Of a stretch of DNA of 64,000 nt, positions 1 through 64,000 are shown piece after piece; position 1 is the stretch's first letter; every line of letters starts with the position of its first letter. Position numbers and translations under genes: made by a program. The DNA lies in NCBI GenBank assembly GCA_002786915.1, contig PCUV01000049.1:62001-126000 (forward strand), given 5' to 3'. Below the pieces are notes generated by a model that was given only the letters and a program-made list of their open reading frames with translations, searched no databases and was not told where the DNA came from. The DNA is from Comamonadaceae bacterium CG12_big_fil_rev_8_21_14_0_65_59_15. Lineage in GTDB: Bacteria > Pseudomonadota > Gammaproteobacteria > Burkholderiales > Burkholderiaceae_C.

Positions 1-2
1 AA

Positions 3-800
3 GAAACCGCCATCCACTTTTTTGACACGCACGCCGGCGCTGGCCTGTACCGGCTGGACGGCGACTACGCGCAAACCAGCGGCGAAGCAGCGCACGGTTT
101 CTTGCAGTTGCAGAGCGCCATGGACCCGGCGCAGCCGCTGGCACCGGCGCTTCAGGATTACGTGAGCCTGGTGGCCAGTTTCAATGCGCCAGGCAGCACC
201 AAGGTCTATCCGGGCTCACCCTTTATCGTGCAGCATGTATTGCGCGAGCGCGACCGCCTGCGCCTGTTTGAGCTGCACCCCACTGACGCCAAAACGCTCA
301 AGGCCAATGTGGCGCAGTTGGACGCCGGGCGGCTCATCACCGTGATGCAGGAAGACGGCTTTGAAGGCCTCAAAAAGTTCTTGCCGCCACCGTCACGACG
401 CGCTCTTGTATTGTGCGATCCAAGCTATGAAATCAAGAGCGATTACGGCCGGGTGGTGGAGCTGCTGACCGACGCGCTCAGGCGCTTTGCGACCGGCACC
501 TACATGGTGTGGTACCCGATCATCCCGCGCTCCGAGGCGCATGACCTGCCGCGCAAGCTCAAAACGCTGGCGCAGCGCGCCGAACGTCCCTGGCTCAATG
601 CCACACTCACGGTCAAGACCAGCAAACTCGGTCATGACGACGCTGGCGAGGTAGTGCGTCCGGGCCTGCCCGCCAGCGGTGTGTTTGTGATCAACCCACC
701 GCACACGCTCAAAGCGTCATTGGTGGCCGCGCTGGGCCAGGCTGCTCAACTGCTGGCGCAGGGCAAACACAAGGCGTTTGAGGTGGAAAGCGGCGGCTGA
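3..800 (+). CDS. rlmJ: 23S rRNA (adenine2030-N6)-methyltransferase RlmJ, 5' partial
   Basis: The reading frame is open from the first bases of the window, so the N-terminus is missing (about 30-35 residues by comparison with the E. coli enzyme as I remember it). RlmJ uses S-adenosylmethionine to methylate A2030 of 23S rRNA. The visible part has the DTHAGAG segment near its start, YPGSP, ELHP, and a DPSYE catalytic motif where the canonical form is DPPYE; serine at the third position is a conservative change. RFATGTY, WYP and VINPP further on are also typical. A TTG at 102 is not the real start, because family motifs are encoded upstream of it. The gene ends just before a large inverted repeat. 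Confidence 0.93.
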   Translation, partial: ETAIHFFDTHAGAGLYRLDGDYAQTSGEAAHGFLQLQSAMDPAQPLAPALQDYVSLVASFNAPGSTKVYPGSPFIVQHVLRERDRLRLFELHPTDAKTLKANVAQLDAGRLITVMQEDGFEGLKKFLPPPSRRALVLCDPSYEIKSDYGRVVELLTDALRRFATGTYMVWYPIIPRSEAHDLPRKLKTLAQRAERPWLNATLTVKTSKLGHDDAGEVVRPGLPASGVFVINPPHTLKASLVAALGQAAQLLAQGKHKAFEVESGG

Positions 801-867
801 TTTTTCAGCATGTCTGTCCGAGTAGCGCCAAACCGGGTTCAATGGGCGCAGTTGACGCGTTGAACCC

Positions 868-965
868 GCGCGGCGACTGGTTTTGGCGGGCTCCTCATAC
901 AGGGGTACCCGAAAACGAAGTTTCGGCGAAGCCAAATCGTCGGTCGCCAAAACCAGTCACCGCGC
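868..965. repeat. Large inverted repeat with 21-bp arms downstream of rlmJ
   Basis: Arms at 868-888 and 945-965 are complementary at 20 of 21 positions (mismatch 874/959) and enclose 56 bases. The loop holds a smaller hairpin with 6-bp arms at 909-914 and 921-926. It lies between convergent rlmJ and the isomerase gene. It may be a bidirectional termination structure or a member of a dispersed intergenic repeat family; the sequence alone does not decide. Confidence 0.75.
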
Positions 966-1005
966 TGGACAGTGTGGCAAAAAAAGCGAAGACAGAGCGG
1001 GTGGT

Positions 1006-1647
1006 TTACGTTTGACGGTGTACGCCGTTGACCACAGCATCGACACTGGCCCAGTCAGGCCCGTCAAACCAGTCGTCTTGGCGCAGGTAGGCGGCGAGTA
1101 TCGGCAGTGCGTCATAGCCCCAGAACAGTTTTCCGTCCACTTCCACCGTGGGCACGCCAAAAACGCCCAGCGCAATCGCCTGGTCGGTGTTGGTTTTGAG
1201 CTGCGCCTTGACCTCTAGGCTGGCCACATCCCGGGTGGGCGTCAACTGTGCGGTCAACGTCTGCACACGCTGATCATCCACGGCGCTTTGTCCGCCGCGC
1301 CAGACGTGGCGAAAAACGGTTTCGCACACAAACCGGTTGGGTTCACCACCGTCACTGCACGCCAGCGCCAGCCGCAACAACGCCAGCGGGTTAAAGGGGT
1401 GTTGCGCCGGCAACTGCAATGGCACGTCCGCCTGGCGCGCCAGCCACAGTACCTGGCGGTACGTCCATTCACGCTTGCCTGCAATTTCCGCTGGCCCCAA
1501 CTGTCCGTGGTGCCTGAGCAGCCCGGCAAACAGCACCGGCCGGTAGCGCACGCTGTAGCTGCAACCCAGCAGCGCCTTTGGCAGTTGCTCAAACGCTAGG
1601 TAGGCGTAAGGCGAAATAAAGTCAAGGTAAAACGTGATCTGCTTCAT
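1006..1647 (-). CDS. 2-hydroxychromene-2-carboxylate isomerase family protein (DsbA-like fold)
   Basis: This 213-residue protein starts with FYLDFISPYAYLA, the typical N-terminus of the glutathione-dependent isomerase branch of the DsbA/kappa-GST thioredoxin-like family. The serine in the SPY motif takes the place of the DsbA cysteine. Near the C-terminus, GVFGVPTVEVDGKLFWGYD gives the cis-proline loop (GVPT) and the conserved F-W-G segment. The family includes NahD-type enzymes that isomerise 2-hydroxychromene-2-carboxylate in naphthalene breakdown, but no other naphthalene genes are present, so the substrate is unknown. It is last in a tightly packed minus-strand run (HMG-CoA lyase, YbaK, DUF1289, isomerase); only 6 bases separate it from the DUF1289 gene. 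Confidence 0.85.
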   Translation of the reverse strand: MKQITFYLDFISPYAYLAFEQLPKALLGCSYSVRYRPVLFAGLLRHHGQLGPAEIAGKREWTYRQVLWLARQADVPLQLPAQHPFNPLALLRLALACSDGGEPNRFVCETVFRHVWRGGQSAVDDQRVQTLTAQLTPTRDVASLEVKAQLKTNTDQAIALGVFGVPTVEVDGKLFWGYDALPILAAYLRQDDWFDGPDWASVDAVVNGVHRQT

Positions 1648-1653
1648 GACAAC

Positions 1654-1935
1654 TCAACTTGCGGCATCCGCCGTGTCGTCCAGCAGGGCCAGGCGTGCGT
1701 GCACACGCGCGTCAATGTGGCTCCATATCTGCCGCTTGGCATCCTCATCGGCTTGCCCCCAAGCCGAGATTTCGGGCAGGGTACGCAGGCAGCCCCGACA
1801 CAGGCCGCTGGCCTCATCCATCTGGCACACCGACATGCAGGGCGACGGCAGAGCTTGCGCATATTTTTGGCCTCCGGACCTTATGTCATCTGAGGTAGCA
1901 GCTATGTACTTCATAGCTTTCAAATCAAACATCAA
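1654..1935 (-). CDS. DUF1289 family small cysteine protein with a repeat-derived N-terminus
   Basis: This 93-residue protein has the DUF1289 pattern: C33 and C37 (PCMSVC), then C46 and C49 (CRGC), followed by R-T-L-x-E-I-x-x-W. Four such cysteines suggest a bound metal or Fe-S cluster (inference). The start is well supported: an AGGAGGT ribosome-binding site precedes ATGATG, and the ATG overlaps the YbaK stop as ATGA. Residues 7-25 are encoded by a dispersed repeat element (1861-1917) that is also found in lolB and thiL, so the N-terminal third upstream of the first cysteine is probably not ancestral. Function unknown. Confidence 0.85.
   Translation of the reverse strand: MMFDLKAMKYIAATSDDIRSGGQKYAQALPSPCMSVCQMDEASGLCRGCLRTLPEISAWGQADEDAKRQIWSHIDARVHARLALLDDTADAAS
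1861..1917 (-). repeat. 57-bp dispersed element, copy in the DUF1289 gene
   Basis: The minus strand encodes A-M-K-Y-I-A-A-T-S-D-D-I-R-S-G-G-Q-K-Y over 19 codons. It matches the lolB and thiL copies in length and frame. On the plus strand the element contains TTGGCCTC at 1867-1874 and AGCAGCTAT at 1897-1905. The copy at 30756-30812 has the same two blocks at identical spacing. Confidence 0.75.
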
Positions 1936-2447
1936 GCCACCTCCTGCAAGGCCACATCCACCACCGGCGCGCCGGTGAGACGCTGCAAGTCATGAGGATG
2001 CAACTTGAACACGCCGTGCGGATGCCCGGCAGCCGCCCATATTTCGTCAAAGCGTAACAAATCGCGGTCGATCAAGGTCACCGGCGCGTTGACATGCGCC
2101 ACGGGCGACACCCCACCGATGGAAAAACCGGTGCTGGCTTTGACAAAATCCGCGTCGGCGCGGCCCAGCTTCTGTCCCTCGGCGCACACCAGTGCCTGCA
2201 CTTTTTTCTCGTCCACACGCCGGTCGCCGCTGGTGATGACCAACACCGCAGCGGCGTCAGGCTTGCGTTTGAAGATGATGCTTTTGGCAATCTGCCCAAG
2301 CTGCACGCCCAGCGCGTCGGCGGCCTGCTGTGCCGTGCGCGCTGCGTCGTCAAGCATCACCGGCGCGTGCGCATGCCCTTTGTCTTGCAACGCCCGGGCG
2401 ACGCGCTGTACGCCCTCGGGCAAAGTTTTGAGTTCAGCACCGCACAT
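1932..2447 (-). CDS. YbaK/EbsC-type aminoacyl-tRNA deacylase
   Basis: A 171-residue YbaK/prolyl-tRNA-deacylase domain protein of the kind that hydrolyses mischarged tRNA (often Cys-tRNAPro or Ala-tRNAPro). Family features include K-S-I-I-F-K near residue 55, VLVITSGDRRVD, and FSIGGVSPVAH, which matches the conserved GGVSP region. The start is placed at ATG 2447, preceded by AGAGGT with 7-base spacing; an upstream start would add 13 residues inside the lyase gene. It overlaps the end of the HMG-CoA lyase gene by 14 bases and the start of DUF1289 by 4, which points to translational coupling. The exact tRNA substrate cannot be read from the sequence. Confidence 0.9.
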   Translation of the reverse strand: MCGAELKTLPEGVQRVARALQDKGHAHAPVMLDDAARTAQQAADALGVQLGQIAKSIIFKRKPDAAAVLVITSGDRRVDEKKVQALVCAEGQKLGRADADFVKASTGFSIGGVSPVAHVNAPVTLIDRDLLRFDEIWAAAGHPHGVFKLHPHDLQRLTGAPVVDVALQEVA

Positions 2448-3357
2448 CCGAAGCACCTCTTTTTGTATAGATCGCCTTGCCGGCACGGGAATTCGTTGGT
2501 CGCCCCAAAAAGTCGCTGATGAACTGCCCGGCGTCGATGAGCTTGTCCAGATCGATGCCGGTGTCGATGCCCATGCCGTGCAGCAGATACACCACGTCTT
2601 CAGTGGCTACATTACCCGTAGCGCCCTTGGCATAGGGGCAGCCGCCCAGACCGGCCACAGAAGCATCAAACTGCCACACGCCCAGTTGCAGGCAGGCCAA
2701 GGTGTTGGCCAGTGCCTGGCCGTAGGTGTCGTGAAAATGGCCCGACACGTCGTTGATGTCGTAATGCTGCAAGGCCGCCTCCATGGCGCGCTGCACCTTC
2801 AGCGGGGTGCCCACGCCGATGGTATCTGCCACGCCCACGTGCTGCACGCCAATGCCCTTCATCAACCCGGCCAGGTAGCTCACGCGCGCTGGCGCAATGT
2901 CGCCTTCGTAGGGGCAACCCACGGTACAGCTCATGGCACCGCGCACGTAAATGCCGGCCGCGCGCGCAGCTTGCACCACCGGCGCAAAGCGGTCGATGCT
3001 CTCAGAAATGCTGCAATTGATGTTTTTCTGGCTAAAGGCTTCGCTGGCCGCGCCAAACACCACAATCTCGTCGGGTCGGCTGGCCAGCGCGGCTTCAAAA
3101 CCTTTCATGTTGGGGGTCAGCACCGAATAGCGCACGCCGCTGTGGCGCGCGATGCCCGCCATCACCTCTGCGTTGTCAGCCATTTGCGGCACCCACTTGG
3201 GCGACACAAAGCTGGTGACCTCGATTTCTTTCAGCCCGGCGGCCTGCAACCGGTGCACCAGCTCAATCTTGACCGCAGCAGGAACGGTCTGCTTTTCGTT
3301 TTGCAGGCCGTCGCGCGGGCCGACTTCGACCAGTTTGACGTGGGTGGGGAGGTTCAT
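2434..3357 (-). CDS. mvaB: Hydroxymethylglutaryl-CoA lyase
   Basis: HMG-CoA lyase splits 3-hydroxy-3-methylglutaryl-CoA into acetoacetate and acetyl-CoA, the last step of leucine catabolism (called LiuE in liu systems). The 307-residue TIM-barrel protein has VGPRDGLQNE at its N-terminus (metal-binding aspartate and catalytic arginine), SFVSPK, and the signature region GGCPYAKGATGNVATEDV with the catalytic cysteine in the C-terminal half. The start is ATG 3357, with GGAAAG upstream; a longer frame to 3477 lacks family similarity. It is divergent from the HDOD gene. The other liu genes are at 44.7-50.2 kb, so this step is genetically separated from them. Confidence 0.94.
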   Translation of the reverse strand: MNLPTHVKLVEVGPRDGLQNEKQTVPAAVKIELVHRLQAAGLKEIEVTSFVSPKWVPQMADNAEVMAGIARHSGVRYSVLTPNMKGFEAALASRPDEIVVFGAASEAFSQKNINCSISESIDRFAPVVQAARAAGIYVRGAMSCTVGCPYEGDIAPARVSYLAGLMKGIGVQHVGVADTIGVGTPLKVQRAMEAALQHYDINDVSGHFHDTYGQALANTLACLQLGVWQFDASVAGLGGCPYAKGATGNVATEDVVYLLHGMGIDTGIDLDKLIDAGQFISDFLGRPTNSRAGKAIYTKRGASDVRC

Positions 3358-3479
3358 GAAGATACTTTCCGTAATAAACCCGGTAACTTTAACCTCTGCT
3401 CGCGTGTGTTTCATGTGGCGATATGGCAAACTGGATCGGTATGCGGGATACTTTCGTTGATTTTTGATAAGGGCCAATT

Positions 3480-4400
3480 GTGAACATGTGGACTTGGCTT
3501 CGATCTTTATTCTGGCTGGCTAAGCCAAAGCCTTTGCCTACTGTGCCTCGGAAGGTAACGCAGGCCAGCCGGGTGCAGCCGCTGCCACCCCCCTACCCTG
3601 TCGAGTCGTCACAACTTTTCTTCTTGCCCTGGTTGACGGCATCAGACCAGCAGCCGTTGGCCACAGACGAAATGACTGCGCCAGAGCAGGCCGTGCTGGA
3701 TGAATTGCAAAAACTGCTGACACTGAAAAATTTGCCAGATGCCTTGTTGCCGCGCATGGCCGATGTGTTGCCACAGTTGATTGCGTTGACACGTGACAAC
3801 AATTTGCCAGCCAAAGCGATTGCCCGGCGTGTGGAAAAAGATGCTTTGTTAACCGCAGAAGTGCTGCGCCTGGCCAGCAGCAGTTATTACAACCTGGATC
3901 GTCCCTTGACGGACATCGTGCAGGTGATTCAGTTGATTGGTTCTGCCGGCTTACAGACAGCGATTGCGCGCATCGTGCTCAAGCCAATTTACCGAGAGGG
4001 GGCTGGCCTGATGAACGCCAACCTGGTGACGCGCCTGGCCGCGCACGCCGATGCGCTGGCGGAATTTTGTGCGCTCGATGCCGAGCAGGCGGGGATACCG
4101 CGCTTTGACGGCTATCTTGTCGGCATGCTACATAACACGGGGTGGCGCGTAGCCCTGTGTGCTATTGAACGTGCAAAAATGCCATTAGCTCACGCCGTGT
4201 CAAAACAATTTGCTATTGAAATGACAGAGATCGCGCACCGACTGTTCGGCTTGGCCGCACGCCGATGGCCTATTACCCCTGGCTTTATCGCGTTTGCGCA
4301 AGATGCCGTTAGCCACGGACTGACAAGTGGCCAGCACGCGCTAGTGCCGGTGTTGCGCGCCGCCTTGCAAAAATGCGCGGCCAGTTCACTGCGCGCCTAA
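3480..4400 (+). CDS. HDOD-domain signalling protein
   Basis: This protein of about 306 residues has an HDOD domain (an HD-related domain lacking catalytic HD residues, common in bacterial signal transduction) from roughly residue 80 to 270. L-P-A-K-A-I-A-R-R-V-E-K-D-A-L-L and VLRLASSSYYN fit the usual 'I-x-x-D-P-x-L-x-x-x-L-L-R-x-x-N-S' region. The N-terminus is proline-rich and probably flexible. The start is GTG 3480 or ATG 3486. Its stop codon overlaps that of the convergent CBS/DUF294 gene by 3 bases. No partner kinase or cyclase domain is fused to it. Role unknown. Confidence 0.82.
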   Translation: MNMWTWLRSLFWLAKPKPLPTVPRKVTQASRVQPLPPPYPVESSQLFFLPWLTASDQQPLATDEMTAPEQAVLDELQKLLTLKNLPDALLPRMADVLPQLIALTRDNNLPAKAIARRVEKDALLTAEVLRLASSSYYNLDRPLTDIVQVIQLIGSAGLQTAIARIVLKPIYREGAGLMNANLVTRLAAHADALAEFCALDAEQAGIPRFDGYLVGMLHNTGWRVALCAIERAKMPLAHAVSKQFAIEMTEIAHRLFGLAARRWPITPGFIAFAQDAVSHGLTSGQHALVPVLRAALQKCAASSLRA

Positions 4401-6274
4401 CCAAACCGCCCGCCGGCATAGCGCTGTTGCAGCACGCCTTGCAGCGTTTGCACCACGCTGAAGGCTTCCTTGAGGTGGCTGCGCTCGAAGTTGCTCAGCT
4501 CGTCCAGCGCCAGAAAGTTGTCGGGTGCCTTGCCCTGCTGGGTTTGGCGCGCCTGATGTGCAATACGCAGTTTGCCCAAAAATTCCAGCGCGTCGCGCAG
4601 GTCGCGCGCGCCCTGCTCGCTGACCTCGTCGGCTTGCGCAGACACTTCGAGCCGGTCGTGTGTGTTGGCCACTGACACGCCTGCGGCCAGTGCGTAGATG
4701 CGGGCCAGATCGACAATCGGCACGATGCCGCTGTGCTTGAGGTCGATGGTGTTGGGGTGATCACCGCCCTTGATCAATGAAATGGTGCCAAACATTCCCA
4801 GCGGTGGCCGGTGCTTGAGCGCGTTGCCGACCATGTGCGCCAGAAACAGGCTGTTGCCTTTGGTGTGTAGCAGCACGTCCTGGCGCAGGCTTTCCAGCAG
4901 ATCGGCCTTGCCGTGGATCACACGCAGGTCAAAAAAGACGCAGGTGAGCATGAGCGCCTTCGGCTTGGGTTGCTCGATCCACTTTCGGAAATACTCGGCC
5001 CATACCGCTCGTGGTTGGCGCCATGGATCGGTCATGGCCATCATCTCGCCCGGGCAGTGGATGTAGCCGCATTCGGCCAGCCCGTCACAGACGAACCTGG
5101 AAAAGCGCTTGAAGTAGTCGCCGTGCACGGCTTCGTTGTAGCTGTCGTCCAGAATCAGACAGTTGTCCTGGTCGCTCTTGGCGGTTTGCTCGCTGCGCGC
5201 CTGGCTTCCCGCTGCCACCCAGGCGTAGTCCACTGGGGCCGGGCCCATTTGCAGCTCAGCCAACTGAATCAGACGCGTGGTCAACGCGTCAGTGATGGCA
5301 GTGATGATGTGGCCGGTGCTGTAGGCGCTTGCGTCGGCGGCGGCCAGGTGCTGCTGCAGCAGCTTGACGCGGCCGCTGATCTGTTTGAGCCCGTCGAGCG
5401 TGTGCTGCTTGTAGATGTCTCCAGCCAAATACACGGCCGAAGTGCTGTGCTGTTCGGTCAGGTCGGTGGTGGTGATCATGCCGGCAATTTTTTGACCGTC
5501 CATCACTGGCATGTGGTGGATATTGTGGCGCGCCATCAGCAGCAGCGCCTCAAAAGCAGGACTGTTGGAATTGACGGTCATGGGGGCCAGCGTGGCGATG
5601 TCCGACACCGGACGGCTGATGTCGAGCCCCTGCGCCACGGCGCGGTTGCGCAGGTCGCGGTCCGTCACCAAACCAAACAACAAACCCTGCTCGATCAGCA
5701 GCACGGAAGACACGCGCAGGTCTGCCATCAGCTGCGCCGTGGCCTGGATGGTGGTGTCAGGGGCCAGGGTGATGGGCGCACGCTTAATCAAGGTTTTGAT
5801 GGGTGTACCCAGCAGGTTCAGCGCTGCTGACGCGTCACTGGCTGACCCCATGGCGCTGTTATCGGCGTCCGACTGCGCGATCGACGGGAAAAAATAAAAC
5901 AGCGATGGGTACTTTTCGCACAACTGCTGCAGTGCTTCAGGTGTCAGCCAGGCCATGTCGCAGTCGCTGACCGCCTTGGCTTGCCAGGTGGGCAACTGGC
6001 GCTGTGGCGTGACGCCAAAGCCCAGCATTTGCCCGGCCCACAGCCGAACCGACAGCCCCAGGTCGGGGTCGCAGATCTGAACCTCGCCCTTAAGGATCAG
6101 GCCAAGCCGGGTGGGAAGCTGGCCCTGCGCCAACAGCAGGCTGTCGGCAGGGGCTGTTTCGTGGGTGAACTGGGTGGCCAGTTGTTCCAGCACTTTTTTA
6201 CTGAGTTGTCCCCAGATGGGATGGCTGACGAGCAAAACGCTCAGCGGCAGATTTTTTTTGCTACGGTGGGGCAT
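4397..6274 (-). CDS. cNMP-binding / CBS / DUF294 putative nucleotidyltransferase
   Basis: A 625-residue cytoplasmic multidomain signalling protein. A cyclic-nucleotide-binding-like domain occupies about residues 15-130 (L-I-L-K-G-E-V segment). A CBS pair covers about 160-285, with V-T-D-R-D-L-R and I-T-T-T-D-L at the ends of the repeats. A DUF294 nucleotidyltransferase-like domain (about 300-450) carries GSQARSEQTAKSDQDN, matching the G-S-x-x-R-x-E...D-x-D-N metal/NTP motif also found in GlnD. A helical DUF294 C-terminal domain follows. The start is ATG 6274; the frame extends to a TTG at 6322 without support. No exonuclease partner is adjacent. The nucleotidylated target is unknown. Confidence 0.85.
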   Translation of the reverse strand: MPHRSKKNLPLSVLLVSHPIWGQLSKKVLEQLATQFTHETAPADSLLLAQGQLPTRLGLILKGEVQICDPDLGLSVRLWAGQMLGFGVTPQRQLPTWQAKAVSDCDMAWLTPEALQQLCEKYPSLFYFFPSIAQSDADNSAMGSASDASAALNLLGTPIKTLIKRAPITLAPDTTIQATAQLMADLRVSSVLLIEQGLLFGLVTDRDLRNRAVAQGLDISRPVSDIATLAPMTVNSNSPAFEALLLMARHNIHHMPVMDGQKIAGMITTTDLTEQHSTSAVYLAGDIYKQHTLDGLKQISGRVKLLQQHLAAADASAYSTGHIITAITDALTTRLIQLAELQMGPAPVDYAWVAAGSQARSEQTAKSDQDNCLILDDSYNEAVHGDYFKRFSRFVCDGLAECGYIHCPGEMMAMTDPWRQPRAVWAEYFRKWIEQPKPKALMLTCVFFDLRVIHGKADLLESLRQDVLLHTKGNSLFLAHMVGNALKHRPPLGMFGTISLIKGGDHPNTIDLKHSGIVPIVDLARIYALAAGVSVANTHDRLEVSAQADEVSEQGARDLRDALEFLGKLRIAHQARQTQQGKAPDNFLALDELSNFERSHLKEAFSVVQTLQGVLQQRYAGGRFG

Positions 6275-6287
6275 GGTGCAAGGGCTT

Positions 6288-6752
6288 TCAATGGGCGCTG
6301 CCAGCACGCGCCTGGTGTCCAAACTTGAGCATGCGTGTAGCGATCAGAGTTTCGGTCAAAAAACACAGCAAGGCCAGCAAAAAGCAGATCACACCGGCCA
6401 AAAACAGGATGGTGGCGATGCGAAAGATCTGTAGCTCGGTGGTTTCACCCAAAAACAACGCCATGATAGTCAGCCCGATCATGATGGCGCAAAACGTCAG
6501 CAGGGCAATGCAGGTGTTGACCAGCGCGCCGCGTTGGCGCAGTTGCCCGAGTTCAGCGTAGGCCGCTGCCATGGGGTCGCTGGCGGGGGCTTTTTCAACG
6601 CGCTCTTCCAGCACCCGTGCGCGGTCGATGATGCGCGCGAGCCGCCCGGCCACGCTGCCAATCATGCCCGCCACCGCAGTGAGCAAAAAAACCGGGGCCA
6701 CCGCCAGCTGGATGCCGTGGGTGACGGTGTCAAGGTCGGTGGCAAAAAACAT
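6288..6752 (-). CDS. DUF2721 family membrane protein
   Basis: A 154-residue protein with three predicted membrane segments (about residues 15-35, 80-102 and 112-135). Between the first and second lies a charged helix containing R-L-A-R-I-I-D-R-A-R-V-L, which matches the DUF2721 pattern as I know it. The start at ATG 6752 has an AAGGA ribosome-binding site 7 bases upstream. The stop lies 13 bases before the ATG of the cNMP/CBS gene, so the two are probably co-transcribed, with HAD phosphatase and prfC upstream on the same strand. Function unknown. Confidence 0.78.
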   Translation of the reverse strand: MFFATDLDTVTHGIQLAVAPVFLLTAVAGMIGSVAGRLARIIDRARVLEERVEKAPASDPMAAAYAELGQLRQRGALVNTCIALLTFCAIMIGLTIMALFLGETTELQIFRIATILFLAGVICFLLALLCFLTETLIATRMLKFGHQARAGSAH

Positions 6753-6779
6753 GGGGTGTCCTTTGGCTGGGTGGGGTGC

Positions 6780-7637
6780 TTACGGTGTGCTGCGCGCCTG
6801 AAGTATCGCGCGTGCCAGCTCGGCAAAGCCAGCCCCGCGCTCAGCCGTGGTGAGGTAGCGCGGCAGGTGCGTCAGGCCCGCAGCGCAGTGGTGGATGTTG
6901 GCCACGCCCACGCTGTGCCTGAAGTGCTCAAACATAGGCTGGTCGTTGCCCGAGTCGCCCACAAACACCCATTGATCAAGCTCACTGGCCAGTTCGCGCC
7001 CGTACAGGCGCTGCACCAGCCAGCAGGCACCTTGCCATTTGTTGAAGTCACCATAGCAGCCGTGAATGTGGATACTGCTGACACTGGTGTGCATGCCCTC
7101 ACTGTGCAGGGTCTCCAACACCTGCTGCACCAGGGCAGCGCTCAGGTGATGGTGTTCGTTGTAGTCAAAGGCGATGTCGGTTTCGCGCCCACCCTGGTTT
7201 TGCGCCAGCCGCGCCTGCGGCACTTCGCGCAGCACGCGCTCTGCGGCCTGCTGCATCCGGGCCTGGTTAGCGGCGCGCTCGGGATAGGATTGTTGGTATA
7301 TTTTTAATAGTTGCTTAGATTTGTCCTGTATCGTCTGAACGGCATTTTTTCTTATATTTTCTGGTACCAGCGCCAGTGCCCCGTTTTCAGCCAGCAGCGC
7401 GTCCAGCGGTAGCGGTGCAATGCCTTGTGCCGCATCACCTTGCGCCAGACGCTCGCACCAGCCGATGTGTCGCCCCGTCACCGCAATCGCCTGCAAGCCT
7501 GCCGCACGCAGATCAGCCAAGGCCTGCAAGGCGTCAGCGGTGATGACTCCGCGCGTGGTGAGCGTGTCGTCGATGTCGGTAAAGACACCGGTGATGTGGC
7601 GGCGTTCAGTCAGCGGCCATTCGGCAAGCGGCTTCAT
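6780..7637 (-). CDS. HAD-superfamily hydrolase (Cof / sucrose-phosphatase-like subfamily)
   Basis: A 285-residue HAD phosphatase. Motif I is D-I-D-D-T-L (nucleophile and acid-base aspartates), motif II is the threonine of AVTGR, and motif IV is G-D-S-G-N-D near the C-terminus. The large cap between II and IV is typical of class II (Cof, sucrose-phosphatase, mannosyl-3-phosphoglycerate phosphatase) members, so a sugar phosphate is a likely substrate but is not proven. The start is ATG 7637 with AAGGA upstream, 13 bases after prfC ends. An AT-rich stretch around 7290-7350 stands out from the GC-rich surroundings and encodes part of the cap. Confidence 0.85.
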   Translation of the reverse strand: MKPLAEWPLTERRHITGVFTDIDDTLTTRGVITADALQALADLRAAGLQAIAVTGRHIGWCERLAQGDAAQGIAPLPLDALLAENGALALVPENIRKNAVQTIQDKSKQLLKIYQQSYPERAANQARMQQAAERVLREVPQARLAQNQGGRETDIAFDYNEHHHLSAALVQQVLETLHSEGMHTSVSSIHIHGCYGDFNKWQGACWLVQRLYGRELASELDQWVFVGDSGNDQPMFEHFRHSVGVANIHHCAAGLTHLPRYLTTAERGAGFAELARAILQARSTP

Positions 7638-7650
7638 TGTGCGTTGTCCT

Positions 7651-9282
7651 TTATCCCGCTGACTGCAGCGCCAGCCCGGCGTGCTCGCGCAGCGGGTGAA
7701 AGTGGATTTTTGGAAAGCGCTCTTGCGCCAGCCGCACGTCGTACGGACTGGTGCACAGGTAGGCCAGCGCATCGGCGGCGTCACGCGCCATGCGCTGCGG
7801 GTAGGCGTTGATGAAGTCTTTCAGTTCTTGCGGCGTGTCGGCGGTGATCCAGCGCGCGCTGGTGTACTGGCTGCTCTCCAGCCGCACATCGGCGTCGTAC
7901 TCGCCCTTGAGGCGGTGCTGCACCACTTCAAACTGCAATTGGCCGACCGCGCCGAGCAGCATGTTGCCGCCCATCTCGGGGCGAAACACCTGAATGGCTC
8001 CTTCTTCGCCCAACTGCGCCAGACCTTGCTGGAGCTGTTTGGTGCGCAGCGGGTTTTTCAAAATCACGGTGCTGAACATTTCGGGCGCAAAGAAGGGCAG
8101 GCCGGTGAACAGCAGGTTGACCGAGCCGTCGGTGATGGTGTCACCCAGTTGCACGCCGCCATGCGTGGTAAAGCCGACGATGTCGCCCGCGTAGGCCTCT
8201 TCCACCGACTCGCGGCGCTGGCTCATGAAGGTCACCACGCTGGTCGGGCGCAGCTCTTTTGCGGTGCGCATCACCTTGAGCTTCATGCCCGGGGTGTACT
8301 TGCCGGAGGCGATGCGCACAAAGGCAATGCGGTCGCGGTGGTTGGCATCCATGTTGGCCTGCACCTTGAACACCACGCCGCTAAAGGCATCGTCTTCGGG
8401 CTGCACTTGCTTGATGACCGGCTGCTTGTTGACGACAAAGCTGCTGGTGCGCGGGCCGGGTGACGGGGCCAGGTCGATCAGCGCGTCGAGCACCTCCATG
8501 ACGCCAAAGTTGTTCACGCCTGAGCCAAAGAACACCGGCGTTTGCTGGCCGGCCAGAAAGGCTTCGGCGTTAAACGTGGGCGACGCGCCGGTGGCCAGTT
8601 CCATGCTCTCGACGGCGGTTTCCCAGCCGTGACCAAAGCGTGCCGCCAAGGCCTCGGGGTGCGCCAGCGGCACCGTCTCGAAGTCTTGCGGGCGGCGCTC
8701 GCTGCCCGACTCAAACACCGTCATGGCCTGCGTGCGCAGGTTAATGATGCCGCCAAAGTGTTTGCCCTGACCGACCGGCCAGGTCATGGGCACGCAGGGC
8801 ATGCCCAGTTCACGCTCGACCTCGTCCAGAATGTCCAGCGGGTCGCGCACCTCTCGGTCCATCTTGTTCACGAAGGTGATGATGGGGGTGTCGCGCTGGC
8901 GGCAGACTTCAATCAGGCGGCGCGTTTGCGACTCGACCCCGTTAGCCGCGTCAATCACCATCAGCGCCGAATCGACGGCGGTCAGCACGCGGTAGGTGTC
9001 CTCGGAAAAATCCTTGTGGCCGGGGGTGTCGAGCAGGTTTACCACATGGTCGCGGTAGCTCATCTGCATCACCGAGCTGGCCACCGAAATGCCGCGCTGC
9101 TTTTCAATTTCCATCCAGTCGCTGGTGGCGTGGCGGCTGGCTTTGCGGCCTTTGACGGCGCCGGCAATCTGGATCGCGCCCGAGAACAACAGCAGTTTTT
9201 CGGTCAGCGTGGTTTTACCAGCGTCCGGGTGGGAAATGATGGCAAAGGTGCGGCGGCGGCGGGTTTCAAAAGCGTAGGTCAC
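7651..9282 (-). CDS. prfC: Peptide chain release factor 3
   Basis: RF3 is the translational GTPase that recycles RF1 and RF2 from the ribosome. The 543-residue protein has the P-loop SHPDAGKTT, the switch I region K-Q-R-G-I-S-V, D-T-P-G-H-K-D-F-S-E-D-T-Y-R (G3), and N-K-M-D (G4), followed by EF-Tu-like domain II and the RF3 C-terminal domain. The length is close to the E. coli protein (529). Translation starts at GTG 9282, with AGGTAA five bases upstream. It follows the ParDE pair on the same strand after 18 bases. Confidence 0.96.
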   Translation of the reverse strand: MTYAFETRRRRTFAIISHPDAGKTTLTEKLLLFSGAIQIAGAVKGRKASRHATSDWMEIEKQRGISVASSVMQMSYRDHVVNLLDTPGHKDFSEDTYRVLTAVDSALMVIDAANGVESQTRRLIEVCRQRDTPIITFVNKMDREVRDPLDILDEVERELGMPCVPMTWPVGQGKHFGGIINLRTQAMTVFESGSERRPQDFETVPLAHPEALAARFGHGWETAVESMELATGASPTFNAEAFLAGQQTPVFFGSGVNNFGVMEVLDALIDLAPSPGPRTSSFVVNKQPVIKQVQPEDDAFSGVVFKVQANMDANHRDRIAFVRIASGKYTPGMKLKVMRTAKELRPTSVVTFMSQRRESVEEAYAGDIVGFTTHGGVQLGDTITDGSVNLLFTGLPFFAPEMFSTVILKNPLRTKQLQQGLAQLGEEGAIQVFRPEMGGNMLLGAVGQLQFEVVQHRLKGEYDADVRLESSQYTSARWITADTPQELKDFINAYPQRMARDAADALAYLCTSPYDVRLAQERFPKIHFHPLREHAGLALQSAG

Positions 9283-9300
9283 GAGTTACCTGAAAAAAAA

Positions 9301-9605
9301 TTAATGGCCCAAATGGGCGGGAATATCTGCCGCTTGGTGCAGCACTCGGATGACCACGACAAGGTTGGTTTGCTGAACGTAAAAAATGACGTAAGGAAAC
9401 TTTTTAATGGTCCAGCTGCGCAGGCCAACAAATCCAATCTGTAGTCCATAACGCGGCGAACCCGTGGATGGATTTCGCTGCAAATGGAGCAATTCGGCAT
9501 CCACGGCCAACGCAAAATCGCTCACAACATGCGGTGCTTCCTTCTTGTAATAGGCACGCGCTTGCGCCAAGTCACGCATGGCGCAACGTTGTACGCGAAT
9601 GCGCT

Positions 9606-9609
<4 letters not shown>
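9301..9609 (-). CDS. ParE/RelE-family toxin
   Basis: A 102-residue RelE/ParE-superfamily toxin. A basic N-terminus is followed by A-R-A-Y-Y, a helix with F-A-L-A-V-D-A-E-L, R-N-P-S-T-G-S-P-R-Y-G, the K-K-F-P-Y-V-I-F-Y strand and a C-terminal V-V-V-I-R-V-L-H-Q segment, all typical of the ParE branch, whose studied members poison DNA gyrase. The ATG overlaps the antitoxin stop by 4 bases (ATGA). Whether this one acts on gyrase cannot be read from the sequence. Confidence 0.9.
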
Positions 9610-11675
<2,066 letters not shown>

Positions 11676-11720
11676 GCGCTGCCAGCACCGTTCCAACAGA
11701 ATTCAAAACAAGGAGCAATC

Positions 11721-12992
11721 ATGATGCAGACAATGGACGACGTGCCCAGCACCCATCAGCTGGTGCGACATACGGTGGCTTTGGTGCTGGCCGGTGGCCG
11801 GGGTAGCCGGCTCAAGCAACTCACCGACACGCGCGCCAAACCGGCGGTGTACTTTGGTGGCAAGTTCCGCATCATTGACTTTGCCTTGTCCAACTGCCTG
11901 AACTCGGGCATCCGGCGCATGGCAGTGGTGACGCAATACAAGTCGCATTCGCTCATGCGCCATATGCAGCGCGGCTGGAGTTTTTTACGCGCCGAGCTCA
12001 ATGAAATGGTCGATTTGTTGCCCGCGCAGCAGCGCGTGGGCGAGGAGCATTGGTACCGTGGCACGGCCGATGCGATTTTTCAGAACCTGGACATCATCCG
12101 CTCCAGTCACCCCAAATACATCGTGATTCTGGCGGGCGACCATGTGTACAAGATGGATTATTCGATCATGCTCAAGGACCACGTCACGCGCGGCGCGGGC
12201 TGCACCGTGGGGTGTATCGAGGTGCCGCGCTCCGAAGCCTCGGCCTTTGGTGTGATGGCGGTGGACGACCAGCGCCAGATCACCGCGTTTGTGGAAAAAC
12301 CGGCGGATCCGCCGGCCATGCCTGGCAATGATGCGGTGTCACTGGCGAGCATGGGCATCTATATTTTTGATGCGGATTACCTCTATCAGTTGTTGGAAGA
12401 CGATCTGGCCAACCCCGATTCAGACCATGACTTCGGCAAGAACGTGATTCCGCGCGCGGTGGGCGATGGGCGTGCGTTGGCGCATCCGTTTGGCCTGTCG
12501 TGCGTGTCGCGCGTCAAAGGGGTGGAGCCGTATTGGCGCGACGTGGGCACCATCGACGCCTTTTGGTCGGCCAACCTGGACCTGGCCTCGACCGTGCCCG
12601 AGCTCGATATTTATGACACCGAATGGCCCATCTGGACCTACCAGCGCCAGTTGCCCCCGGCCAAGTTTGTGCCCGACAAAGACGGCAACAACGGCGTGTA
12701 TGTGAACACGGTGGTGTCGGGCGGTTGCATTGTGTCGGGGTCTTTCGTGGGGCATTCGGTGTTTTTCTCGGAGGTGCGGGTGCATTCGGACTGCCACATC
12801 AAAGAGGCGGTGGTGTTGCCTGACGTGACCATCCACCGCCATTGCCGTTTGCGCAAGGTAGTGATCGACCGGGGTTGTGTCATTCCCGAAGGATTGGTGG
12901 TGGGCGAGGACGCAGTGCTGGACGCGCAGCGTTTTGAGCGCACCGAGGGTGGCGTGGTGCTCATCACGCGCGATATGCTGGCCAAGTTGTAG
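11721..12992 (+). CDS. glgC: Glucose-1-phosphate adenylyltransferase (ADP-glucose pyrophosphorylase)
   Basis: GlgC makes ADP-glucose from ATP and glucose-1-phosphate, the committed and usually allosterically controlled step of bacterial glycogen synthesis. The 423-residue protein has the nucleotidyltransferase signature [21 protein letters not shown], the metal-site aspartate in [16 protein letters not shown], and [14 protein letters not shown], followed by a C-terminal left-handed beta-helix. Length and motifs match E. coli GlgC (431). A strong AAGGAG site lies 7 bases before the double ATG. It is 45 bases after pgm and 19 before glgA. Confidence 0.96.
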
Positions 12993-13011
12993 CCCGGGAG
13001 AGATTTTCTTG

Positions 13012-14460
13012 ATGAATGTTTTGCAAGTCAGCGCTGAAATCTTTCCCTTGCTCAAAACCGGCGGCCTGGCCGATGTGGCGGGGGCATTGCCGTTGGCGCT
13101 GAATGCCACAGGGTGTCAGGTGCGGGTGCTGCTGCCGGGTTTTGCGCCGATCCTGGCAGACCTGACGGACCGTGTGACGCTGGCGGAGCTGGTGGCCCCC
13201 TGGGGTGAGCCGGTGCGGGTGTGCCAGGGACGCCTGGCCAGCCTGAACCTGCCCGCGTATGTGATGGACGTGCCCGCGCTGTACCAGCGTGCCGGTACGC
13301 CGTATGAAGATGCGCAGCGCCAGCCTTTTACCGACAACGACCGCCGCTTTGCGTTGTTGGGCTGGGTGGCGGCTCGTCTGGCTGCCGGGCTGGACGCGCA
13401 GTGGCAACCGCAGGTGGTGCACAGCCACGACTGGCATGCGGGGCTGGCCGGCGCCTACATGGCCTATTTGCCCCCGCAACGCGCCCGCGTGGCCAACGTG
13501 TTCACCGTGCACAACCTGGCCTACCAGGGGCTGTTTGCACCGCGGCATTTTTTTGAGTTGGGTTTGCCAGCGTCGGCGTTTTCGGTGGACGGGCTGGAGT
13601 TTCATGGCCAGTTGTCGTTTATGAAAGCAGGGCTGTTTTACGCCGACCACATCACTACCGTGAGCCCGACTTACGCGCGAGAGATTCAAACCCCAGAGCA
13701 GGGCTGCGGGCTCGATGGCCTGCTGCGCACGCGCGCGGGCGATTTGAGCGGCATTCTGAACGGCGTGGATGAAGCGGTGTGGGACCCGGCGACGGACGCC
13801 GCCATCGCCCAGCGTTTTGACGCACGTAAGTTGGAGGGCAAGGCGCAGTGCAAGGCGGCGTTGCAGCAGGCGCTGGGGCTGGCCGTGCAGGCCGACGCCC
13901 CGCTGTTTGGCGTGGTCAGCCGCTTGACCGAACAAAAAGGCTTGCATCTGGTGCTGGCCATATTGGACGAGCTGGTGTCGCGTGGCGGCCAACTGGTGGT
14001 GCTGGGCACCGGAGAGGCTGCGCTGGAAACCACTTTTGTGCAGCGCGCCCGCACCCACCCGGCATCCATTGCCGTGCGCATCGGTTACGACGAACCCTTT
14101 GCGCACCAGATTTTTGCCGCCACCGATGTCACGCTGGTGCCGTCCCGCTTTGAGCCCTGTGGCCTGACGCAGATGTATGGCCTCAAATATGGCAGCCTGC
14201 CGCTGGTGCACCGGGTGGGCGGCCTGGCCGATACCGTGGTGGACTGTTCGCTGGAAGACCTGGCCGAGGGCACTGCCAACGGCTTTGTTTTTAATAACTT
14301 CAACGCGCACAGCCTGTCGCGCGCCATGGCGCGCGCCTTTGCCCTGTATGCGCAACCCGCGACCTGGCGCAAGGTGCGCAACCGAGCCATGCGCCAGCGC
14401 CTGGACTGGAGCCAGGCCGCCAGCCAGTACCTGGCGCTGTACCAGCGGCTGTGTCATTGA
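13012..14460 (+). CDS. glgA: Glycogen synthase (ADP-glucose)
   Basis: GlgA transfers glucose from ADP-glucose to the non-reducing end of a growing alpha-1,4-glucan. The 482-residue GT5 enzyme starts at ATG 13012 with the N-terminal K-T-G-G-L-A-D-V (ADP-binding lysine), H-S-H-D-W-H-A-G-L in the middle, and near the C-terminus P-S-R-F-E-P-C-G-L-T-Q, which carries the catalytic-region glutamate. Length matches the family (about 477). The frame extends upstream to 12877, but that part overlaps glgC and is not coding. Confidence 0.96.
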   Translation: MNVLQVSAEIFPLLKTGGLADVAGALPLALNATGCQVRVLLPGFAPILADLTDRVTLAELVAPWGEPVRVCQGRLASLNLPAYVMDVPALYQRAGTPYEDAQRQPFTDNDRRFALLGWVAARLAAGLDAQWQPQVVHSHDWHAGLAGAYMAYLPPQRARVANVFTVHNLAYQGLFAPRHFFELGLPASAFSVDGLEFHGQLSFMKAGLFYADHITTVSPTYAREIQTPEQGCGLDGLLRTRAGDLSGILNGVDEAVWDPATDAAIAQRFDARKLEGKAQCKAALQQALGLAVQADAPLFGVVSRLTEQKGLHLVLAILDELVSRGGQLVVLGTGEAALETTFVQRARTHPASIAVRIGYDEPFAHQIFAATDVTLVPSRFEPCGLTQMYGLKYGSLPLVHRVGGLADTVVDCSLEDLAEGTANGFVFNNFNAHSLSRAMARAFALYAQPATWRKVRNRAMRQRLDWSQAASQYLALYQRLCH

Positions 14461-14497
14461 GCCGCGACAATGAATGGGACTTGACCGACAGTGGCTA

Positions 14498-14599
14498 GCA
14501 GCGTGCGTTGGGTATCTGACGCAGCGAAATAAAGGCGGAGGTTTGGGCGTAGCACAAACCGGGGGACATTCGCGGAGTCGGATACCCGACGTGCGCTGC
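14498..14599. repeat. Long imperfect inverted repeat between glgA and malQ
   Basis: Arms of 23 bases at 14498-14520 and 14577-14599 pair along their whole length if G-U pairs are allowed: 19 Watson-Crick and 4 G-U on the plus-strand transcript. The loop has its own hairpin with 6-bp arms at 14540-14545 and 14555-14560. It fills most of the 174-base glgA-malQ gap and ends 35 bases before the malQ ATG. It could be an intercistronic RNA structure or a member of a dispersed repeat family. Confidence 0.7.
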
Positions 14600-14634
14600 G
14601 GGTTCAGTACGAGATATTCACTTTTTCTTTGCCC

Positions 14635-16128
14635 ATGACTGATTCTTTGCTGTCCCAGCGCCGTGCCGGCGTTCTGTTGCACCCCACCTCGCTGCCCGGC
14701 CCGCATGGCAGCGGCGACCTGGGCCCCAACGCGTATTACTTTGTCGATTGGCTGCACAGTGCAGGCCAAACGCTTTGGCAAACGTTGCCCTTGGGCCCGG
14801 TCGGGCCTGGGTATTCGCCCTACATGGGCAGTTCAGCATTTGCCGGCAGCCCGATGCTGGTGGCGTTGGAGCCGCTGCTGCAGAGCGGCTGGTTGCACGC
14901 TGATGCGGTGGCCGCTGACTTTGATGCGCTGCAGGTGGACTTTGAGCGCGTGCTGCCGTGGCGGCTGGCTTTGCTGCGGCAGGCCTTTGCCGGTTTTGAA
15001 GCACAAGCATCCGCACCGGAGCGACTGGCGCTGGCCGACTGGGCTGCGTCGCAACAGCATTGGCTGGACGACTACGCGCTGTTCATGGCGCTGGATCAGG
15101 CCTACGCACCTGCGCTGTGGCCCCAGTGGCCGCAGGGCGTGGCGCAGCGTCAGCCGCAGGCGATGGCCGCAGCACGGAAGACGCATGCCACCGAGGTCTC
15201 CTTCTGGACCTTTGTGCAATGGCAGTTTGATGTGCAATGGCAGGCGCTTAAAAACTACGCGCACGGCAAAGGTGTGCAGATGGTGGGTGACTTGCCCATT
15301 TTTGTGGCGCACCACAGTGCCGACTGCTGGGCGCGCCCCGATCTGTATGTGCTGGATGCCCGGGGCCAGCCCAGCGTGGTGGCTGGCGTACCGCCGGACT
15401 TTTTTTCAGCCACCGGCCAGCGCTGGGGCAACCCGCTGTACAACTGGCAGGCCATGCACGATGACGGCTATGCGTGGTGGGTGGCACGCGTGCGGCGCCA
15501 GCTGGCGCTGGCCGACGTGATCCGCATTGACCACTTTCGCGGCTTTGCAGATTACTGGGAAATTCCGGCCGACGAACCCACCGCCGTGAACGGCCGCTGG
15601 CGGGCCGGGCCAGGCATGGCCTTGTTCAACGCGCTGACTGCTGCGCTGGGCCGTTTGCCGATCATTGCCGAAGATCTGGGCATCATCACGCCCGAGGTGG
15701 TGGCGCTGCGGGAACAAACCGGTTTTCCGGGCATGCGGGTGCTGGAATTTGCTTTTTCTGGCGACGCGGGCCACCCGTTTCTGCCGCACAACTTCGTGCC
15801 CAACACGGTGGTCTATACCGGCACGCATGACAACGACACGGTGCTGGGCTGGTGGGCCACTTGCACTCCGCACGAGCGCGCACTGGCATTGCAATATCTG
15901 GGCAGTGACGGCACCGACATGCACTGGGCGCTGATCCGCGCGGCGTGGCTGTCGGTGGCGCGGCTGGCGCTGTGCCAGTTTCAGGACGTGCTGGGTCTGG
16001 ACGGCAGCCACCGCATGAACACGCCCGGCACCATGGGCTGCTGGCGCTGGCGCTTTGCCTGGGAGGGGGTCGGGCCGCAGGTGGCCCAGCGCCTGGCCCG
16101 TCTGACGGCAGTCAGTGGGCGGCGGTGA
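14635..16128 (+). CDS. malQ: 4-alpha-glucanotransferase (amylomaltase)
   Basis: MalQ transfers alpha-1,4-glucan chains between acceptors, recycling short maltodextrins left by phosphorylase and debranching enzyme. The 497-residue GH77 enzyme opens with R-R-A-G-V-L-L-H-P-T-S-L-P-G and has the nucleophile region RIDHFRGF, acid/base glutamate in IIAEDLG, and the transition-state aspartate in G-T-H-D-N-D-T. The start is ATG 14635; the frame begins at a TTG two codons earlier. No clear Shine-Dalgarno precedes it, and the stem-loop at 14498-14599 lies directly upstream. It is last in the pgm operon. Confidence 0.95.
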   Translation: MTDSLLSQRRAGVLLHPTSLPGPHGSGDLGPNAYYFVDWLHSAGQTLWQTLPLGPVGPGYSPYMGSSAFAGSPMLVALEPLLQSGWLHADAVAADFDALQVDFERVLPWRLALLRQAFAGFEAQASAPERLALADWAASQQHWLDDYALFMALDQAYAPALWPQWPQGVAQRQPQAMAAARKTHATEVSFWTFVQWQFDVQWQALKNYAHGKGVQMVGDLPIFVAHHSADCWARPDLYVLDARGQPSVVAGVPPDFFSATGQRWGNPLYNWQAMHDDGYAWWVARVRRQLALADVIRIDHFRGFADYWEIPADEPTAVNGRWRAGPGMALFNALTAALGRLPIIAEDLGIITPEVVALREQTGFPGMRVLEFAFSGDAGHPFLPHNFVPNTVVYTGTHDNDTVLGWWATCTPHERALALQYLGSDGTDMHWALIRAAWLSVARLALCQFQDVLGLDGSHRMNTPGTMGCWRWRFAWEGVGPQVAQRLARLTAVSGRR

Positions 16129-16146
16129 GCGCCTGAAATTGCAAGC

Positions 16147-16195
16147 TTTTTATGCCTCTAGCCCTTGTTTGATAAGGACGTACAGTTACAAATAA
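16147..16195. repeat. 57-bp dispersed element, diverged intergenic copy
   Basis: The stretch carries T-rich 16147-16151, GCCTCTAGCCCTT at 16154-16166 and ACAGTTAC at 16182-16189. These fall at the spacing seen in the element copy at 50899-50955 (AGCCCTT, then 14 bases, then the AGCAGCTAT region). It lies in the 92-base gap where malQ and the P-type ATPase gene converge. Confidence 0.55.
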
Positions 16196-16220
16196 CAGAG
16201 CAACTTGGGGCTGACGCTGC

Positions 16221-18932
16221 TCACCGCAGCGGTGCGACAGCGCCGCCCGGTGTGTTTCTGGCACGGCCTGATGTGCGCCGCCAGGCCTTTTCAATTTCAA
16301 CCGCCATCCACACCACCGCCGATGCCCCCAGGCACAGCGCCAGTTCGCCCAGGCTCAGCGGCTGGGTCTTGAAGATCGGGTTCAGCCACGGCACGTAAAT
16401 GGTGGCCATCTGTAGGCCAAAGGTCAGCAGCACTGCGCCCAGCAGTGGGCGGTTGCTCAACAGGCCCTGGCGCCACAGCGCCTCGGTTTCTGAGCGTATC
16501 GCCAGCACATGCGCCATTTGCCCCAGCGTCAGCACGGTAAAAACCATGGTTTGCCAATGGGCGTGGCCGGTGGACAGCGCCCAGGCCTGCACGCTCAGAC
16601 ACAAGCCACCCAGCAGCAAGCCAATACCCAGAATGTGCTGCCACATGCCGTTGGCAAACAGGCTCTCCGAATGTGCACGTGGCGCACGCTGCATGATGCC
16701 GCGCTCGGCTGGTTCGGCCGCCAGCGCCAGGCCGGGCAGTCCGTCGGTGACCAGGTTCACCCACAGGATGTGGATCGGCAACAGCGGAATCGGCAGCAGC
16801 AGCAGCGGTGCCAGGGCAATGGTCCATATCTCGGCCGAGTTGCCGGTCATGGCGTAACGCACAAACTTGCGGATGTTGTCGTAGATGCGCCGCCCTTCAC
16901 GCACCGCCTTGACGATGGTCGCAAAGTTGTCGTCCAGCAGCACCAGACTGGCCGCCTCGCGCGCCACGTCGGTGCCACCCAGCCCCATGGCGATGCCAAT
17001 GTCTGCGCTTTTGAGCGCCGGGGCGTCGTTGACGCCATCGCCGGTCATGGCCACAAACGCACCTTGCGCCTGCAGCGCCTGCACGATGCGGATTTTTTGT
17101 GCCGGATCGACCCGGGCATACACACGCACGCGGCGCACCTGCACTTGCAGGGCCGCGTCGTCCAGCGCCCCCAGGTCAGCACCGGTGAGCACCGGTGCGT
17201 CGGTGTCGTTCACGATGCCCAGACGCTGGGCAATGGCGCGTGCGGTGGCGGGGTGGTCTCCGGTGATCATCACCGGGGTGATACCCGCTTGCAGGCATTC
17301 GCGCACCGCCGCGCTGGCTTGTGGCCGTGGCGGATCCATCAGACCGATCAGGCCGATCAGGGTCAGGTCTTGCTCCAGCGCCGCGCTGTCGTCGGCCGGT
17401 GGCTGGTGGGTATCTACCCGCTGCGCCAGCGCCAACACACGCAGACCCTGGCTGGCCAGCGCGTTGGCCTGTGCCAACCAGGCCTGGCGCTCGATCGGCA
17501 CCGTCAGGGCTGTGCTAGTTGCCGCTTGCTGGCGGACGCACAGCGGTATCACCGACTCGGGGGCTCCCTTGGTGTAAGCCACCCAGCCGTCGGGTGTGCG
17601 GTGCATGGTGGTCATGCACTTGCGCTCGGAGTCAAAGGGCAGTTCCAGCACACGGGGCCAATGGGCATCCAGATCGGCTTTTTCAAGACCGCTGGATGCA
17701 GCGGCGTCGGTCAGTGCGGTTTCGGTGGGGTCGCCCAGCCAGGCGCCATCCGGGGCTCGTCTGGCGTCGTTGCACAGGGCACTTGCGCGCAACAGGGCGA
17801 GCTGCGCGGCATGGGGTGGTGTTGGCGACGTTGGCGTCCAGTCGGCTGCCGGTGCATCGGCCCGCACTGCCAGCGCCTCGACCTGCATGCGGTTCTGCGT
17901 CAGGGTGCCGGTTTTGTCCGAGCAGATGAAGGTGACCGAGCCCAGGGTCTCGACCGAAGGCAGACGCCGGATCAGGGCGTTGACAGCGACCATCTTGCGC
18001 GCGCCCAGCGCCAACAGCACGGTGACCACTGCGGGCAACGCCTCTGGAATGGCCGCCACCGCCAGGCTGATGGCGGTCAGCATCATCAGCAGGGGGTCTT
18101 CGCCACGCAGCACACCCACCACAAAGATCACGGTGCAGATGCCCAGTACCACCAGCGCAATGCGTTTGCCAAACGCTGCCAGACGCAACTGCAAGGGGGT
18201 GCTGCGCTGGATGCTGTGGTCCAGCAGCCCGGCGACCTTGCCGATTTCGGTGGCCAGGCCGGTGGCCACCACCAGCCCGCTGCCACGGCCATGGGTGGTG
18301 GTGGTGCTCTTGAAAGCCATGTTGAGCTGGTCGCCCAGGGCATGGCCCTGACCGTCGAGCTTGCGGGTGTGTTTGTCCACCGTGACCGATTCACCGGTCA
18401 GCGCGGACTCATCGATCTTGAGTTGCGCGACGTGCAGCAGGCGCAAATCGGCGGGCACCTGGTTGCCCGCTTCCAGCAGCACGATGTCACCGGGCACCAG
18501 CACATGCGCAGGCACCTGCTGCACCTGGCCGCTGCGCAGCACGGTGGCCTGCGCAGCCGACAGGCGTTGCAGCGCGGCCAGCGCCTGGTCGGCGCGCCAC
18601 GACTGCACCAGCCCGATGGCGGCGTTGAGCAACACGATGACCAGGATGACCAGCGTGTCCACCAGGTCACCGATCACGCCCGAGACCACGGCCGCGCCCA
18701 GCAGCACCAGAATCATGAAGTCGCTGAACTGCTCCAGCACCAGCGCCCACAGGCTGCGCGTGTCGGCACTGGGCAGCGCATTGGGCCCGTAAACCAGGGT
18801 GCGTTCACTGACCTGGTGCGCCAGCAGGCCGTGCTGCGGGTCTACCTCATGCGCGGCGATCAGCTCGGCCGCATCGCGCAAATGCCAGTCGTCGCGCGCC
18901 AGCGGGTCGCCAGGGTGGGGGGCTGTCGCCAT
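16221..18932 (-). CDS. Cation-transporting P-type ATPase (P2, Ca2+/Mg2+-type)
   Basis: A 903-residue ATP-driven inner-membrane cation pump. Features in order are an N-terminal cation-ATPase domain, two helices, the actuator loop with L-T-G-E-S, the membrane motif [11 protein letters not shown] (P-E-A-L-P, typical of P2A calcium pumps), phosphorylation site DKTGTLT, nucleotide-binding K-G-A-P-E, T-G-D-H-P, hinge [10 protein letters not shown], and a C-terminal group of about six helices with [11 protein letters not shown] 18932 is chosen because the longer frame runs into glgX. It is 29 bases downstream of glgX and likely in the glgPBX transcript. The ion cannot be assigned with certainty; Ca2+ is the best guess. 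Confidence 0.9.
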
Positions 18933-18961
18933 ACAGAGAGTCAGCGCAGGCTGTGCGCAAA

Positions 18962-21061
18962 TTACGCCGCAGGTCGGGATGATCGCTGAACCAGCAGCAC
19001 CAGGCTGTGCGCCTGCACGCTCAATGGTGAAACGCCAGGCCAGGTGCCGTCTGGCTGGCCTTGGGGGTGATGGGTGTCCAGCACAGCCTGCCACTGCCCG
19101 GGTGGCAGTACAAAGTTCTGCGGCGTTGTTGCGTTGTTGATCAGTATCATCAGCGGCAGCGCAGAACCACCGGGGCGGCCGATCAGGCAGGCCAAGGCAC
19201 GGTTGTCAAGCGCCTGCCACAGTTCGCCATGCAGCGCGCTGCCGTCGGCGTTGCTCCACGACAGGTCATAGACGCCCTCAGCGTCAGCCACGCCGCTGTA
19301 CCAGCTGTTGGCAAACGGGTGCAGTTGCCGGCGCAGCGCAATCACGTGGCGGGTAAAGACCAGCAAGTCCAGGTCGGCCTGTGACCAGTCGATCCAGGTG
19401 GTGGCATTGTCCTGGCAGTAGGGGTTGTTGTTGCCGCCCTGGCTGTGGCCGATCTCGTCGCCCGCGCACAGCATGGGTGTGCCCTGCGCCAGCAAGGTGG
19501 TGGCCAGCAGGGCGCGCTGCATGCGTGCACGCAAGGCGCTGACCGCAGCGTCGTTGCTGGGGCCCTCCAAGCCGCAGTTGAAGCCCAGGTTGTGCGTGTG
19601 GCCGTCCCGGTTGACTTCACCGTTGGCTTCGTTGTGGCGCTGCTGGTAGCTCACCAGGTCGCGCAGGGTGAAGCCGTCGTGCGACACCACATAGTTGATC
19701 GACTTGGCCGGAGGGCGCCTGCGGCGCTGATACAGGTCAGACGAAGCGCACAGGCGCATGGCGAATTCACCGCGCGTGCCCGCTTCGGGGCTGTTGGCCG
19801 CACCCTGAAGCCAGAATCGGCGCATGCCGTCACGGAACTTGTCGTTCCACTCGTACCAGCCGCGTGGAAAACTCCCCACCTGGTAGCCACCCGGGCCGAT
19901 GTCCCAGGGCTCGGCAATGAGTTTCACGCGTGACAGCACCGGGTCTTGTGCGATGGCGGCAAAAAATGCGCTCTGCGGATCAAAGCCGGTGTCGGTACGC
20001 CCCAGCACCGGGGCCAGGTCAAAGCGGAAACCATCGACATGCATCTCGGTCACCCAGTAGCGCAGGCTGTCCATCACCATCTGCAGCACACGCGGGTGGC
20101 CCAGATTGAGCGTGTTGCCGCAGCCGCTGAAGTTTTCATTCTGGCTCGGGTTGGATGCCTGGAGCCGGTAGTAACTGGCGTTGTCCAAGCCGCGAAAACT
20201 CAGTGTGGGGCCGGTATGGTCGGATTCGGCGGTGTGGTTGTAGACCACGTCCAAAATCACTTCCAGCGCGGCTGCGTGCAGGGCGCGCACCATGCCGCGG
20301 AATTCATCACGCGGCGAAGTTCTTCCTTGCAGGCTGGCGTAGCGTGGATCGGGGCAGAAGAAACCGAGCGTGTTGTAGTTCCAATAATTGGTCAACCCGA
20401 GCTTGACCAGGCGTTCTTCCGACAGACCGTAATGCACCGGCAGCAGCGTCAGGGTAGTCACGCCCAGTTGCTTGAAGTAATCGATGGATGACGGATGTGC
20501 CAACCCGGCATAACTGCCTCGCAGCGCTGGCGGGACCAGCGGCTGCTGTTTGGAAAAGCCCTTGACATGGCATTCGTAGATCACGGTGTCGATCATGCTT
20601 ACCTGCAGGGGGGCATCGGTGCCCCAGTCAAACGCATCGTTGACGACGCGCGCCTTCAGCGCCAGCGCTGCGTTGTCACGCGTGGTCATATGCCTTGGGT
20701 GCGCTGCGTCCGGTGTGAAGTGCTCGTCGCTCCAGATGAAGTCGCCGACGATCTCCCGCGCATAGGGGTCCAGCAGCAGTTTGGACGCATCAAAGCGATG
20801 CCCCAGGTCGGGCCGCCAGGGGCCGTGCGCGCGCAAACCGTACACCAACCCGGGCTGGGCACCCGGCAGGTAGCCGTGCCACACATTGTTGCTGCACGCG
20901 GGCAGCGGCCGACGGCCGATTTCGTGCTGCCCTTGGTTGTCAAACAGGCACAATTCGACGGCCGTGGCGTTGGCTGAAAACACGGCAAAGTTGACGCCGC
21001 GCCCGTCGAAATGCGCACCCAGTGGCCAGGGGTGCCCGCTTTGCAGCGGGGAGATGCTCAA
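18962..21061 (-). CDS. glgX: Glycogen debranching enzyme GlgX
   Basis: GlgX removes short branches left by phosphorylase from glycogen. The 699-residue GH13 isoamylase-type enzyme has an N-terminal CBM48-like region, V-D-G-F-R-F-D-L-A with the nucleophile, L-I-A-E-P-W-D with the acid/base glutamate, and V-S-H-D-G-F-T-L. The start is uncertain: no ATG exists near the N-terminus. TTG 21061 overlaps the glgB stop as TTGA, which suggests translational coupling; GTG 21070 is the alternative. The frame continues far upstream inside glgB, but that is non-coding. Confidence 0.92.
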
Positions 21062-23247
21062 GCCTTCCACGTCAGGAATACGGTGGCCAGGGGGGGTAAG
21101 GTCACCAAAATGGATTGCGCTTGCCCCTGCCAGGGCGCGGGCTGGCTGGGCGCGGTGAGCAAGGTCTGCATGTCGCTGCCGCCATAACACGCCGCGTCGG
21201 TGCTGAGCACGGTTCGGTAGTTGCCCGTTTGCGGCACGCCCACGCGGTAGTCGTGCCACACCTCGGGGGTGAAGTTGCATACCACCAGCATGCCACTGGT
21301 ATGGCCCGCCGCCCAGCGCACAAAGCTCAGCACAGAGTGGGCATGGTCGCTGTGGTCGATCCAGGCAAAGCCGTCGGGCACAAAATCTTGCTGGTAAAGC
21401 GCAGGTGTTGCGCGGTACAACGCATTCAGGTCGCGCACCAGGCGCTGGATTCCTGCGTGCGCCGAGTTGCCCAGCAGATGCCAGTCCAGGCTTTGGTCGT
21501 GGTTCCATTCGCGCTCCTGCGCAAACTCGCAGCCCATGAACAGCAGCTTCTTGCCCGGGTGGCCCCACATGTAGCCCAGGTAGGCGCGTACGTTGGCAAA
21601 GCGTTGCCAGCGGTCGCCTGGCATCTTGCCCAGCAGCGAACCCTTGCCGTGCACCACTTCGTCGTGCGAGATCGGCAGTACAAAGTTTTCGTTGAACGCA
21701 TACACCAGGCCAAAAGTCATCTCACCCTGATGGTGTCGGCGGTAAATCGGGTCACGCGTCATGTAGCTCAGCGTGTCGTGCATCCAGCCCATGTTCCACT
21801 TGTAGTGAAAACCCAGACCACCGGCGTAGGTGGGGCGCGACACGGCCGGGTAGGCGGTGGACTCTTCGGCCAGCGTGATGGCCTGCGGGCACTGCACGCC
21901 CACCACCTCGTTCATGCGCTTCAAAAAGTCGATCGCCTCCAGGTTTTCGCGCCCACCATGGACGTTGGGGACCCATTCGTCCGCTTTACGGCTGTAGTCG
22001 CGGTACAGCATGGAGGCCACGGCATCCACGCGCAGACCATCCACGCCAAAACGCTCCAGCCAGTACAGCGCGTTACCGACCAGAAAGTTGCGCACCTCGG
22101 TGCGGCCCAGGTTGTAGATGAGCGTGTTCCAGTCTTGGTGAAAGCCCTCGCGCGGGTCGGCGTACTCGTACAGGTGGGTGCCGTCAAAATTGGCCAGACC
22201 GTGCGCGTCGGTTGGGAAGTGCGCCGGTACCCAGTCCAGAATGACACCGATGCCTGCGTCATGGCAGCGCTGCATCAGGCGGCCGAACCCCGCTGCATCA
22301 CCAAAGCGGGCTGTGGGCGCATACAAGCCAATCGGCTGGTAGCCCCAGGAACCATCAAAAGGATGTTCACTGATCGGGAGCAACTCGAGGTGCGTAAAAC
22401 CCATGTCCTGCGCGTAAGGGATCAGCGTGTCGGCCAGCTCGTCCCAGTTGAGCCAACGGTTGCCGTCTTCAGTGACGCGCCGCCAGGAGCCCAGGTGCAC
22501 TTCGTAGATGCTGATGGGCGCGCTCAGCGCGTTGGCACTTTGGCGTTGCGCGGCGGGGGACACTTTGTCGGGCAGCTGGGCCACCACGCTGGCCGTGGCC
22601 GGGCGCAGTTCGGCTTGCAGCGCGTACGGGTCGGCGTGTTGTGGCAACACCTCACCTTGTTGCGTGCGTAGCTCGTACTTGTAGCGCGTACCGGGTTGCA
22701 CGCCGGGTAAAAAAAGCTCCCACACGCCGCATTCGCGGCGCAGGCGCATCGGGTGGCGCCGTCCGTCCCAGAAGTTGAAATCGCCCACCACGCTCACGCG
22801 GCTGGCGTTGGGCGCCCAGACGGCAAAGCGCGTGCCCTGCACACCCTGCAGCGTGCAGGGCTGGGTGCCCAGCACCTCAAATGGGCGCAAGTGCGTTCCT
22901 TCGCCCAGCAGCCAGACGTCCATGTCGCCCAGCAACAAACCAAAGCGGTAGGGGTCGTGTAAGGTGCTGTAGTCACCGCTGGCCCACTGCACTTGCAACT
23001 GGTAAACCGTATCCAGGCTGGCCCGGACGTGACCTTCAAAGAAACCAGCGTCGTGGCGTGGGTTGAGTGCCCCCAGCATGGTCCCTGCCGCGTCGACGGC
23101 CGCAACCGTGGCGGCCCCCGGCAAAAAGCAGCGCAGCGACACCTGCGTCTTGCCCTTGATGCCGCGTACCGCGTGCGGCCCGAGCACGGCAAACGGATCG
23201 CCGTGGCTACCATCGCAAATCTTTTGGATGTCGTGCGTGGTCAACAT
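21058..23247 (-). CDS. glgB: 1,4-alpha-glucan branching enzyme GlgB
   Basis: GlgB forms the alpha-1,6 branches of glycogen. The 729-residue GH13 protein has the two N-terminal CBM48-type modules of the long E. coli-like form (728 residues there), then V-D-G-L-R-V-D-A-V with the nucleophile, T-L-A-E-E-S with the acid/base, and [14 protein letters not shown] 23247 is preceded by AAGG. It starts 12 bases after glgP and overlaps glgX by 4 bases. Confidence 0.96.
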
Positions 23248-23259
23248 GTCAAACCTTGG

Positions 23260-25731
23260 TTAGTCGGGGCAGGGCGCCACGTGCCAAATGTCACGCGCGT
23301 ACTCGCCGATGGTGCGGTCCGATGAAAACACCCCCATGCCGGCCACGTTGGCCAGTGCGGTGCGGCTCCAGGCGTCCGGCTGACGGTACAGCGCATCGAC
23401 CTGCGACTGGGTTTGTACATAACTTTCGTAATCGGCCAGCAGCAAATAATGGTCGCCACCCCAGACCAGTGCATTGACCAACGCGCTGTAACGCGCCGGT
23501 TCGTCGGGGGAGAAACGGCCGGTGCCGATGGCGTCCAGCACCGCCTTGAGCGCTGGGTTGCCTTCATAGTGGGCCAGTGGGTGGTAGCCTGCCATGCGCA
23601 GTTCGCGCACCTCGGGCGTTTTCAGGCCAAAGATGAAGATGTTGTCATTCCCCACGTTTTGTCGGATTTCGATGTTGGCGCCGTCGTCGGTGCCGATGGT
23701 TAGCGCGCCATTGAGCGCCAGCTTCATGTTGCCGGTGCCCGACGCTTCGGTGCCCGCCGTGCTGATCTGTTCGGACAGGTCGGCACCCGGCATGATCACT
23801 TCGGCCACCGACACGCCGTAGTTGGGGATGAACACCAGTTTGAGCTTGTCGCCCACGCGCGGGTCGTTGTTGATGGTCAGGCCCACGTCGTGAATCAGGC
23901 GGATGATCGACTTGGCCGCCACATAGCTGGACGCTGCCTTGCCGGCAAAGATCACGGTGCGTGGTACCCAGTCGGCCTGCGGGTTCTCCAGAATGGCCAG
24001 GTAGCGCGTGACCACGTGCAGCACATTGAGCAACTGACGCTTGTATTCGTGAATGCGCTTGACCTGCACGTCAAACAGGCTGTCAGGGCTGACGGCGACG
24101 CCGGTGCTGCGCAGGATCAGATCGGCCAGACGCGCTTTGTTGGCGCGCTTGATGGTTCTGAATTGATGCAAAAACTTGGCGTCGTCGCGCAAGGGCAGCA
24201 GGCGCTGCAGCTGGCTTAAATCGAGCCGCCAACCATTGCCCAGGGTGTTGTCCAACAGGCTGGCCAGCCCCGGGTTGGCCTGCGCCAGCCAGCGCCGGGG
24301 CGTGACGCCGTTGGTCACGTTGGTAAAGCGCTGCGGCCACAGTGCGGCAAAGTCGGCAAAGATGGTGTGCACCAGAAGCTCGGAGTGCAGCGCCGACACG
24401 CCGTTGATGTGGTGACTGCCCACCACCGACAGGTGTGCCATGCGCACACGGCGCTCGCCTTCTTCGTCGATCAGCGACACGCGCTTGAGAAAACCATGAT
24501 CCCCCGGCTTGAAGCGCGCGGCCAGGTCCAGAAATTCCTTGTTGATGCGAAAGATGATTTCCAGGTGCCGTGGCAGCACGCGCCCGATCAGATCGACCGG
24601 CCAGGTCTCCAGTGCTTCGGGCATCAGCGTGTGGTTGGTGTACGAAAAGATCTGTCCGCACTGGTGCCAGGCTTTGTCCCACACCATGTGGTGCTCGTCG
24701 CACAGCAGGCGCATCAGCTCGGCCACGCCAATGGCCGGGTGCGTGTCGTTGAGGTGGATCGCCACCTGCTCGGCCAGATTGTCCAGGCTGGGAAATTCCT
24801 TCAGGTGCCGGTACACCAGGTCTTGCAGTGAGGCCGCGACAAAAAAGTATTCCTGCTTCAGGCGCAACTCGCGCCCGGCCGGGGTGCTGTCGTTGGGGTA
24901 GAGCACCCACGAGATGTTTTCGTATTCGTTCTTGGCCCCGGCCGCGCGAGCATAGTCACCGGTATTGAACGCGCCCAGGTCGATATGCTCGGGCGCCACG
25001 GCTTTCCACAGCCGCAAGGTGCTGACCTTGTGTGTGCCGTGGCCGGGCACCACCATGTCGTGCGCCTTGGCGGCCACCTCGCCCGCGTGCTGCCAGATCA
25101 CCTGCCCGGCCTCATGCCGTACCCAGCCGCCAAAACGCACCGGGTAAGTGACCTCGGCGCGGGCAAATTCCCACGGCGTGCCGTCCTTGAGCCACGAGTC
25201 GGGGTACTCCACCTGGCAGCCGCGCTGGATTTCCTGCGCAAACATGCCGTATTCGTAGCGGATGCCGTAGCCAAATGAGGGCAAGCCCAGTGTGGCCATC
25301 GAATCCAGAAAACACGCGGCCAGCCGACCCAGACCACCGTTGCCCAGAGCCGCATCGGGCTCGCAGTCCAGCACGTCTTCCAGCGTCTGGGCGTGCTGTT
25401 GCAGACCCGCAGCGGCACCCTCAGTGAGATTCAGCGCGGCCAGCGCGTTGGACAGCGTGCGGCCCATCAGGAATTCCATCGACAGATAGACCACGCGGCG
25501 TGCCTTGTGTGCACGCTCCTGCGCCTGCGTGGCCACCCAGCGCTCGGACAACTGGGCGCGCGCCACTTGTGCCACGGCCTGCATCAGCTCGATGCGCGAG
25601 GCCCGCGCTGGCTCAACGGCGACGGTATGCATCAACTGGTGGTTGATCTGCTTTCCCATTGGGGACTCTGATGTGGCGTTTGAGGGGGTCAAGACGGTTC
25701 CTTCGGCTAAGCGGTAAGCGACAGACGCCAT
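23260..25731 (-). CDS. glgP: Glycogen/starch phosphorylase
   Basis: GlgP releases glucose-1-phosphate from glycogen by phosphorolysis with pyridoxal phosphate. The 823-residue GT35 enzyme has Y-L-S-M-E-F-L-M-G-R-T, A-L-G-N-G-G-L-G-R-L-A-A-C-F-L-D-S, and the PLP-lysine region E-A-S-G-T-G-N-M-K-L-A-L-N-G followed by GTDDGANIEI, where most homologues have GTLDG. The start is ATG 25731 or ATG 25659 (24 residues shorter); a TTG at 25692 has GAAGGA just upstream, so the N-terminus is open. It is first of the minus-strand glg genes, 38 bases after the argO-like gene. Confidence 0.95.
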   Translation of the reverse strand: MASVAYRLAEGTVLTPSNATSESPMGKQINHQLMHTVAVEPARASRIELMQAVAQVARAQLSERWVATQAQERAHKARRVVYLSMEFLMGRTLSNALAALNLTEGAAAGLQQHAQTLEDVLDCEPDAALGNGGLGRLAACFLDSMATLGLPSFGYGIRYEYGMFAQEIQRGCQVEYPDSWLKDGTPWEFARAEVTYPVRFGGWVRHEAGQVIWQHAGEVAAKAHDMVVPGHGTHKVSTLRLWKAVAPEHIDLGAFNTGDYARAAGAKNEYENISWVLYPNDSTPAGRELRLKQEYFFVAASLQDLVYRHLKEFPSLDNLAEQVAIHLNDTHPAIGVAELMRLLCDEHHMVWDKAWHQCGQIFSYTNHTLMPEALETWPVDLIGRVLPRHLEIIFRINKEFLDLAARFKPGDHGFLKRVSLIDEEGERRVRMAHLSVVGSHHINGVSALHSELLVHTIFADFAALWPQRFTNVTNGVTPRRWLAQANPGLASLLDNTLGNGWRLDLSQLQRLLPLRDDAKFLHQFRTIKRANKARLADLILRSTGVAVSPDSLFDVQVKRIHEYKRQLLNVLHVVTRYLAILENPQADWVPRTVIFAGKAASSYVAAKSIIRLIHDVGLTINNDPRVGDKLKLVFIPNYGVSVAEVIMPGADLSEQISTAGTEASGTGNMKLALNGALTIGTDDGANIEIRQNVGNDNIFIFGLKTPEVRELRMAGYHPLAHYEGNPALKAVLDAIGTGRFSPDEPARYSALVNALVWGGDHYLLLADYESYVQTQSQVDALYRQPDAWSRTALANVAGMGVFSSDRTIGEYARDIWHVAPCPD

Positions 25732-25769
25732 TTTGCACGCCTGCGGTCACAAAAGTGACATACGGGTTA

Positions 25770-26366
25770 CTAAAGCAACTTGAATGCCAACGTCCACATG
25801 GTCAGGGCGATCAGCGCGTCGAGCCAGCGCCAGGCGGCGCGGCGCTGAAACAACGGTGCCAGCAAGCGTGCGCCGTAGCCCAGCGCGGCAAACCACAAAA
25901 AGCTGGCGCTGACGGCACCGGCACCGAAAAACCAGCGACCAACCTCACCACGCTGGTTCGCCAGGCTACCCACCAGCACCACGGTGTCCAGATAAACGTG
26001 CGGGTTGAGAAAGGTGAAGCCAAAGCACGCTGCCAGTGCGCTAGCCAGTGGAACGCCCTGGCTTTGAGGCTCGGACAGTTGGCCGCCAACGACAGCGCGG
26101 CGCACCGCCAACAAGCCGTAAAGCATCAAAAAGGCCGCGCCACCGTAGCGGGTGGCATTCAACAGCGTGTCGTTGCCGCGGATCAACAGCCCTGCACCGC
26201 CGATACCAGTCACGATCAGCAGGGCGTCTGACAGCGCGCAAAACAGCACCAGCGCCAGCACATGTTGGCGCTGGATGCCCTGGCGAAGTACAAAGGCGTT
26301 TTGCGACCCGATCGCCACGATCAGCGCCAGACCAGTAGCCAGACCCGCGCCGGCATCAGACAACAT
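25770..26366 (-). CDS. LysE/ArgO-family amino-acid exporter
   Basis: A 198-residue membrane protein with about six hydrophobic segments. It has the family N-terminus G-L-A-L-I-V-A-I-G-S-Q-N-A-F-V-L-R-Q-G and the conserved F-L-N-P-H-V-Y-L-D-T-V-V-L-V-G. Members export basic amino acids: ArgO exports arginine and LysE lysine and arginine. The ATG lies 9 bases after the sensor-kinase stop, so it is probably co-transcribed with the two-component genes. No LysG/ArgP regulator is adjacent. Confidence 0.9.
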   Translation of the reverse strand: MLSDAGAGLATGLALIVAIGSQNAFVLRQGIQRQHVLALVLFCALSDALLIVTGIGGAGLLIRGNDTLLNATRYGGAAFLMLYGLLAVRRAVVGGQLSEPQSQGVPLASALAACFGFTFLNPHVYLDTVVLVGSLANQRGEVGRWFFGAGAVSASFLWFAALGYGARLLAPLFQRRAAWRWLDALIALTMWTLAFKLL

Positions 26367-26375
26367 GGGGTGGCC

Positions 26376-27836
26376 TCACGACGTCAACCGGACCTGCACG
26401 CTCAAACCCTGGCCGTGCAGGCCTTGCCCGAGCACCAGTTGGGTGTGGTGCAGCTCGGCGATGCGCTGGCAGATGGCCAGCCCCAGCCCAGTACCCGGTT
26501 CGCTCTGCGCGGCAACGCGGTAAAAGCGCTCCATCACATGCGCGCGCTCTTCGGGCGCGATGCCGGGGCCGTCGTCACTGACGTTCAGCGTCACGGCCGC
26601 GCCGTCGCGCTGTAACTGCACCCGTATTTGCCCACCCTTGGGCGTGTAGTGCACCGCGTTGTCCACCAGATTGGCGAGCAACATGGACAGCATGTCGGCA
26701 TTGCCGCGCAGCGCGGGCAAACCCGGTTGTACTGACAATTCCAGTGTCTGGTCGCGCTCCAAAGCCAGCGCCGCCAGCTCGGCACACACCGTCTCGGCGA
26801 TCTCATCAAGATGCACTTCAGAAAAATCGGGGGGGGGTTGCTCCGGGTCCATGCGTGCCAGCGCCAGCATCTGGTTGACCAGACGGATGGCGCGCGCCAC
26901 GCTGGTTTGCAGGCGCTGGGTTGCTTCGTTACGCTGGTCAATGTCTTGCACATGGCGCACCGCATACAACTGCGCCTGGATGGCCGCCAGGGGCGTGCGC
27001 AACTGGTGCGCGGCGTCGTCGGTAAAGCGGCGCTCTTGCTCCAGCGTATGCGCCAGGCGCTGTAGCAACTCATTGAGCGCCAGCACGATCGGCTTGGCTT
27101 CGGTGGGCGTGTGCGCCACCGGCAGCAGCGCCAGGTTGTCGCTTTGGCGGCGCGCGATTTCGGCGCGCAAGTCGTCCAACGGGCGCAAGCCGCTGCGGAT
27201 GGACAGCCACAGCAGCCCCAACAGAACAGGCAACCCTGTCAACAGCGGCAAGGTGGCGTCGAGCAGGATGTGGCGTACCAAGGCCTGGCGAAAGGCGCTG
27301 GGTTCCGATACGACCACGCGGGTCTGGTGCGTGGCGTCGTGAAAACTGTAATGCCGCCAAGCTTGGCCCTGATCGTCAACACTGTTGGAGTAACCCAGTT
27401 GCTGCGTGAGCAATTGGCGCGGGGCGTCAACAGACATGGCCATCAACGCGCCACTTTCGCGCCAGAGCTGGTAGTGCAGGTGCGAACCATATTGCAGCCG
27501 ATGGGTTGCCTCGTGGTTGTCGTCTGAATTGATGGGTGTGAACGGCAGGTGGGTGTCACCCGCAGGTTCCAGCAACGCGGGGGTGCCGTTAAGCAACTGG
27601 TCGATTTCACTGGGTTGGAGCACCAGCGTCGTGGTTTGCACCATCTCGGGGTCGGGGTCGATCAGCTGCAGAAAAGCCTTGGCGGTGCGTGCCAGATGCA
27701 CGTCGTACAGTTCGTTCAGTCGATCGATGTTGTCGCGTGTGGTGAGTGTGGCGACCACGGCCCAATACAGCAGGCTAACCAGCCCCAGCAGTAGCATGAG
27801 GCGCTGGCTCAGCGACAAGGGCCGACGACCTTTCAC
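26376..27836 (-). CDS. Two-component sensor histidine kinase (TctE/QseC-like)
   Basis: A 486-residue inner-membrane kinase. Transmembrane segments lie at about residues 10-31 and 192-213 and flank a periplasmic sensor of the 2CSK_N type. HAMP-like linker, dimerisation box F-T-D-D-A-A-H-Q-L-R-T-P-L-A with the phospho-histidine, N box L-V-D-N-A-V-H-Y, and D-D-G-P-G-I and G-T-G-L-G-L-A-I ATP-binding boxes follow. It starts at GTG 27836, overlapping the response-regulator stop (GTGA). TctE-like kinases often sense carboxylates, but no tricarboxylate transporter is adjacent. The signal is unknown. Confidence 0.92.
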   Translation of the reverse strand: MKGRRPLSLSQRLMLLLGLVSLLYWAVVATLTTRDNIDRLNELYDVHLARTAKAFLQLIDPDPEMVQTTTLVLQPSEIDQLLNGTPALLEPAGDTHLPFTPINSDDNHEATHRLQYGSHLHYQLWRESGALMAMSVDAPRQLLTQQLGYSNSVDDQGQAWRHYSFHDATHQTRVVVSEPSAFRQALVRHILLDATLPLLTGLPVLLGLLWLSIRSGLRPLDDLRAEIARRQSDNLALLPVAHTPTEAKPIVLALNELLQRLAHTLEQERRFTDDAAHQLRTPLAAIQAQLYAVRHVQDIDQRNEATQRLQTSVARAIRLVNQMLALARMDPEQPPPDFSEVHLDEIAETVCAELAALALERDQTLELSVQPGLPALRGNADMLSMLLANLVDNAVHYTPKGGQIRVQLQRDGAAVTLNVSDDGPGIAPEERAHVMERFYRVAAQSEPGTGLGLAICQRIAELHHTQLVLGQGLHGQGLSVQVRLTS

Positions 27837-28495
27837 TTCTTAGGCAGGGTAATGGTGTAGCCGACACCGCGCACAGTGTTGAGCCGCGCGTCACCGATTT
27901 TTTGCCGCAGGTGGTGAATGTGCACCTCCAGCACATTGCTGTCACCGCTGCGCCTGGGGCCAAACAGGGCCTGCTCCAGGCGGCTGCGTGGCACCACCTG
28001 GCCTGCTTCCTCCATCAACACGCGCAGCACCTTGAACTCACTGCCCGACACATTGAGGGACTGTCCGGCCAATACAACCGACTGGGAATCCACGTCCAGC
28101 GTCAGATCGCCCACTTGCAAGTGCCCAATGTGGCCAGAGCGGCGAATCAGCGCGCGCAGCCGCGCGATCAGCTCTTCCATGTCAGTGGTCTTGACCAGAA
28201 AGTCGTCGGCACCGGCCTCAAAACACTGCACCTTGTCGCGCGTGGTGTCACGGGCCGTGAGCATCAGTACCGGCAACTTGTTAGCGTCATTGCGCAGGCG
28301 CTGCAACAGGCTCACGCCATCCAGCCCCGGCAGGGTGATGTCGAGCACCATGGCATGAAACGACGTAGCCTCCAGCGTCTGAAGCGCCACCAGACCGTCG
28401 GTGACCCATTGCACGTCAAAACCGGCGTCGGTCAGCGCGGCTTGCAGCCCAGCGCCCAGCGCCACGTCGTCTTCAACGATCAGCAATTTCAGCAT
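27833..28495 (-). CDS. OmpR-family response regulator (TctD/QseB-like)
   Basis: A 220-residue DNA-binding response regulator. The receiver domain has the acidic pair E-D-D, phospho-acceptor aspartate in V-L-D-I-T-L-P-G, and M-L-T-A-R-D. A winged-helix domain follows, with V-S-G-S-E-F-K-V-L and N-V-L-E-V-H-I-H-H-L-R-Q-K-I. One oddity: the usual L-V-K-P at the end of the receiver is L-V-K-T here, losing a normally conserved proline after the lysine. ATG 28495 has AAAGGA upstream. It overlaps pncC by 7 bases and the kinase by 4. Confidence 0.93.
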   Translation of the reverse strand: MLKLLIVEDDVALGAGLQAALTDAGFDVQWVTDGLVALQTLEATSFHAMVLDITLPGLDGVSLLQRLRNDANKLPVLMLTARDTTRDKVQCFEAGADDFLVKTTDMEELIARLRALIRRSGHIGHLQVGDLTLDVDSQSVVLAGQSLNVSGSEFKVLRVLMEEAGQVVPRSRLEQALFGPRRSGDSNVLEVHIHHLRQKIGDARLNTVRGVGYTITLPKK

Positions 28496-28974
28496 GCAGT
28501 GTCCTTTGTCAAGAGGGTCAACAGGTGTGTCAGTGATGCGCTGACCGTGGCGCGTCGTACCGTAGCGCGGTCGCCCGCAAAGTGGTGGCACGCGCTGTGC
28601 AGGCCGCCCGGGGTGGCCCAGCCGATCCAGACCGTGCCCACCGGTTTGTCGGCACTGCCGCCATCGGGGCCGGCCACGCCGGTGACGGCCACGGCAACCT
28701 GCGCGTGCGCATGCGCCAGCGCGCCCTGCGCCATGGCACGCACCACCGCGTCACTGACTGCGCCATGCTGCGCGATCAGCGCTGGTGCGACGCCCAGCAG
28801 TTCGGTCTTGGCGGCGTTGGAATAGGTGACAAAGCCGCGTTCAAACCAGCGGCTGGAGCCAGGCAGGTCGGTGCAGGCGGCGGCGATCAACCCGCCGGTG
28901 CAGCTTTCGGCGCTGGCCAGCATCCACCCGCGTTGGAGTAAGAAATCTGCCAGAAGTCCAGTTGTATCTTGCAT
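28489..28974 (-). CDS. pncC: Nicotinamide-nucleotide amidohydrolase PncC (CinA C-terminal family)
   Basis: PncC deamidates nicotinamide mononucleotide to nicotinate mononucleotide in NAD salvage. The 161-residue protein is a stand-alone CinA C-terminal domain with A-E-S-C-T-G-G-L (catalytic serine), G-F-V-T-Y-S-N-A-A-K, G-A-V-S-D-A-V-V-R-A-M-A and V-A-V-T-G-V-A-G-P-D-G-G. It follows pgpA after 39 bases, a conserved pairing in betaproteobacteria as I recall, and overlaps the response-regulator start. Confidence 0.94.
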   Translation of the reverse strand: MQDTTGLLADFLLQRGWMLASAESCTGGLIAAACTDLPGSSRWFERGFVTYSNAAKTELLGVAPALIAQHGAVSDAVVRAMAQGALAHAHAQVAVAVTGVAGPDGGSADKPVGTVWIGWATPGGLHSACHHFAGDRATVRRATVSASLTHLLTLLTKDTAC

Positions 28975-29013
28975 ATATTGCTCTGTTTTTAAGAGTCTTT
29001 ACCGCCCGTGCTA

Positions 29014-29556
29014 TCACCAGGCGCGCCAGGCAGCCAGTACCAGCAGGGCGCAGAAGGCGGCCACCAGATCGTCCAGCATGATGCCCCATCCCGCCTTGTG
29101 CCAGGCCTGTGGGTCGGTGGCCGGGTCCACACCATGATAGAGCTGGTCGGCCCAACGCACCGGCCCGGGCTTGGCCGCGTCAAACAGCCGAAACAGCACA
29201 AACGCAGCCAACTGCTCTTGCCAACCACAGGGCGTGACCAGCCATAACACGAGCCAGAAGGCGGCAATTTCGTCCCACACGATGCTGCCCGGGTCCAGCA
29301 CGCGCATATGCCGCGCGGTGACGCTGCACACCCACCAGCCGACCACGATGCTCACAGCAATCAGGCCGCCCCATTGCGCTTCGCTCAGGCGGTGCTGCAG
29401 CAGGGCAAACAGGCCCCAAGCCCACAGGGTGCCCATGGTGCCAGGCGCCTTGGGGCTCAGGCCAGAGCCAAACCCCAAGGCGACCAGGTGCGCGGGGTGT
29501 CCCATCATGAAGTGGCCGCTAGGCGCAATCGGCGAGAGGGGGGGGCGTTCGGTCAT
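29014..29556 (-). CDS. pgpA: Phosphatidylglycerophosphatase A
   Basis: PgpA removes the phosphate from phosphatidylglycerophosphate to give phosphatidylglycerol in the inner membrane. The 180-residue protein has G-F-G-S-G-L-S-P-K-A-P-G-T-M-G-T, V-W-D-E-I, F-D-A-A-K-P-G-P-V-R-W-A-D and G-I-M-L-D-D-L-V-A-A, with three to four hydrophobic segments. It usually follows thiL directly; here a gene of the opposite strand separates the two. Confidence 0.94.
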   Translation of the reverse strand: MTERPPLSPIAPSGHFMMGHPAHLVALGFGSGLSPKAPGTMGTLWAWGLFALLQHRLSEAQWGGLIAVSIVVGWWVCSVTARHMRVLDPGSIVWDEIAAFWLVLWLVTPCGWQEQLAAFVLFRLFDAAKPGPVRWADQLYHGVDPATDPQAWHKAGWGIMLDDLVAAFCALLVLAAWRAW

Positions 29557-29725
29557 GAAGCGTGTGTCGGATCAGGGGCTGGCAATCGGTGCAACGGCGC
29601 TGCAAATGTGGCAATTCAACAGTGGCGTGAATCCAAGACGCTTATAAAATCAACGTCACGTTAGACGCACGACGACAAGGCGATGATAAGGCACGCGGGT
29701 GCCGGGTCGCGCTGCGGCCGTGCCC

Positions 29726-29742
29726 GATGTCGGCGCGACATC
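29726..29742. promoter_or_regulatory. 7-bp perfect hairpin just upstream of the zinc-ribbon gene
   Basis: GATGTCG at 29726-29732 and CGACATC at 29736-29742 form a perfect stem with a 3-base loop, ending 14 bases before the ATG at 29757. It could be a dyad operator or an RNA hairpin near the ribosome-binding region. No role is shown. Confidence 0.45.
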
Positions 29743-29756
29743 GCTAACATGACGCC

Positions 29757-30482
29757 ATGCCCGTAACGCTTTCCTGCCCGGCCTGCCGTGGCCAGATGAC
29801 CAAGCACACCTTGCCAACGCGGGCCGGTGTGGTGCCGATCGATGTGTGTTTTGCCTGTCGGGGCATCTGGTTTGACCCGCAGGAGAACCTCAAGCTTAGC
29901 CCGGCCGGGGTGCTGGCGCTGTTTCGCCTGTTGCACGCGCACCGCGACGATGCGGCGCAGGCCCTGCCGCACACGCTGGCGTGTCCGCATTGCAGCGGTG
30001 CGCTAGTGCAAGGATTTGATGTGGTCAAGAGCGGGCGCTACATCACCCACCGCTGCCCACAACGGCACGGGCGCTTTAGCACGTTTGCGGCGTTCATGAT
30101 CGAAAAAGGCTTTGTGCGTCAGCTCACCCCGGCGGAGGTGCAAGACATGGCACAGCGCCTGGGCGTGATCAACTGTAGCAACTGCGGCGCGCCGGTGGAC
30201 TTGCGCCAAAGCCATGTGTGCCCGCATTGCCGCACTGCCCTGTCGCTGTTGGACCCGCAGGCGGTAGAGCGCGCGTTGCAAGGTCTCACGCAAGCTGCGG
30301 CTGCGCCTGTTGCTGTGAAAGCGCCAGACCTGGCGGACGCGCTGCTGGTGATCGAACGCGACCGTGCCCGCGCCGAGCGCGAGGCGCGAAGTCAGGCTGG
30401 CTTTGTACTGCCGGGGGACACGTCACCGAGGGTGGATCTATGGGCGGTGGGGCTGGGCCTGGTGTGGGCGCTGCTCAAATGA
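29757..30482 (+). CDS. TFIIB-type zinc-ribbon protein of unknown function
   Basis: A 241-residue protein with several zinc-ribbon modules. The first is C-P-A-C...C-F-A-C-R-G-I-W-F-D, the zf-TFIIB pattern. A second has C-P-H-C-S-G and a later C-P-Q-R-H-G-R-F. A third is C-S-N-C...C-P-H-C. The C-terminus ends in a hydrophobic helix (W-A-V-G-L-G-L-V-W-A-L-L), suggesting membrane attachment. It runs opposite to its neighbours thiL and pgpA. I do not recognise a specific function. Confidence 0.85.
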   Translation: MPVTLSCPACRGQMTKHTLPTRAGVVPIDVCFACRGIWFDPQENLKLSPAGVLALFRLLHAHRDDAAQALPHTLACPHCSGALVQGFDVVKSGRYITHRCPQRHGRFSTFAAFMIEKGFVRQLTPAEVQDMAQRLGVINCSNCGAPVDLRQSHVCPHCRTALSLLDPQAVERALQGLTQAAAAPVAVKAPDLADALLVIERDRARAEREARSQAGFVLPGDTSPRVDLWAVGLGLVWALLK

Positions 30483-30521
30483 ACCATTGAGTAGCTCATA
30501 GGGCCCCCTCCGGGGTGCAGT

Positions 30522-31520
30522 TCAGGCGAAGTGGTCAAAAGAGGCATACGTGTTGGGCACAGCCTGACCTTGGTGATCCATCAGCCGCAGCCCAGGCGCC
30601 GCGTCGATCTGGCCGATGCGTGTGACCGGGGTGTGGGCAGTTTGTGCGGCGGCTGCTACGGCGCTGCGCATCGCTGTGGGCGCGGTAAACAACAGCTCGT
30701 AGTCGTCGCCACCACACAAGGTCAACAAGCGCCGCTGCACCTCGGAAAGGTTAATGGAAAATTGGCCTCTCGCACCCGTTGAACAAGCGCTAGCAGCTAT
30801 CAATGATGAAGCGCTATCGACGTTGACAGTGGCCCCGATACCGGAGCATTCCAGAATGTGCCCCAGGTCCCCCAGCAGCCCGTCGCTGACGTCGATGGCC
30901 GCGCTGGCGATGCCGCGCAACGCCAGCCCCAGCGTCACGCGCGGCGTGGGCTGTTCCAGCCGCTGGCGCGCTTGGGCCAACACGTCTGCCGGCAAATCTG
31001 CCTTGCCCAGCAAAGCGTCCAGTGCCAGCCGTGCGTCGCCCAGGGTACCGCTAACATAGATGTCGTCCCCCGCATGCGCACCCGAACGCAACAGCGCTTG
31101 AGACCGTCCGCCCGGCGCAGGAACTTCGCCAAAAACAGTGATGCAAATGTTCAGCGGCCCGGCGGTGGTATCCCCGCCCACCAGCTCGCAGCCGTGTGCG
31201 TCGGCCAGCGCCAATAACCCGTCGGCAAACGCCGCCAGCCAGGGCTCATTGACCTCGGGCAACGCCAGCGCCAGCGTGAACGCCAGCGGTTGCGCGCCGC
31301 AGGCCGCCAGGTCGCTCAGGTTCACCGCCAGCGACTTGTGGCCGAGCGCTCGTGGGTCCACGTCGGGGAAAAAGTGACACCCTGCCACCAGCATGTCGCT
31401 GGAGATGGCCAGCTGGTGCCCCGGGCGGGGTTGCAGCAGCGCGCAGTCGTCGCCCACGCCCAGCGCAGCGCGTCGCGCAGGCCGCGTGAAGTAGCGCGCA
31501 ATCAGGTCGAACTCACCCAT
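30522..31520 (-). CDS. thiL: Thiamine-monophosphate kinase
   Basis: ThiL phosphorylates thiamine monophosphate to thiamine pyrophosphate. The 332-residue protein has G-E-F-D-L-I-A-R-Y-F, G-V-G-D-D-C-A-L-L, S-D-M-L-V-A-G-C-H-F, K-S-L-A-V-N-L-S-D-L-A-A-C-G, G-G-D-T-T, and the late G-G-D-D-Y-E-L-L-F-T. Between the I-D-V-S-D-G-L segment and GGDDYELLF a variable loop is about ten residues longer than in E. coli as I remember it. Residues 237-255 of that loop are encoded by the dispersed 57-bp element. ATG 31520 overlaps the upstream gene by 8 bases. Confidence 0.93.
   Translation of the reverse strand: MGEFDLIARYFTRPARRAALGVGDDCALLQPRPGHQLAISSDMLVAGCHFFPDVDPRALGHKSLAVNLSDLAACGAQPLAFTLALALPEVNEPWLAAFADGLLALADAHGCELVGGDTTAGPLNICITVFGEVPAPGGRSQALLRSGAHAGDDIYVSGTLGDARLALDALLGKADLPADVLAQARQRLEQPTPRVTLGLALRGIASAAIDVSDGLLGDLGHILECSGIGATVNVDSASSLIAASACSTGARGQFSINLSEVQRRLLTLCGGDDYELLFTAPTAMRSAVAAAAQTAHTPVTRIGQIDAAPGLRLMDHQGQAVPNTYASFDHFA
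30756..30812 (-). repeat. 57-bp dispersed element, copy in thiL
   Basis: The minus strand encodes A-S-S-L-I-A-A-S-A-C-S-T-G-A-R-G-Q-F-S over 19 codons. Frame and length match the lolB and DUF1289 copies. On the plus strand it has the 19-base core CAAGCGCTAGCAGCTATCA at 30784-30802, one base different from the core at 50925-50943, and TTGGCCTC at 30762-30769. Confidence 0.78.
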
Positions 31521-33537
31521 GGTCCGGCGCAGCTTGCGGGGCCTTTTCGGCCATTGGCCACAAAAAACTGGCCGGGTGGCTGCGCAAGCGCCGACGCAAC
31601 GCCGCGTAAATCGCGCTGCGCTGCACACCCACCACGTTGTGCGCGCGCAGCGCCAGTTGGAAGGCAAAGTAAAAACTCACCCCCACATTGAGCAGGCCAG
31701 TGACCGCAATGCCCGCCAGACACCACCAGAATGCCCCTTGGTAAACAATGTCCAGCCCCAGACTGGCGGCGGCGGCGGCCAATTGGCCCGTGGACAGTGT
31801 CACGTGGCGCACTTCCAGCCCCAGCCCAAAAAATGAGGCAAAAGCCGGCACCAGGCCCAGCATCAGACCCAACGAGATATTGGCAGCCAGCCCGGAGATA
31901 TTGCGGCGCATGAAGCTGGCCCAGCGGTCGGCTCTGGGCTGGCCCAGCACATCGGTGATGCGCGGGTTGTAGCGCAGCGCTGAATCCAGCCGGTGCAACA
32001 CAAACCAGTTTTCGACCCACCCGGCGATGATGCTGCTGGCAAACAGCAGCACGCCGGTGAGGGCAGCAAACAGGGCTGTCGGCCCCAGCAGCGTCAGGTC
32101 GTGCAGCACGTGTTCTGCTGTGGCGGTGTCGATCATCGGGCGCCCCAGACTGGCCCACAGCGCGGCGCTGATCAGCAGCACCAGCGGCGCTACCAGTGCC
32201 AGGTTGCCCACAATGGCCGCAACTTGTGAGCGCATCAGGTGCGCGACTTCATCGACAAAGCTCCTGATCGCGCCTGGGTGGCTCAAATCCTTGAGCTTGG
32301 CGGCCATCGCCGGGGCCGTCATGGCGGGTTGTTTGGTGGCAACGGTCCAGTGCAGAAGCTGGATCAACACGAAGCTCAGGGCGTAATTCAGGCCGGCATA
32401 CAGACCGCTCCAGAAAGCCGACAAGCCCATCGACAGCACGACAAACTTCATCAGGGTGGTGATCGACATCACCGCACCACCACCGGCTGCGTCGCGCAGC
32501 ATCTGGCGGTATTCGGCGCGCGTGCGGGTGATGTAGTGCTCACCGGTTTCCGAGCTGCGCTCGGCCACTTTGGCCGCCAGCATGGACGAATTGGCCGAAA
32601 TAAGCTGGCGGATGCTCAGCCGCTGGTGCCCCACGGTGATCAGGTGCGCAATCAGCTGCGCGGTGTGCTGATGCGGCGTGCTGGAAAACAGGCAGTCCAG
32701 CAGGGCGCGGATGCGCAGCACGCGCTCTCGCAACTGACGCAACTGAAACACCAGATTGACCGAAATGCCGTAGGCCTCCAGATGGGTATAGACCGACGCC
32801 GCCGCGTGCCGACAGTCGTCCAGCTGGTTCTGAAAATCACGCAGCGCGCGCTGGCAATCCGCGCTGGGCAGCTGCGGGCTTTGCAGCCAGGCGGCGGCCA
32901 ACGCCTCTTGCTGCGCGCTCAAGGCATGAAATGGCCCGGCCTCACGCGCGCTGGCGCTCATGCGCAGGCGCAACTCGGGCAAAAAGCCGGTGGCGCGAAT
33001 TTGGCTGGCGCAAAAGTTCACGGCCTCCATCAGCGACGCCTGCCAGCGTGTGGGCAGCGGCTGGCGGGCGTCGTCCTGCGCTACGGTGCTGGTGTGCATC
33101 AGGTCCACCAGGCGCTGCAACAAGGCACTGTCCAGGGCACCGATCCAGCGGGCGTCAAACGGGTGACGGAACACCAGGGCAAACAGGGTGGCGGCGTCGG
33201 CCGTTTCAGGCGTGCCCGGCAACAACTTCAGGCGTAGCCGCTCGGCCAGCTCGCTGATAAACGCGCTGCGTGAGGCAAAACCAAAGTCGGCCAGCAAGGC
33301 GGTGGCGTCCACGGTTTCCAGCGTTTCCTGCCAGCCGTGTTGCAGTTGCGCGCGTGTCTTGGGTCGTTGCTGGAGCGCGTCCAGCAGCAAGGACAGTCGC
33401 GCGTGCGCCTCTGGGACCGAATCGGTGCGCCCCCGGATCCAGGCCACGGTGCGGATCAGCCACAGGTGGCGCTGCACCGGGTCAGCGCGGTCTGAGATTT
33501 CATCGAGCAAATGGTGGAGTTCGGGCAATGCAGCCAT
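31513..33537 (-). CDS. 'Site-specific recombinase' (Gcr family) membrane protein
   Basis: This 674-residue protein belongs to the SpecificRecomb/Gcr family, named after a gonococcal protein linked to recombination. It looks like a membrane protein rather than an enzyme: the C-terminal half has at least five strongly hydrophobic segments, and there is no tyrosine- or serine-recombinase motif. The N-terminal half is helical and soluble. ATG 33537 is used; a TTG at 33561 is the alternative. It overlaps thiL by 8 bases and lies 27 bases after apaG. The annotated name should be treated with caution. Confidence 0.8.
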   Translation of the reverse strand: MAALPELHHLLDEISDRADPVQRHLWLIRTVAWIRGRTDSVPEAHARLSLLLDALQQRPKTRAQLQHGWQETLETVDATALLADFGFASRSAFISELAERLRLKLLPGTPETADAATLFALVFRHPFDARWIGALDSALLQRLVDLMHTSTVAQDDARQPLPTRWQASLMEAVNFCASQIRATGFLPELRLRMSASAREAGPFHALSAQQEALAAAWLQSPQLPSADCQRALRDFQNQLDDCRHAAASVYTHLEAYGISVNLVFQLRQLRERVLRIRALLDCLFSSTPHQHTAQLIAHLITVGHQRLSIRQLISANSSMLAAKVAERSSETGEHYITRTRAEYRQMLRDAAGGGAVMSITTLMKFVVLSMGLSAFWSGLYAGLNYALSFVLIQLLHWTVATKQPAMTAPAMAAKLKDLSHPGAIRSFVDEVAHLMRSQVAAIVGNLALVAPLVLLISAALWASLGRPMIDTATAEHVLHDLTLLGPTALFAALTGVLLFASSIIAGWVENWFVLHRLDSALRYNPRITDVLGQPRADRWASFMRRNISGLAANISLGLMLGLVPAFASFFGLGLEVRHVTLSTGQLAAAAASLGLDIVYQGAFWWCLAGIAVTGLLNVGVSFYFAFQLALRAHNVVGVQRSAIYAALRRRLRSHPASFLWPMAEKAPQAAPDHG

Positions 33538-33564
33538 TGATCGCAAATCGTTTGTCGGCAAGCG

Positions 33565-33966
33565 TCAGTGCAGGGTGCGCGTGCCGCCGCTGGCGCTGAG
33601 CGCGTCCAGCACGAACATGGGCACATCCACGTCAAAGCGGTCGCCGTCTTCAGTGATGCAAAAGTAGCTGCCGTGCATGGTGCCAGTGGGCGTACGCAGC
33701 CGCGTGCTGCTGGTGTATTCAAACTGCTCGCCGGGTTGCAGCAAGGGTTGGTGGCCCACCACCCCCAGCCCCTTGACCTTGTCGGTGTGGCCGTTGGCGT
33801 CGTTCACGTTCCAGCTGCGCGCAATCAACTGGGCGGCCACCCGACCGGTGTTGCGGATGGTGATGGTGTAGGCAAAAAAATACAGGTCTTGCGCCGGGTC
33901 GGATTGCTGTGCCAGGTAGCGCGGGCGCACCTGAATTTGAAACTGATACAGCGGGGGGTGGGGCAT
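33565..33966 (-). CDS. apaG: ApaG protein
   Basis: A 133-residue single-domain ApaG protein with an immunoglobulin-like (fibronectin-type) beta-fold. Conserved blocks are F-F-A-Y-T-I-T-I-R-N-T-G, A-Q-L-I-A-R-S-W-N-V-N-D, V-K-G-L-G-V-V-G-H-Q-P-L-L-Q-P-G, and G-T-M-H-G-S-Y. ApaG has been linked to Co2+ resistance and diadenosine-tetraphosphate levels in enterobacteria; its molecular role is not settled. It is divergent from the MASE3-GGDEF gene. Confidence 0.94.
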   Translation of the reverse strand: MPHPPLYQFQIQVRPRYLAQQSDPAQDLYFFAYTITIRNTGRVAAQLIARSWNVNDANGHTDKVKGLGVVGHQPLLQPGEQFEYTSSTRLRTPTGTMHGSYFCITEDGDRFDVDVPMFVLDALSASGGTRTLH

Positions 33967-34034
33967 GGTGCTGACGATTATCTACACAAAGCAAACCCTT
34001 ACTCACTTTATGCCAGCGAAGCCAATGGTGAGCA

Positions 34035-34053
34035 TTGCTCTTTGTCAGAGCAA
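34035..34053. promoter_or_regulatory. Dyad in the 209-base divergent apaG / GGDEF intergenic region
   Basis: TTGCTCT (34035-34041) and AGAGCAA (34047-34053) form a perfect 7-bp inverted repeat with a 5-base spacer. The surrounding 33967-34175 gap is AT-richer than its neighbours and must hold promoters for both genes. I could not assign -35/-10 boxes with confidence. Confidence 0.4.
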
Positions 34054-34175
34054 GGAAGTTTGCCCAACTTTTTGCTGACTGTACCCCTTGGTCTATTGTT
34101 AATTGGGTTCGGTTATCATAAAAACCAGTAACAAACGTCAGTGCACTCCTTGCCGAATTGGCAACAATTAGAAAA

Positions 34176-36740
34176 ATGACCGCATTGCGAGACACGGCAA
34201 CGCCCCAGCGGCGTATCCATCCGATCCTGAAAAGATCGGATTTTTGGGTTGTTGCGGCGCTGCTGGCGGTGATGGCGGCCCTGGAAGCGGCGCGTGCCGC
34301 GCATTACCTGTTTTTTCACACCATGGCCGAGCTGTTGGCCATTGTGATGAGCTTTTCCATCTTCGTTCTGGCCTGGCTGAGCAACCGCTACCTGGCCAGC
34401 GGCTACCTGGTGGTGCTGGGTGCGTCTTACCTGGCTGTGGGCGTGGTGGATGTCTTTCATACCCTGACTTTCCGTGGGATGAATCTTTTCCCTGGTGTTG
34501 ACACCAACTATCCGACCCAGTTCTGGCTAACGGCGCGCTTTATGGAGGCGTTGGCGCTTTTGTTGGCGCCCATGTTTGTGGCGCGTAAACCCAATTTTGC
34601 CGTTGTGGCGGCCGGCTTTGCGGTCATCGCTGCCGCCGCCGGAATGGCGGTCATGCACCAGTGGTTTCCGGCCACGTTCATTGATGGCGTCGGTTTGACG
34701 GGCTTCAAGATTTACAGTGAGTACATCATTATTGCCATGCTGTTGGCGGGCTTTGTGCTGCTGCTGCGTTGCCAAAACCGCTTTGAACCACGTATCTATT
34801 TCTTGTTGCTGGCCTCGATCGTGCTGGCCATCGTGACTGAAATTTGTTTTACGCGCTACGTCAGCTTCTACGACTTTACCAATGAACTGGGGCATTACAG
34901 CCGGTTTTTGTCAAGTGCCTTTGCCTTCATGGCCATTGTCTTGTCGGGCGTACGTCAACCCCTTGAGCTGATCTTTCGCGAGCTGGAGCAAAACAAAAAC
35001 GGACTTGAAAGCCTCAATAACCAGCTTGGTGAAACCGCAGTGCAACTCAAGCGTGCGCAGGCTGTTGCCAAATTGGGTAGTTGGCATCTTGACGTGGCCA
35101 CTGGCGCTTTGAGCTGGTCTGATGAAACCTATCGCTTGTTTGGGGTGGCGCTGGGCACGCCCCAATCGTTCGACAGCTTTGCCGCCTACATTCATCCCGC
35201 TGATCGGGATGCCGTGTTTGCCGCCTGGGAGCTGGCGCTGGCGGGCCAGCCCTATGACATCGAGCACCGCATTCTGGTGGGTGAACAGGTGATCTGGGTG
35301 CGCGAGTTGGCACAACTCACGTTTGCAGCAGACGGCACCGCGCTGAAGGCCTTGGGTACCGTGCAGGACATCACCGAGCGCAAGGATGCAGAAGATCTGC
35401 TGCTCGAAAGTGAAGCTTTCAGTACCAGCGTATTCAACTCTGTTGTTGAAAGTATTGCGGTCCTGGATGCACAGGGCATCATCATTGCGGTGAATGAGCC
35501 CTGGCGCAAGTTTGCTTTGGACAATGGCGCTGCTGCGGATGCCCATGGGTTTGTCGGGCAGAGCTATCTGGCTACCTGTGCCGGGGCAACTGGCCAGGGG
35601 TGTGGTGACGAGGCCGAGGCTGTGGCGGCTGGCATTCGTTCGGTGATGGACGGGAAAAGCCAGGAATTTCACCTGGAGTATCCCTGCCATTCGCCGGATC
35701 AAAAACGCTGGTTTCACCTGGAAGTCAGGCCGTTCTCTGGCCCGCAGCGTGGCGTGCTTGTGGCGCATACCAACATCACCGCAGCCAAACTGGCTCAAGC
35801 GGCGCTGCGCGACAGCCAAGCGCGCATGAGCGCGGTGTTTCAGGCCAGCCCGATCGGGATCGTGATCAGTCGCATTTCTGATGGAAAAATTCTGGAGGTA
35901 AACGACGCTTGTTTGCGGCTGTACCGTTACACACGCAGCGAAGTGCTGGGGTGCACGGTTGCCGAACTGGGCACTTACGCGCAGCCAAAACAACGCGCTG
36001 AACTGTTGCAGGTGCTGCGCGAAAACGGTTTTGTTGAACGTTTCCTGGTCCAATTTCGCAAGCACGACGGGGCGGTGGGTGTGATTGAGACGTCAGCGCG
36101 CATCATCGAGCTTGACGGCGTCGCCTGTATGCTGGCCATGCTCAGTGATGTCACCGAAAGGGAGCATTCGCAGCGCCTGATTCACGAACAGGCATTGCAT
36201 GATGCCTTGACGCGCTTGCCCAATCGGCGTCTGCTGGGCAACCGGTTGCAGCAAGCCGTGATAGCGGCCAAGCGCAGCGGCTGTTATGCGGCCCTGCTGT
36301 ACCTGGACCTGGACAACTTCAAACCACTCAACGATACGCAGGGCCATGACGTGGGCGACTTGCTGCTGGTCGAAGGGGCGGCGCGCCTGAGCAGTTGTGT
36401 GCGAGAGGTGGACACGGTGGCGCGCATTGGGGGCGACGAGTTTGTCGTGATGCTGTGCGAACTCAGCGCCAATCTGGCTGAATCGACGGCCCAGGCAGCA
36501 GGAGTGGCCGAGAAGATACGGAGCGCTTTGGCCGCGCCTTATGTGCTGCGGGTGCAACGTGTGGGCCAGGCTGACAACACGCTAAAGCACCAGTGCAGCG
36601 CCAGCATTGGTGTGGTTTTGTTTGTCAACGACCAGATCGGCCAGGACGACATCCTGAACCGCGCCGATGTGGCGATGTACCAGGCCAAGCGCGCAGGGCG
36701 CAACAGGATTCACTTTTACACGCCAGGAAAGACCGAATAA
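34176..36740 (+). CDS. MASE3-PAS-PAS-PAS-GGDEF diguanylate cyclase
   Basis: A 854-residue inner-membrane protein predicted to make cyclic di-GMP. The N-terminus (about 20-270) is a MASE3-type sensor with some eight membrane helices and H-T-L-T-F-R-G-M-N-L-F-P. Three PAS-type domains follow (about 290-390, 400-520, 535-650). The C-terminal domain has R-I-G-G-D-E-F, an active-site motif, and R-E-V-D five residues upstream, an intact inhibitory I-site. No EAL domain follows. The start is ATG 34176; an in-frame TTG at 34158 is less likely. Confidence 0.92.
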   Translation: MTALRDTATPQRRIHPILKRSDFWVVAALLAVMAALEAARAAHYLFFHTMAELLAIVMSFSIFVLAWLSNRYLASGYLVVLGASYLAVGVVDVFHTLTFRGMNLFPGVDTNYPTQFWLTARFMEALALLLAPMFVARKPNFAVVAAGFAVIAAAAGMAVMHQWFPATFIDGVGLTGFKIYSEYIIIAMLLAGFVLLLRCQNRFEPRIYFLLLASIVLAIVTEICFTRYVSFYDFTNELGHYSRFLSSAFAFMAIVLSGVRQPLELIFRELEQNKNGLESLNNQLGETAVQLKRAQAVAKLGSWHLDVATGALSWSDETYRLFGVALGTPQSFDSFAAYIHPADRDAVFAAWELALAGQPYDIEHRILVGEQVIWVRELAQLTFAADGTALKALGTVQDITERKDAEDLLLESEAFSTSVFNSVVESIAVLDAQGIIIAVNEPWRKFALDNGAAADAHGFVGQSYLATCAGATGQGCGDEAEAVAAGIRSVMDGKSQEFHLEYPCHSPDQKRWFHLEVRPFSGPQRGVLVAHTNITAAKLAQAALRDSQARMSAVFQASPIGIVISRISDGKILEVNDACLRLYRYTRSEVLGCTVAELGTYAQPKQRAELLQVLRENGFVERFLVQFRKHDGAVGVIETSARIIELDGVACMLAMLSDVTEREHSQRLIHEQALHDALTRLPNRRLLGNRLQQAVIAAKRSGCYAALLYLDLDNFKPLNDTQGHDVGDLLLVEGAARLSSCVREVDTVARIGGDEFVVMLCELSANLAESTAQAAGVAEKIRSALAAPYVLRVQRVGQADNTLKHQCSASIGVVLFVNDQIGQDDILNRADVAMYQAKRAGRNRIHFYTPGKTE

Positions 36741-36788
36741 GTTGGCGTCATCACACCCATTGGTTGCCACCAGCAAAAAGTGGCCCGT

Positions 36789-38057
36789 TTACCAATCCAC
36801 CAGGCTCAAGCCGACGCTGAGCACGGTGCGGCGGCGGTTGTAGTCCACCAGTGAGTCGCCATAGCCACTGAACAATTGGGTGTGAAAGCGCAGGCCGCCG
36901 GGGTTGTTGGGCGCGTCGTTGCTACCCAGCTTGCGCAGCCATTCGAGCTTGAACGAGCCGCTGTTGCCGTTGAACAGTGCATGGCGCAGCGTCAGGCCCA
37001 GGGTGTTATTTGAGTCGGCGTACCAAAAACCGGCCACTTCGGCGCGACCCATGCGCACGTCAATGTCCGGGTTGTCGTCATCGCTGGCGTTTTCCGGAAT
37101 ACGCTGCCATAGTTTGGCCTGCACCGTAAGGTTCGGGCCGCGTTCCATGCCGGCCAGCAAGATGGTGCGGTTCCAACTGCGCGAAAACGGCAGTGGTTGC
37201 CCATTGGACTGGTGGTTCAGGCTCACGCCCCCATAGCGCAGCCGCCAGCCCCACGCCAGCGCCGCGTCAAACGGGTAGATGTAGATCAGCTCGGGCTCGT
37301 GGTCGGTGGTGCGAAACGGGCGCGACAGGTCGCCGCTGAAAATCTGCCAATTGGACTGCTGGCTGTAGGCAAACCAGATCGAGTCACGCTTCTGCGGCTC
37401 GTCACGGGTCAGCAAGCCCCGGGCAATTTTGGTGCGAACCGACAAGCCGACGCGTGTTTCTACGGTGCGGTAGGGCACCGACGTGCTGGCGTTGTTGGGC
37501 AGCGACGGTGAGCTGGGTTGCGTGTTGACGCTGTCCGAGCCGATCCAGCTCAGGCTGATGGGACGGTAGCCACGCAGGCCAAAGGTGCCGCAGTCGCTAC
37601 CGGCTTCGAGCTCCCAAAAGCGTGACAACTCGGAAAAGCGCGGATTCTTGCAGTCGTGCACGGTCGGCGCTTGCATGGTGATGACAACGGGCGCTTGCTG
37701 GTGGGTGGGTGGAGCGATGGGGGCTGTGTTGGCCTGGGTTGCCCCGCCTTGCTGTGCAGCCCAGCGGTCAAAGCATTGCAGGCGTGCGTCTGGGTCGTCT
37801 TGCAGGGCTTGGCATTGTTGCCACTGGCGGGGTACTGCTGGGGTGGGGCCTTGTACGATATTTTCCGGTGCTGCCCAAGCGATTGATGTGCAATGAACTA
37901 TAAAAGAAATAGCAACCAACAACTGCGCATTGTGTTGTGCTGCACGGGCCTGGGCTGTTGCCAGAGAGATTTTGGTGCGTTGATGTGACCACATGACGAG
38001 CGTTTGTTTGGCAAGCAAATGGGTGGGCTGGCGGCGGTTGATGTTGCCCCTGATCAT
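36789..38057 (-). CDS. pldA: Outer-membrane phospholipase A
   Basis: PldA (OMPLA) is a Ca2+-dependent outer-membrane beta-barrel that hydrolyses phospholipids misplaced in the outer leaflet. Catalytic residues are visible in V-S-L-N-H-Q-S-N-G-Q and S-R-S-W-N-R (His, Ser and Asn). The protein ends in the aromatic residue expected for a barrel (S-L-V-D-W). A 'Q-C-x-x-L-x-D-D-x-A-R-L-x-C-F-D' segment after the signal is typical of the betaproteobacterial form. The signal peptide is encoded by a possible copy of the dispersed element (residues 49-67), leaving an unusually long, charged stretch before it. The start is uncertain: ATG 38057 or ATG 37994. Confidence 0.9.
   Translation of the reverse strand: MIRGNINRRQPTHLLAKQTLVMWSHQRTKISLATAQARAAQHNAQLLVAISFIVHCTSIAWAAPENIVQGPTPAVPRQWQQCQALQDDPDARLQCFDRWAAQQGGATQANTAPIAPPTHQQAPVVITMQAPTVHDCKNPRFSELSRFWELEAGSDCGTFGLRGYRPISLSWIGSDSVNTQPSSPSLPNNASTSVPYRTVETRVGLSVRTKIARGLLTRDEPQKRDSIWFAYSQQSNWQIFSGDLSRPFRTTDHEPELIYIYPFDAALAWGWRLRYGGVSLNHQSNGQPLPFSRSWNRTILLAGMERGPNLTVQAKLWQRIPENASDDDNPDIDVRMGRAEVAGFWYADSNNTLGLTLRHALFNGNSGSFKLEWLRKLGSNDAPNNPGGLRFHTQLFSGYGDSLVDYNRRRTVLSVGLSLVDW
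37857..37913 (-). repeat. 57-bp dispersed element, probable copy in pldA
   Basis: The minus strand encodes A-I-S-F-I-V-H-C-T-S-I-A-W-A-A-P-E-N-I. It aligns codon for codon with the lolB copy (A-I-L-S-I-A-G-C-A-D-F-K-R-A-S-D-Q-K-Y), with GCT ATT, ATA and TGC codons shared at the same positions. It is more diverged than the lolB, thiL and DUF1289 copies. Confidence 0.5.
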
Positions 38058-38113
38058 GCCAGAGGCGTGGGCGCAGGTGTTGACCCAACGCTCGGGTTGA
38101 TACCTCGCGTGGC

Positions 38114-38977
38114 TCAGCCGGGCAGGACTTCGTCGGCCCAGACCGTGAAGCGGGTCAGGGTATTGGGACCAAAGGTGTTGGTCAGCGCCACATCGCAGGC
38201 ATCGCGCCCGCGTGCCATCAGCACCCGGCCAATGCGCGGCGTGTTGTTGCGTGCATCAAAGGTGTACCACTGATCGCCCAGAAAGGCCTCGAACCAGCCC
38301 GCAAAATCCATCGGTGCGGGCACGGCCGGGATGCGGATGTCGCCCAGGTAGCCGGTGCAGTAGCGCGCCGGGATGTTCATGCAACGGCAAAGGGTGATGG
38401 CCAGGTGGGCGTAGTCTCGGCACACGCCCTGACCTTCGTTGTAGGCCTCCCAGGCGGTGCGGGTACGCCGCGCGTGGTGGTAGCCAAATTCAATGTGCTG
38501 GTGCACAAAGTCACAAATCGCCTGCACCCGCGCCCAGCCGGTGGAGCCGTGGCCAAAGCGCTGCCAGGCAATGACGGAGAGTTGGTCGGTCTCGCAATAG
38601 CGGCTGCCCAGCAGATACACCAGCGTCGATTCAGGCAACCGTTCCACTGGCACCTGCATCGCCCACGGGGCCACTGCGTCAGCCAAGCCGTTGTCATTGA
38701 TGAGGGCGCTGGTGCTCAGCACAAAATGTCCTGTTGGCGCCACAACCCGGCTGCACCAGTTGCCAAACAGGTCGTGGTAAGCGCTCACCGGCACGGGTGG
38801 GCTGGTCATCAACAGGTCGGGCTGCACCAGGTCGGCAGCGCGGGAGGCATGAATGTTGAGCGCCAGGATCATCGGTGTCGGTGCAGGGCAGTCGTACACC
38901 ATCTCAAAACCGAGGCGCATCTGCAAGAGCGGTGATGGGCCTGACGGCGAGGAGGGGGGATGCTGTTCGTCGTTCAT
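38114..38977 (-). CDS. Transglutaminase-like superfamily protein
   Basis: A 287-residue protein of the bacterial transglutaminase/protease-like superfamily. The catalytic cysteine lies in G-Q-G-V-C-R-D-Y-A-H-L-A, followed by I-P-A-R-Y-C-T-G-Y. The later segment D-F-A-G-W-F-E-A-F-L-G-D-Q-W-Y-T-F-D-A-R-N-N has the conserved aspartate, but glycine stands directly before W-F-E where the catalytic histidine is often found (H-A-W). The subfamily ending F-D-A-R-x-N-x-P-R-I-G-R is one I recognise, without a known function. The start is ATG 38977, with TGGAAC upstream. Confidence 0.8.
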   Translation of the reverse strand: MNDEQHPPSSPSGPSPLLQMRLGFEMVYDCPAPTPMILALNIHASRAADLVQPDLLMTSPPVPVSAYHDLFGNWCSRVVAPTGHFVLSTSALINDNGLADAVAPWAMQVPVERLPESTLVYLLGSRYCETDQLSVIAWQRFGHGSTGWARVQAICDFVHQHIEFGYHHARRTRTAWEAYNEGQGVCRDYAHLAITLCRCMNIPARYCTGYLGDIRIPAVPAPMDFAGWFEAFLGDQWYTFDARNNTPRIGRVLMARGRDACDVALTNTFGPNTLTRFTVWADEVLPG

Positions 38978-39127
38978 GGTCGTTCCAGGTAGGAGGGTGC
39001 CGCTGCAAGGCCCGGTTTTTGAAGGCATCAGACTGTAAAAACGCGCATGTCAGCGGTCTGTGCGCTGGCTCACATGGTCGATGGCACAGCACGCGAGAAC
39101 CGTGCCAAGGTGCTGTGTGGCGAAGCC

Positions 39128-41284
39128 TCAGGGCGGCATTTGCGCGCGTGCGGCGGCGCTGTCTGCCGCTTTTTTGGCAAATTCAGCGCGCAGCGCCCGT
39201 AATTTTTCACGCGGGTCTTCACGCACCGTGTTTTGATCCAGCCCCATCTCTGCAATAAAACGGCTGGGCTGTGTGGCCACCATCTCGCGGCCCTTTTTGC
39301 GCTTGCGCGTCCAACTCACGGCCAGGCTGCGTTGGGCGCGGGTGATGCCCACGTACATCAGGCGGCGCTCTTCCTGCAGGTGGGTCGTCAAGCTCTCGCT
39401 TGCGGCTTCTTGTGCCTGCGCGCGCTGCACGGCAGATTCCTTGCCTGTATCAGCCTCGGCGTTGTCGCGCAGCTTGAATGGCAACATGCCCTCGGTGACA
39501 CCCACCAGCATCACGTGCGGCCACTCCAGGCCTTTGGCCGCGTGCAGGGTTGAGAGTGTGACCACGTTCTGGTCTTTTTCCCGCTCGGAGATGGTGGAAA
39601 TCAACGACACGGTTTGCGCCACCTCCAGCAGTGACTTGACCTCGCCTGCAGTGTTCACGCCGGTTGCGTCTTCAATCTGCCCGCCGCAGCGGCCACTCAT
39701 CCAGTCCACAAAATCGATCACGTTGCCCCAGCGCGCGGCGGCCACCTGCTCGCTGTCTTCGCCGTCGTACAGATATTTTTCGTAGCTGATGTCCTTGAGC
39801 CAGTCCAGCAGGAAAGTTTTGGCCGCCTCGGCCCCCAGCGTGTGGCGGGCACGGAACTCCAGGTCGTTCACCTCGCGGCCAAACTCGTGCAGGCTGCCCA
39901 GCGCCTTGCCCGAGATGACAGCACCCAGACTGCCCGAAAACAGCGCCTCGAACAGGCTGACTTTGTAGCGGCTGGCAAAGTCGCCCAGGTGGGCCAGCGT
40001 CTGGTGGCCAATGCCGCGTTTGGGCGTGGTCACGGCGCGCAAAAATGCCGGGTCGTCGTTGTTGTTGATCCACAGGCGAAACCAGGCGCACAGGTCTTTC
40101 ACCTCAGCACGGTCAAAAAAGCTGGTGCCGCCCGAGACCCTGTACGGAATCTGTGCTTTGCGCAGCGCTTTTTCAAACGGTTTGGCCTGGTGGTTGGCGC
40201 GGTACAGCACGGCAAAGTCACGCCATTCCTTGAACTGTGGCCCCGGCTGGTTCAAACCGCTGGCGCGCAGGCTCTGGATGCGCGCCACGGTGCGTTCGGA
40301 TTCGTGTTCTTCGGTGTCGGCATCGACCACGCGCACCGGTTCGCCTTCTCCCAGGTCGCTCCACAGGTTTTTGGGGAACAGCTTGGGGTTGGGGCCAATC
40401 ACGTTGTTGGCGGCGCGCAGGATGGCGCTGGTAGAGCGGTAGTTTTGCTCCAGCTTGATGACTTTCAGGCTGAGAAAGTCGACGGGGAGCTTTTTCAGGT
40501 TGTCCAGCGTGGCGCCACGCCAGCCGTAAATCGACTGGTCGTCATCCCCCACGGCGGTAAAGCGCGCGGGTTGGGTGCCGTTGTCCGCCACCAGCAGCTT
40601 CAGCAATTCATACTGCGTGGCGTTGGTGTCCTGGTATTCATCCACAAGCAAATGACCTATCAGCGCTTGCCACTTCTGTCTGACATGCTCATGATTTTGA
40701 AGCAATTTGAGCGGCAGGCCAATCAGGTCGTCAAAGTCCACCGCTTGGAACGCGCTCAAGCGCTCTTCGTAGTGCGCCATCACGCGCGCAACGATGCGTT
40801 CGCTGTCGTTGCTGGCTTGGGCCGCCGCCATGGCGGCGTTCAGGCCTTGGTTCTTCCACAGGCTGATGGTCCATTGCCAGCTGCGCGCGGTGGCGGCATC
40901 CACACTGCCGCCCGCGTCTTTCAGGATGCTGGTCACGTCGTCGCTGTCGAGAATGCTGAAGTTGGGCTTGAGCCCAATGGCCGCACCGTCTTCACGCAAC
41001 AGACGCACACCCAGCGCGTGAAAGGTGCAGATCACCGCGTCGCGGGCGGCTTTGCCAATCAGGCCCCGCGCGCGCTCACGCATCTCGGCGGCGGCCTTGT
41101 TGGTGAAGGTGATGGCAAAAATGCGCTGGGCCGGCACGCCAGACCGGATCAGGCGACCGATCTTGTGCGTGATGACGCGTGTTTTGCCCGAACCCGCCCC
41201 AGCCAGTACCAGGCACGGCCCATGCAGGTAGTTGACGGCTTCTTGTTGGGCAAGGTTCAGTCCGGCGTTGCTGGTGTGCGTCAT
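39128..41284 (-). CDS. rep: ATP-dependent DNA helicase Rep
   Basis: Rep is a superfamily 1A 3'-5' helicase that helps replication forks past obstacles. The 718-residue protein has Walker A A-G-A-G-S-G-K-T (motif I), T-F-T-N-K-A-A-A-E-M (Ia), D-E-Y-Q-D-T-N (II), G-D-D-D-Q-S-I-Y-G-W-R-G (III), L-E-Q-N-Y-R-S-T (IV) and S-T-L-H-A-A-K-G-L-E-W (V), with V-G-I-T-R-A-Q-R (VI). Length and motif spacing suit Rep better than UvrD. It overlaps gshA by 4 bases. Confidence 0.93.
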   Translation of the reverse strand: MTHTSNAGLNLAQQEAVNYLHGPCLVLAGAGSGKTRVITHKIGRLIRSGVPAQRIFAITFTNKAAAEMRERARGLIGKAARDAVICTFHALGVRLLREDGAAIGLKPNFSILDSDDVTSILKDAGGSVDAATARSWQWTISLWKNQGLNAAMAAAQASNDSERIVARVMAHYEERLSAFQAVDFDDLIGLPLKLLQNHEHVRQKWQALIGHLLVDEYQDTNATQYELLKLLVADNGTQPARFTAVGDDDQSIYGWRGATLDNLKKLPVDFLSLKVIKLEQNYRSTSAILRAANNVIGPNPKLFPKNLWSDLGEGEPVRVVDADTEEHESERTVARIQSLRASGLNQPGPQFKEWRDFAVLYRANHQAKPFEKALRKAQIPYRVSGGTSFFDRAEVKDLCAWFRLWINNNDDPAFLRAVTTPKRGIGHQTLAHLGDFASRYKVSLFEALFSGSLGAVISGKALGSLHEFGREVNDLEFRARHTLGAEAAKTFLLDWLKDISYEKYLYDGEDSEQVAAARWGNVIDFVDWMSGRCGGQIEDATGVNTAGEVKSLLEVAQTVSLISTISEREKDQNVVTLSTLHAAKGLEWPHVMLVGVTEGMLPFKLRDNAEADTGKESAVQRAQAQEAASESLTTHLQEERRLMYVGITRAQRSLAVSWTRKRKKGREMVATQPSRFIAEMGLDQNTVREDPREKLRALRAEFAKKAADSAAARAQMPP

Positions 41285-42837
41285 GCGTAGTAAGCGGCCA
41301 CAAAGTCTTCAAACAGTGCCTGGGGCTGCGCGTCGAGTTGCTGCTGCGCCTGTGCGGATGCTTGTACCGCCGCCTGGAAGGCGGCCATCGTTGCATCGGG
41401 CAGCGCCGCTGCCTGCAGATGTTGGGTGTGTCGTTTGGACATCTCAAACGCAAAATTGAAGTAGCTGCCATGCTCTTTGACAGCCTCGATGACTTGCGCA
41501 GAAGGCGTCAGCTCGGGCTGGTCGATGCGCTGGCGCAGGGCAGCAAGCGCTTGCTGGTAATTTGCGCCGCCGTAGGCCGCGTCGAGCATGTCGGCAAACG
41601 GCGCCATGTCGTCGAACAGCTCGTGCGCCAGTGCACGCAGCGGTTGCTCGTGGTTGTGCAGCAGCAGTTGCAAGCCCGGTTGACGGCCACGGGTGACCAC
41701 GCGGTGCTTGTTCTCGTCGTTCTCACCCTGCTCACGCGCACTGATGGGCGGGCTGTCACGAAACAGGCACATCAGCATCAGCACATCGGCAAACAGGCTT
41801 TGCTCTGGCGCGACGCCAATGTCGATGAACGGGTTCAGGTCAAACAGACGCATCTCTACGTATTGCACGCCCAGCGTGGCCAGCGCCTTGGCCGGGCGCA
41901 GGTCGGACACGCGCTTGGGACGCATGGGCGCGTAGAACTCGGCTTCGAGCTGCAGGATGCTGTCGCTGAGCTGCTTCCAGTGGATGCCCTCGCGTACACC
42001 CAGTTCGGCGTAGTACGGGTCGGGGGTGCGAATGGCGGCTTCCAGCGCGGAGCTGTAATCGGCCAGTGAATTGAAGCCAATGCCCAGTTTGTCTTGCGCG
42101 TGGTTCTGGTAGCCCAGGTCGCTCATGCGCAGGCTGGTGGCGTACGGTCCGTGCAGCGTGCCGGTGGTGAGTTCGATCAGATCGCTGGGGTGGCCTTGCA
42201 TAAATGACTGGCATACGGCCGGAGAAGCGCCAAACAAGTAGGGCACCAACCAGCCATAGCGCATGAAGTTGCGGATCAATCCGAAGTAGCGCTGGTTGAC
42301 GAAGTCTTGCAGGGTGCCTGAGCCGCCGCAGCAGTCGCGCAACTGTGGCCAGAACGCGTCGGGCAGCGACCAGTTGTAATGCGCGCCCGCAATGGTCTGC
42401 ATGGCACGCCCATAGCGCAGCCCCAAGCCTTCGCGGTACACCATCTTGAAGCGCGCCGCGTTGGAGCGGCCGTAGTCGGCAATAGCGATGTCTGCGTCGG
42501 CGCCGATCTTGCACGGCATCGAGCCGGCCCACAGGTATTCGCCGGCAAGCTGTTGCGCACAAAAGTGATGGATGTCAGCGAGGAAGGCCAGCGGGTAGGC
42601 GGAGTCGGTAGAGGGTGGCGTGATGAATTCGAGCAGCGCCTCGGCGTAGTCGGTGGTGATCCACGGGTGCGTCAGCTTGGAGCCCAGCGCTGCGGGGTGG
42701 GGGGTGCGCGCCAGCTGGCCCGAACGATCCACGCGCAGGCATTCGCGCTCAAAGCCGCGCTGGATACCGCGCAACACTTGCGCTTGCGCCGGGTCGGAAA
42801 ACTGGCGCACAGAACTGCAACAGGTAAATTTCAGCAT
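41281..42837 (-). CDS. gshA: Glutamate-cysteine ligase
   Basis: GshA joins glutamate and cysteine in the first step of glutathione synthesis. The 518-residue protein equals E. coli GshA in length (518) and has G-F-E-R-E-C-L-R-V near the start, T-D-Y-A-E-A-L-L-E-F-I-T, W-A-G-S-M-P-C, and E-M-R-L-F-D-L-N-P. It is divergent from amn across a 101-base gap that contains a strong hairpin on its leader side. Its stop overlaps the rep start as ATGA. Confidence 0.94.
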   Translation of the reverse strand: MLKFTCCSSVRQFSDPAQAQVLRGIQRGFERECLRVDRSGQLARTPHPAALGSKLTHPWITTDYAEALLEFITPPSTDSAYPLAFLADIHHFCAQQLAGEYLWAGSMPCKIGADADIAIADYGRSNAARFKMVYREGLGLRYGRAMQTIAGAHYNWSLPDAFWPQLRDCCGGSGTLQDFVNQRYFGLIRNFMRYGWLVPYLFGASPAVCQSFMQGHPSDLIELTTGTLHGPYATSLRMSDLGYQNHAQDKLGIGFNSLADYSSALEAAIRTPDPYYAELGVREGIHWKQLSDSILQLEAEFYAPMRPKRVSDLRPAKALATLGVQYVEMRLFDLNPFIDIGVAPEQSLFADVLMLMCLFRDSPPISAREQGENDENKHRVVTRGRQPGLQLLLHNHEQPLRALAHELFDDMAPFADMLDAAYGGANYQQALAALRQRIDQPELTPSAQVIEAVKEHGSYFNFAFEMSKRHTQHLQAAALPDATMAAFQAAVQASAQAQQQLDAQPQALFEDFVAAYYA

Positions 42838-42862
42838 AAAGAAAAAGTCACTTTTGATGAGA

Positions 42863-42886
42863 CAGGGGGGCAGTTTATGCCCCCTG
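42863..42886. promoter_or_regulatory. GC-rich hairpin between gshA and amn
   Basis: Arms at 42863-42872 and 42878-42886 pair over 9 bp with one bulged G and a 5-base loop. It starts 26 bases upstream of the gshA ATG, in the leader of gshA on the minus strand, and 53 bases before the amn ATG. It could terminate, attenuate or mark an operator. Confidence 0.5.
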
Positions 42887-42938
42887 CGACAGGTCGCGCT
42901 GTTACAAGGCTGTCACCTGGCCGTGAAACAATGCCACC

Positions 42939-44465
42939 ATGTTTTATCTACCCCCTTTCATTGCGCCCGAGCGTTTTACCGACCCGGCTGCTGCCTTGGC
43001 CCAGGTGCAGGCGATTTACGACAACAGCATTGCCCACCTGCGCCAGGCCATGCAGGCCTATGTGGCGGGTAACGACCTGCCCGGCCATGTGCGCGCCTGC
43101 TACCCGTTTGTGCGCGTGCAGACCGATACCACGCAGCGATTGGGCAGTGCCGACGCAGCGCGCCTGAGCTACGGTTTTGTCGCCGGTGCGGGCCGCTTCG
43201 AGACCACGCTGACGCGGCCCGACCTGTTTGCCAGCTACTACCTGGCGCAGTTCACCCTGCTGCTGGAAAACCACCACGTGGAGCTGGAGGTGGGCACCAG
43301 CAACCAGCCGATTCCGGTGCATTTTTCATTTGCCGACAACGAACACATCGAGGGCACCCTGAACCCGCAGCGCCGCCAGCTGATGCGTGATGTGTTTGAC
43401 CTGCCCGATCTGACCGCCATGGACGACGGTATCGCCAACGGCACTCATGTGCCGCAGCCCGGTGAGGCGCAACCCCTGAGTCTGTTCACCGCACCGCGCG
43501 TGGACTACTCGCTGCAGCGCCTGCGCCACTACAGCGGCACCGCGCCCGAGCACTTCCAGAACTTTGTGCTGTTCACCAACTACCAGTTTTATATTGATGA
43601 ATTTATCGCGCTCGGCCATGCCCAGATGGCACAAGAAGCTACCGAATACATAGCGTTTGTGGAGCCGGGCAACGTGGTGACTCCCAAATTGGGGTCGGAT
43701 CCCAATTTTGCGTCAGCGGAATTGGGCTCTGACCCCAATTTCCCCCGCAGCGCTGGCACGCCCCCGCCGCGTCTGCCCCAAATGCCCGCCTACCACCTCA
43801 AGCGTGCGGATGGCAGCGGCATCACCATGGTCAACATCGGTGTCGGCCCGGCCAATGCCAAGACCATCACCGACCACATTGCCGTGCTGCGCCCGCACGC
43901 CTGGATCATGCTGGGCCACTGCGCCGGCCTGCGCACCACGCAAAACCTGGGCGACTACGTGCTGGCGCACGGTTATGTGCGTGAAGACCATGTGCTGGAC
44001 GAAGAACTACCGCTGTGGGTGCCGATCCCGGCACTGGCCGAAATTCAGGTTGCGCTCGAGTCTGCCGTGTCCGAGGTGACCCAGCTCAAAGGCGCGGCGC
44101 TGAAAAACATCATGCGTACCGGCACCGTGGCCAGTACCGACAACCGCAATTGGGAGCTATTGCCCGACAACGGCCCGCAACGGCGCTTCAGCCAGAGCCG
44201 CGCCGTGGCGCTGGACATGGAGTCCGCCACCATCGCTGCCAACGGTTTTCGCTTTCGGGTGCCCTATGGCACGCTGCTGTGTGTGAGCGACAAGCCGCTG
44301 CACGGCGAAATCAAGCTGCCCGGCATGGCCAATCACTTTTACCGCGAACGCGTGGATCAGCACCTGCGTATTGGCGTGCGCGCGCTGGAGCTGCTGCGTG
44401 CGCAAGGTGTGGATTCATTACACAGCCGCAAATTGCGCAGCTTTGCTGAGGTGGCTTTTCAGTAA
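42939..44465 (+). CDS. amn: AMP nucleosidase
   Basis: Amn hydrolyses AMP to adenine and ribose-5-phosphate. The 508-residue protein has the family's N-terminal domain (P-F-I-A-P-E-R-F, R-A-C-Y-P-F-V-R-V) and a C-terminal nucleoside-phosphorylase-like domain with V-N-I-G-V-G-P-A-N-A-K-T, M-L-G-H-C-A-G-L-R, and A-L-D-M-E-S-A-T-I-A-A-N-G. It is about 24 residues longer than E. coli Amn (484). The excess lies in the interdomain linker at residues ~249-270, where two tandem palindromes each encode L-G-S-D-P-N-F in frame. Confidence 0.94.
   Translation: MFYLPPFIAPERFTDPAAALAQVQAIYDNSIAHLRQAMQAYVAGNDLPGHVRACYPFVRVQTDTTQRLGSADAARLSYGFVAGAGRFETTLTRPDLFASYYLAQFTLLLENHHVELEVGTSNQPIPVHFSFADNEHIEGTLNPQRRQLMRDVFDLPDLTAMDDGIANGTHVPQPGEAQPLSLFTAPRVDYSLQRLRHYSGTAPEHFQNFVLFTNYQFYIDEFIALGHAQMAQEATEYIAFVEPGNVVTPKLGSDPNFASAELGSDPNFPRSAGTPPPRLPQMPAYHLKRADGSGITMVNIGVGPANAKTITDHIAVLRPHAWIMLGHCAGLRTTQNLGDYVLAHGYVREDHVLDEELPLWVPIPALAEIQVALESAVSEVTQLKGAALKNIMRTGTVASTDNRNWELLPDNGPQRRFSQSRAVALDMESATIAANGFRFRVPYGTLLCVSDKPLHGEIKLPGMANHFYRERVDQHLRIGVRALELLRAQGVDSLHSRKLRSFAEVAFQ
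43687..43707. repeat. 21-bp palindromic element, copy 1 in amn
   Basis: AATTGGGGTC/GGATCCCAATT is an imperfect palindrome with 8-bp outer arms (extended to 43686-43708). Read on the plus strand it encodes L-G-S-D-P-N-F. Copy 2 lies 33 bases downstream. Confidence 0.8.
43720..43740. repeat. 21-bp palindromic element, copy 2 in amn
   Basis: AATTGGGCTC/TGACCCCAATT is 18 of 21 identical to copy 1 and again encodes L-G-S-D-P-N-F in the same frame. The 33-base spacing between the copies is a multiple of three. Confidence 0.8.
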
Positions 44466-44471
44466 ATATTG

Positions 44472-44648
44472 AACCGAGAAAATCCATTAGGCTGGTCTTC
44501 GACCCTGCACAGCGTCTGGCGGTCGATTTGTGGCCATTTTCGATGGTCGTTCGGTGTCCATAGCCGAGCTATGCACGCCTCACGCCCACCCAAACTGCCT
44601 CGCAACTCGCCTCGCCATCCATCTGTGCCCTCATGGACTTTCTCGGTT
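44472..44648. mobile_element. 177-bp element bounded by 19-bp inverted repeats (MITE-like or structured RNA)
   Basis: Arms at 44472-44490 and 44630-44648 match at 17 of 19 positions. A perfect hairpin with 6-bp arms and a 3-base loop sits inside at 44559-44573. It fills nearly all the space between the convergent amn and MCC alpha genes. No open frame inside looks coding. Terminal inverted repeats around a small non-coding core suggest a non-autonomous mobile element, but a structured RNA or two-sided terminator is possible. Confidence 0.5.
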
Positions 44649-44666
44649 GGAAACTAATTTTTTGCA

Positions 44667-46916
44667 TCACGCCACCGCCACACTCAGCTTGAGCAGCTCA
44701 GCACCCTCCACCACCTGGTCACCCGGCGCATAGAGCAGCTCAGCCACCACGCCGTCCACCGGTGCGGCGATGGTGTGCTCCATCTTCATGGCTTCCAGCA
44801 CCGCCAACGCCTGGCCTTTTTGCACCGTGTCACCGGCCTGCACGGCAAATGAGATCACTTTACCGGGCATGGGTGCGGTCAGGCGACCAACCTCAGTCGG
44901 AGCCTCGCCCGCGTGTGCCAGCAAATCCACTGCAATGATTTGTGTAGCGCCTTGCGCAGTAAAGATATGGGCTACCTCGCCTTTTCGGTACACATTGACG
45001 AACGCGCGTAGGCCTGCAAATTGCAGATCGATGCCATCTGGCGTGGCGGTAAATGACAGCACGCCGGAAGCAGGTTGGGCAGTGGCATCCACAGCGCCTG
45101 AATGGATGGCATCCGTTATGGCTACACCACCCACCTCACCCGAAACCAGGCCGGAATCAGCTTTCGTAGCGCTAGCGCACACGCTCAAGTGCAGCGCGCC
45201 GTCGTGCAGGTAACGCAGCGTGGCTTGGGCGCTCTGACCGTCAAATTCAAAGGCAAAACGCCGCTCGGCCACGCCCAGCGCGCGCCAGCCGTCGGTTTGG
45301 CTGAAGGGGTCTGCGGTGTGCGTGGCACTCTCATCCAACAGGGTTTGCGCCACGGCGGCAGCAGCGGCCAGCGCCAAACCGACGCGTTGCTGGTTGAACA
45401 ACACGGCGGCCTCGCGCGGGATCAGGCCGGTGTCCAGATGCGCGTTGGCGAACGATGGCGACTGCAGCACATAGCGCAAAAACTGCACGTTGCTGGTCAG
45501 GCCGACGATGTGCGTGGCCGCCAGTGCCGCGTCCAGCCGGGCCAGCGCCTGGGCACGCGTGTCGCCGTGCACGATCAGCTTGGCCACCATCGAGTCGTAA
45601 TACGGGCTGATGGCGTCGCCCTGGCGCACGCCGTCGTCAAAGCGCACCGGGCGGCCACTGCGCGCAGAGCCCTCACTCCTGCCCTCTCCCAGGGGGAGGG
45701 GGAGAAACACCGGGGGCTGGAATGCCACATGCGGCGGCTTGCGATAGACATCCAGCGTGCCGGTGGCGGGCAAAAAGTCGTGGTCGGGGTTTTCGGCGCA
45801 GATACGCGCTTCGATGGCGTGACCGGTGATGCGCAACTGGTCTTGCGTCAGCGGTAATGGTTCACCGCTGGCCACGCGCAATTGCCATTCCACCAAGTCC
45901 TGACCGGTGATGGCTTCGGTGACAGGGTGCTCCACTTGTAGGCGCGTGTTCATTTCCATGAAGAAAAAAGCCCCCACGCTCCCCACTTCGTTGGGTTCGC
46001 CACCCCCCGAGGGGGCCTTCGCGCCTTGGGACGGCCCGGCAGCGCTCAACCCGTCCTCTTGCGTCTCTGGCAGTCGCTGCTCCACAATAAATTCCACCGT
46101 GCCCGCGCCCACGTAGCCCACGGCGCGCGCAGCGGCCACGGCGGCTGCGCCCATACGCGCGCGCAGCTCAGGGGTCATGCCCGGCGCGGGGGCTTCTTCC
46201 AGCACTTTTTGATGGCGGCGCTGCACCGAGCAATCGCGCTCAAACAAATACACATAGTTGCCCTGCGTGTCGCCAAACACCTGGATTTCGATGTGGCGCG
46301 GACGCTGCACGTATTTCTCTACCAGCACCGCGTCGCTGCCAAAGCTGCTGATGGCCTCGCGCTTGCAACTGGCCAACGCGTCCAGAAAATCCTGCGCACA
46401 TTCCACCGCGCGCATGCCTTTGCCACCGCCACCGGCGCTGGCTTTGATCAGCACCGGGTAGCCGATGCGGTCTGCCTCGCGCCGCAACAAGGCTGGGTCT
46501 TGGTCGGCACCGTGGTAGCCTGGCACAAGGGGCACCCCGGCTTGCTCCATCAGACGCTTGGATTCAGCCTTCAAGCCCATGGCTTGCATGCTGGCCGCCG
46601 GTGGGCCGATGAACACCAGGCCCGCCGCGGCGCAGGCGCTGGCAAAGTCGGCGTTTTCGCTCAGGAAACCGTAGCCGGGGTGAATGGCTTGGGCACCGCT
46701 GGCTTTGGCCGCTTCAATGATGCGCTGCCAGCGCAGGTAGCTGTCTTTGGGCGCGCTGCCACCAATGTGCACAGCCTCATCGCACGCCGCCACGTGTTTG
46801 GCACTGGCGTCCGCGTCGGAATACACCGCCACGGTTTGGATGCCCATGCGCCGGGTAGTGGCGGCCACACGGCAGGCGATCTCGCCCCGATTGGCAATGA
46901 GAATTTTGGTGAACAT
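44667..46916 (-). CDS. liuD: Methylcrotonyl-CoA carboxylase, biotin-containing alpha subunit
   Basis: The alpha subunit carboxylates its biotin with ATP and bicarbonate for carboxylation of 3-methylcrotonyl-CoA in leucine breakdown. Domains are biotin carboxylase (1-~500, A-G-G-G-G-K-G-M, F-F-F-M-E-M-N-T-R-L-Q-V-E-H-P-V-T-E), a linker, and a C-terminal biotinyl domain with E-A-M-K-M-E-H. At 749 residues it is some 70-80 longer than usual (about 660-680). Two in-frame inserts explain most of the excess: residues ~281-314 directly before the FFFMEMN strand, and ~398-422 before V-R-F-D-D-G-V. The frame is intact. The start has GGAAA upstream. Confidence 0.93.
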   Translation of the reverse strand: MFTKILIANRGEIACRVAATTRRMGIQTVAVYSDADASAKHVAACDEAVHIGGSAPKDSYLRWQRIIEAAKASGAQAIHPGYGFLSENADFASACAAAGLVFIGPPAASMQAMGLKAESKRLMEQAGVPLVPGYHGADQDPALLRREADRIGYPVLIKASAGGGGKGMRAVECAQDFLDALASCKREAISSFGSDAVLVEKYVQRPRHIEIQVFGDTQGNYVYLFERDCSVQRRHQKVLEEAPAPGMTPELRARMGAAAVAAARAVGYVGAGTVEFIVEQRLPETQEDGLSAAGPSQGAKAPSGGGEPNEVGSVGAFFFMEMNTRLQVEHPVTEAITGQDLVEWQLRVASGEPLPLTQDQLRITGHAIEARICAENPDHDFLPATGTLDVYRKPPHVAFQPPVFLPLPLGEGRSEGSARSGRPVRFDDGVRQGDAISPYYDSMVAKLIVHGDTRAQALARLDAALAATHIVGLTSNVQFLRYVLQSPSFANAHLDTGLIPREAAVLFNQQRVGLALAAAAAVAQTLLDESATHTADPFSQTDGWRALGVAERRFAFEFDGQSAQATLRYLHDGALHLSVCASATKADSGLVSGEVGGVAITDAIHSGAVDATAQPASGVLSFTATPDGIDLQFAGLRAFVNVYRKGEVAHIFTAQGATQIIAVDLLAHAGEAPTEVGRLTAPMPGKVISFAVQAGDTVQKGQALAVLEAMKMEHTIAAPVDGVVAELLYAPGDQVVEGAELLKLSVAVA
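45651..45725. repeat. In-frame repeat-like insert 2 in the MCC alpha gene
   Basis: The 75-base stretch contains CCCTCTCCC (45682-45690) next to GGGGGAGGG (45692-45700), an inverted repeat. It encodes L-P-L-P-L-G-E-G on the gene strand. I remember this peptide, and its reverse-strand reading L-T-P-A-L-S-Q-G-E, from a widespread bacterial intergenic repeat. It interrupts the spacing between Y-R-K-P and V-R-F-D-D-G-V expected in biotin carboxylases. Boundaries are approximate. Confidence 0.65.
45975..46076. repeat. In-frame repeat-like insert 1 in the MCC alpha gene
   Basis: About 102 bases with the inverted repeat CCCCCC-GA-GGGGG (46004-46016) and GCCTTGGGACGGCCCGG (46024-46040). This arrangement is very like an intergenic repeat I remember as common in Burkholderiales. 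It encodes about 34 residues rich in G, S, P and E between F-I-V-E-Q and F-F-F-M-E-M-N, which normally lie only a few residues apart. Boundaries are approximate. Confidence 0.68.
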
Positions 46917-46938
46917 GGTCGGTTTTCCGTATCGTGAT

Positions 46939-46959
46939 AATTGGAATCTGACCCCAATT
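46939..46959. repeat. 21-bp palindromic element, copy 3, at the end of the liuC gene
   Basis: AATTGGAATC/TGACCCCAATT, the same family as the two amn copies. It occupies half of the 41-base liuC-liuD gap and supplies part of the liuC stop codon (TAA at 46960-46958). Confidence 0.75.
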
Positions 46960-47734
46960 AATTGAGCCAGTTGGGTTTGCGTTTTTGCAGGAAGGATTGC
47001 ACGCCCTCTTTGCCTTCGCTGCTGGCGCGGATGCTGGCGATGCCCTCAACCGTGTGGGCAATCAGCGCGGCGTCGATGTCTTTGCCGGCCACGTCGTGCA
47101 GCAGGGCTTTGCATTCACGGACGGCGTTGGGGCTGGCGCTGGCCAGCGCGTGGGTGAGCTCAGTCATCTTGGCATCAAGCTGGTCGGCTGGCACGACGGC
47201 GTGCACAAATCCGATGCGCATCGCCTCGGCCGCATCAAAGCGCTCTGCCGTCAAAAAGTAGCGATGCGCGGCGCGCGCGCCCATGGCGCGGATCACATAC
47301 GGGCTGATGGTGGCGGGGTATAGGCCGAGCTTGACTTCACTCAGGCAGTAGTTGGCAGTATCGACGCTGACCGCCATGTCGCACGCCGCCACCAGGCCCA
47401 TGCCACCGGCATAGACGTCGCCCTGGATGCGCGCCACGGTGGGCTTGGGGCAGGCGTAGAGCACGCGCAGCATTTCGGCCAATGCAGCTGCATCGGCCAG
47501 GTTTTCGGCGTGCGTGTAGTCGGCCATGCGGCGCATCCAGTTCAGGTCAGCCCCGGCGCAAAAGGCCGGGCCAACGGCGGCCAGCACGATGGCGCGCACC
47601 TGCGGGTTTTGGCCCAGCGTGGTGAATGCCTGTGTCAGCTCGGCAATCACCTCGTCATTGAAGGCGTTGCGCACCTCGGGTCGACTCAATGTGACCGTGG
47701 CAACCGTGCCCGGTTGGATATTCAGTGTGGCCAT
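46958..47734 (-). CDS. liuC: 3-methylglutaconyl-CoA hydratase (enoyl-CoA hydratase family)
   Basis: This crotonase-fold enzyme probably hydrates 3-methylglutaconyl-CoA to HMG-CoA between the MCC and HMG-CoA lyase steps. The 258-residue protein has A-F-C-A-G-A-D-L-N-W-M (oxyanion hole and CoA region), G-G-M-G-L-V-A-A-C-D, E-V-K-L-G-L-Y-P-A-T-I-S-P-Y-V (catalytic E region) and the C-terminal E-G-K-E-G-V-Q-S-F-L-Q-K-R-K-P. Assignment to the leucine pathway rests on its position between the two MCC genes. Its ATG lies inside the end of vapC (13-base overlap), with AGAGG upstream. Confidence 0.9.
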   Translation of the reverse strand: MATLNIQPGTVATVTLSRPEVRNAFNDEVIAELTQAFTTLGQNPQVRAIVLAAVGPAFCAGADLNWMRRMADYTHAENLADAAALAEMLRVLYACPKPTVARIQGDVYAGGMGLVAACDMAVSVDTANYCLSEVKLGLYPATISPYVIRAMGARAAHRYFLTAERFDAAEAMRIGFVHAVVPADQLDAKMTELTHALASASPNAVRECKALLHDVAGKDIDAALIAHTVEGIASIRASSEGKEGVQSFLQKRKPNWLN

Positions 47735-48123
47735 GTTCTCAAACCTCTTAGCGTTTCCATCACGTCAAAGTCAGCATCACGGTGCAGCAGATCATGCCCG
47801 TGGGTGATGCAGTAGCTGGCCAGCAACACGTCGATCGGGCTGGCAATGGTGTAGCCTTTTTGGCGCAGCAGGCGGTAGTGCTCGGTGGCCAACAGCGCGT
47901 TGTCCAGGCCGCCAATCTCTACAACTTGGGTTGTCAAAAGCAAGGTCTGCGCCTCGCGCTTGGTTCGCTGCGACGAAAACCCGCGCAGCACTTCAAAGAC
48001 CACCAAATCGGCCACCGCCAATTCTTCTTCAGGGTTGTCCAACAGCGCATCCAAATGTTCGGTTTGCGCGTTGTGCACGCCCTTGAAATAGTCGATCCAG
48101 ACGCTTGAATCGACCAGAATCAT
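47722..48123 (-). CDS. vapC: VapC-family PIN-domain ribonuclease toxin
   Basis: A 133-residue PIN-domain toxin. Acidic active-site residues are visible in L-V-D-S-S-V-W-I-D-Y-F, V-F-E-V-L-R-G-F, S-P-I-D-V-L-L-A and R-D-A-D-F-D. VapC toxins cut tRNA or rRNA. The start is ATG 48123, overlapping the antitoxin stop as ATGA. It sits inside the liu operon between the MCC beta and liuC genes and overlaps the liuC start by 13 bases, so toxin and leucine-degradation genes share a transcript. Confidence 0.92.
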   Translation of the reverse strand: MILVDSSVWIDYFKGVHNAQTEHLDALLDNPEEELAVADLVVFEVLRGFSSQRTKREAQTLLLTTQVVEIGGLDNALLATEHYRLLRQKGYTIASPIDVLLASYCITHGHDLLHRDADFDVMETLRGLRTWPH

Positions 48124-48524
48124 GCCTTTGACTCCAGCGCAGCGGCACCGCGATTCGGGATGCCAGTGGCAGGCTCGGGTAACGTGGCCACGGCCGGGCT
48201 CGACACCGTATAAGCAGCAACCGGTTCGCACACCGTCAATTCAGCTTGTTCTTTGGCTTGCGGGGCAACCATGGCCACGTGCACTTGAGTCAATGTGGCA
48301 GCTTGCGTCATCGCTTGGGCCTGATCATCGGCGCGACTCCTTGCCCAAGCCTCGTCAGAGTCGTCCCAATGCAAGGTTCCGCGTGCCGCCCGAATCGCTG
48401 CGTAAGCATGACGCCGCCGGATGAGCTTCAACCCCGCTTCAACAGCCTCGCGCTTGGTCTTGAACTCGCCGGTGGCCATGACGTAGTCCATGAGCTTGTC
48501 GTCGATATCGATGTTCGTTCGCAT
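48120..48524 (-). CDS. vapB: VapB-family antitoxin with a long C-terminal extension
   Basis: Residues 1-~65 form a typical VapB (type II antitoxin) with M-R-T-N-I-D-I-D-D-K-L-M-D-Y-V and K-T-K-R-E-A-V-E-A-G-L-K-L-I. Members of this group are normally 60-90 residues long; this one has 134. The extra part (~66-134) is rich in A, T, V, Q and P and has no recognised domain. AGGATT precedes the ATG. An inverted repeat at 48539-48568 just upstream is a likely self-regulatory operator. Confidence 0.9.
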   Translation of the reverse strand: MRTNIDIDDKLMDYVMATGEFKTKREAVEAGLKLIRRRHAYAAIRAARGTLHWDDSDEAWARSRADDQAQAMTQAATLTQVHVAMVAPQAKEQAELTVCEPVAAYTVSSPAVATLPEPATGIPNRGAAALESKA

Positions 48525-48538
48525 GATTGAATCCTAAA

Positions 48539-48568
48539 ATGTGTATGGATTTTTTAAATCATACACAT
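48539..48568 (-). promoter_or_regulatory. Putative VapB operator/promoter: 9-bp perfect inverted repeat
   Basis: ATGTGTATG (48539-48547) and CATACACAT (48560-48568) are perfect inverted repeats around an AT-rich 12-base spacer. The dyad ends 15 bases before the vapB ATG and touches the MCC beta stop codon (48570-48568). On the minus strand it contains TATGAT, a fair -10 box. Type II antitoxins usually bind such dyads. Confidence 0.6.
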
Positions 48569-50190
48569 CACATGCGAAAAAGTCCAAACCGGGTGTCTTC
48601 AATCGGCGCGTTGCGGCTGGCACTCAAGCCCAGCGCCAGCACGCGGCGCGTGTCGGCGGGGTCGATCAGCCCATCGTCCCACAGGCGGGCGGTGGCGTAA
48701 TAGGGGTGGCCTTGCACCTCGTACTGCTGTTTGATCGGGGCCTTGAACCTGGCTTCTTCCTCGGCGCTCCAGGTGCCACCCTTGGCCTCGATGCCGTCGC
48801 GGCGTACCGTGGCCAGCACACTGGCAGCCTGCTCGCCGCCCATCACCGAGATGCGCGCGTTGGGCCACATCCACAAAAAGCGCGGGCCAAAGGCGCGCCC
48901 GCACATGCCGTAGTTGCCCGCGCCAAAGCTGCCGCCAATGATGATGGTGAATTTGGGCACCGCAGCCGTCGCCACCGCTGTGACCATCTTGGCCCCGTTG
49001 CGGGCAATGCCTTCGTTCTCGTACTTGCGCCCGACCATGAAGCCGGTGATGTTCTGCAAAAATACCAGCGGTATCTTGCGCTGGCAGCACAACTCAATAA
49101 AGTGGGCACCCTTGAGGGCCGATTCACTGAACAAAATGCCGTTGTTGGCAATGATGCCCACGGCCATACCCTCGATGCGCGCAAAACCGGTAATCAGCGT
49201 GGTGCCAAAGCGCGACTTGAACTCGTCAAAGTCCGAGTCATCGACGATGCGGGCAATGATTTCGCGCACATCGTACGGTTTGTGGGTGTCCACCGGGATC
49301 ACGCCATAGAGCTCTTGCGCTGCAAATCTGGGCGCTATTGGCGCCATATCCAAGGGCGCCGGCAGCTTGTTTTTATTCAAGTTCCTGATCGCCGTGCGGG
49401 CCAGACAGAGCGCATGCATGTCGTTTTGCGCCAGATGATCGGCAACCCCCGAGATGCGTGTGTGGACATCACCGCCGCCAAGATCTTCGGCCGTCACCAC
49501 TTCACCGGTGGCGGCTTTCACCAGCGGTGGACCACCCAGAAAGATGGTGCCCTGATTTTTGACGATGATGGTCTCGTCGCTCATGGCCGGCACATAAGCG
49601 CCACCCGCCGTACAACTGCCCATCACCACGGCAATCTGGGCAATACCCAGCGCACTCATGTTCGCCTGGTTGAAGAAAATGCGACCGAAATGGTCGCGAT
49701 CCGGAAAAACTTCGTCCTGCGTTGGCAAATTGGCACCACCCGAGTCCACCAAATAAATGCAAGTCAGGCGGTTTTGCTGCGCGATCTCTTGTGCACGCAG
49801 GTGCTTCTTGACCGTCATGGGGTAATAGCTGCCGCCTTTGACCGTGGCATCGTTGCAGACGATCAGGCAATCCACACCGCTGACACGCCCAATACCGGTG
49901 ACAACGCCCGCCCCCGGGGCGCTGTCGGTGCCGTCGCGATCCGGGTACATGCCCATGGCGGCCAAGGGCGAGAGTTCCAGAAACGGCGAGCCGGGGTCCA
50001 GCAGCATCTGCACCCGCTCGCGCGGCAGCAACTTGCCGCGCGCGCTGTGTTTGGCGCGCGCCGCCTCGCCACCGCCCTGCTCCACCTGCGCAAACTTGGC
50101 GCGCAAGTCGTCCACCAAAGCGCGCATCGCGCTGGCGTTGGCCTGGAAGTCAGCAGAGCGGGCATTGAGCTGGGTTTGCAGAACGGGCAT
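48568..50190 (-). CDS. liuB: Methylcrotonyl-CoA carboxylase, carboxyltransferase beta subunit
   Basis: The beta subunit transfers CO2 from biotin to 3-methylcrotonyl-CoA, giving 3-methylglutaconyl-CoA. The 540-residue protein has [52 protein letters not shown], and [11 protein letters not shown]. The start is ATG 50190; the frame extends to 50295 without homology. It heads the minus-strand liu operon and is divergent from the AraC gene. No isovaleryl-CoA dehydrogenase gene is in the window. Confidence 0.95.
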
Positions 50191-50348
50191 GGTCTTCTTT
50201 CTGTGAATCAGAGAGGGTCTTGGCAAAAGTTGGCCGCGCGAAGCCAGGAACCAACGCCTCGCCGTGATGGGCCAAGCATAGAGCCCAAAGCGCACGGGTG
50301 GATGTCACGCAGGTTGCAAATTGTGCCAAAGTCAAGCAAACTGATGCC
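50191..50348. promoter_or_regulatory. Divergent promoter region between liuB and the araC-like gene
   Basis: The 158-base gap separates two divergent starts and must carry both promoters. The AraC-type protein is the natural candidate regulator of the liu operon by position. I see TTGCAAATTGTGCC near 50322 but no convincing pair of direct repeats. Confidence 0.45.
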
Positions 50349-51374
50349 ATGCCCCGCGTCCCCCAAACCACCGCCGCCACGCCCATTGCCTTCGTCCATT
50401 GCATTGTGCAAGCGTATCAACGGCGCGGCATGGATGCGTCTGCCGCTTTACAACAGGCACACATTGCGCCAGAGCAACTGCAGAACCCGGTGGCGCGCGT
50501 CACGGCCATGCAATTTGAAGCCTTGTCCAGCCATGCGATGCGAGAGCTGGACGACGAAGCGCTGGGCTGGTTTGGCCGCCGCTTGCCGTGGGGTAGTTAC
50601 GGCATGTTGGCGCGGGCCAGCATCAGCGCGCCCAACCTGGGTGTGGCCTTGCAGCGTTGGTGTCGCCACCACGGGCTGATTGCGGGCGACATCGCGCTCA
50701 CGCTCAACACCGATGCAGGCACCGCCACACTGACCCTCACCGAACACCGAGACTTGGGCGTCCTGCGCGAGTTTTGCCTGGTCTCCATCCTGCGCAATTT
50801 TCATGGGCTAGCGTGCTGGTTGGTGGACTCGCGGATCCCGCTCACGGGCGCACAGTTTCCGTTTGGCAGGCCTGATCATGGCGCTGTCTATCAAGTTCTT
50901 TTTTCGGCTCCAGCCCTTTTCAATCAAGCGCAAGCAGCTATCAGTTTTGATGCAAGTTACCTGACCCTGCCGCTGCGCCGCGACGAGGCCGCGCTGCGCC
51001 AGATGCTCATGCGCGCCCTACCCTTAACCGTGCTGCAGTACCGCCGCGACCGCCTGCTGGTGCAGCGTGTGCGCCAGGCGCTGGCAAACCAGCCCGCCGA
51101 CACGCACAGCGCCGACGACCTGGCCGCGCTGCTGGCCATGTCGCCGCGCACATTGCACCGCCAACTGAAAGATGAAGGTGCGTCGTTACAAGCGCTGAAA
51201 GACGAGGTGCGCCGCACGCGCGCGCAAGACTTGCTGCTGCGCACCCGACGTCCGATCAAACAGGTGGCTCAAACGACAGGGTTTCAGAATGAAAAAAGCT
51301 TTATGCGGGCGTTCAAGGCGTGGACAGGACAATCACCGGCGGAGTTCAGGAACGCGCAAGCGGCATGCCGCTGA
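50349..51374 (+). CDS. AraC-family transcriptional regulator
   Basis: A 341-residue regulator with the N-terminal arabinose-binding-like domain of the OruR/ArgR-type AraC subgroup (about 15-210) and a C-terminal double helix-turn-helix (about 240-335: M-S-P-R-T-L-H-R-Q-L-K, then V-A-Q-T-T-G-F-Q-N-E-K-S-F-M-R-A-F-K-A-W-T-G). It is divergent from liuB, so it is probably the activator of the liu genes. Residues ~184-202 are encoded by a sense-orientation copy of the dispersed element. The start is ATG 50349; a GTG at 50298 is less likely. Confidence 0.88.
   Translation: MPRVPQTTAATPIAFVHCIVQAYQRRGMDASAALQQAHIAPEQLQNPVARVTAMQFEALSSHAMRELDDEALGWFGRRLPWGSYGMLARASISAPNLGVALQRWCRHHGLIAGDIALTLNTDAGTATLTLTEHRDLGVLREFCLVSILRNFHGLACWLVDSRIPLTGAQFPFGRPDHGAVYQVLFSAPALFNQAQAAISFDASYLTLPLRRDEAALRQMLMRALPLTVLQYRRDRLLVQRVRQALANQPADTHSADDLAALLAMSPRTLHRQLKDEGASLQALKDEVRRTRAQDLLLRTRRPIKQVAQTTGFQNEKSFMRAFKAWTGQSPAEFRNAQAACR
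50899..50955 (+). repeat. 57-bp dispersed element, sense copy in the araC-like gene
   Basis: It contains CAGCCCTTTTCAATCAAGCG (50911-50930) and the core CAAGCGCAAGCAGCTATCA (50925-50943), which matches 30784-30802 at 18 of 19 bases. Read sense it encodes S-A-P-A-L-F-N-Q-A-Q-A-A-I-S-F-D-A-S. The other genic copies are read from the opposite strand. Confidence 0.75.
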
Positions 51375-51493
51375 GTCAGAAGAGTCGTGGTGCAGGCGCA
51401 ATACAACTCAACCAGGTCCAGCTTCACACAACTCACGCTTGCTATTGGAGAAACGGCAACCGAACGGTAACCAGAGAAAAGACCGAAAGAAGA

Positions 51494-51525
51494 AAGGACT
51501 TACACCCTCTCGAGCGTAAGTCCTT
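51494..51525 (-). terminator. Rho-independent terminator of the tRNA-CAU/tRNA-Arg unit
   Basis: AAGGACTTAC and GTAAGTCCTT form a perfect 10-bp stem with a 12-base loop. On the minus strand the stem is followed by a T-rich run (positions 51493 downwards: TTCTTCTTT). Confidence 0.75.
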
Positions 51526-51533
51526 GATTCATA

Positions 51534-51610
51534 TGGTGCGGCTGGCAGGAATTGAACCCACGACCCCTTGGTTCGTAGCCAAGTACTCTATCCAACTGAG
51601 CTACAGCCGC
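51534..51610 (-). tRNA. tRNA-Arg (anticodon ACG)
   Basis: The minus strand folds as a 77-base tRNA with acceptor GCGGCTG/CAGCCGC, D-arm TAGCTCAGTTGGATAGAGTA, anticodon stem CTTGG/CCAAG with loop CTACGAA (anticodon ACG), T-loop TTCAATT and encoded CCA. Confidence 0.96.
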
Positions 51611-51637
51611 GAAGCGCTAAATTATAGCGACACTTTT

Positions 51638-51714
51638 TGGTAGGGCGTCACAGACTTGAACTGTGGACCAAAGGATTATGAGTCCTCTGCTCTAACCAAC
51701 TGAGCTAACGCCCC
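51638..51714 (-). tRNA. tRNA with CAU anticodon (elongator Met or Ile2)
   Basis: The minus strand folds as a 77-base tRNA with acceptor GGGGCGT/ACGCCCT, D-arm TAGCTCAGTTGGTTAGAGCA, anticodon loop CTCATAA (CAU), T-loop TTCAAGT and encoded ACCA. The 1:72 position is G-U. It is not initiator tRNA, as the three G-C pairs of the anticodon stem are absent. CAU could read Met, or Ile after lysidine modification; GACTCATAATC resembles Ile2 of E. coli, but this does not settle it. Confidence 0.93.
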
Positions 51715-51735
51715 ACTGGCGCAGGATTGTAGGGG

Positions 51736-52740
51736 CTACTTGTGGTGGCTCAGCGCGTTGCTGACCAGCTTGGCGGTGATGTCCACGATCTGGATCATGC
51801 GGTCGTAAGGCATGCGCGTGGGCCCCACCACGCCCAATGTGCCAACCACATGACCGTCCACTTCGTAGGGCGTGCTCACAATCGACAAATCTTCAAAGGG
51901 AATGACCTGGCTTTCACCGCCAATAAAGATGCGCACCCCGTCGGCACGCCCGGTCACATCCAACAGACGCATCAACTGCGCCTTTTGCTCAAACAGTTCA
52001 AAGGCTCGGCGCAAATGGCCCATGTCGTTGGCAAAGTCGCTGACAGACAACAGATTTTTTTCGCCCGAAATAACCACTTCCGCCTGGAGCTCGGGGGCGT
52101 CGGGTGAGCCTGCCGCCACGGCCGCATTCATCAGGCTGGCAATTTCGGCACGCAGCGACTCCACCTCGCCCTTGAGGCGCTCGCGCACCTGCTCGATGTC
52201 AAGCCCGACATAGTGCGCGTTCAGATAGTTGGCGGCCTCCACCAGTTGGGATTGCTCATAGTCCACCTCGGTAAAGATGACCCGGTTTTGTACGTCGCCC
52301 TCGGGCGACACCAGAATCACCAGCACGCGCCGCTCCGACAGGCGCAAAAACTCGATGTGTCTGAAAACGGTGGCGCGTCTGGGCGTGACCACCACGCCGA
52401 CAAATTGCGACAGGTTCGACAACAGCGTGGCAGCGTTGGATATAACCTTTTGCGGCTGATCCGGCGCCAGGCTGTGACCCTGGATCTGATTGCGCTGTAC
52501 CGTCAGCATGGTATCGACAAACAAGCGGTAACCCCGTGCCGTGGGGATGCGCCCGGCCGAGGTGTGCGGGCTGACGATCAGCCCCAGCTCTTCCAGGTCA
52601 GACATCACGTTGCGGATGGTGGCGGGCGACAGCTCCAGGCCAGACGCCCTGGACAAAGTGCGCGAGCCCACCGGTTGGCCGTCGGCAATGTAGCGCTCTA
52701 CCAGCGCTTTGAGCAATAACTTGGCACGGTCGTCGAGCAT
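51736..52740 (-). CDS. hrcA: Heat-inducible transcription repressor HrcA
   Basis: HrcA represses heat-shock genes such as groESL by binding the CIRCE element. The 334-residue protein has the N-terminal winged helix ([24 protein letters not shown]), [14 protein letters not shown], and the C-terminal V-V-G-P-T-R-M-P-Y. No CIRCE sequence is visible nearby. ATG 52740 is used; a TTG one codon earlier is not needed. It is divergent from nadK with only 28 bases between the starts. Confidence 0.95.
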
Positions 52741-52768
52741 CAAATCATTTTAGTGATTTAATTTGCGC

Positions 52769-53671
52769 ATGAAGTCCAAATTCAAGTTGGTGGCGCTGAT
52801 TGGAAAGTACCAAACTTTTTTCAGCAACGCATCGGTGGCCAGTTCACGCGAGGCACTCGAAGCGGTGGCGCGGTTTCTGCACGCGCAGGGTTGCGAGGTG
52901 GTGCTGGAAGAAGACTCCGCGCGCAACATGGGCCTGGTGGGCTACACCCAACTGACGGCACAACAGATCGGTGAACAGTGTGACCTGGGCTTGGTGGTGG
53001 GGGGTGATGGCACCATGTTGGGCATAGGTCGGCAAATGGCCTCCTATGGTGTGCCCCTGATCGGTATCAACCAGGGTCGGCTGGGTTTCATCACCGATGT
53101 GCCGTACCAGAATTTTGCGCAGACGCTGGAACCCATGCTGCACGGCGATTACGTGGAAGACCACCGCAGCCTGATGAATGCGCGCGTGCTGCGCGACGGC
53201 AACTGTGTCTATACCGCGATGGCCATGAACGACGTGGTGGTCAACCGCGGTGCCGCCTCTGGCATGGTCGAGTTGCGGGTGGAGGTGGACGGCCATTTTG
53301 TGGCCAACCAGCGCGCCGACGGGCTGATCATTGCCACGCCCACCGGTTCGACTGCGTATTCGCTGTCTTCGGGGGGGCCGCTGCTGCACCCTTCCATTCC
53401 CGGCTGGGTGATGGTGCCGATTGCGCCGCACACGCTGTCCAATCGGCCCATCGTGCTGTCGAACAGCTCGCACATCGCCATTGAAATTGTCGCCGGGCGC
53501 GACGCCAGCGCCAGCTTTGACATGCAGTCGCTGGCGTCGCTGTTGCACGGTGACCGCATTGAAGTGGTCCGGTCTGAGCACCATGTGCGGTTTTTGCATC
53601 CCCGGGGCTGGTCTTACTTTGACACCCTGCGCGAAAAACTGCATTGGAACGAAGGGGTGTCGCCCTCATGA
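52769..53671 (+). CDS. nadK: NAD kinase
   Basis: NadK phosphorylates NAD to NADP. The 300-residue protein has the G-G-D-G-T motif ([10 protein letters not shown]), [15 protein letters not shown] and [14 protein letters not shown]. The start is ATG 52769. Its stop overlaps the recN start as ATGA, so the two are translationally coupled; hrcA / nadK-recN is a common arrangement in proteobacteria. Confidence 0.96.
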
Positions 53672-55329
53672 GCCTCAAACGCATTGTTTTGCGTGACTTT
53701 GTCATCGTGCGCGAGCTGGAGCTCGACCTGGCCGACGGCTTCACCGTGTTGACAGGTGAAACCGGCGCGGGCAAGTCGATCCTGATCGACGCGCTGCAGT
53801 TAGCCACCGGCGGACGCGCCGATGTGGACCTGATCCGCGAAGGTGCTACGCGCGCCGAGGTGAGTGCGGAATTTGACAACACGCCGGCCACGCTGGCCTG
53901 GCTGCAAGCGGGCGGCTTTGACGCAGATACAACGCTGCTGATGCGCCGAACCATCGACGCACAAGGCAAGAGCCGCGCCTGGATCAACGGCAGCCCGGCC
54001 ACCGCGACCCAGTTGCGCACATTGGGTGAGGCACTGCTGGACATTCATGGGCAACACGCCTGGCAAAGCCTGACGCGCCCGGACACCGTGCGTGCGCTGC
54101 TGGACGCCTACGCCAAGACATCCACGCACGCCGTAGCCACTGCCTGGCAGCAGTGGCAGCAGGCGCAAGCGCAGCTCAGCCAGGCGCAACTGGCCCAGGA
54201 TTCTTTGCAAGGCGAACGCGAGCGCCTGTTGTGGCAGCTGGGTGAGCTCGAAAAACTCTCGCCCGGCACAGACGAATGGCCGGCCTTGAACGCCGAGCAC
54301 ACGCGTTTGTCGCACGCACAGGCCTTGCTGGACGCCGCGCAAGCCGCACTGGCAGCGCTGGATGGAGAGGAAGGCGGCGTCTGTTTGCAGCTCGGCGAGG
54401 GGCTTGAAACACTGCAAAAACAAGAGCACATTGAGCCTGTTTTTAAAGGGCTGACAGAGGTTTTTTCTTCCAGCCTGGCGCAGCTGCAAGACACCGCGCA
54501 CACGTTGCGTGTTTACCTGCGCAAGACCGAGCTGGACCCGCAGCGACTGCAAACGCTCGACGATCGCATGGCACTGTGGCTGTCGCTGGCGCGGCGCTAC
54601 AAGCGCCCGCCAGAGGAACTGCCCGCTCTGCTGGCCAGTTGGAAAGAGCAGTTGCAAGCACTGGACGCCGCCAGCGACCTGCAGAGCCTGCACGCCAGGG
54701 TCAGCAGCGCGTGGCAGATTTACCAAAGTGAAGCCGACGCGCTGACCGCGGTGCGCCGCAGCGCCGCCCCTCGCCTGGCGCACACCATTACTGAAGTCAT
54801 GCAGGAGCTGGGCATGCACGGCGGTCAGTTTCAGGTGCAGCTTGACAAGACCGCTGAGCCGATGCAGTTTGGCCAGGAAGAGGTGCGCTTTTTGGTCGCA
54901 GGTCACGCGGGCAGTGCCCCCCGCGCAGTCGCCAAGGTGGCTTCTGGCGGCGAACTGTCACGCCTGGCGCTGGCCATTGCCGTCACCACGAGCCGCCTGG
55001 GCACCGCGCAGACGCTGATCTTTGACGAAGTGGACGCCGGCATTGGCGGCGCCGTAGCCGAAACCGTAGGCAGGCTGATGCGCCAGCTGGGCCAAGACCG
55101 CCAGGTGCTGGCGGTGACGCATCTGCCACAGGTGGCCGCCTGCGCCGACCACCACTGGGTGGTCAGCAAGCAGATGCAGGGGCCGTCCACCTTGAGTTCG
55201 GTCACCGTGGTCTCTGGCGAGCAGCGTGTGGACGAGCTGGCACGCATGATGGCAGGCGAGCGCATCCTGGCCAGCACGCTGGCGCATGCGCGTGATCTGC
55301 TGCAAACACAAGCCAGTACCAAGGACTGA
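53668..55329 (+). CDS. recN: DNA repair protein RecN
   Basis: RecN is an SMC-like ATPase that acts early in double-strand-break repair. The 553-residue protein has Walker A G-E-T-G-A-G-K-S, a long central coiled coil rich in E, Q, L and A (about 150-370), signature [13 protein letters not shown], and Walker [11 protein letters not shown]. The start is ATG 53668, overlapping nadK. rapZ begins immediately after its stop. Confidence 0.96.
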
Positions 55330-55330
55330 C

Positions 55331-56218
55331 ATGACCACCAAGAAACAAGTGCGCATCGTCCTGATCACCGGCATGTCGGGCTCGGGCAAGTCGGTGGCGC
55401 TGCATGCGCTGGAAGACCTGGGCTTTTACTGTGTGGACAACCTGCCACCCGAGTTGTTGCTGCCGCTGGTCAAGTTGGAGCGTGGCAACTACGCCAAGCG
55501 GCTGGCGATTGCCATGGACGTGCGCAGCGCCGGTTCGCTGCCGCTGGTACCGCAGCAGCTCAGGCAGCTCAAGGACAAGGGCTATCAGGTCGATTCGATC
55601 TTTCTGGACGCGGCCACCGACACGCTGATCCGGCGTTTTTCTGAAACCCGGCGACGCCATCCGCTGTCGCAACGCGTGACCAGCGACGCGGCAGTCGACC
55701 AGCGCCATGCTTTGAGTGAAGCCATCGAGCTGGAACGCTCACTGCTGAGCGATTTGCGCATGCGCTCGCAGGTGATCGATTCCAGCATGATCCGTCCGAC
55801 CCAGCTGCAAAGTTACGTGAAGGCTTTTGTAGCTGCGCCCGAGGAACAGCTGACACTGGTCTTTGAGTCGTTTGCCTTCAAGCGCGGCATTCCCAGCGAC
55901 GCTGATTTTGTGTTTGACGTGCGCATGCTGCCCAACCCGCACTATGAACCCGAGTTGCAAGCCCTGACCGGACGCGACGCACCGGTGATCGAATTCTTGC
56001 AGCAGCAACCCGACGTACAACGCATGTTGCAGCAAATCCAGTCTTTCCTGAACGATTGGCTGGAAGCCTTGTCGCAAAACCACCGCAGCTACGTCACAGT
56101 GGCCATCGGCTGCACTGGCGGACAGCACCGCTCGGTGTATTTCGTTGAACAGCTCAGCCACGCTTTCGAGCAGGGCTGGGCCACGCTCAAGCGTCACCGC
56201 GAGATCGACGCCACCTGA
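55331..56218 (+). CDS. rapZ: RNase adapter protein RapZ / nucleotide-binding protein
   Basis: In E. coli RapZ binds GlmZ/GlmY small RNAs and RNase E to control glucosamine-6-phosphate synthase. The 295-residue protein has the P-loop [40 protein letters not shown] and [11 protein letters not shown]. In many Burkholderiales it sits near recN or mutY, as here. Its end overlaps the end of the convergent mutY by 25 bases. Confidence 0.94.
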
Positions 56219-57273
56219 TCGTTCAACAGCTTGCGCACCGCCGCGGGCAAACCCAGCGCAGGCCAGCGCGACGGCTGCACCCAGGCGCCAGCCGCATCGG
56301 GCGCGCCGTCTGCGGGCAACATCAGCCGCACCGGGTGCAGGTACAAATCCTTGTGCGTCAGGACATGCTTGAACGGCGGCACATCGTCGGTGCACTCCTT
56401 CGCACCGACAGGCAACGCGGCCAGCAAGGACTGCCGACTGTCAAACAGCGGCACGCAATACAAACCACCCCAGACACCCGGCGCGGGTTGCCGACTCAAC
56501 CAGACCGCGCCCTGGGCGGTATGTGCCACAAGCAGCCACAGGGTCTGTGCACTGCGCTTGAGCTTGCGCGTTTTGACCGGAAATTTCTCCGGATATTGCA
56601 AGAGCGCGGCCTGGCAATGGGGCCGCAGCGGGCAATCTGCACAGCGTGGCAATTTGGGCGTACAAACGGTAGCCCCCAGGTCCATCACCGCCTGCGTGTA
56701 GTGGGGCATGGATCGCTGCACATCGGTGCGCGGTAGCAAGTCGGTCGCGTGTTGCCACAAGGCACGTTCGTTTTTGGCCAGTGCCAGGTCGGCGTCAAAT
56801 CCGAGGTAGCGCGCAAGCACGCGCTTGACGTTGCCGTCCAGAATGGCCACCCGTTCACCAAAACAGATCGACGCTATCGCCGCCGCAGTGGATGGCCCAA
56901 TGCCGGGCAAGGTCTGCAGCAAAGCTGCCGTCGCGGGAAAGTGTCCACCGTATTGGCTTTGCATCTGCTGGGCGCAGCGGTGCAGGTTGCGCGCCCGGCT
57001 GTAATAACCCAGACCGCTCCAGAGGCTCAGCACATCATCCAGCGGCGCGCTTGCCAAATTCAGTACATCAGGAAAACGCGCCAGGAATTGCTGGTAGTAA
57101 GACCGCACGGTCGCCACCTGCGTTTGCTGTAGCATGATCTCTGACAACCACACGCGATACGGGTCTTGCGTGCCTAGCCAAGGCAGGTCGTGGCGGCCGT
57201 GCTGCTTTTGCCAGCGAATCAGGACGCTTGCAAACCCGTCCGTGCAGCCCCCTTCGGACAACTTGACTTTCAT
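56194..57273 (-). CDS. mutY: A/G-specific adenine glycosylase
   Basis: MutY removes adenine mispaired with 8-oxoguanine. The 359-residue protein has the catalytic glutamate in S-E-I-M-L-Q-Q-T-Q, the helix-hairpin-helix [12 protein letters not shown], the catalytic aspartate in A-I-L-D-G-N-V, a 4Fe-4S loop C-x6-C-x2-C-x5-C ([17 protein letters not shown]), and a NUDIX-like C-terminal domain that reads 8-oxoG. The start is ATG 57273, 20 bases after mutM. mutM and mutY therefore form a GO-repair pair. Confidence 0.95.
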
Positions 57274-57293
57274 CCGGAGCCAACCCAAAGCGC

Positions 57294-58109
57294 TTAGGCC
57301 TTCTGGCAAACCGGACAAAAATACGACGACCGCTGCCCCTGCCGCATCACCCGCACTGTGCTACCACAACACAGGCACGGCAGACCGGCGCGGCCATAGA
57401 CTTTGGCCTCAAGCTGAAAGTGCCCTGCACTGCCGTCGGCGCTGGAAAAGTCACGCAAAGTGCTGCCGCCACGTTCAATGGCCGCCGTCAGCACCTCAAT
57501 GATCGCTGCGCGCAGTCGCTGCACTCGAGGCCGACGGAGTCTGGCCGCAACCGTGGTAGGCCGGATACCTGCCAGGAACAGGCTTTCACAGGCATAAATG
57601 TTGCCAACCCCCACCACCAGGTTGCCCGCCAGCAGTACCTGCTTGATAGCAGTACGTCGTTTTTTCAGACCCACAGCAAACGCGTCCAGATCAAACTGGT
57701 CTGAGAGCGGCTCCATCCCCAGTTTGCCGAGCAATTTGACGGCTGTGGGTGCCGCCAGATCGGGCACAAAAACGACAGCGCCAAAACGACGCGGGTCGTT
57801 CAGTCGCAACACGCCACGGGTTGTCACCAGATCAAAGTGCTCATGCGCCGTCGGCGCAGGCAAATGTGCCGAAAACAACAGACTGCCGGACATCCCCAGA
57901 TGCACCAGCAGCCAGCCATGACTCAACTCCAGCAACAAGTATTTGCCGCGTCGCTGCACAGAACCCACGCGCTGCCCCACAAGATACTCTGGCGCGCACC
58001 CCAACGGCCAGCGCAAGGGCAAGCCCTGCCACACACGCTGAATCGTCGCTTGTTCAATCGCCGACGCAAAACTGCGACGGGTTACTTCAACTTCGGGTAA
58101 TTCGGGCAT
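57294..58109 (-). CDS. mutM: Formamidopyrimidine-DNA glycosylase
   Basis: MutM (Fpg) excises 8-oxoguanine and cuts the backbone. The 271-residue protein starts M-P-E-L-P-E-V-E-V (catalytic Pro2 and Glu3 after Met removal), and has H-L-G-M-S-G, D-P-R-R-F-G, G-V-G-N-I-Y, and a C-terminal zinc finger C-L-C-C...C-P-V-C. It is divergent from the TPR gene across 39 bases that must carry both promoters (TATTAT at about 58136-58141). Confidence 0.96.
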
Positions 58110-58148
58110 GAAACTGGCTCTTTAGGCGGGTTCGATTATTATGTCTGC

Positions 58149-59897
58149 ATGCGTATTTACCCGATCGTCTTGCCGTTTGTTGCAGCGTTGTTTTGCAGTC
58201 ATGCCATCGCCATCGAGCCGTCCAGGCCCGCCGTTTCCAGCGAAACGGCCATAGCAAAAGCTTCGGCCATGGATGCGCCACTGTTTTATCAGATCCTGAT
58301 CGGTGAGCTCAGCGCGCGCGCGCAACAGCCCTCAGAGGCTTTCTCGATGATGCTCGACGCGGCGCGCAAAACTGGCGACACAGCACTGTTTCGCCGCACT
58401 GTACAGATCGCATTACAGGCACGCTCAGGCGAGTCTGCGTTGCAGGCCGCCAAGGCATGGACGCTGGCCCAGCCTGACTCGCTGGAGGCCAACCGGTTTG
58501 TGTTGCAAATTTTGTTGGCACTCAGCCGCGTGGCTGACACGCTGGAACCTCTGAAAAAGGAAATCGCCCTGACGCCGGTTGAGGCACGCAGCCAACTGAT
58601 CTGGTCCCTGCCCGGCGTGTATGACCGGGCACGCGACAAGCAGGCGGTTGTGACGGTGGTGCAAAAAGCCCTGGCAAAGCCTCTCAAGCAGCCCGACTTG
58701 GCAGCTACTGCGTGGGCCACGCTGGGGCGTTTGTGGCAGAGCGCTGGCAAGACCAACGAGGCACTGGGCGCGGCACAAAAAGCCCAGCAATCCGATCTGC
58801 GCTCAGAATACCCGGCCTTGCTGGCTTTGTCCTTGATAGCCGCTGGCTCGGCACAAGCCGAAGCGGTGGTCGAAAAACATCTCCCTTTTGCCCGCCCCGA
58901 ATTCCGCATGGCTTACGTGAAAGTCTTGCTGGGCACCCGGCGGGAGGCAGACGCCCAGGTGCAGCTGTTGTATCTTCAAGATAACCACCCCGATTACGCT
59001 GATACATGGCTGGTCAGTGGCGCTCTGGAGCTACAGCAGGCCCAACCTGCTCTGGCTGAGCAGCATTTGCAACGCTATCTCGACTTGACCCAAACTGCTG
59101 CGTCAACCAAGCAAACGCCAGAGCTTCAACGCGGACGATCGCAGGCGCTTCTGGCAATGGCCCAGATCGCCCAACAACGGAAAGACATCCCCGCAGCACT
59201 GCAATGGCTGGAGAAGGTGGACAACCCGGACGATGTCTTGCGCGCGCAAATCCGGCGTGCTGCGCTAATTGCCAAGCAGGGGCGTCTTGACGAGGCCGTG
59301 CAATTGCTCCGCAGCCAACCCGAACGCTCCGAATCGGATGCCAGATTGAAGCGCTCAGCAGAAGTACAGATGTTGCGTGAACAGCACCAGCTGGAGCGGG
59401 CGCGCGCCACACTGGAGGCGTTCATCGCCCAGTTTCCGGACGACTTTGACCTGGTGTACGACCTGGCGATGGTGCATGAAAAGCTGGGCGATTTACCCGA
59501 GATGGAGCGCTTGCTGCGCCAGCTCATCGCCAACCGCCCCGACGACCCGCACGCCTACAACGCGCTGGGTTATTCGCTGGCAGACCGCAGGCTGCGTTTG
59601 CCCGAGGCCATGACCCTCATCACGAAAGCGCTGGAGCTTGCCCCCAACGATCCGTTCATTACCGACAGCCTGGCGTGGGCCCACTTTCGCAGTGGCAATC
59701 AATCCGAGGCCCAGCGCCTACTGCAACAGGCATTTGATGCCCAGCCGGACGCGGAAATAGCCGCCCACTTGGGCGAAGTGTTATGGGAAAGCGATTTGCG
59801 CAGCCAGGCAATTGACATCTTCAAGCGGGGTTTGCAGCTCAACCCCGACAACGAGACGCTCAAGGAAGCACTCCGCAGATTGCGCGTTCCGCTGTGA
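58149..59897 (+). CDS. TPR-repeat exported protein upstream of lolB
   Basis: A 582-residue protein with an N-terminal signal peptide (V-L-P-F-V-A-A-L-F-C-S-H-A-I-A) and many tetratricopeptide-type helical repeats spread over the whole length; clearest in the C-terminal third (A-Y-N-A-L-G-Y-S-L-A-D-R, D-S-L-A-W-A-H-F-R-S-G). It is probably periplasmic or membrane-attached. TPR proteins at this position before lolB-ispE are common in Burkholderiales. The specific function is unknown; a scaffold role is plausible. The stop overlaps the lolB ATG by one base. Confidence 0.87.
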   Translation: MRIYPIVLPFVAALFCSHAIAIEPSRPAVSSETAIAKASAMDAPLFYQILIGELSARAQQPSEAFSMMLDAARKTGDTALFRRTVQIALQARSGESALQAAKAWTLAQPDSLEANRFVLQILLALSRVADTLEPLKKEIALTPVEARSQLIWSLPGVYDRARDKQAVVTVVQKALAKPLKQPDLAATAWATLGRLWQSAGKTNEALGAAQKAQQSDLRSEYPALLALSLIAAGSAQAEAVVEKHLPFARPEFRMAYVKVLLGTRREADAQVQLLYLQDNHPDYADTWLVSGALELQQAQPALAEQHLQRYLDLTQTAASTKQTPELQRGRSQALLAMAQIAQQRKDIPAALQWLEKVDNPDDVLRAQIRRAALIAKQGRLDEAVQLLRSQPERSESDARLKRSAEVQMLREQHQLERARATLEAFIAQFPDDFDLVYDLAMVHEKLGDLPEMERLLRQLIANRPDDPHAYNALGYSLADRRLRLPEAMTLITKALELAPNDPFITDSLAWAHFRSGNQSEAQRLLQQAFDAQPDAEIAAHLGEVLWESDLRSQAIDIFKRGLQLNPDNETLKEALRRLRVPL

Positions 59898-60418
59898 TGA
59901 AGCAACGTCGCAGGGCGCTCTTTTGCGCTTTTTTTGCTATTTTATCAATAGCTGGATGCGCTGATTTCAAAAGGGCTTCAGACCAAAAATATTCTGAAAA
60001 CGAACGCTGGAGCGGCCGTTTGTCGCTACGCACCCTAGGTCAGCCACCACAAACGTTGGATGCGGCCCAGGCTTTTCAGGGTGCCTTTGAGTTGCAGGGC
60101 AACGCAGAACAAGGGGACTTGCGTTTTTTGACACCACTGGGTAGCACGGCGGCGTGGATCCGCTGGAATCCACAGGGCGCCGAGTTGCTGGCGCACGGAG
60201 AAACGCGCCAATTTGGCAATCTTGCGCAACTCGTCAGCCAGGCCGTGGGTGCCGATCTGCCGATCGCTGCACTTTTTTCATGGCTACGGGGGCAATCGCA
60301 CGCAGTGGACGGCTGGCAGGTGGATCTGAGTGGCTGGGCAGCAGGCAAAATTGCAGCGCGCCGCACCACCCCCGAGCCAGTCACAGAACTGCGACTGGTG
60401 CTGGACAACGCCCCTTAA
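59897..60418 (+). CDS. lolB: Outer-membrane lipoprotein LolB
   Basis: LolB receives lipoproteins from LolA and inserts them into the outer membrane. The 173-residue protein has a basic start (M-K-Q-R-R-R), a hydrophobic stretch, and the lipobox I-A-G-C with the lipidated cysteine at 21. The mature part has R-W-S-G-R-L-S-L and a Leu/Trp-rich strand pattern typical of LolB. Residues 14-32, including the lipobox cysteine, are encoded by the dispersed element. The start is ATG 59897 directly at the TPR gene stop. Neighbours TPR and ispE support the assignment. Confidence 0.92.
   Translation: MKQRRRALFCAFFAILSIAGCADFKRASDQKYSENERWSGRLSLRTLGQPPQTLDAAQAFQGAFELQGNAEQGDLRFLTPLGSTAAWIRWNPQGAELLAHGETRQFGNLAQLVSQAVGADLPIAALFSWLRGQSHAVDGWQVDLSGWAAGKIAARRTTPEPVTELRLVLDNAP
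59936..59992 (+). repeat. 57-bp dispersed element, copy in lolB
   Basis: It encodes A-I-L-S-I-A-G-C-A-D-F-K-R-A-S-D-Q-K-Y over 19 codons, in the same frame and of the same length as the DUF1289 and thiL copies. It matches the reverse complement of the araC copy at 26 of 36 ungapped positions downstream of ATAGCT (59949-59954). Confidence 0.75.
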
Positions 60419-60450
60419 ACGCTGTTTTTAGCGCCCCAGACCTTACTACC

Positions 60451-61287
60451 ATGAAATCCATCGTTGACGTTTGCGCGCCTGCCAAGATCAACTTGTTTTT
60501 GCACATCGTCGGTCGCCGTGCAGACGGTTATCACCTGCTTGAATCGGTATTTGCACTCATTGACTGGTGCGACACGCTGCATTTTGACGTGCGCAGCGAC
60601 GCTGCCATCAGCCGCGAGGATCTAACGCAACCCTTGCCCGCCGACGACTTGGTGGTGCGCGCGGCGCGCGCGTTGCAACAAGCCAGCGCGACAACGCTGG
60701 GCGCGCATATCGGCATTGACAAGCAGATCCCGTCGCAGGCCGGGCTGGGCGGCGGGTCGTCTGACGCAGCCAGCACATTGCTGGCCCTGAACCGTTTGTG
60801 GCGTTTGAACTTCAGTCTGGACCAGTTGCAAGCCATTGGGCTGCAACTGGGCGCCGACGTTCCGTTCTTTCTGGGTGGGCACAACGCCTGGGTGAGTGGC
60901 ATTGGAGACCACATCGAGCCGCTCAACCTGCCAGCGGCCCGGCTGTTGGTGGTCAAACCCAGTGAAGGACTCGTCACACAGCTAATTTTTTCGCACCCGG
61001 AACTTAAAAGAGACACACAACCCGCTATACTCCCACGCTTCGTTGCGGACGCCTATGGCTATGGTCATAACGACTTGCAGCCAGTTGCCAGGCAGTTGTG
61101 CCCCGAGGTGGATCAGGCCTTGAACTGGCTTGCTGGTTTGGGGCTTGATGCCAGGATGACTGGCTCTGGCAGTGCAGTGTTTGCGCGAGTGCTGCCCGGT
61201 TGCCAGCTGTCAAACCCGCCTGGGTCCATGCAGTCAAGACTGTGCAACACCTTGTCGGTTCACCCCTTGTTTGGTTGGGCCGGTTGA
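60451..61287 (+). CDS. ispE: 4-(cytidine 5'-diphospho)-2-C-methyl-D-erythritol kinase
   Basis: IspE phosphorylates CDP-methylerythritol in the MEP isoprenoid pathway. The 278-residue GHMP kinase has A-P-A-K-I-N-L-F-L near the start, the glycine-rich ATP loop Q-A-G-L-G-G-G-S-S-D-A-A-S, and G-L-D-A-R-M-T-G-S-G-S-A-V-F near the end. The start is ATG 60451. It sits 32 bases after lolB and before tRNA-Gln, the usual order lolB-ispE-tRNA-Gln-prs. Confidence 0.95.
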   Translation: MKSIVDVCAPAKINLFLHIVGRRADGYHLLESVFALIDWCDTLHFDVRSDAAISREDLTQPLPADDLVVRAARALQQASATTLGAHIGIDKQIPSQAGLGGGSSDAASTLLALNRLWRLNFSLDQLQAIGLQLGADVPFFLGGHNAWVSGIGDHIEPLNLPAARLLVVKPSEGLVTQLIFSHPELKRDTQPAILPRFVADAYGYGHNDLQPVARQLCPEVDQALNWLAGLGLDARMTGSGSAVFARVLPGCQLSNPPGSMQSRLCNTLSVHPLFGWAG

Positions 61288-61329
61288 ACGTGATTTTCGG
61301 TGGTTCGTGCTTTGCACGGTCACCCGTGT

Positions 61330-61406
61330 AGGGGAGTCGCCAAGCTGGTTAAGGCACTGGATTTTGATTCCAGCATGCGAAGGTTCGAATCCTTCCTCCC
61401 CTGCCA
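61330..61406 (+). tRNA. tRNA-Gln (anticodon TTG)
   Basis: A 77-base tRNA with acceptor AGGGGAG/CTCCCCT, D-arm TCGCCAAGCTGGTTAAGGCA, anticodon stem CTGGA/TCCAG with loop TTTTGAT (anticodon TTG), T-loop TTCGAAT, discriminator G and encoded CCA. It lies between ispE and prs. Confidence 0.97.
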
Positions 61407-61469
61407 AATTGCCGCGCGTGACGACCTCAGACCACTTAAAGCTTCTGCATCAAATTAGTTGGGATATCC

Positions 61470-62447
61470 ATGCATGCCGATCAACCCCCTGAGTTCATGG
61501 TTTTTACCGGCAACGCCAATCCCTCGCTGGCTGCAGACATTGCACGTCATCTCAAAATTGAGTTGGGCGCCGTCGATGTAGGGCGTTTTTCCGACGGCGA
61601 AGTCACGGTTGAGTTAAAACAGAATGTTCGCGCACGCGACGTGTTTGTGGTGCAAAGTACCTGCGCCCCCACCAATGAAAACCTGATGGAGTTGCTGATC
61701 ATGGTGGACGCGCTCAAGCGCGCATCGGCCGAACGTATCAGCGCGGTGATTCCGTATTTTGGGTATGCGCGCCAAGACCGCCGCCCCCGCTCGAGCCGGG
61801 TGCCGATTTCAGCCAAGGTGGTGGCCAACATGCTGCAAGCGGTCGGCGTTGCCAGGGTCCTGACCATGGACCTGCATGCCGATCAGATTCAGGGGTTTTT
61901 TGATATTCCAGTGGACAACATTTACGCCTCCCCCGTGTTACTGGGTGATTTGCGGCAAAAAAACTACGACGACCTGATTGTGGTTTCTCCCGACGTGGGC
62001 GGCGTGGTGCGCGCGCGCGCGCTGGCCAAACAGTTGGGCTGTGACCTGGCCATCATTGACAAACGCCGCCCCAAGGCCAATGTCAGCGAAGTGATGCACG
62101 TGATCGGCGAAATTGACGGTCGCAACTGCGTCGTCATGGACGACATGATCGACACCGCCGGTACGCTGGTCAAAGCCGCTGAAGTGCTCAAGCAGCGCGG
62201 CGCAAAAAAGGTGTACGCCTATTGCACCCACCCCATTTTCTCCGGCCCGGCCATCGAACGCATCAGCACCGGCGACGCGCTCGACGAAGTGGTGGTCACC
62301 AATACCATTCCACTCAGCCCCCATGCGGCTGCCTGCCCCAAGATCCGGCAGCTGAATGTGGCACCGCTGATCGCCGAAACCATTTACCGTATCGCGCATG
62401 GCAAGTCTGTCATGAGTTTTTTTTCTGATCAGGAAAACCTTTTCTGA
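61470..62447 (+). CDS. prs: Ribose-phosphate pyrophosphokinase
   Basis: Prs makes phosphoribosyl pyrophosphate from ribose-5-phosphate and ATP. The 325-residue protein has [34 protein letters not shown], and the PRPP-binding loop [15 protein letters not shown] 61470 gives an N-terminus of about nine residues beyond the usual core. A rho-independent terminator follows it. Confidence 0.97.
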
Positions 62448-62462
62448 CCGGAATCAGCAGTG

Positions 62463-62492
62463 GCCAGCCTCCACGTTGGGGTTGGCTTTTTT
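62463..62492 (+). terminator. Rho-independent terminator after prs
   Basis: A GC-rich stem (62463-62473 with 62477-62486, including G-U pairs) is followed directly by a run of six T. It lies between prs and rplY. Confidence 0.75.
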
Positions 62493-62538
62493 CAATCAGG
62501 GTCGCACTGGTCGCGGTCGGCCCAACAGGAGTTAGTCG

Positions 62539-63219
62539 ATGAAAGTTGTCGCTTTTGAGCGCTCAAAGCAGGGCACGGGTGCGAGCCGCCGTCTGCGCGT
62601 CACCGGGCGTACACCCGGTATCGTATACGGCGGAGCCGGTGAACCCAAGCTGATCGAACTTGATCACAATGCGCTGTGGCATGCGCTGAAAAAAGAAGCC
62701 TTCCATTCCAGCGTCTTGAACATGGATATCGCTGGCACAGAAAGCAAAGTGCTGTTGCGCGATGTCCAGATGCACCCTTACAAGCAGTTGATCCTGCACG
62801 TGGATTTCCAACGCGTGGATGCCACGACCAAACTGCACATGAAGGTGCCGCTGCACTTCAGCGGTGACGATCAGTCACCAGCCGTCAAGTCCGAAGGCTG
62901 CATTGCCAACCACGTGCTGAGCGAAATTGACGTGCTATGCCTGCCAGGCGACCTGCCCGAGTTCATCAAGGTGGACCTGAGTGGCTTGCACAAGGGCAGT
63001 TCGCTGCACTTGTCGGACATTCCCATGCCCAAGGGTGTCAAGGCCGTCACACACGGTGGCGACAAGAACCCGGTGGTGGTGTCGGTGGTGATGGTTGCGG
63101 CCGCTGAAGAAGCGCCGGTTGCCGAAGCTACAGCACCCGAAGCCGCCGCCAAGCCAGACGCCAAGGCTGATGCCAAGCCGGCAGCCAAGGCCGAAGCCAA
63201 GCCAGCCGCCAAGAAATAA
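62539..63219 (+). CDS. rplY: 50S ribosomal protein L25/general stress protein Ctc
   Basis: The two-domain form of L25, which binds 5S rRNA. The 226-residue protein has the N-terminal L25 domain ([39 protein letters not shown]) and a TL5 beta domain. It ends in a low-complexity tail rich in A, K, P and E (about 190-226) made of repeated A-K-P/A-K-A units, expected to be disordered. A GGAG site precedes the ATG. It is followed by a strong terminator. Confidence 0.96.
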
Positions 63220-63240
63220 TACGGGCCATGTCCGTGTACG

Positions 63241-63264
63241 AGCCCACTTCGGTGGGCTTTTTTA
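63241..63264 (+). terminator. Rho-independent terminator after rplY
   Basis: A perfect 7-bp stem AGCCCAC/GTGGGCT with a TTCG tetraloop is followed by a T run. Confidence 0.93.
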
Positions 63265-63288
63265 CGTCTGCCGCGCCATAATCTGATC

Positions 63289-63954
63289 ATGATTCGTCTT
63301 CTTGTTGGCCTGGGCAACCCGGGCCCGGACTACGCTGGCACCCGGCACAATGCAGGCTTCTGGTGGCTGGACGCCGTCGCCCGCCAACTCAATGTTTCGT
63401 TGCAAATGGACAAGGCCTACCAGGGCCTGGTCGCACGAACCACGTTCCAGGGGCACCCACTGTGGCTGCTGCAACCGCAGACTTTCATGAACCTGAGCGG
63501 CCATTCTGTGGCCGCGCTGGCGCGCTTTTTCAAGATCGAGCCACAAGACATTTTGGTGGCGCACGACGAACTGGATATTGCGCCCGGTGAAGCCAAGCTC
63601 AAACTGGGCGGTGGACACGCCGGTCACAACGGTTTGCGTGACCTGCATGCGCAACTCGGCACAGACCAATATTGGCGCCTGCGCATCGGGGTGGGGCACC
63701 CCGGCAACAAGGCCGAAGTCATCCACTGGGTGCTCAAAAAACCCTCACCCGATCACCGGATTGCCATTGAACAAACCATCGACCGCGCCGCGGGGGCCCT
63801 GCCCTACTTGCTTGCGGACGACATGGCGCAAGCCACACGCCTGATACACACCAGCAAACCGCCCCGCCCCAAACCACCTAGACCCACCCCGAGCGATGCC
63901 GCCCGGGTTGCAGACAGACCGGCTGACGCAACAAACAGGGGGGATATGCCGTGA
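63289..63954 (+). CDS. pth: Peptidyl-tRNA hydrolase
   Basis: Pth frees tRNA from prematurely released peptidyl-tRNA. The 221-residue protein has [17 protein letters not shown] (with the catalytic His), [12 protein letters not shown], and [11 protein letters not shown] proline- and lysine-rich tail of about 25 residues extends beyond the usual length (about 195). Its stop overlaps the start of the next gene by 3 bases (GTGA). Confidence 0.96.
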
Positions 63955-64000
63955 ACCGCCACCACATCCTGACTCTGTGTGTTTCTGCCATCTTGGGCAC
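63951..64000 (+). CDS. Exported protein of unknown function, 3' partial
   Basis: GTG 63951 overlaps the pth stop codon. The 16 visible residues ([16 protein letters not shown]) look like the start of a signal peptide. AGGGGGG lies 9 to 15 bases upstream. The rest lies beyond the window. Confidence 0.6.

Follow-up and report, generated by a model that had tools for sequence, protein, structure and literature searches.

A dispersed DNA motif of about 66 bp in Comamonadaceae that seems to arise in place within genes, and its possible nature as an uptake signal

The window analyzed here is a stretch of 64,000 nucleotides from contig PCUV01000049.1 of Comamonadaceae bacterium CG12_big_fil_rev_8_21_14_0_65_59_15, and it carries copies of one dispersed DNA family in and between genes, including lolB, thiL, an AraC-family regulator gene and DUF1289. 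Genes were called with a home-made finder based on codon log-odds, which missed the lolB start and may have misplaced other starts. Two models were used for detecting copies: a covariance model (R1), which gave five matches at E<=5 when the whole window was scanned with filters off, and a weight matrix (PWM) built from 42 copies called non-interior. The thiL and araC-like copies belong to the training of R1, and the lolB and DUF1289 copies do not. The PWM training set includes the lolB copy, because the gene finder called it intergenic, and none of the thiL, araC-like, DUF1289 and pldA copies.

The copy at 59932..60001 (plus strand) covers the lolB signal peptide in sense phase 0, where ATAGCTGGATGC encodes the IAGC lipobox; it scored 42.3 bits (E 9.5e-8) by R1, which was not trained on it, and 63.3 by the PWM, which was. 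Inside thiL (30522-31520, minus) the copy at 30747..30816 (minus) is likewise in sense phase 0 and encodes the peptide SASSLIAASACSTGARGQFSINL, with scores of 54.7 (PWM, not trained on it) and 63.0 bits (R1, trained on it). The copy at 50888..50957 (minus) is in antisense phase 1 of the AraC-family regulator gene (50349-51374, plus), is gapless against a motif-poor congener, and scored 55.1 by the PWM and 55.3 bits by R1, in whose training it took part. The copy at 1852..1921 (minus) lies at the DUF1289 start or a little before it; it has ends that fit the consensus and a diverged center, and scored 27.2 (PWM) and 18.9 bits (R1, E 0.1), neither model being trained on it; since the gene finder starts DUF1289 downstream of this copy, its translation is only putative.

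An earlier note on this DNA had proposed a dispersed element in lolB, thiL and DUF1289, and all three copies are matched by both models. The araC-like match it mentioned also belongs to the family, as an antisense copy in another frame. pldA had been named as a weaker fit: the copy at 37848..37917 (minus), over the pldA N-terminal region and outside the start picked by the gene finder, is borderline at PWM 11.2 and absent from the R1 window matches at E<=5, and it is probably real because, at 10 bits or more, the PWM finds 201 matches in 1.18 Mb of the own genome and only 2 each in the reversed and complement-only sequences. The family therefore takes in the lolB, thiL, DUF1289 and araC-like copies and, weakly, that of pldA. 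As the note had read them, the thiL, lolB, pldA (ATA GTT) and, putatively, DUF1289 copies have ATA as a codon.

Further copies were found by the PWM. Two are intergenic by the home-made gene calls, at 16136..16205 (minus; PWM 46.1, absent from the R1 window matches at E<=5) and, borderline, at 28931..29000 (minus; 14.2). A degenerate copy at 7291..7360 (plus) is antisense in a called gene at 6780-7637 (minus) and scored 35.6 by the PWM and 13.7 bits (E 2.3) by R1. Three weak copies are all gapless against the congener: 54407..54476 (plus; 25.0), in sense phase 2 of a called gene at 53668-55329 (plus); 44928..44997 (plus; 24.5), in antisense phase 1 of a gene at 44667-46916 (minus), with 19 of 24 residues identical; and 43589..43658 (minus; 21.9), in antisense phase 1 of a gene at 42939-44465 (plus).

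The repeat unit is about 66-70 bp, longer than the 57 bp first assigned to it, and consists of an AT-rich arm, ATAGCTGCTTGCGCTTG, a short spacer, A-AAGGGCTAGAGGCC and an AT-rich arm, which together form an imperfect palindrome with a palindromic core. The GC content of 80-bp motif matches is 0.30-0.59. In 1.18 Mb of the own genome the PWM registered 180 copies of at least 15 bits, training copies included; either control sequence gave a single copy, and 1.16 Mb from a motif-poor congener (G003) gave 5. This bears out the expected hundreds of copies and, as do the matches of at least 10 bits, the expected excess over control sequence; many relatives of the bacterium likewise carry hundreds of copies. 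The motif is long and fuzzy: its 14-position core has 32 exact and 97 one-mismatch matches, and the left half alone is not more frequent than in the reversed control. Core matches are accompanied by matching AT-rich flanks in 88 cases and lack them in 3, and at positions 39-41 A/T runs exchange as blocks, TTT for AAA. Of the 75 matches at E<=0.01, 74 were carried forward, one opposite-strand duplicate being omitted. Searches of an open-access library for Comamonadaceae repeats and uptake sequences gave no description of the motif, only the papers on BRE and Verminephrobacter being relevant, and among the matches listed for open-access papers with motif sequence strings none was on the subject by title.

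Half of the copies in the own genome (91/180) lie inside genes and 38 of the 180 overlap gene 3' ends. The in-gene copies are concentrated in two frames, 38 in antisense phase 1 and 29 in sense phase 0; enrichment in one frame had been predicted, and since genes use both strands, this is not a single element read in one frame. The strand split is 97/83. In a complete relative (G162) copies are distributed over the whole chromosome, 74 of 150 scored copies being on the plus strand. A replichore-oriented motif of the Chi/KOPS type was considered and rejected: the top G162 matches look polar by eye, but the 150 scored copies give p 0.058. Even spacing was likewise set aside, being slightly more regular than random in the own genome (p 0.04) and absent in G162. 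In other genera, after exclusion of 8 of 93 copies close to locus ends, 2 of 85 near-consensus copies are inside genes.

Orthologues in the motif-poor congener could be compared for 26 in-gene copies in 24 genes, the other 65 of the 91 having no congener segment that spans the copy and passes the cut-offs. Twenty of the 26 pairs are gapless over the motif, and thus an insertion, including one of the kind of Rickettsia palindromic elements (RPE) suggested earlier, is not supported for most genic copies. Protein identity to the congener is 52% inside the motif and 80% in 1098 control windows; the gapless share is 77% for genic copies against 95% for control windows, and the six other pairs change in length by 1-11 residues, the largest loss inside the motif window being 11. 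Aligned to solved structures, LpxB and RlmI show no gap at the motif and NIF3 differs by 1 residue; an FAD oxidoreductase and EarP differ from distant homologues by 3 and 4 residues. In one 1372-aa gene, whose two copies are among the six pairs with a length change, 24 residues without counterpart in the congener cover the end of one copy and the start of the other; this block, about one unit long, could be an insertion or a local duplication, and together with the longer loop of ThiL it is a possible exception.

At the DNA level the thiL copy is common to 8 of 10 named motif-bearing Comamonadaceae. Its score is 45.6-73 bits in all seven motif-rich congeners with ThiL, the own genome included, and below 0 bits, as if decayed, in 8 of 9 motif-poor congeners, G019 being the exception with a match of 34 bits; the mid-count congeners G002 and G022 are without a thiL match (43 of 45 thiL sites were scored). 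The ThiL loop has 34-42 residues in motif-bearing orthologues and 26-27 in six readable ThiL of other families, with 8 of 45 loops (own genome, two congeners, one named genome, four outgroups) not captured by the sequence pattern used for reading them, and there are 11 extra residues relative to a solved ThiL structure. Because of the shorter loop in other families, thiL may include real added length; presence of the segment in other Comamonadaceae genera goes part of the way toward the refutation that the earlier note had specified. In LolB no insertion is indicated, since the lipobox cysteine stands in one column in 28/28 LolB rows of a 29-row alignment (L207 is not LolB). The motif search at orthologue loci took in 53, with L207, L214 and L240-L242 excluded, and 4 of 28 lolB loci have the motif at E<1e-6, several motif-rich genomes not being among them. 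On the ThiL tree the motif-poor label needs five changes, and the rich/poor contrast comes down to 2-3 independent pairs, too few for a test (18 genomes have both values in the tree). From the gapless orthologues and the thiL pattern, copies seem to be formed and kept in place by substitution, apparently relying on something in trans.

DNA uptake sequences, called DUS in Neisseriaceae and USS in Pasteurellaceae, are confined to a family, as the motif is, and change by in-place substitution, the same behavior as that measured here (20/26 gapless). They are described in PMC2346458 as having hundreds or more copies, intergenic and often intragenic, without general orientation bias, with one orientation favored in genes and, in Pasteurellaceae, a preference for gene termini. 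The Comamonadaceae motif is similarly over-represented genome-wide (180 against 1, 1 and 5) and free of orientation bias by strand count and G162 polarity. Unlike the cores of 10-12 bp, short and near-exact, given in the same source, it is a fuzzy unit of about 66 bp with a palindromic core. Sequence-limited uptake in Comamonadaceae is a suggestion in PMC4212676: Verminephrobacter eiseniae, a member of the family according to PMC3110155, is naturally transformable, and sequence specificity may restrict its uptake. RPE, as described in PMC10969869, resemble the motif in forming a repeat family seen within numerous unrelated genes, where a peptide recurs among the translations. They differ in that most genic motif copies add no length, thiL and the two-copy gene being possible exceptions, and in that the motif is shorter than about 150 bp, on both strands and in two main frames. 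BRE, a dispersed repeat of Bordetella and Comamonadaceae genomes, also lies partly within coding sequences; PMC3110155 describes it as about 90 bp, 69% GC in Bordetella, in tandem arrays and in at most 29 copies, and by this description the AT-rich motif of about 66 bp, with its lower GC, is set apart from it.

We tentatively favor, at somewhat less than even confidence, the reading that the motif is a long, uptake-sequence-like signal that guides DNA uptake in naturally competent Comamonadaceae. A genome-wide motif of about 66 bp would be recognized as DNA by a presumed trans-acting factor, presumably of the uptake machinery, and copies would arise and persist by base substitution in place, in intergenic gaps, gene 3' ends and genes on either strand, genic copies being limited to sites where the encoded peptide is tolerated. 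Cells would take up better-matching fragments by preference, and recombination at the homologous site would spread the motif by molecular drive; where specificity is lost, copies would decay. Copy number, frames, unchanged length, the cross-genus thiL site and the rich/poor split count for this reading, as does a protein of PF03772, which we take to be ComEC, a competence family, in the own genome. Against it count the long fuzzy motif with no excess of its left half, the lower gapless share, the 24-residue block in one gene, the exceptions at thiL, the low count at lolB (4 of 28 loci) and the spacing, marginal in the own genome and none in G162. PF03772 proteins also occur in rich and poor alike (16/16 genus genomes searched, G005 with a partial match only), and the family was dropped as the gene separating them. 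If the uptake reading is true, Comamonadaceae own a DNA signal that is present throughout the genome, greatly exceeds known uptake sequences in length and measurably bends protein evolution from outside, 24-residue windows of otherwise conserved proteins having diverged to fit it. The wider claim is rather unlikely in our estimate: a long DNA address of a kind undescribed before, which would overwrite resident sequence without added length, remodel proteins (ThiL, LolB lipobox, LpxB, UvrD, DnaX) as a by-product, and depend on a trans factor that was lost on several occasions within a single genus. Rich and poor species within one genus should make such a factor findable.

The main rival, somewhat doubtful in our view, is that the motif is under selection as the binding site of a chromosomal protein, one acting in nucleoid organization, topology or segregation; this reader, or the need for it, would have been lost in motif-poor lineages, where sites decayed. 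Gapless orthologues and the thiL pattern fit it equally well, and it agrees with a motif acting as a full-length unit with its flanks, with TTT/AAA swaps as for a bent-DNA requirement, and with copies spanning the G162 chromosome; polarity there is not significant and no candidate reader was identified. To our knowledge, chromosome-organizing sites are fewer and shorter than these hundreds of sites of about 66 bp. A mobile element of the REP, MITE or RPE type, whose genic copies would be old domesticated insertions, inherited and decaying in poor lineages, is improbable and, for genic copies, appears largely refuted by unchanged length in orthologues and distant homologues and the preserved LolB column. 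The imperfect palindrome, the near-consensus copies of other genera, almost all outside gene interiors, the ThiL loop and the 24-residue block speak for it. REP/REPIN elements with RAYT transposases share the palindrome and the preference of near-consensus copies for intergenic sites and gene ends; here, about half of the own-genome copies of at least 15 bits are genic and no Y1 transposase gene could be tied to the motif, 8346 bases around the three Y1_Tnp loci of the own genome giving no R1 match at E<=1. Y1 transposase family proteins, present in 24/24 congeners, rich and poor, were accordingly rejected as the driver.

Templated overwriting, by recombineering or by gene conversion with other copies as donors, would explain replacement of a full-length unit without length change and without insertion or selection. 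We consider it very improbable: partial matches are graded and go with high identity of the proteins, as in the one of 24.5 bits with 19/24 residues kept, which fits stepwise substitution better, and we know of no enzyme for it. The least probable reading is a structured RNA or terminator, to which the copies over gene 3' ends and the palindromic core would point. It was rejected, as pairing and covariation in 47 sequences are not above shuffles, the folding z-scores of five copies are 0.17 to -2.23, only tRNAs reach the Rfam gathering score within the window, and both strands are used inside genes.

DUF1010 was rejected as a general translation of the motif, PF06231 having matched 0 of 9 other motif ORFs and only an integron-type plasmid protein. 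Annotators should be wary of peptides that recur, PLALI.QAQAAI and IAASA...RARGQF for example, since these may be translations of a DNA signal rather than protein motifs.

The motif consensus, taken from the 91 copies found by an exact pattern scan with one genome per species, is attaCTactAaaTTg-ATAGCTGCTaGCGCTTGaTG.ATAAGCGCTAGAGGCC-AATTTgaCTtaAAattt, with conservation from about -13 to +52 relative to the ATAGCT start and near-random sequence outside. In the 4.34-Mb genome of the window (G000), a 14-position core with at most one mismatch gave 129 matches versus 10 for the backward-read pattern, and a covariance model (R1) gave 105 matches at E<=1 in 60 stretches (1.18 Mb). A weight matrix was built from 42 R1 copies called outside gene interiors, lolB being wrongly among them. 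At >=15 bits it detected 180 copies in the same 1.18 Mb, the 42 training copies included, versus one in the reversed sequence, one in the complement-only sequence and five in 1.16 Mb of the motif-poor congener G003; extrapolation gives roughly 660 copies per genome. Copies in the window lie at 59932-60001 (lolB), 30747-30816 (thiL), 50888-50957 (araC-like), 1852-1921 (DUF1289), 16136-16205 (intergenic) and 7291-7360, with borderline copies at 28931 and 37848 (pldA) and three weaker genic ones. These positions confirm the coordinates in the earlier note, and the shared peptide pattern it described is the sense phase-0 translation (ATA GCT GCT as I-A-A, GGC CAA TTT as G-Q-F).

Titles of the 80 stretches listed among the 91 were Comamonadaceae genera (Acidovorax, Comamonas, Simplicispira, Extensimonas, Giesbergeria, Diaphorobacter, Rhodoferax and others), Burkholderiaceae or broader proteobacterial MAGs. 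With at most 117 matches scored per genome (R1 at E<=0.001), the 24 genomes of the genus, G000 included, fell into eight with >100 matches, four with 43-63, six with 1-3 and six with none, and none of 16 genomes from other families of the order had any. Under stricter filters, with at most 39 scored, 42 of 120 genomes in a family sample had a match and 22 had at least 31. Among 72,556 plasmid records, six hold a similar stretch, as does one phage-collection record; this rarity is a weak indication because few such records stem from Comamonadaceae.

According to codon log-odds gene calls, 91 of the 180 copies lie wholly in genes, 45 are intergenic, and 38 and 6 extend over gene 3' and 5' ends, respectively; near-consensus copies in other genera were gene-interior in 2 of 85 cases. 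Of the 91, 38 are read in antisense phase 1 and 29 in sense phase 0; sense phase 2 accounts for 8, antisense phases 0 and 2 for 7 apiece and sense phase 1 for 2. The conserved core, read by hand, has no stops in antisense phases 1 and 2, yet the former holds 38 copies and the latter 7 (binomial p 3e-6 against equality); the peptide they encode thus seems to count, beyond the mere absence of stops. A Pfam scan of 20 genes with R1 copies found, among others, MmeI-type methylase, AraC regulator, M48 peptidase, NIF3, CheB, FAD oxidoreductases, FtsX-like permease, EarP, LpxB, UvrD, DnaX, radical SAM and Mur ligase proteins. A Cas6-like gene and a Cmr2 gene in G000:C21:1-20000 (L122) also hold one copy each.

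For 26 of the 91 genic copies (24 genes), a spanning orthologue was present in the 1.16 Mb of G003. Protein identity, at 80% across 1098 control windows from these proteins, was 52% within the motif. Twenty motif windows were gapless, the others having gaps of 1, 4, 4, 7, 7 and 11 residues; because 95% of the controls were gapless, indels are somewhat more frequent in motif windows. Against solved structures, LpxB was gapless over the motif, RlmI was gapless with a 2-residue gap at the edge, and NIF3, one FAD oxidoreductase, EarP and ThiL had 1, 3, 4 and 11 extra residues. The lipobox cysteine of LolB occupies one shared column in all 28 rows from G000 and congeners, and the IAAC/IAGC encoded by the motif sits on an ancestral lipobox, where an insertion would land by coincidence only. 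Most genic copies very probably arose in place rather than by insertion. Against this counts a 1372-aa gene with two copies 93 bp apart (G000:C36:16768-16930, in L178), which supplies the 11-residue and one 7-residue gap case. Both fall within a single 24-residue block, about one motif unit in size and missing in G003, and this is the one candidate for a genuine insertion or duplication.

At the DNA level, the thiL copy (26-79 bits) occurs in eight of ten named genomes chosen for carrying the motif somewhere: Rhodoferax antarcticus, three Acidovorax, two Simplicispira, Diaphorobacter and Extensimonas; two Comamonas are without it. Since R. antarcticus falls within the genus on the ThiL tree, the genus is probably Rhodoferax. 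Scores at the site were 45.6-73 in the seven motif-rich genomes with a ThiL (G020 has none), 67, 5 and -10 in the mid-count genomes G008, G002 and G022, -39 to -7 in eight of nine poor genomes (34 in G019), and 64, 51, 32, -21, -31 and -45 in six genomes without a motif count. Their rank correlation with motif count is 0.87 (18 genomes, uncorrected for descent). On the ThiL tree with the loop removed, the poor label requires five changes, but there are just 2-3 independent rich/poor pairs, not enough for significance. Third-position GC in the loop was 0.18-0.55 in rows of >=20 bits, 0.59-0.82 in the eight poor congeners with low scores, 0.86-0.95 for Comamonas and 0.50-0.91 for outgroups, and was still low in the low-scoring G022 (0.41) and G002 (0.27); upstream of the loop it was 0.69-0.95, with one outgroup at 0.48. 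At lolB, R1 matched at E<1e-6 in 4 of 28 loci (G000, G005, G011 and G022), so single sites are gained and lost among the rich genomes.

Strands are balanced (97/83) among the 180 copies; in a complete relative, 150 scored copies are distributed along the entire chromosome, with no significant replichore polarity. Left halves with a poor right half number four in both G000 and its reversed sequence, right halves with a poor left half number 20 in G000 versus 3 reversed and 8 in G003, and cores have matching flanks in 88 cases and none in 3; the approximately 66 bp are therefore recognised largely as a single unit. Arising by substitution in place, in coding regions and on either strand, and decaying where the genome-wide family is lost, the motif behaves as uptake sequences do in Neisseriaceae and Pasteurellaceae, whose features, as far as given in the text available of PMC2346458, fit except for length and exactness. 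For V. eiseniae, natural transformation has been demonstrated and sequence-limited uptake suggested, with no motif given in the accessible text (PMC4212676). On this likeness and precedent we tentatively favour an uptake-like DNA signal, at somewhat below even chances, and regard a selected binding site for a protein as the somewhat less likely main rival. The odds of in-place origin and of uptake are unchanged by the 24-residue block because it touches one of 24 genes.

A structured RNA hairpin was rejected, pairing covariation not exceeding that of shuffles; Y1 transposases as driver and PF03772 as discriminating gene were rejected since their presence does not follow motif richness.

Several further observations concern repeats. 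At motif positions 39-41 the A/T run flips as a whole, reading TTT in some copies and AAA in others, unlike independent point substitutions. Three same-strand copies about 1.19 kb apart (L140:11003-13458, G000:C73) are perhaps a locally duplicated segment. The top over-represented 10-mers of G000 (62-66 copies each, e.g., fragments GAGTAAATACC and TTCAAAGGGATTAAGAC) look like a CRISPR array repeat. Stretches of G003 (L295-L354; 1.16 Mb) have their own over-represented 10-mers around TGGGGTCAGAGCACG and AGTGGTCTGA, with 15-32 copies. Similar strings occur beside RAYT-like genes, so these may be a separate repeat family. In E. coli plasmid NZ_MZ513635.1 (L355:458-748), the gene for a DUF1010 protein, flanked by aadA2 and dfrA12, holds a motif-like stretch at about residues 35-49 by coordinates, within the PF06231 match (31-95); this suggests an origin of the gene in a Comamonadaceae-like genome.
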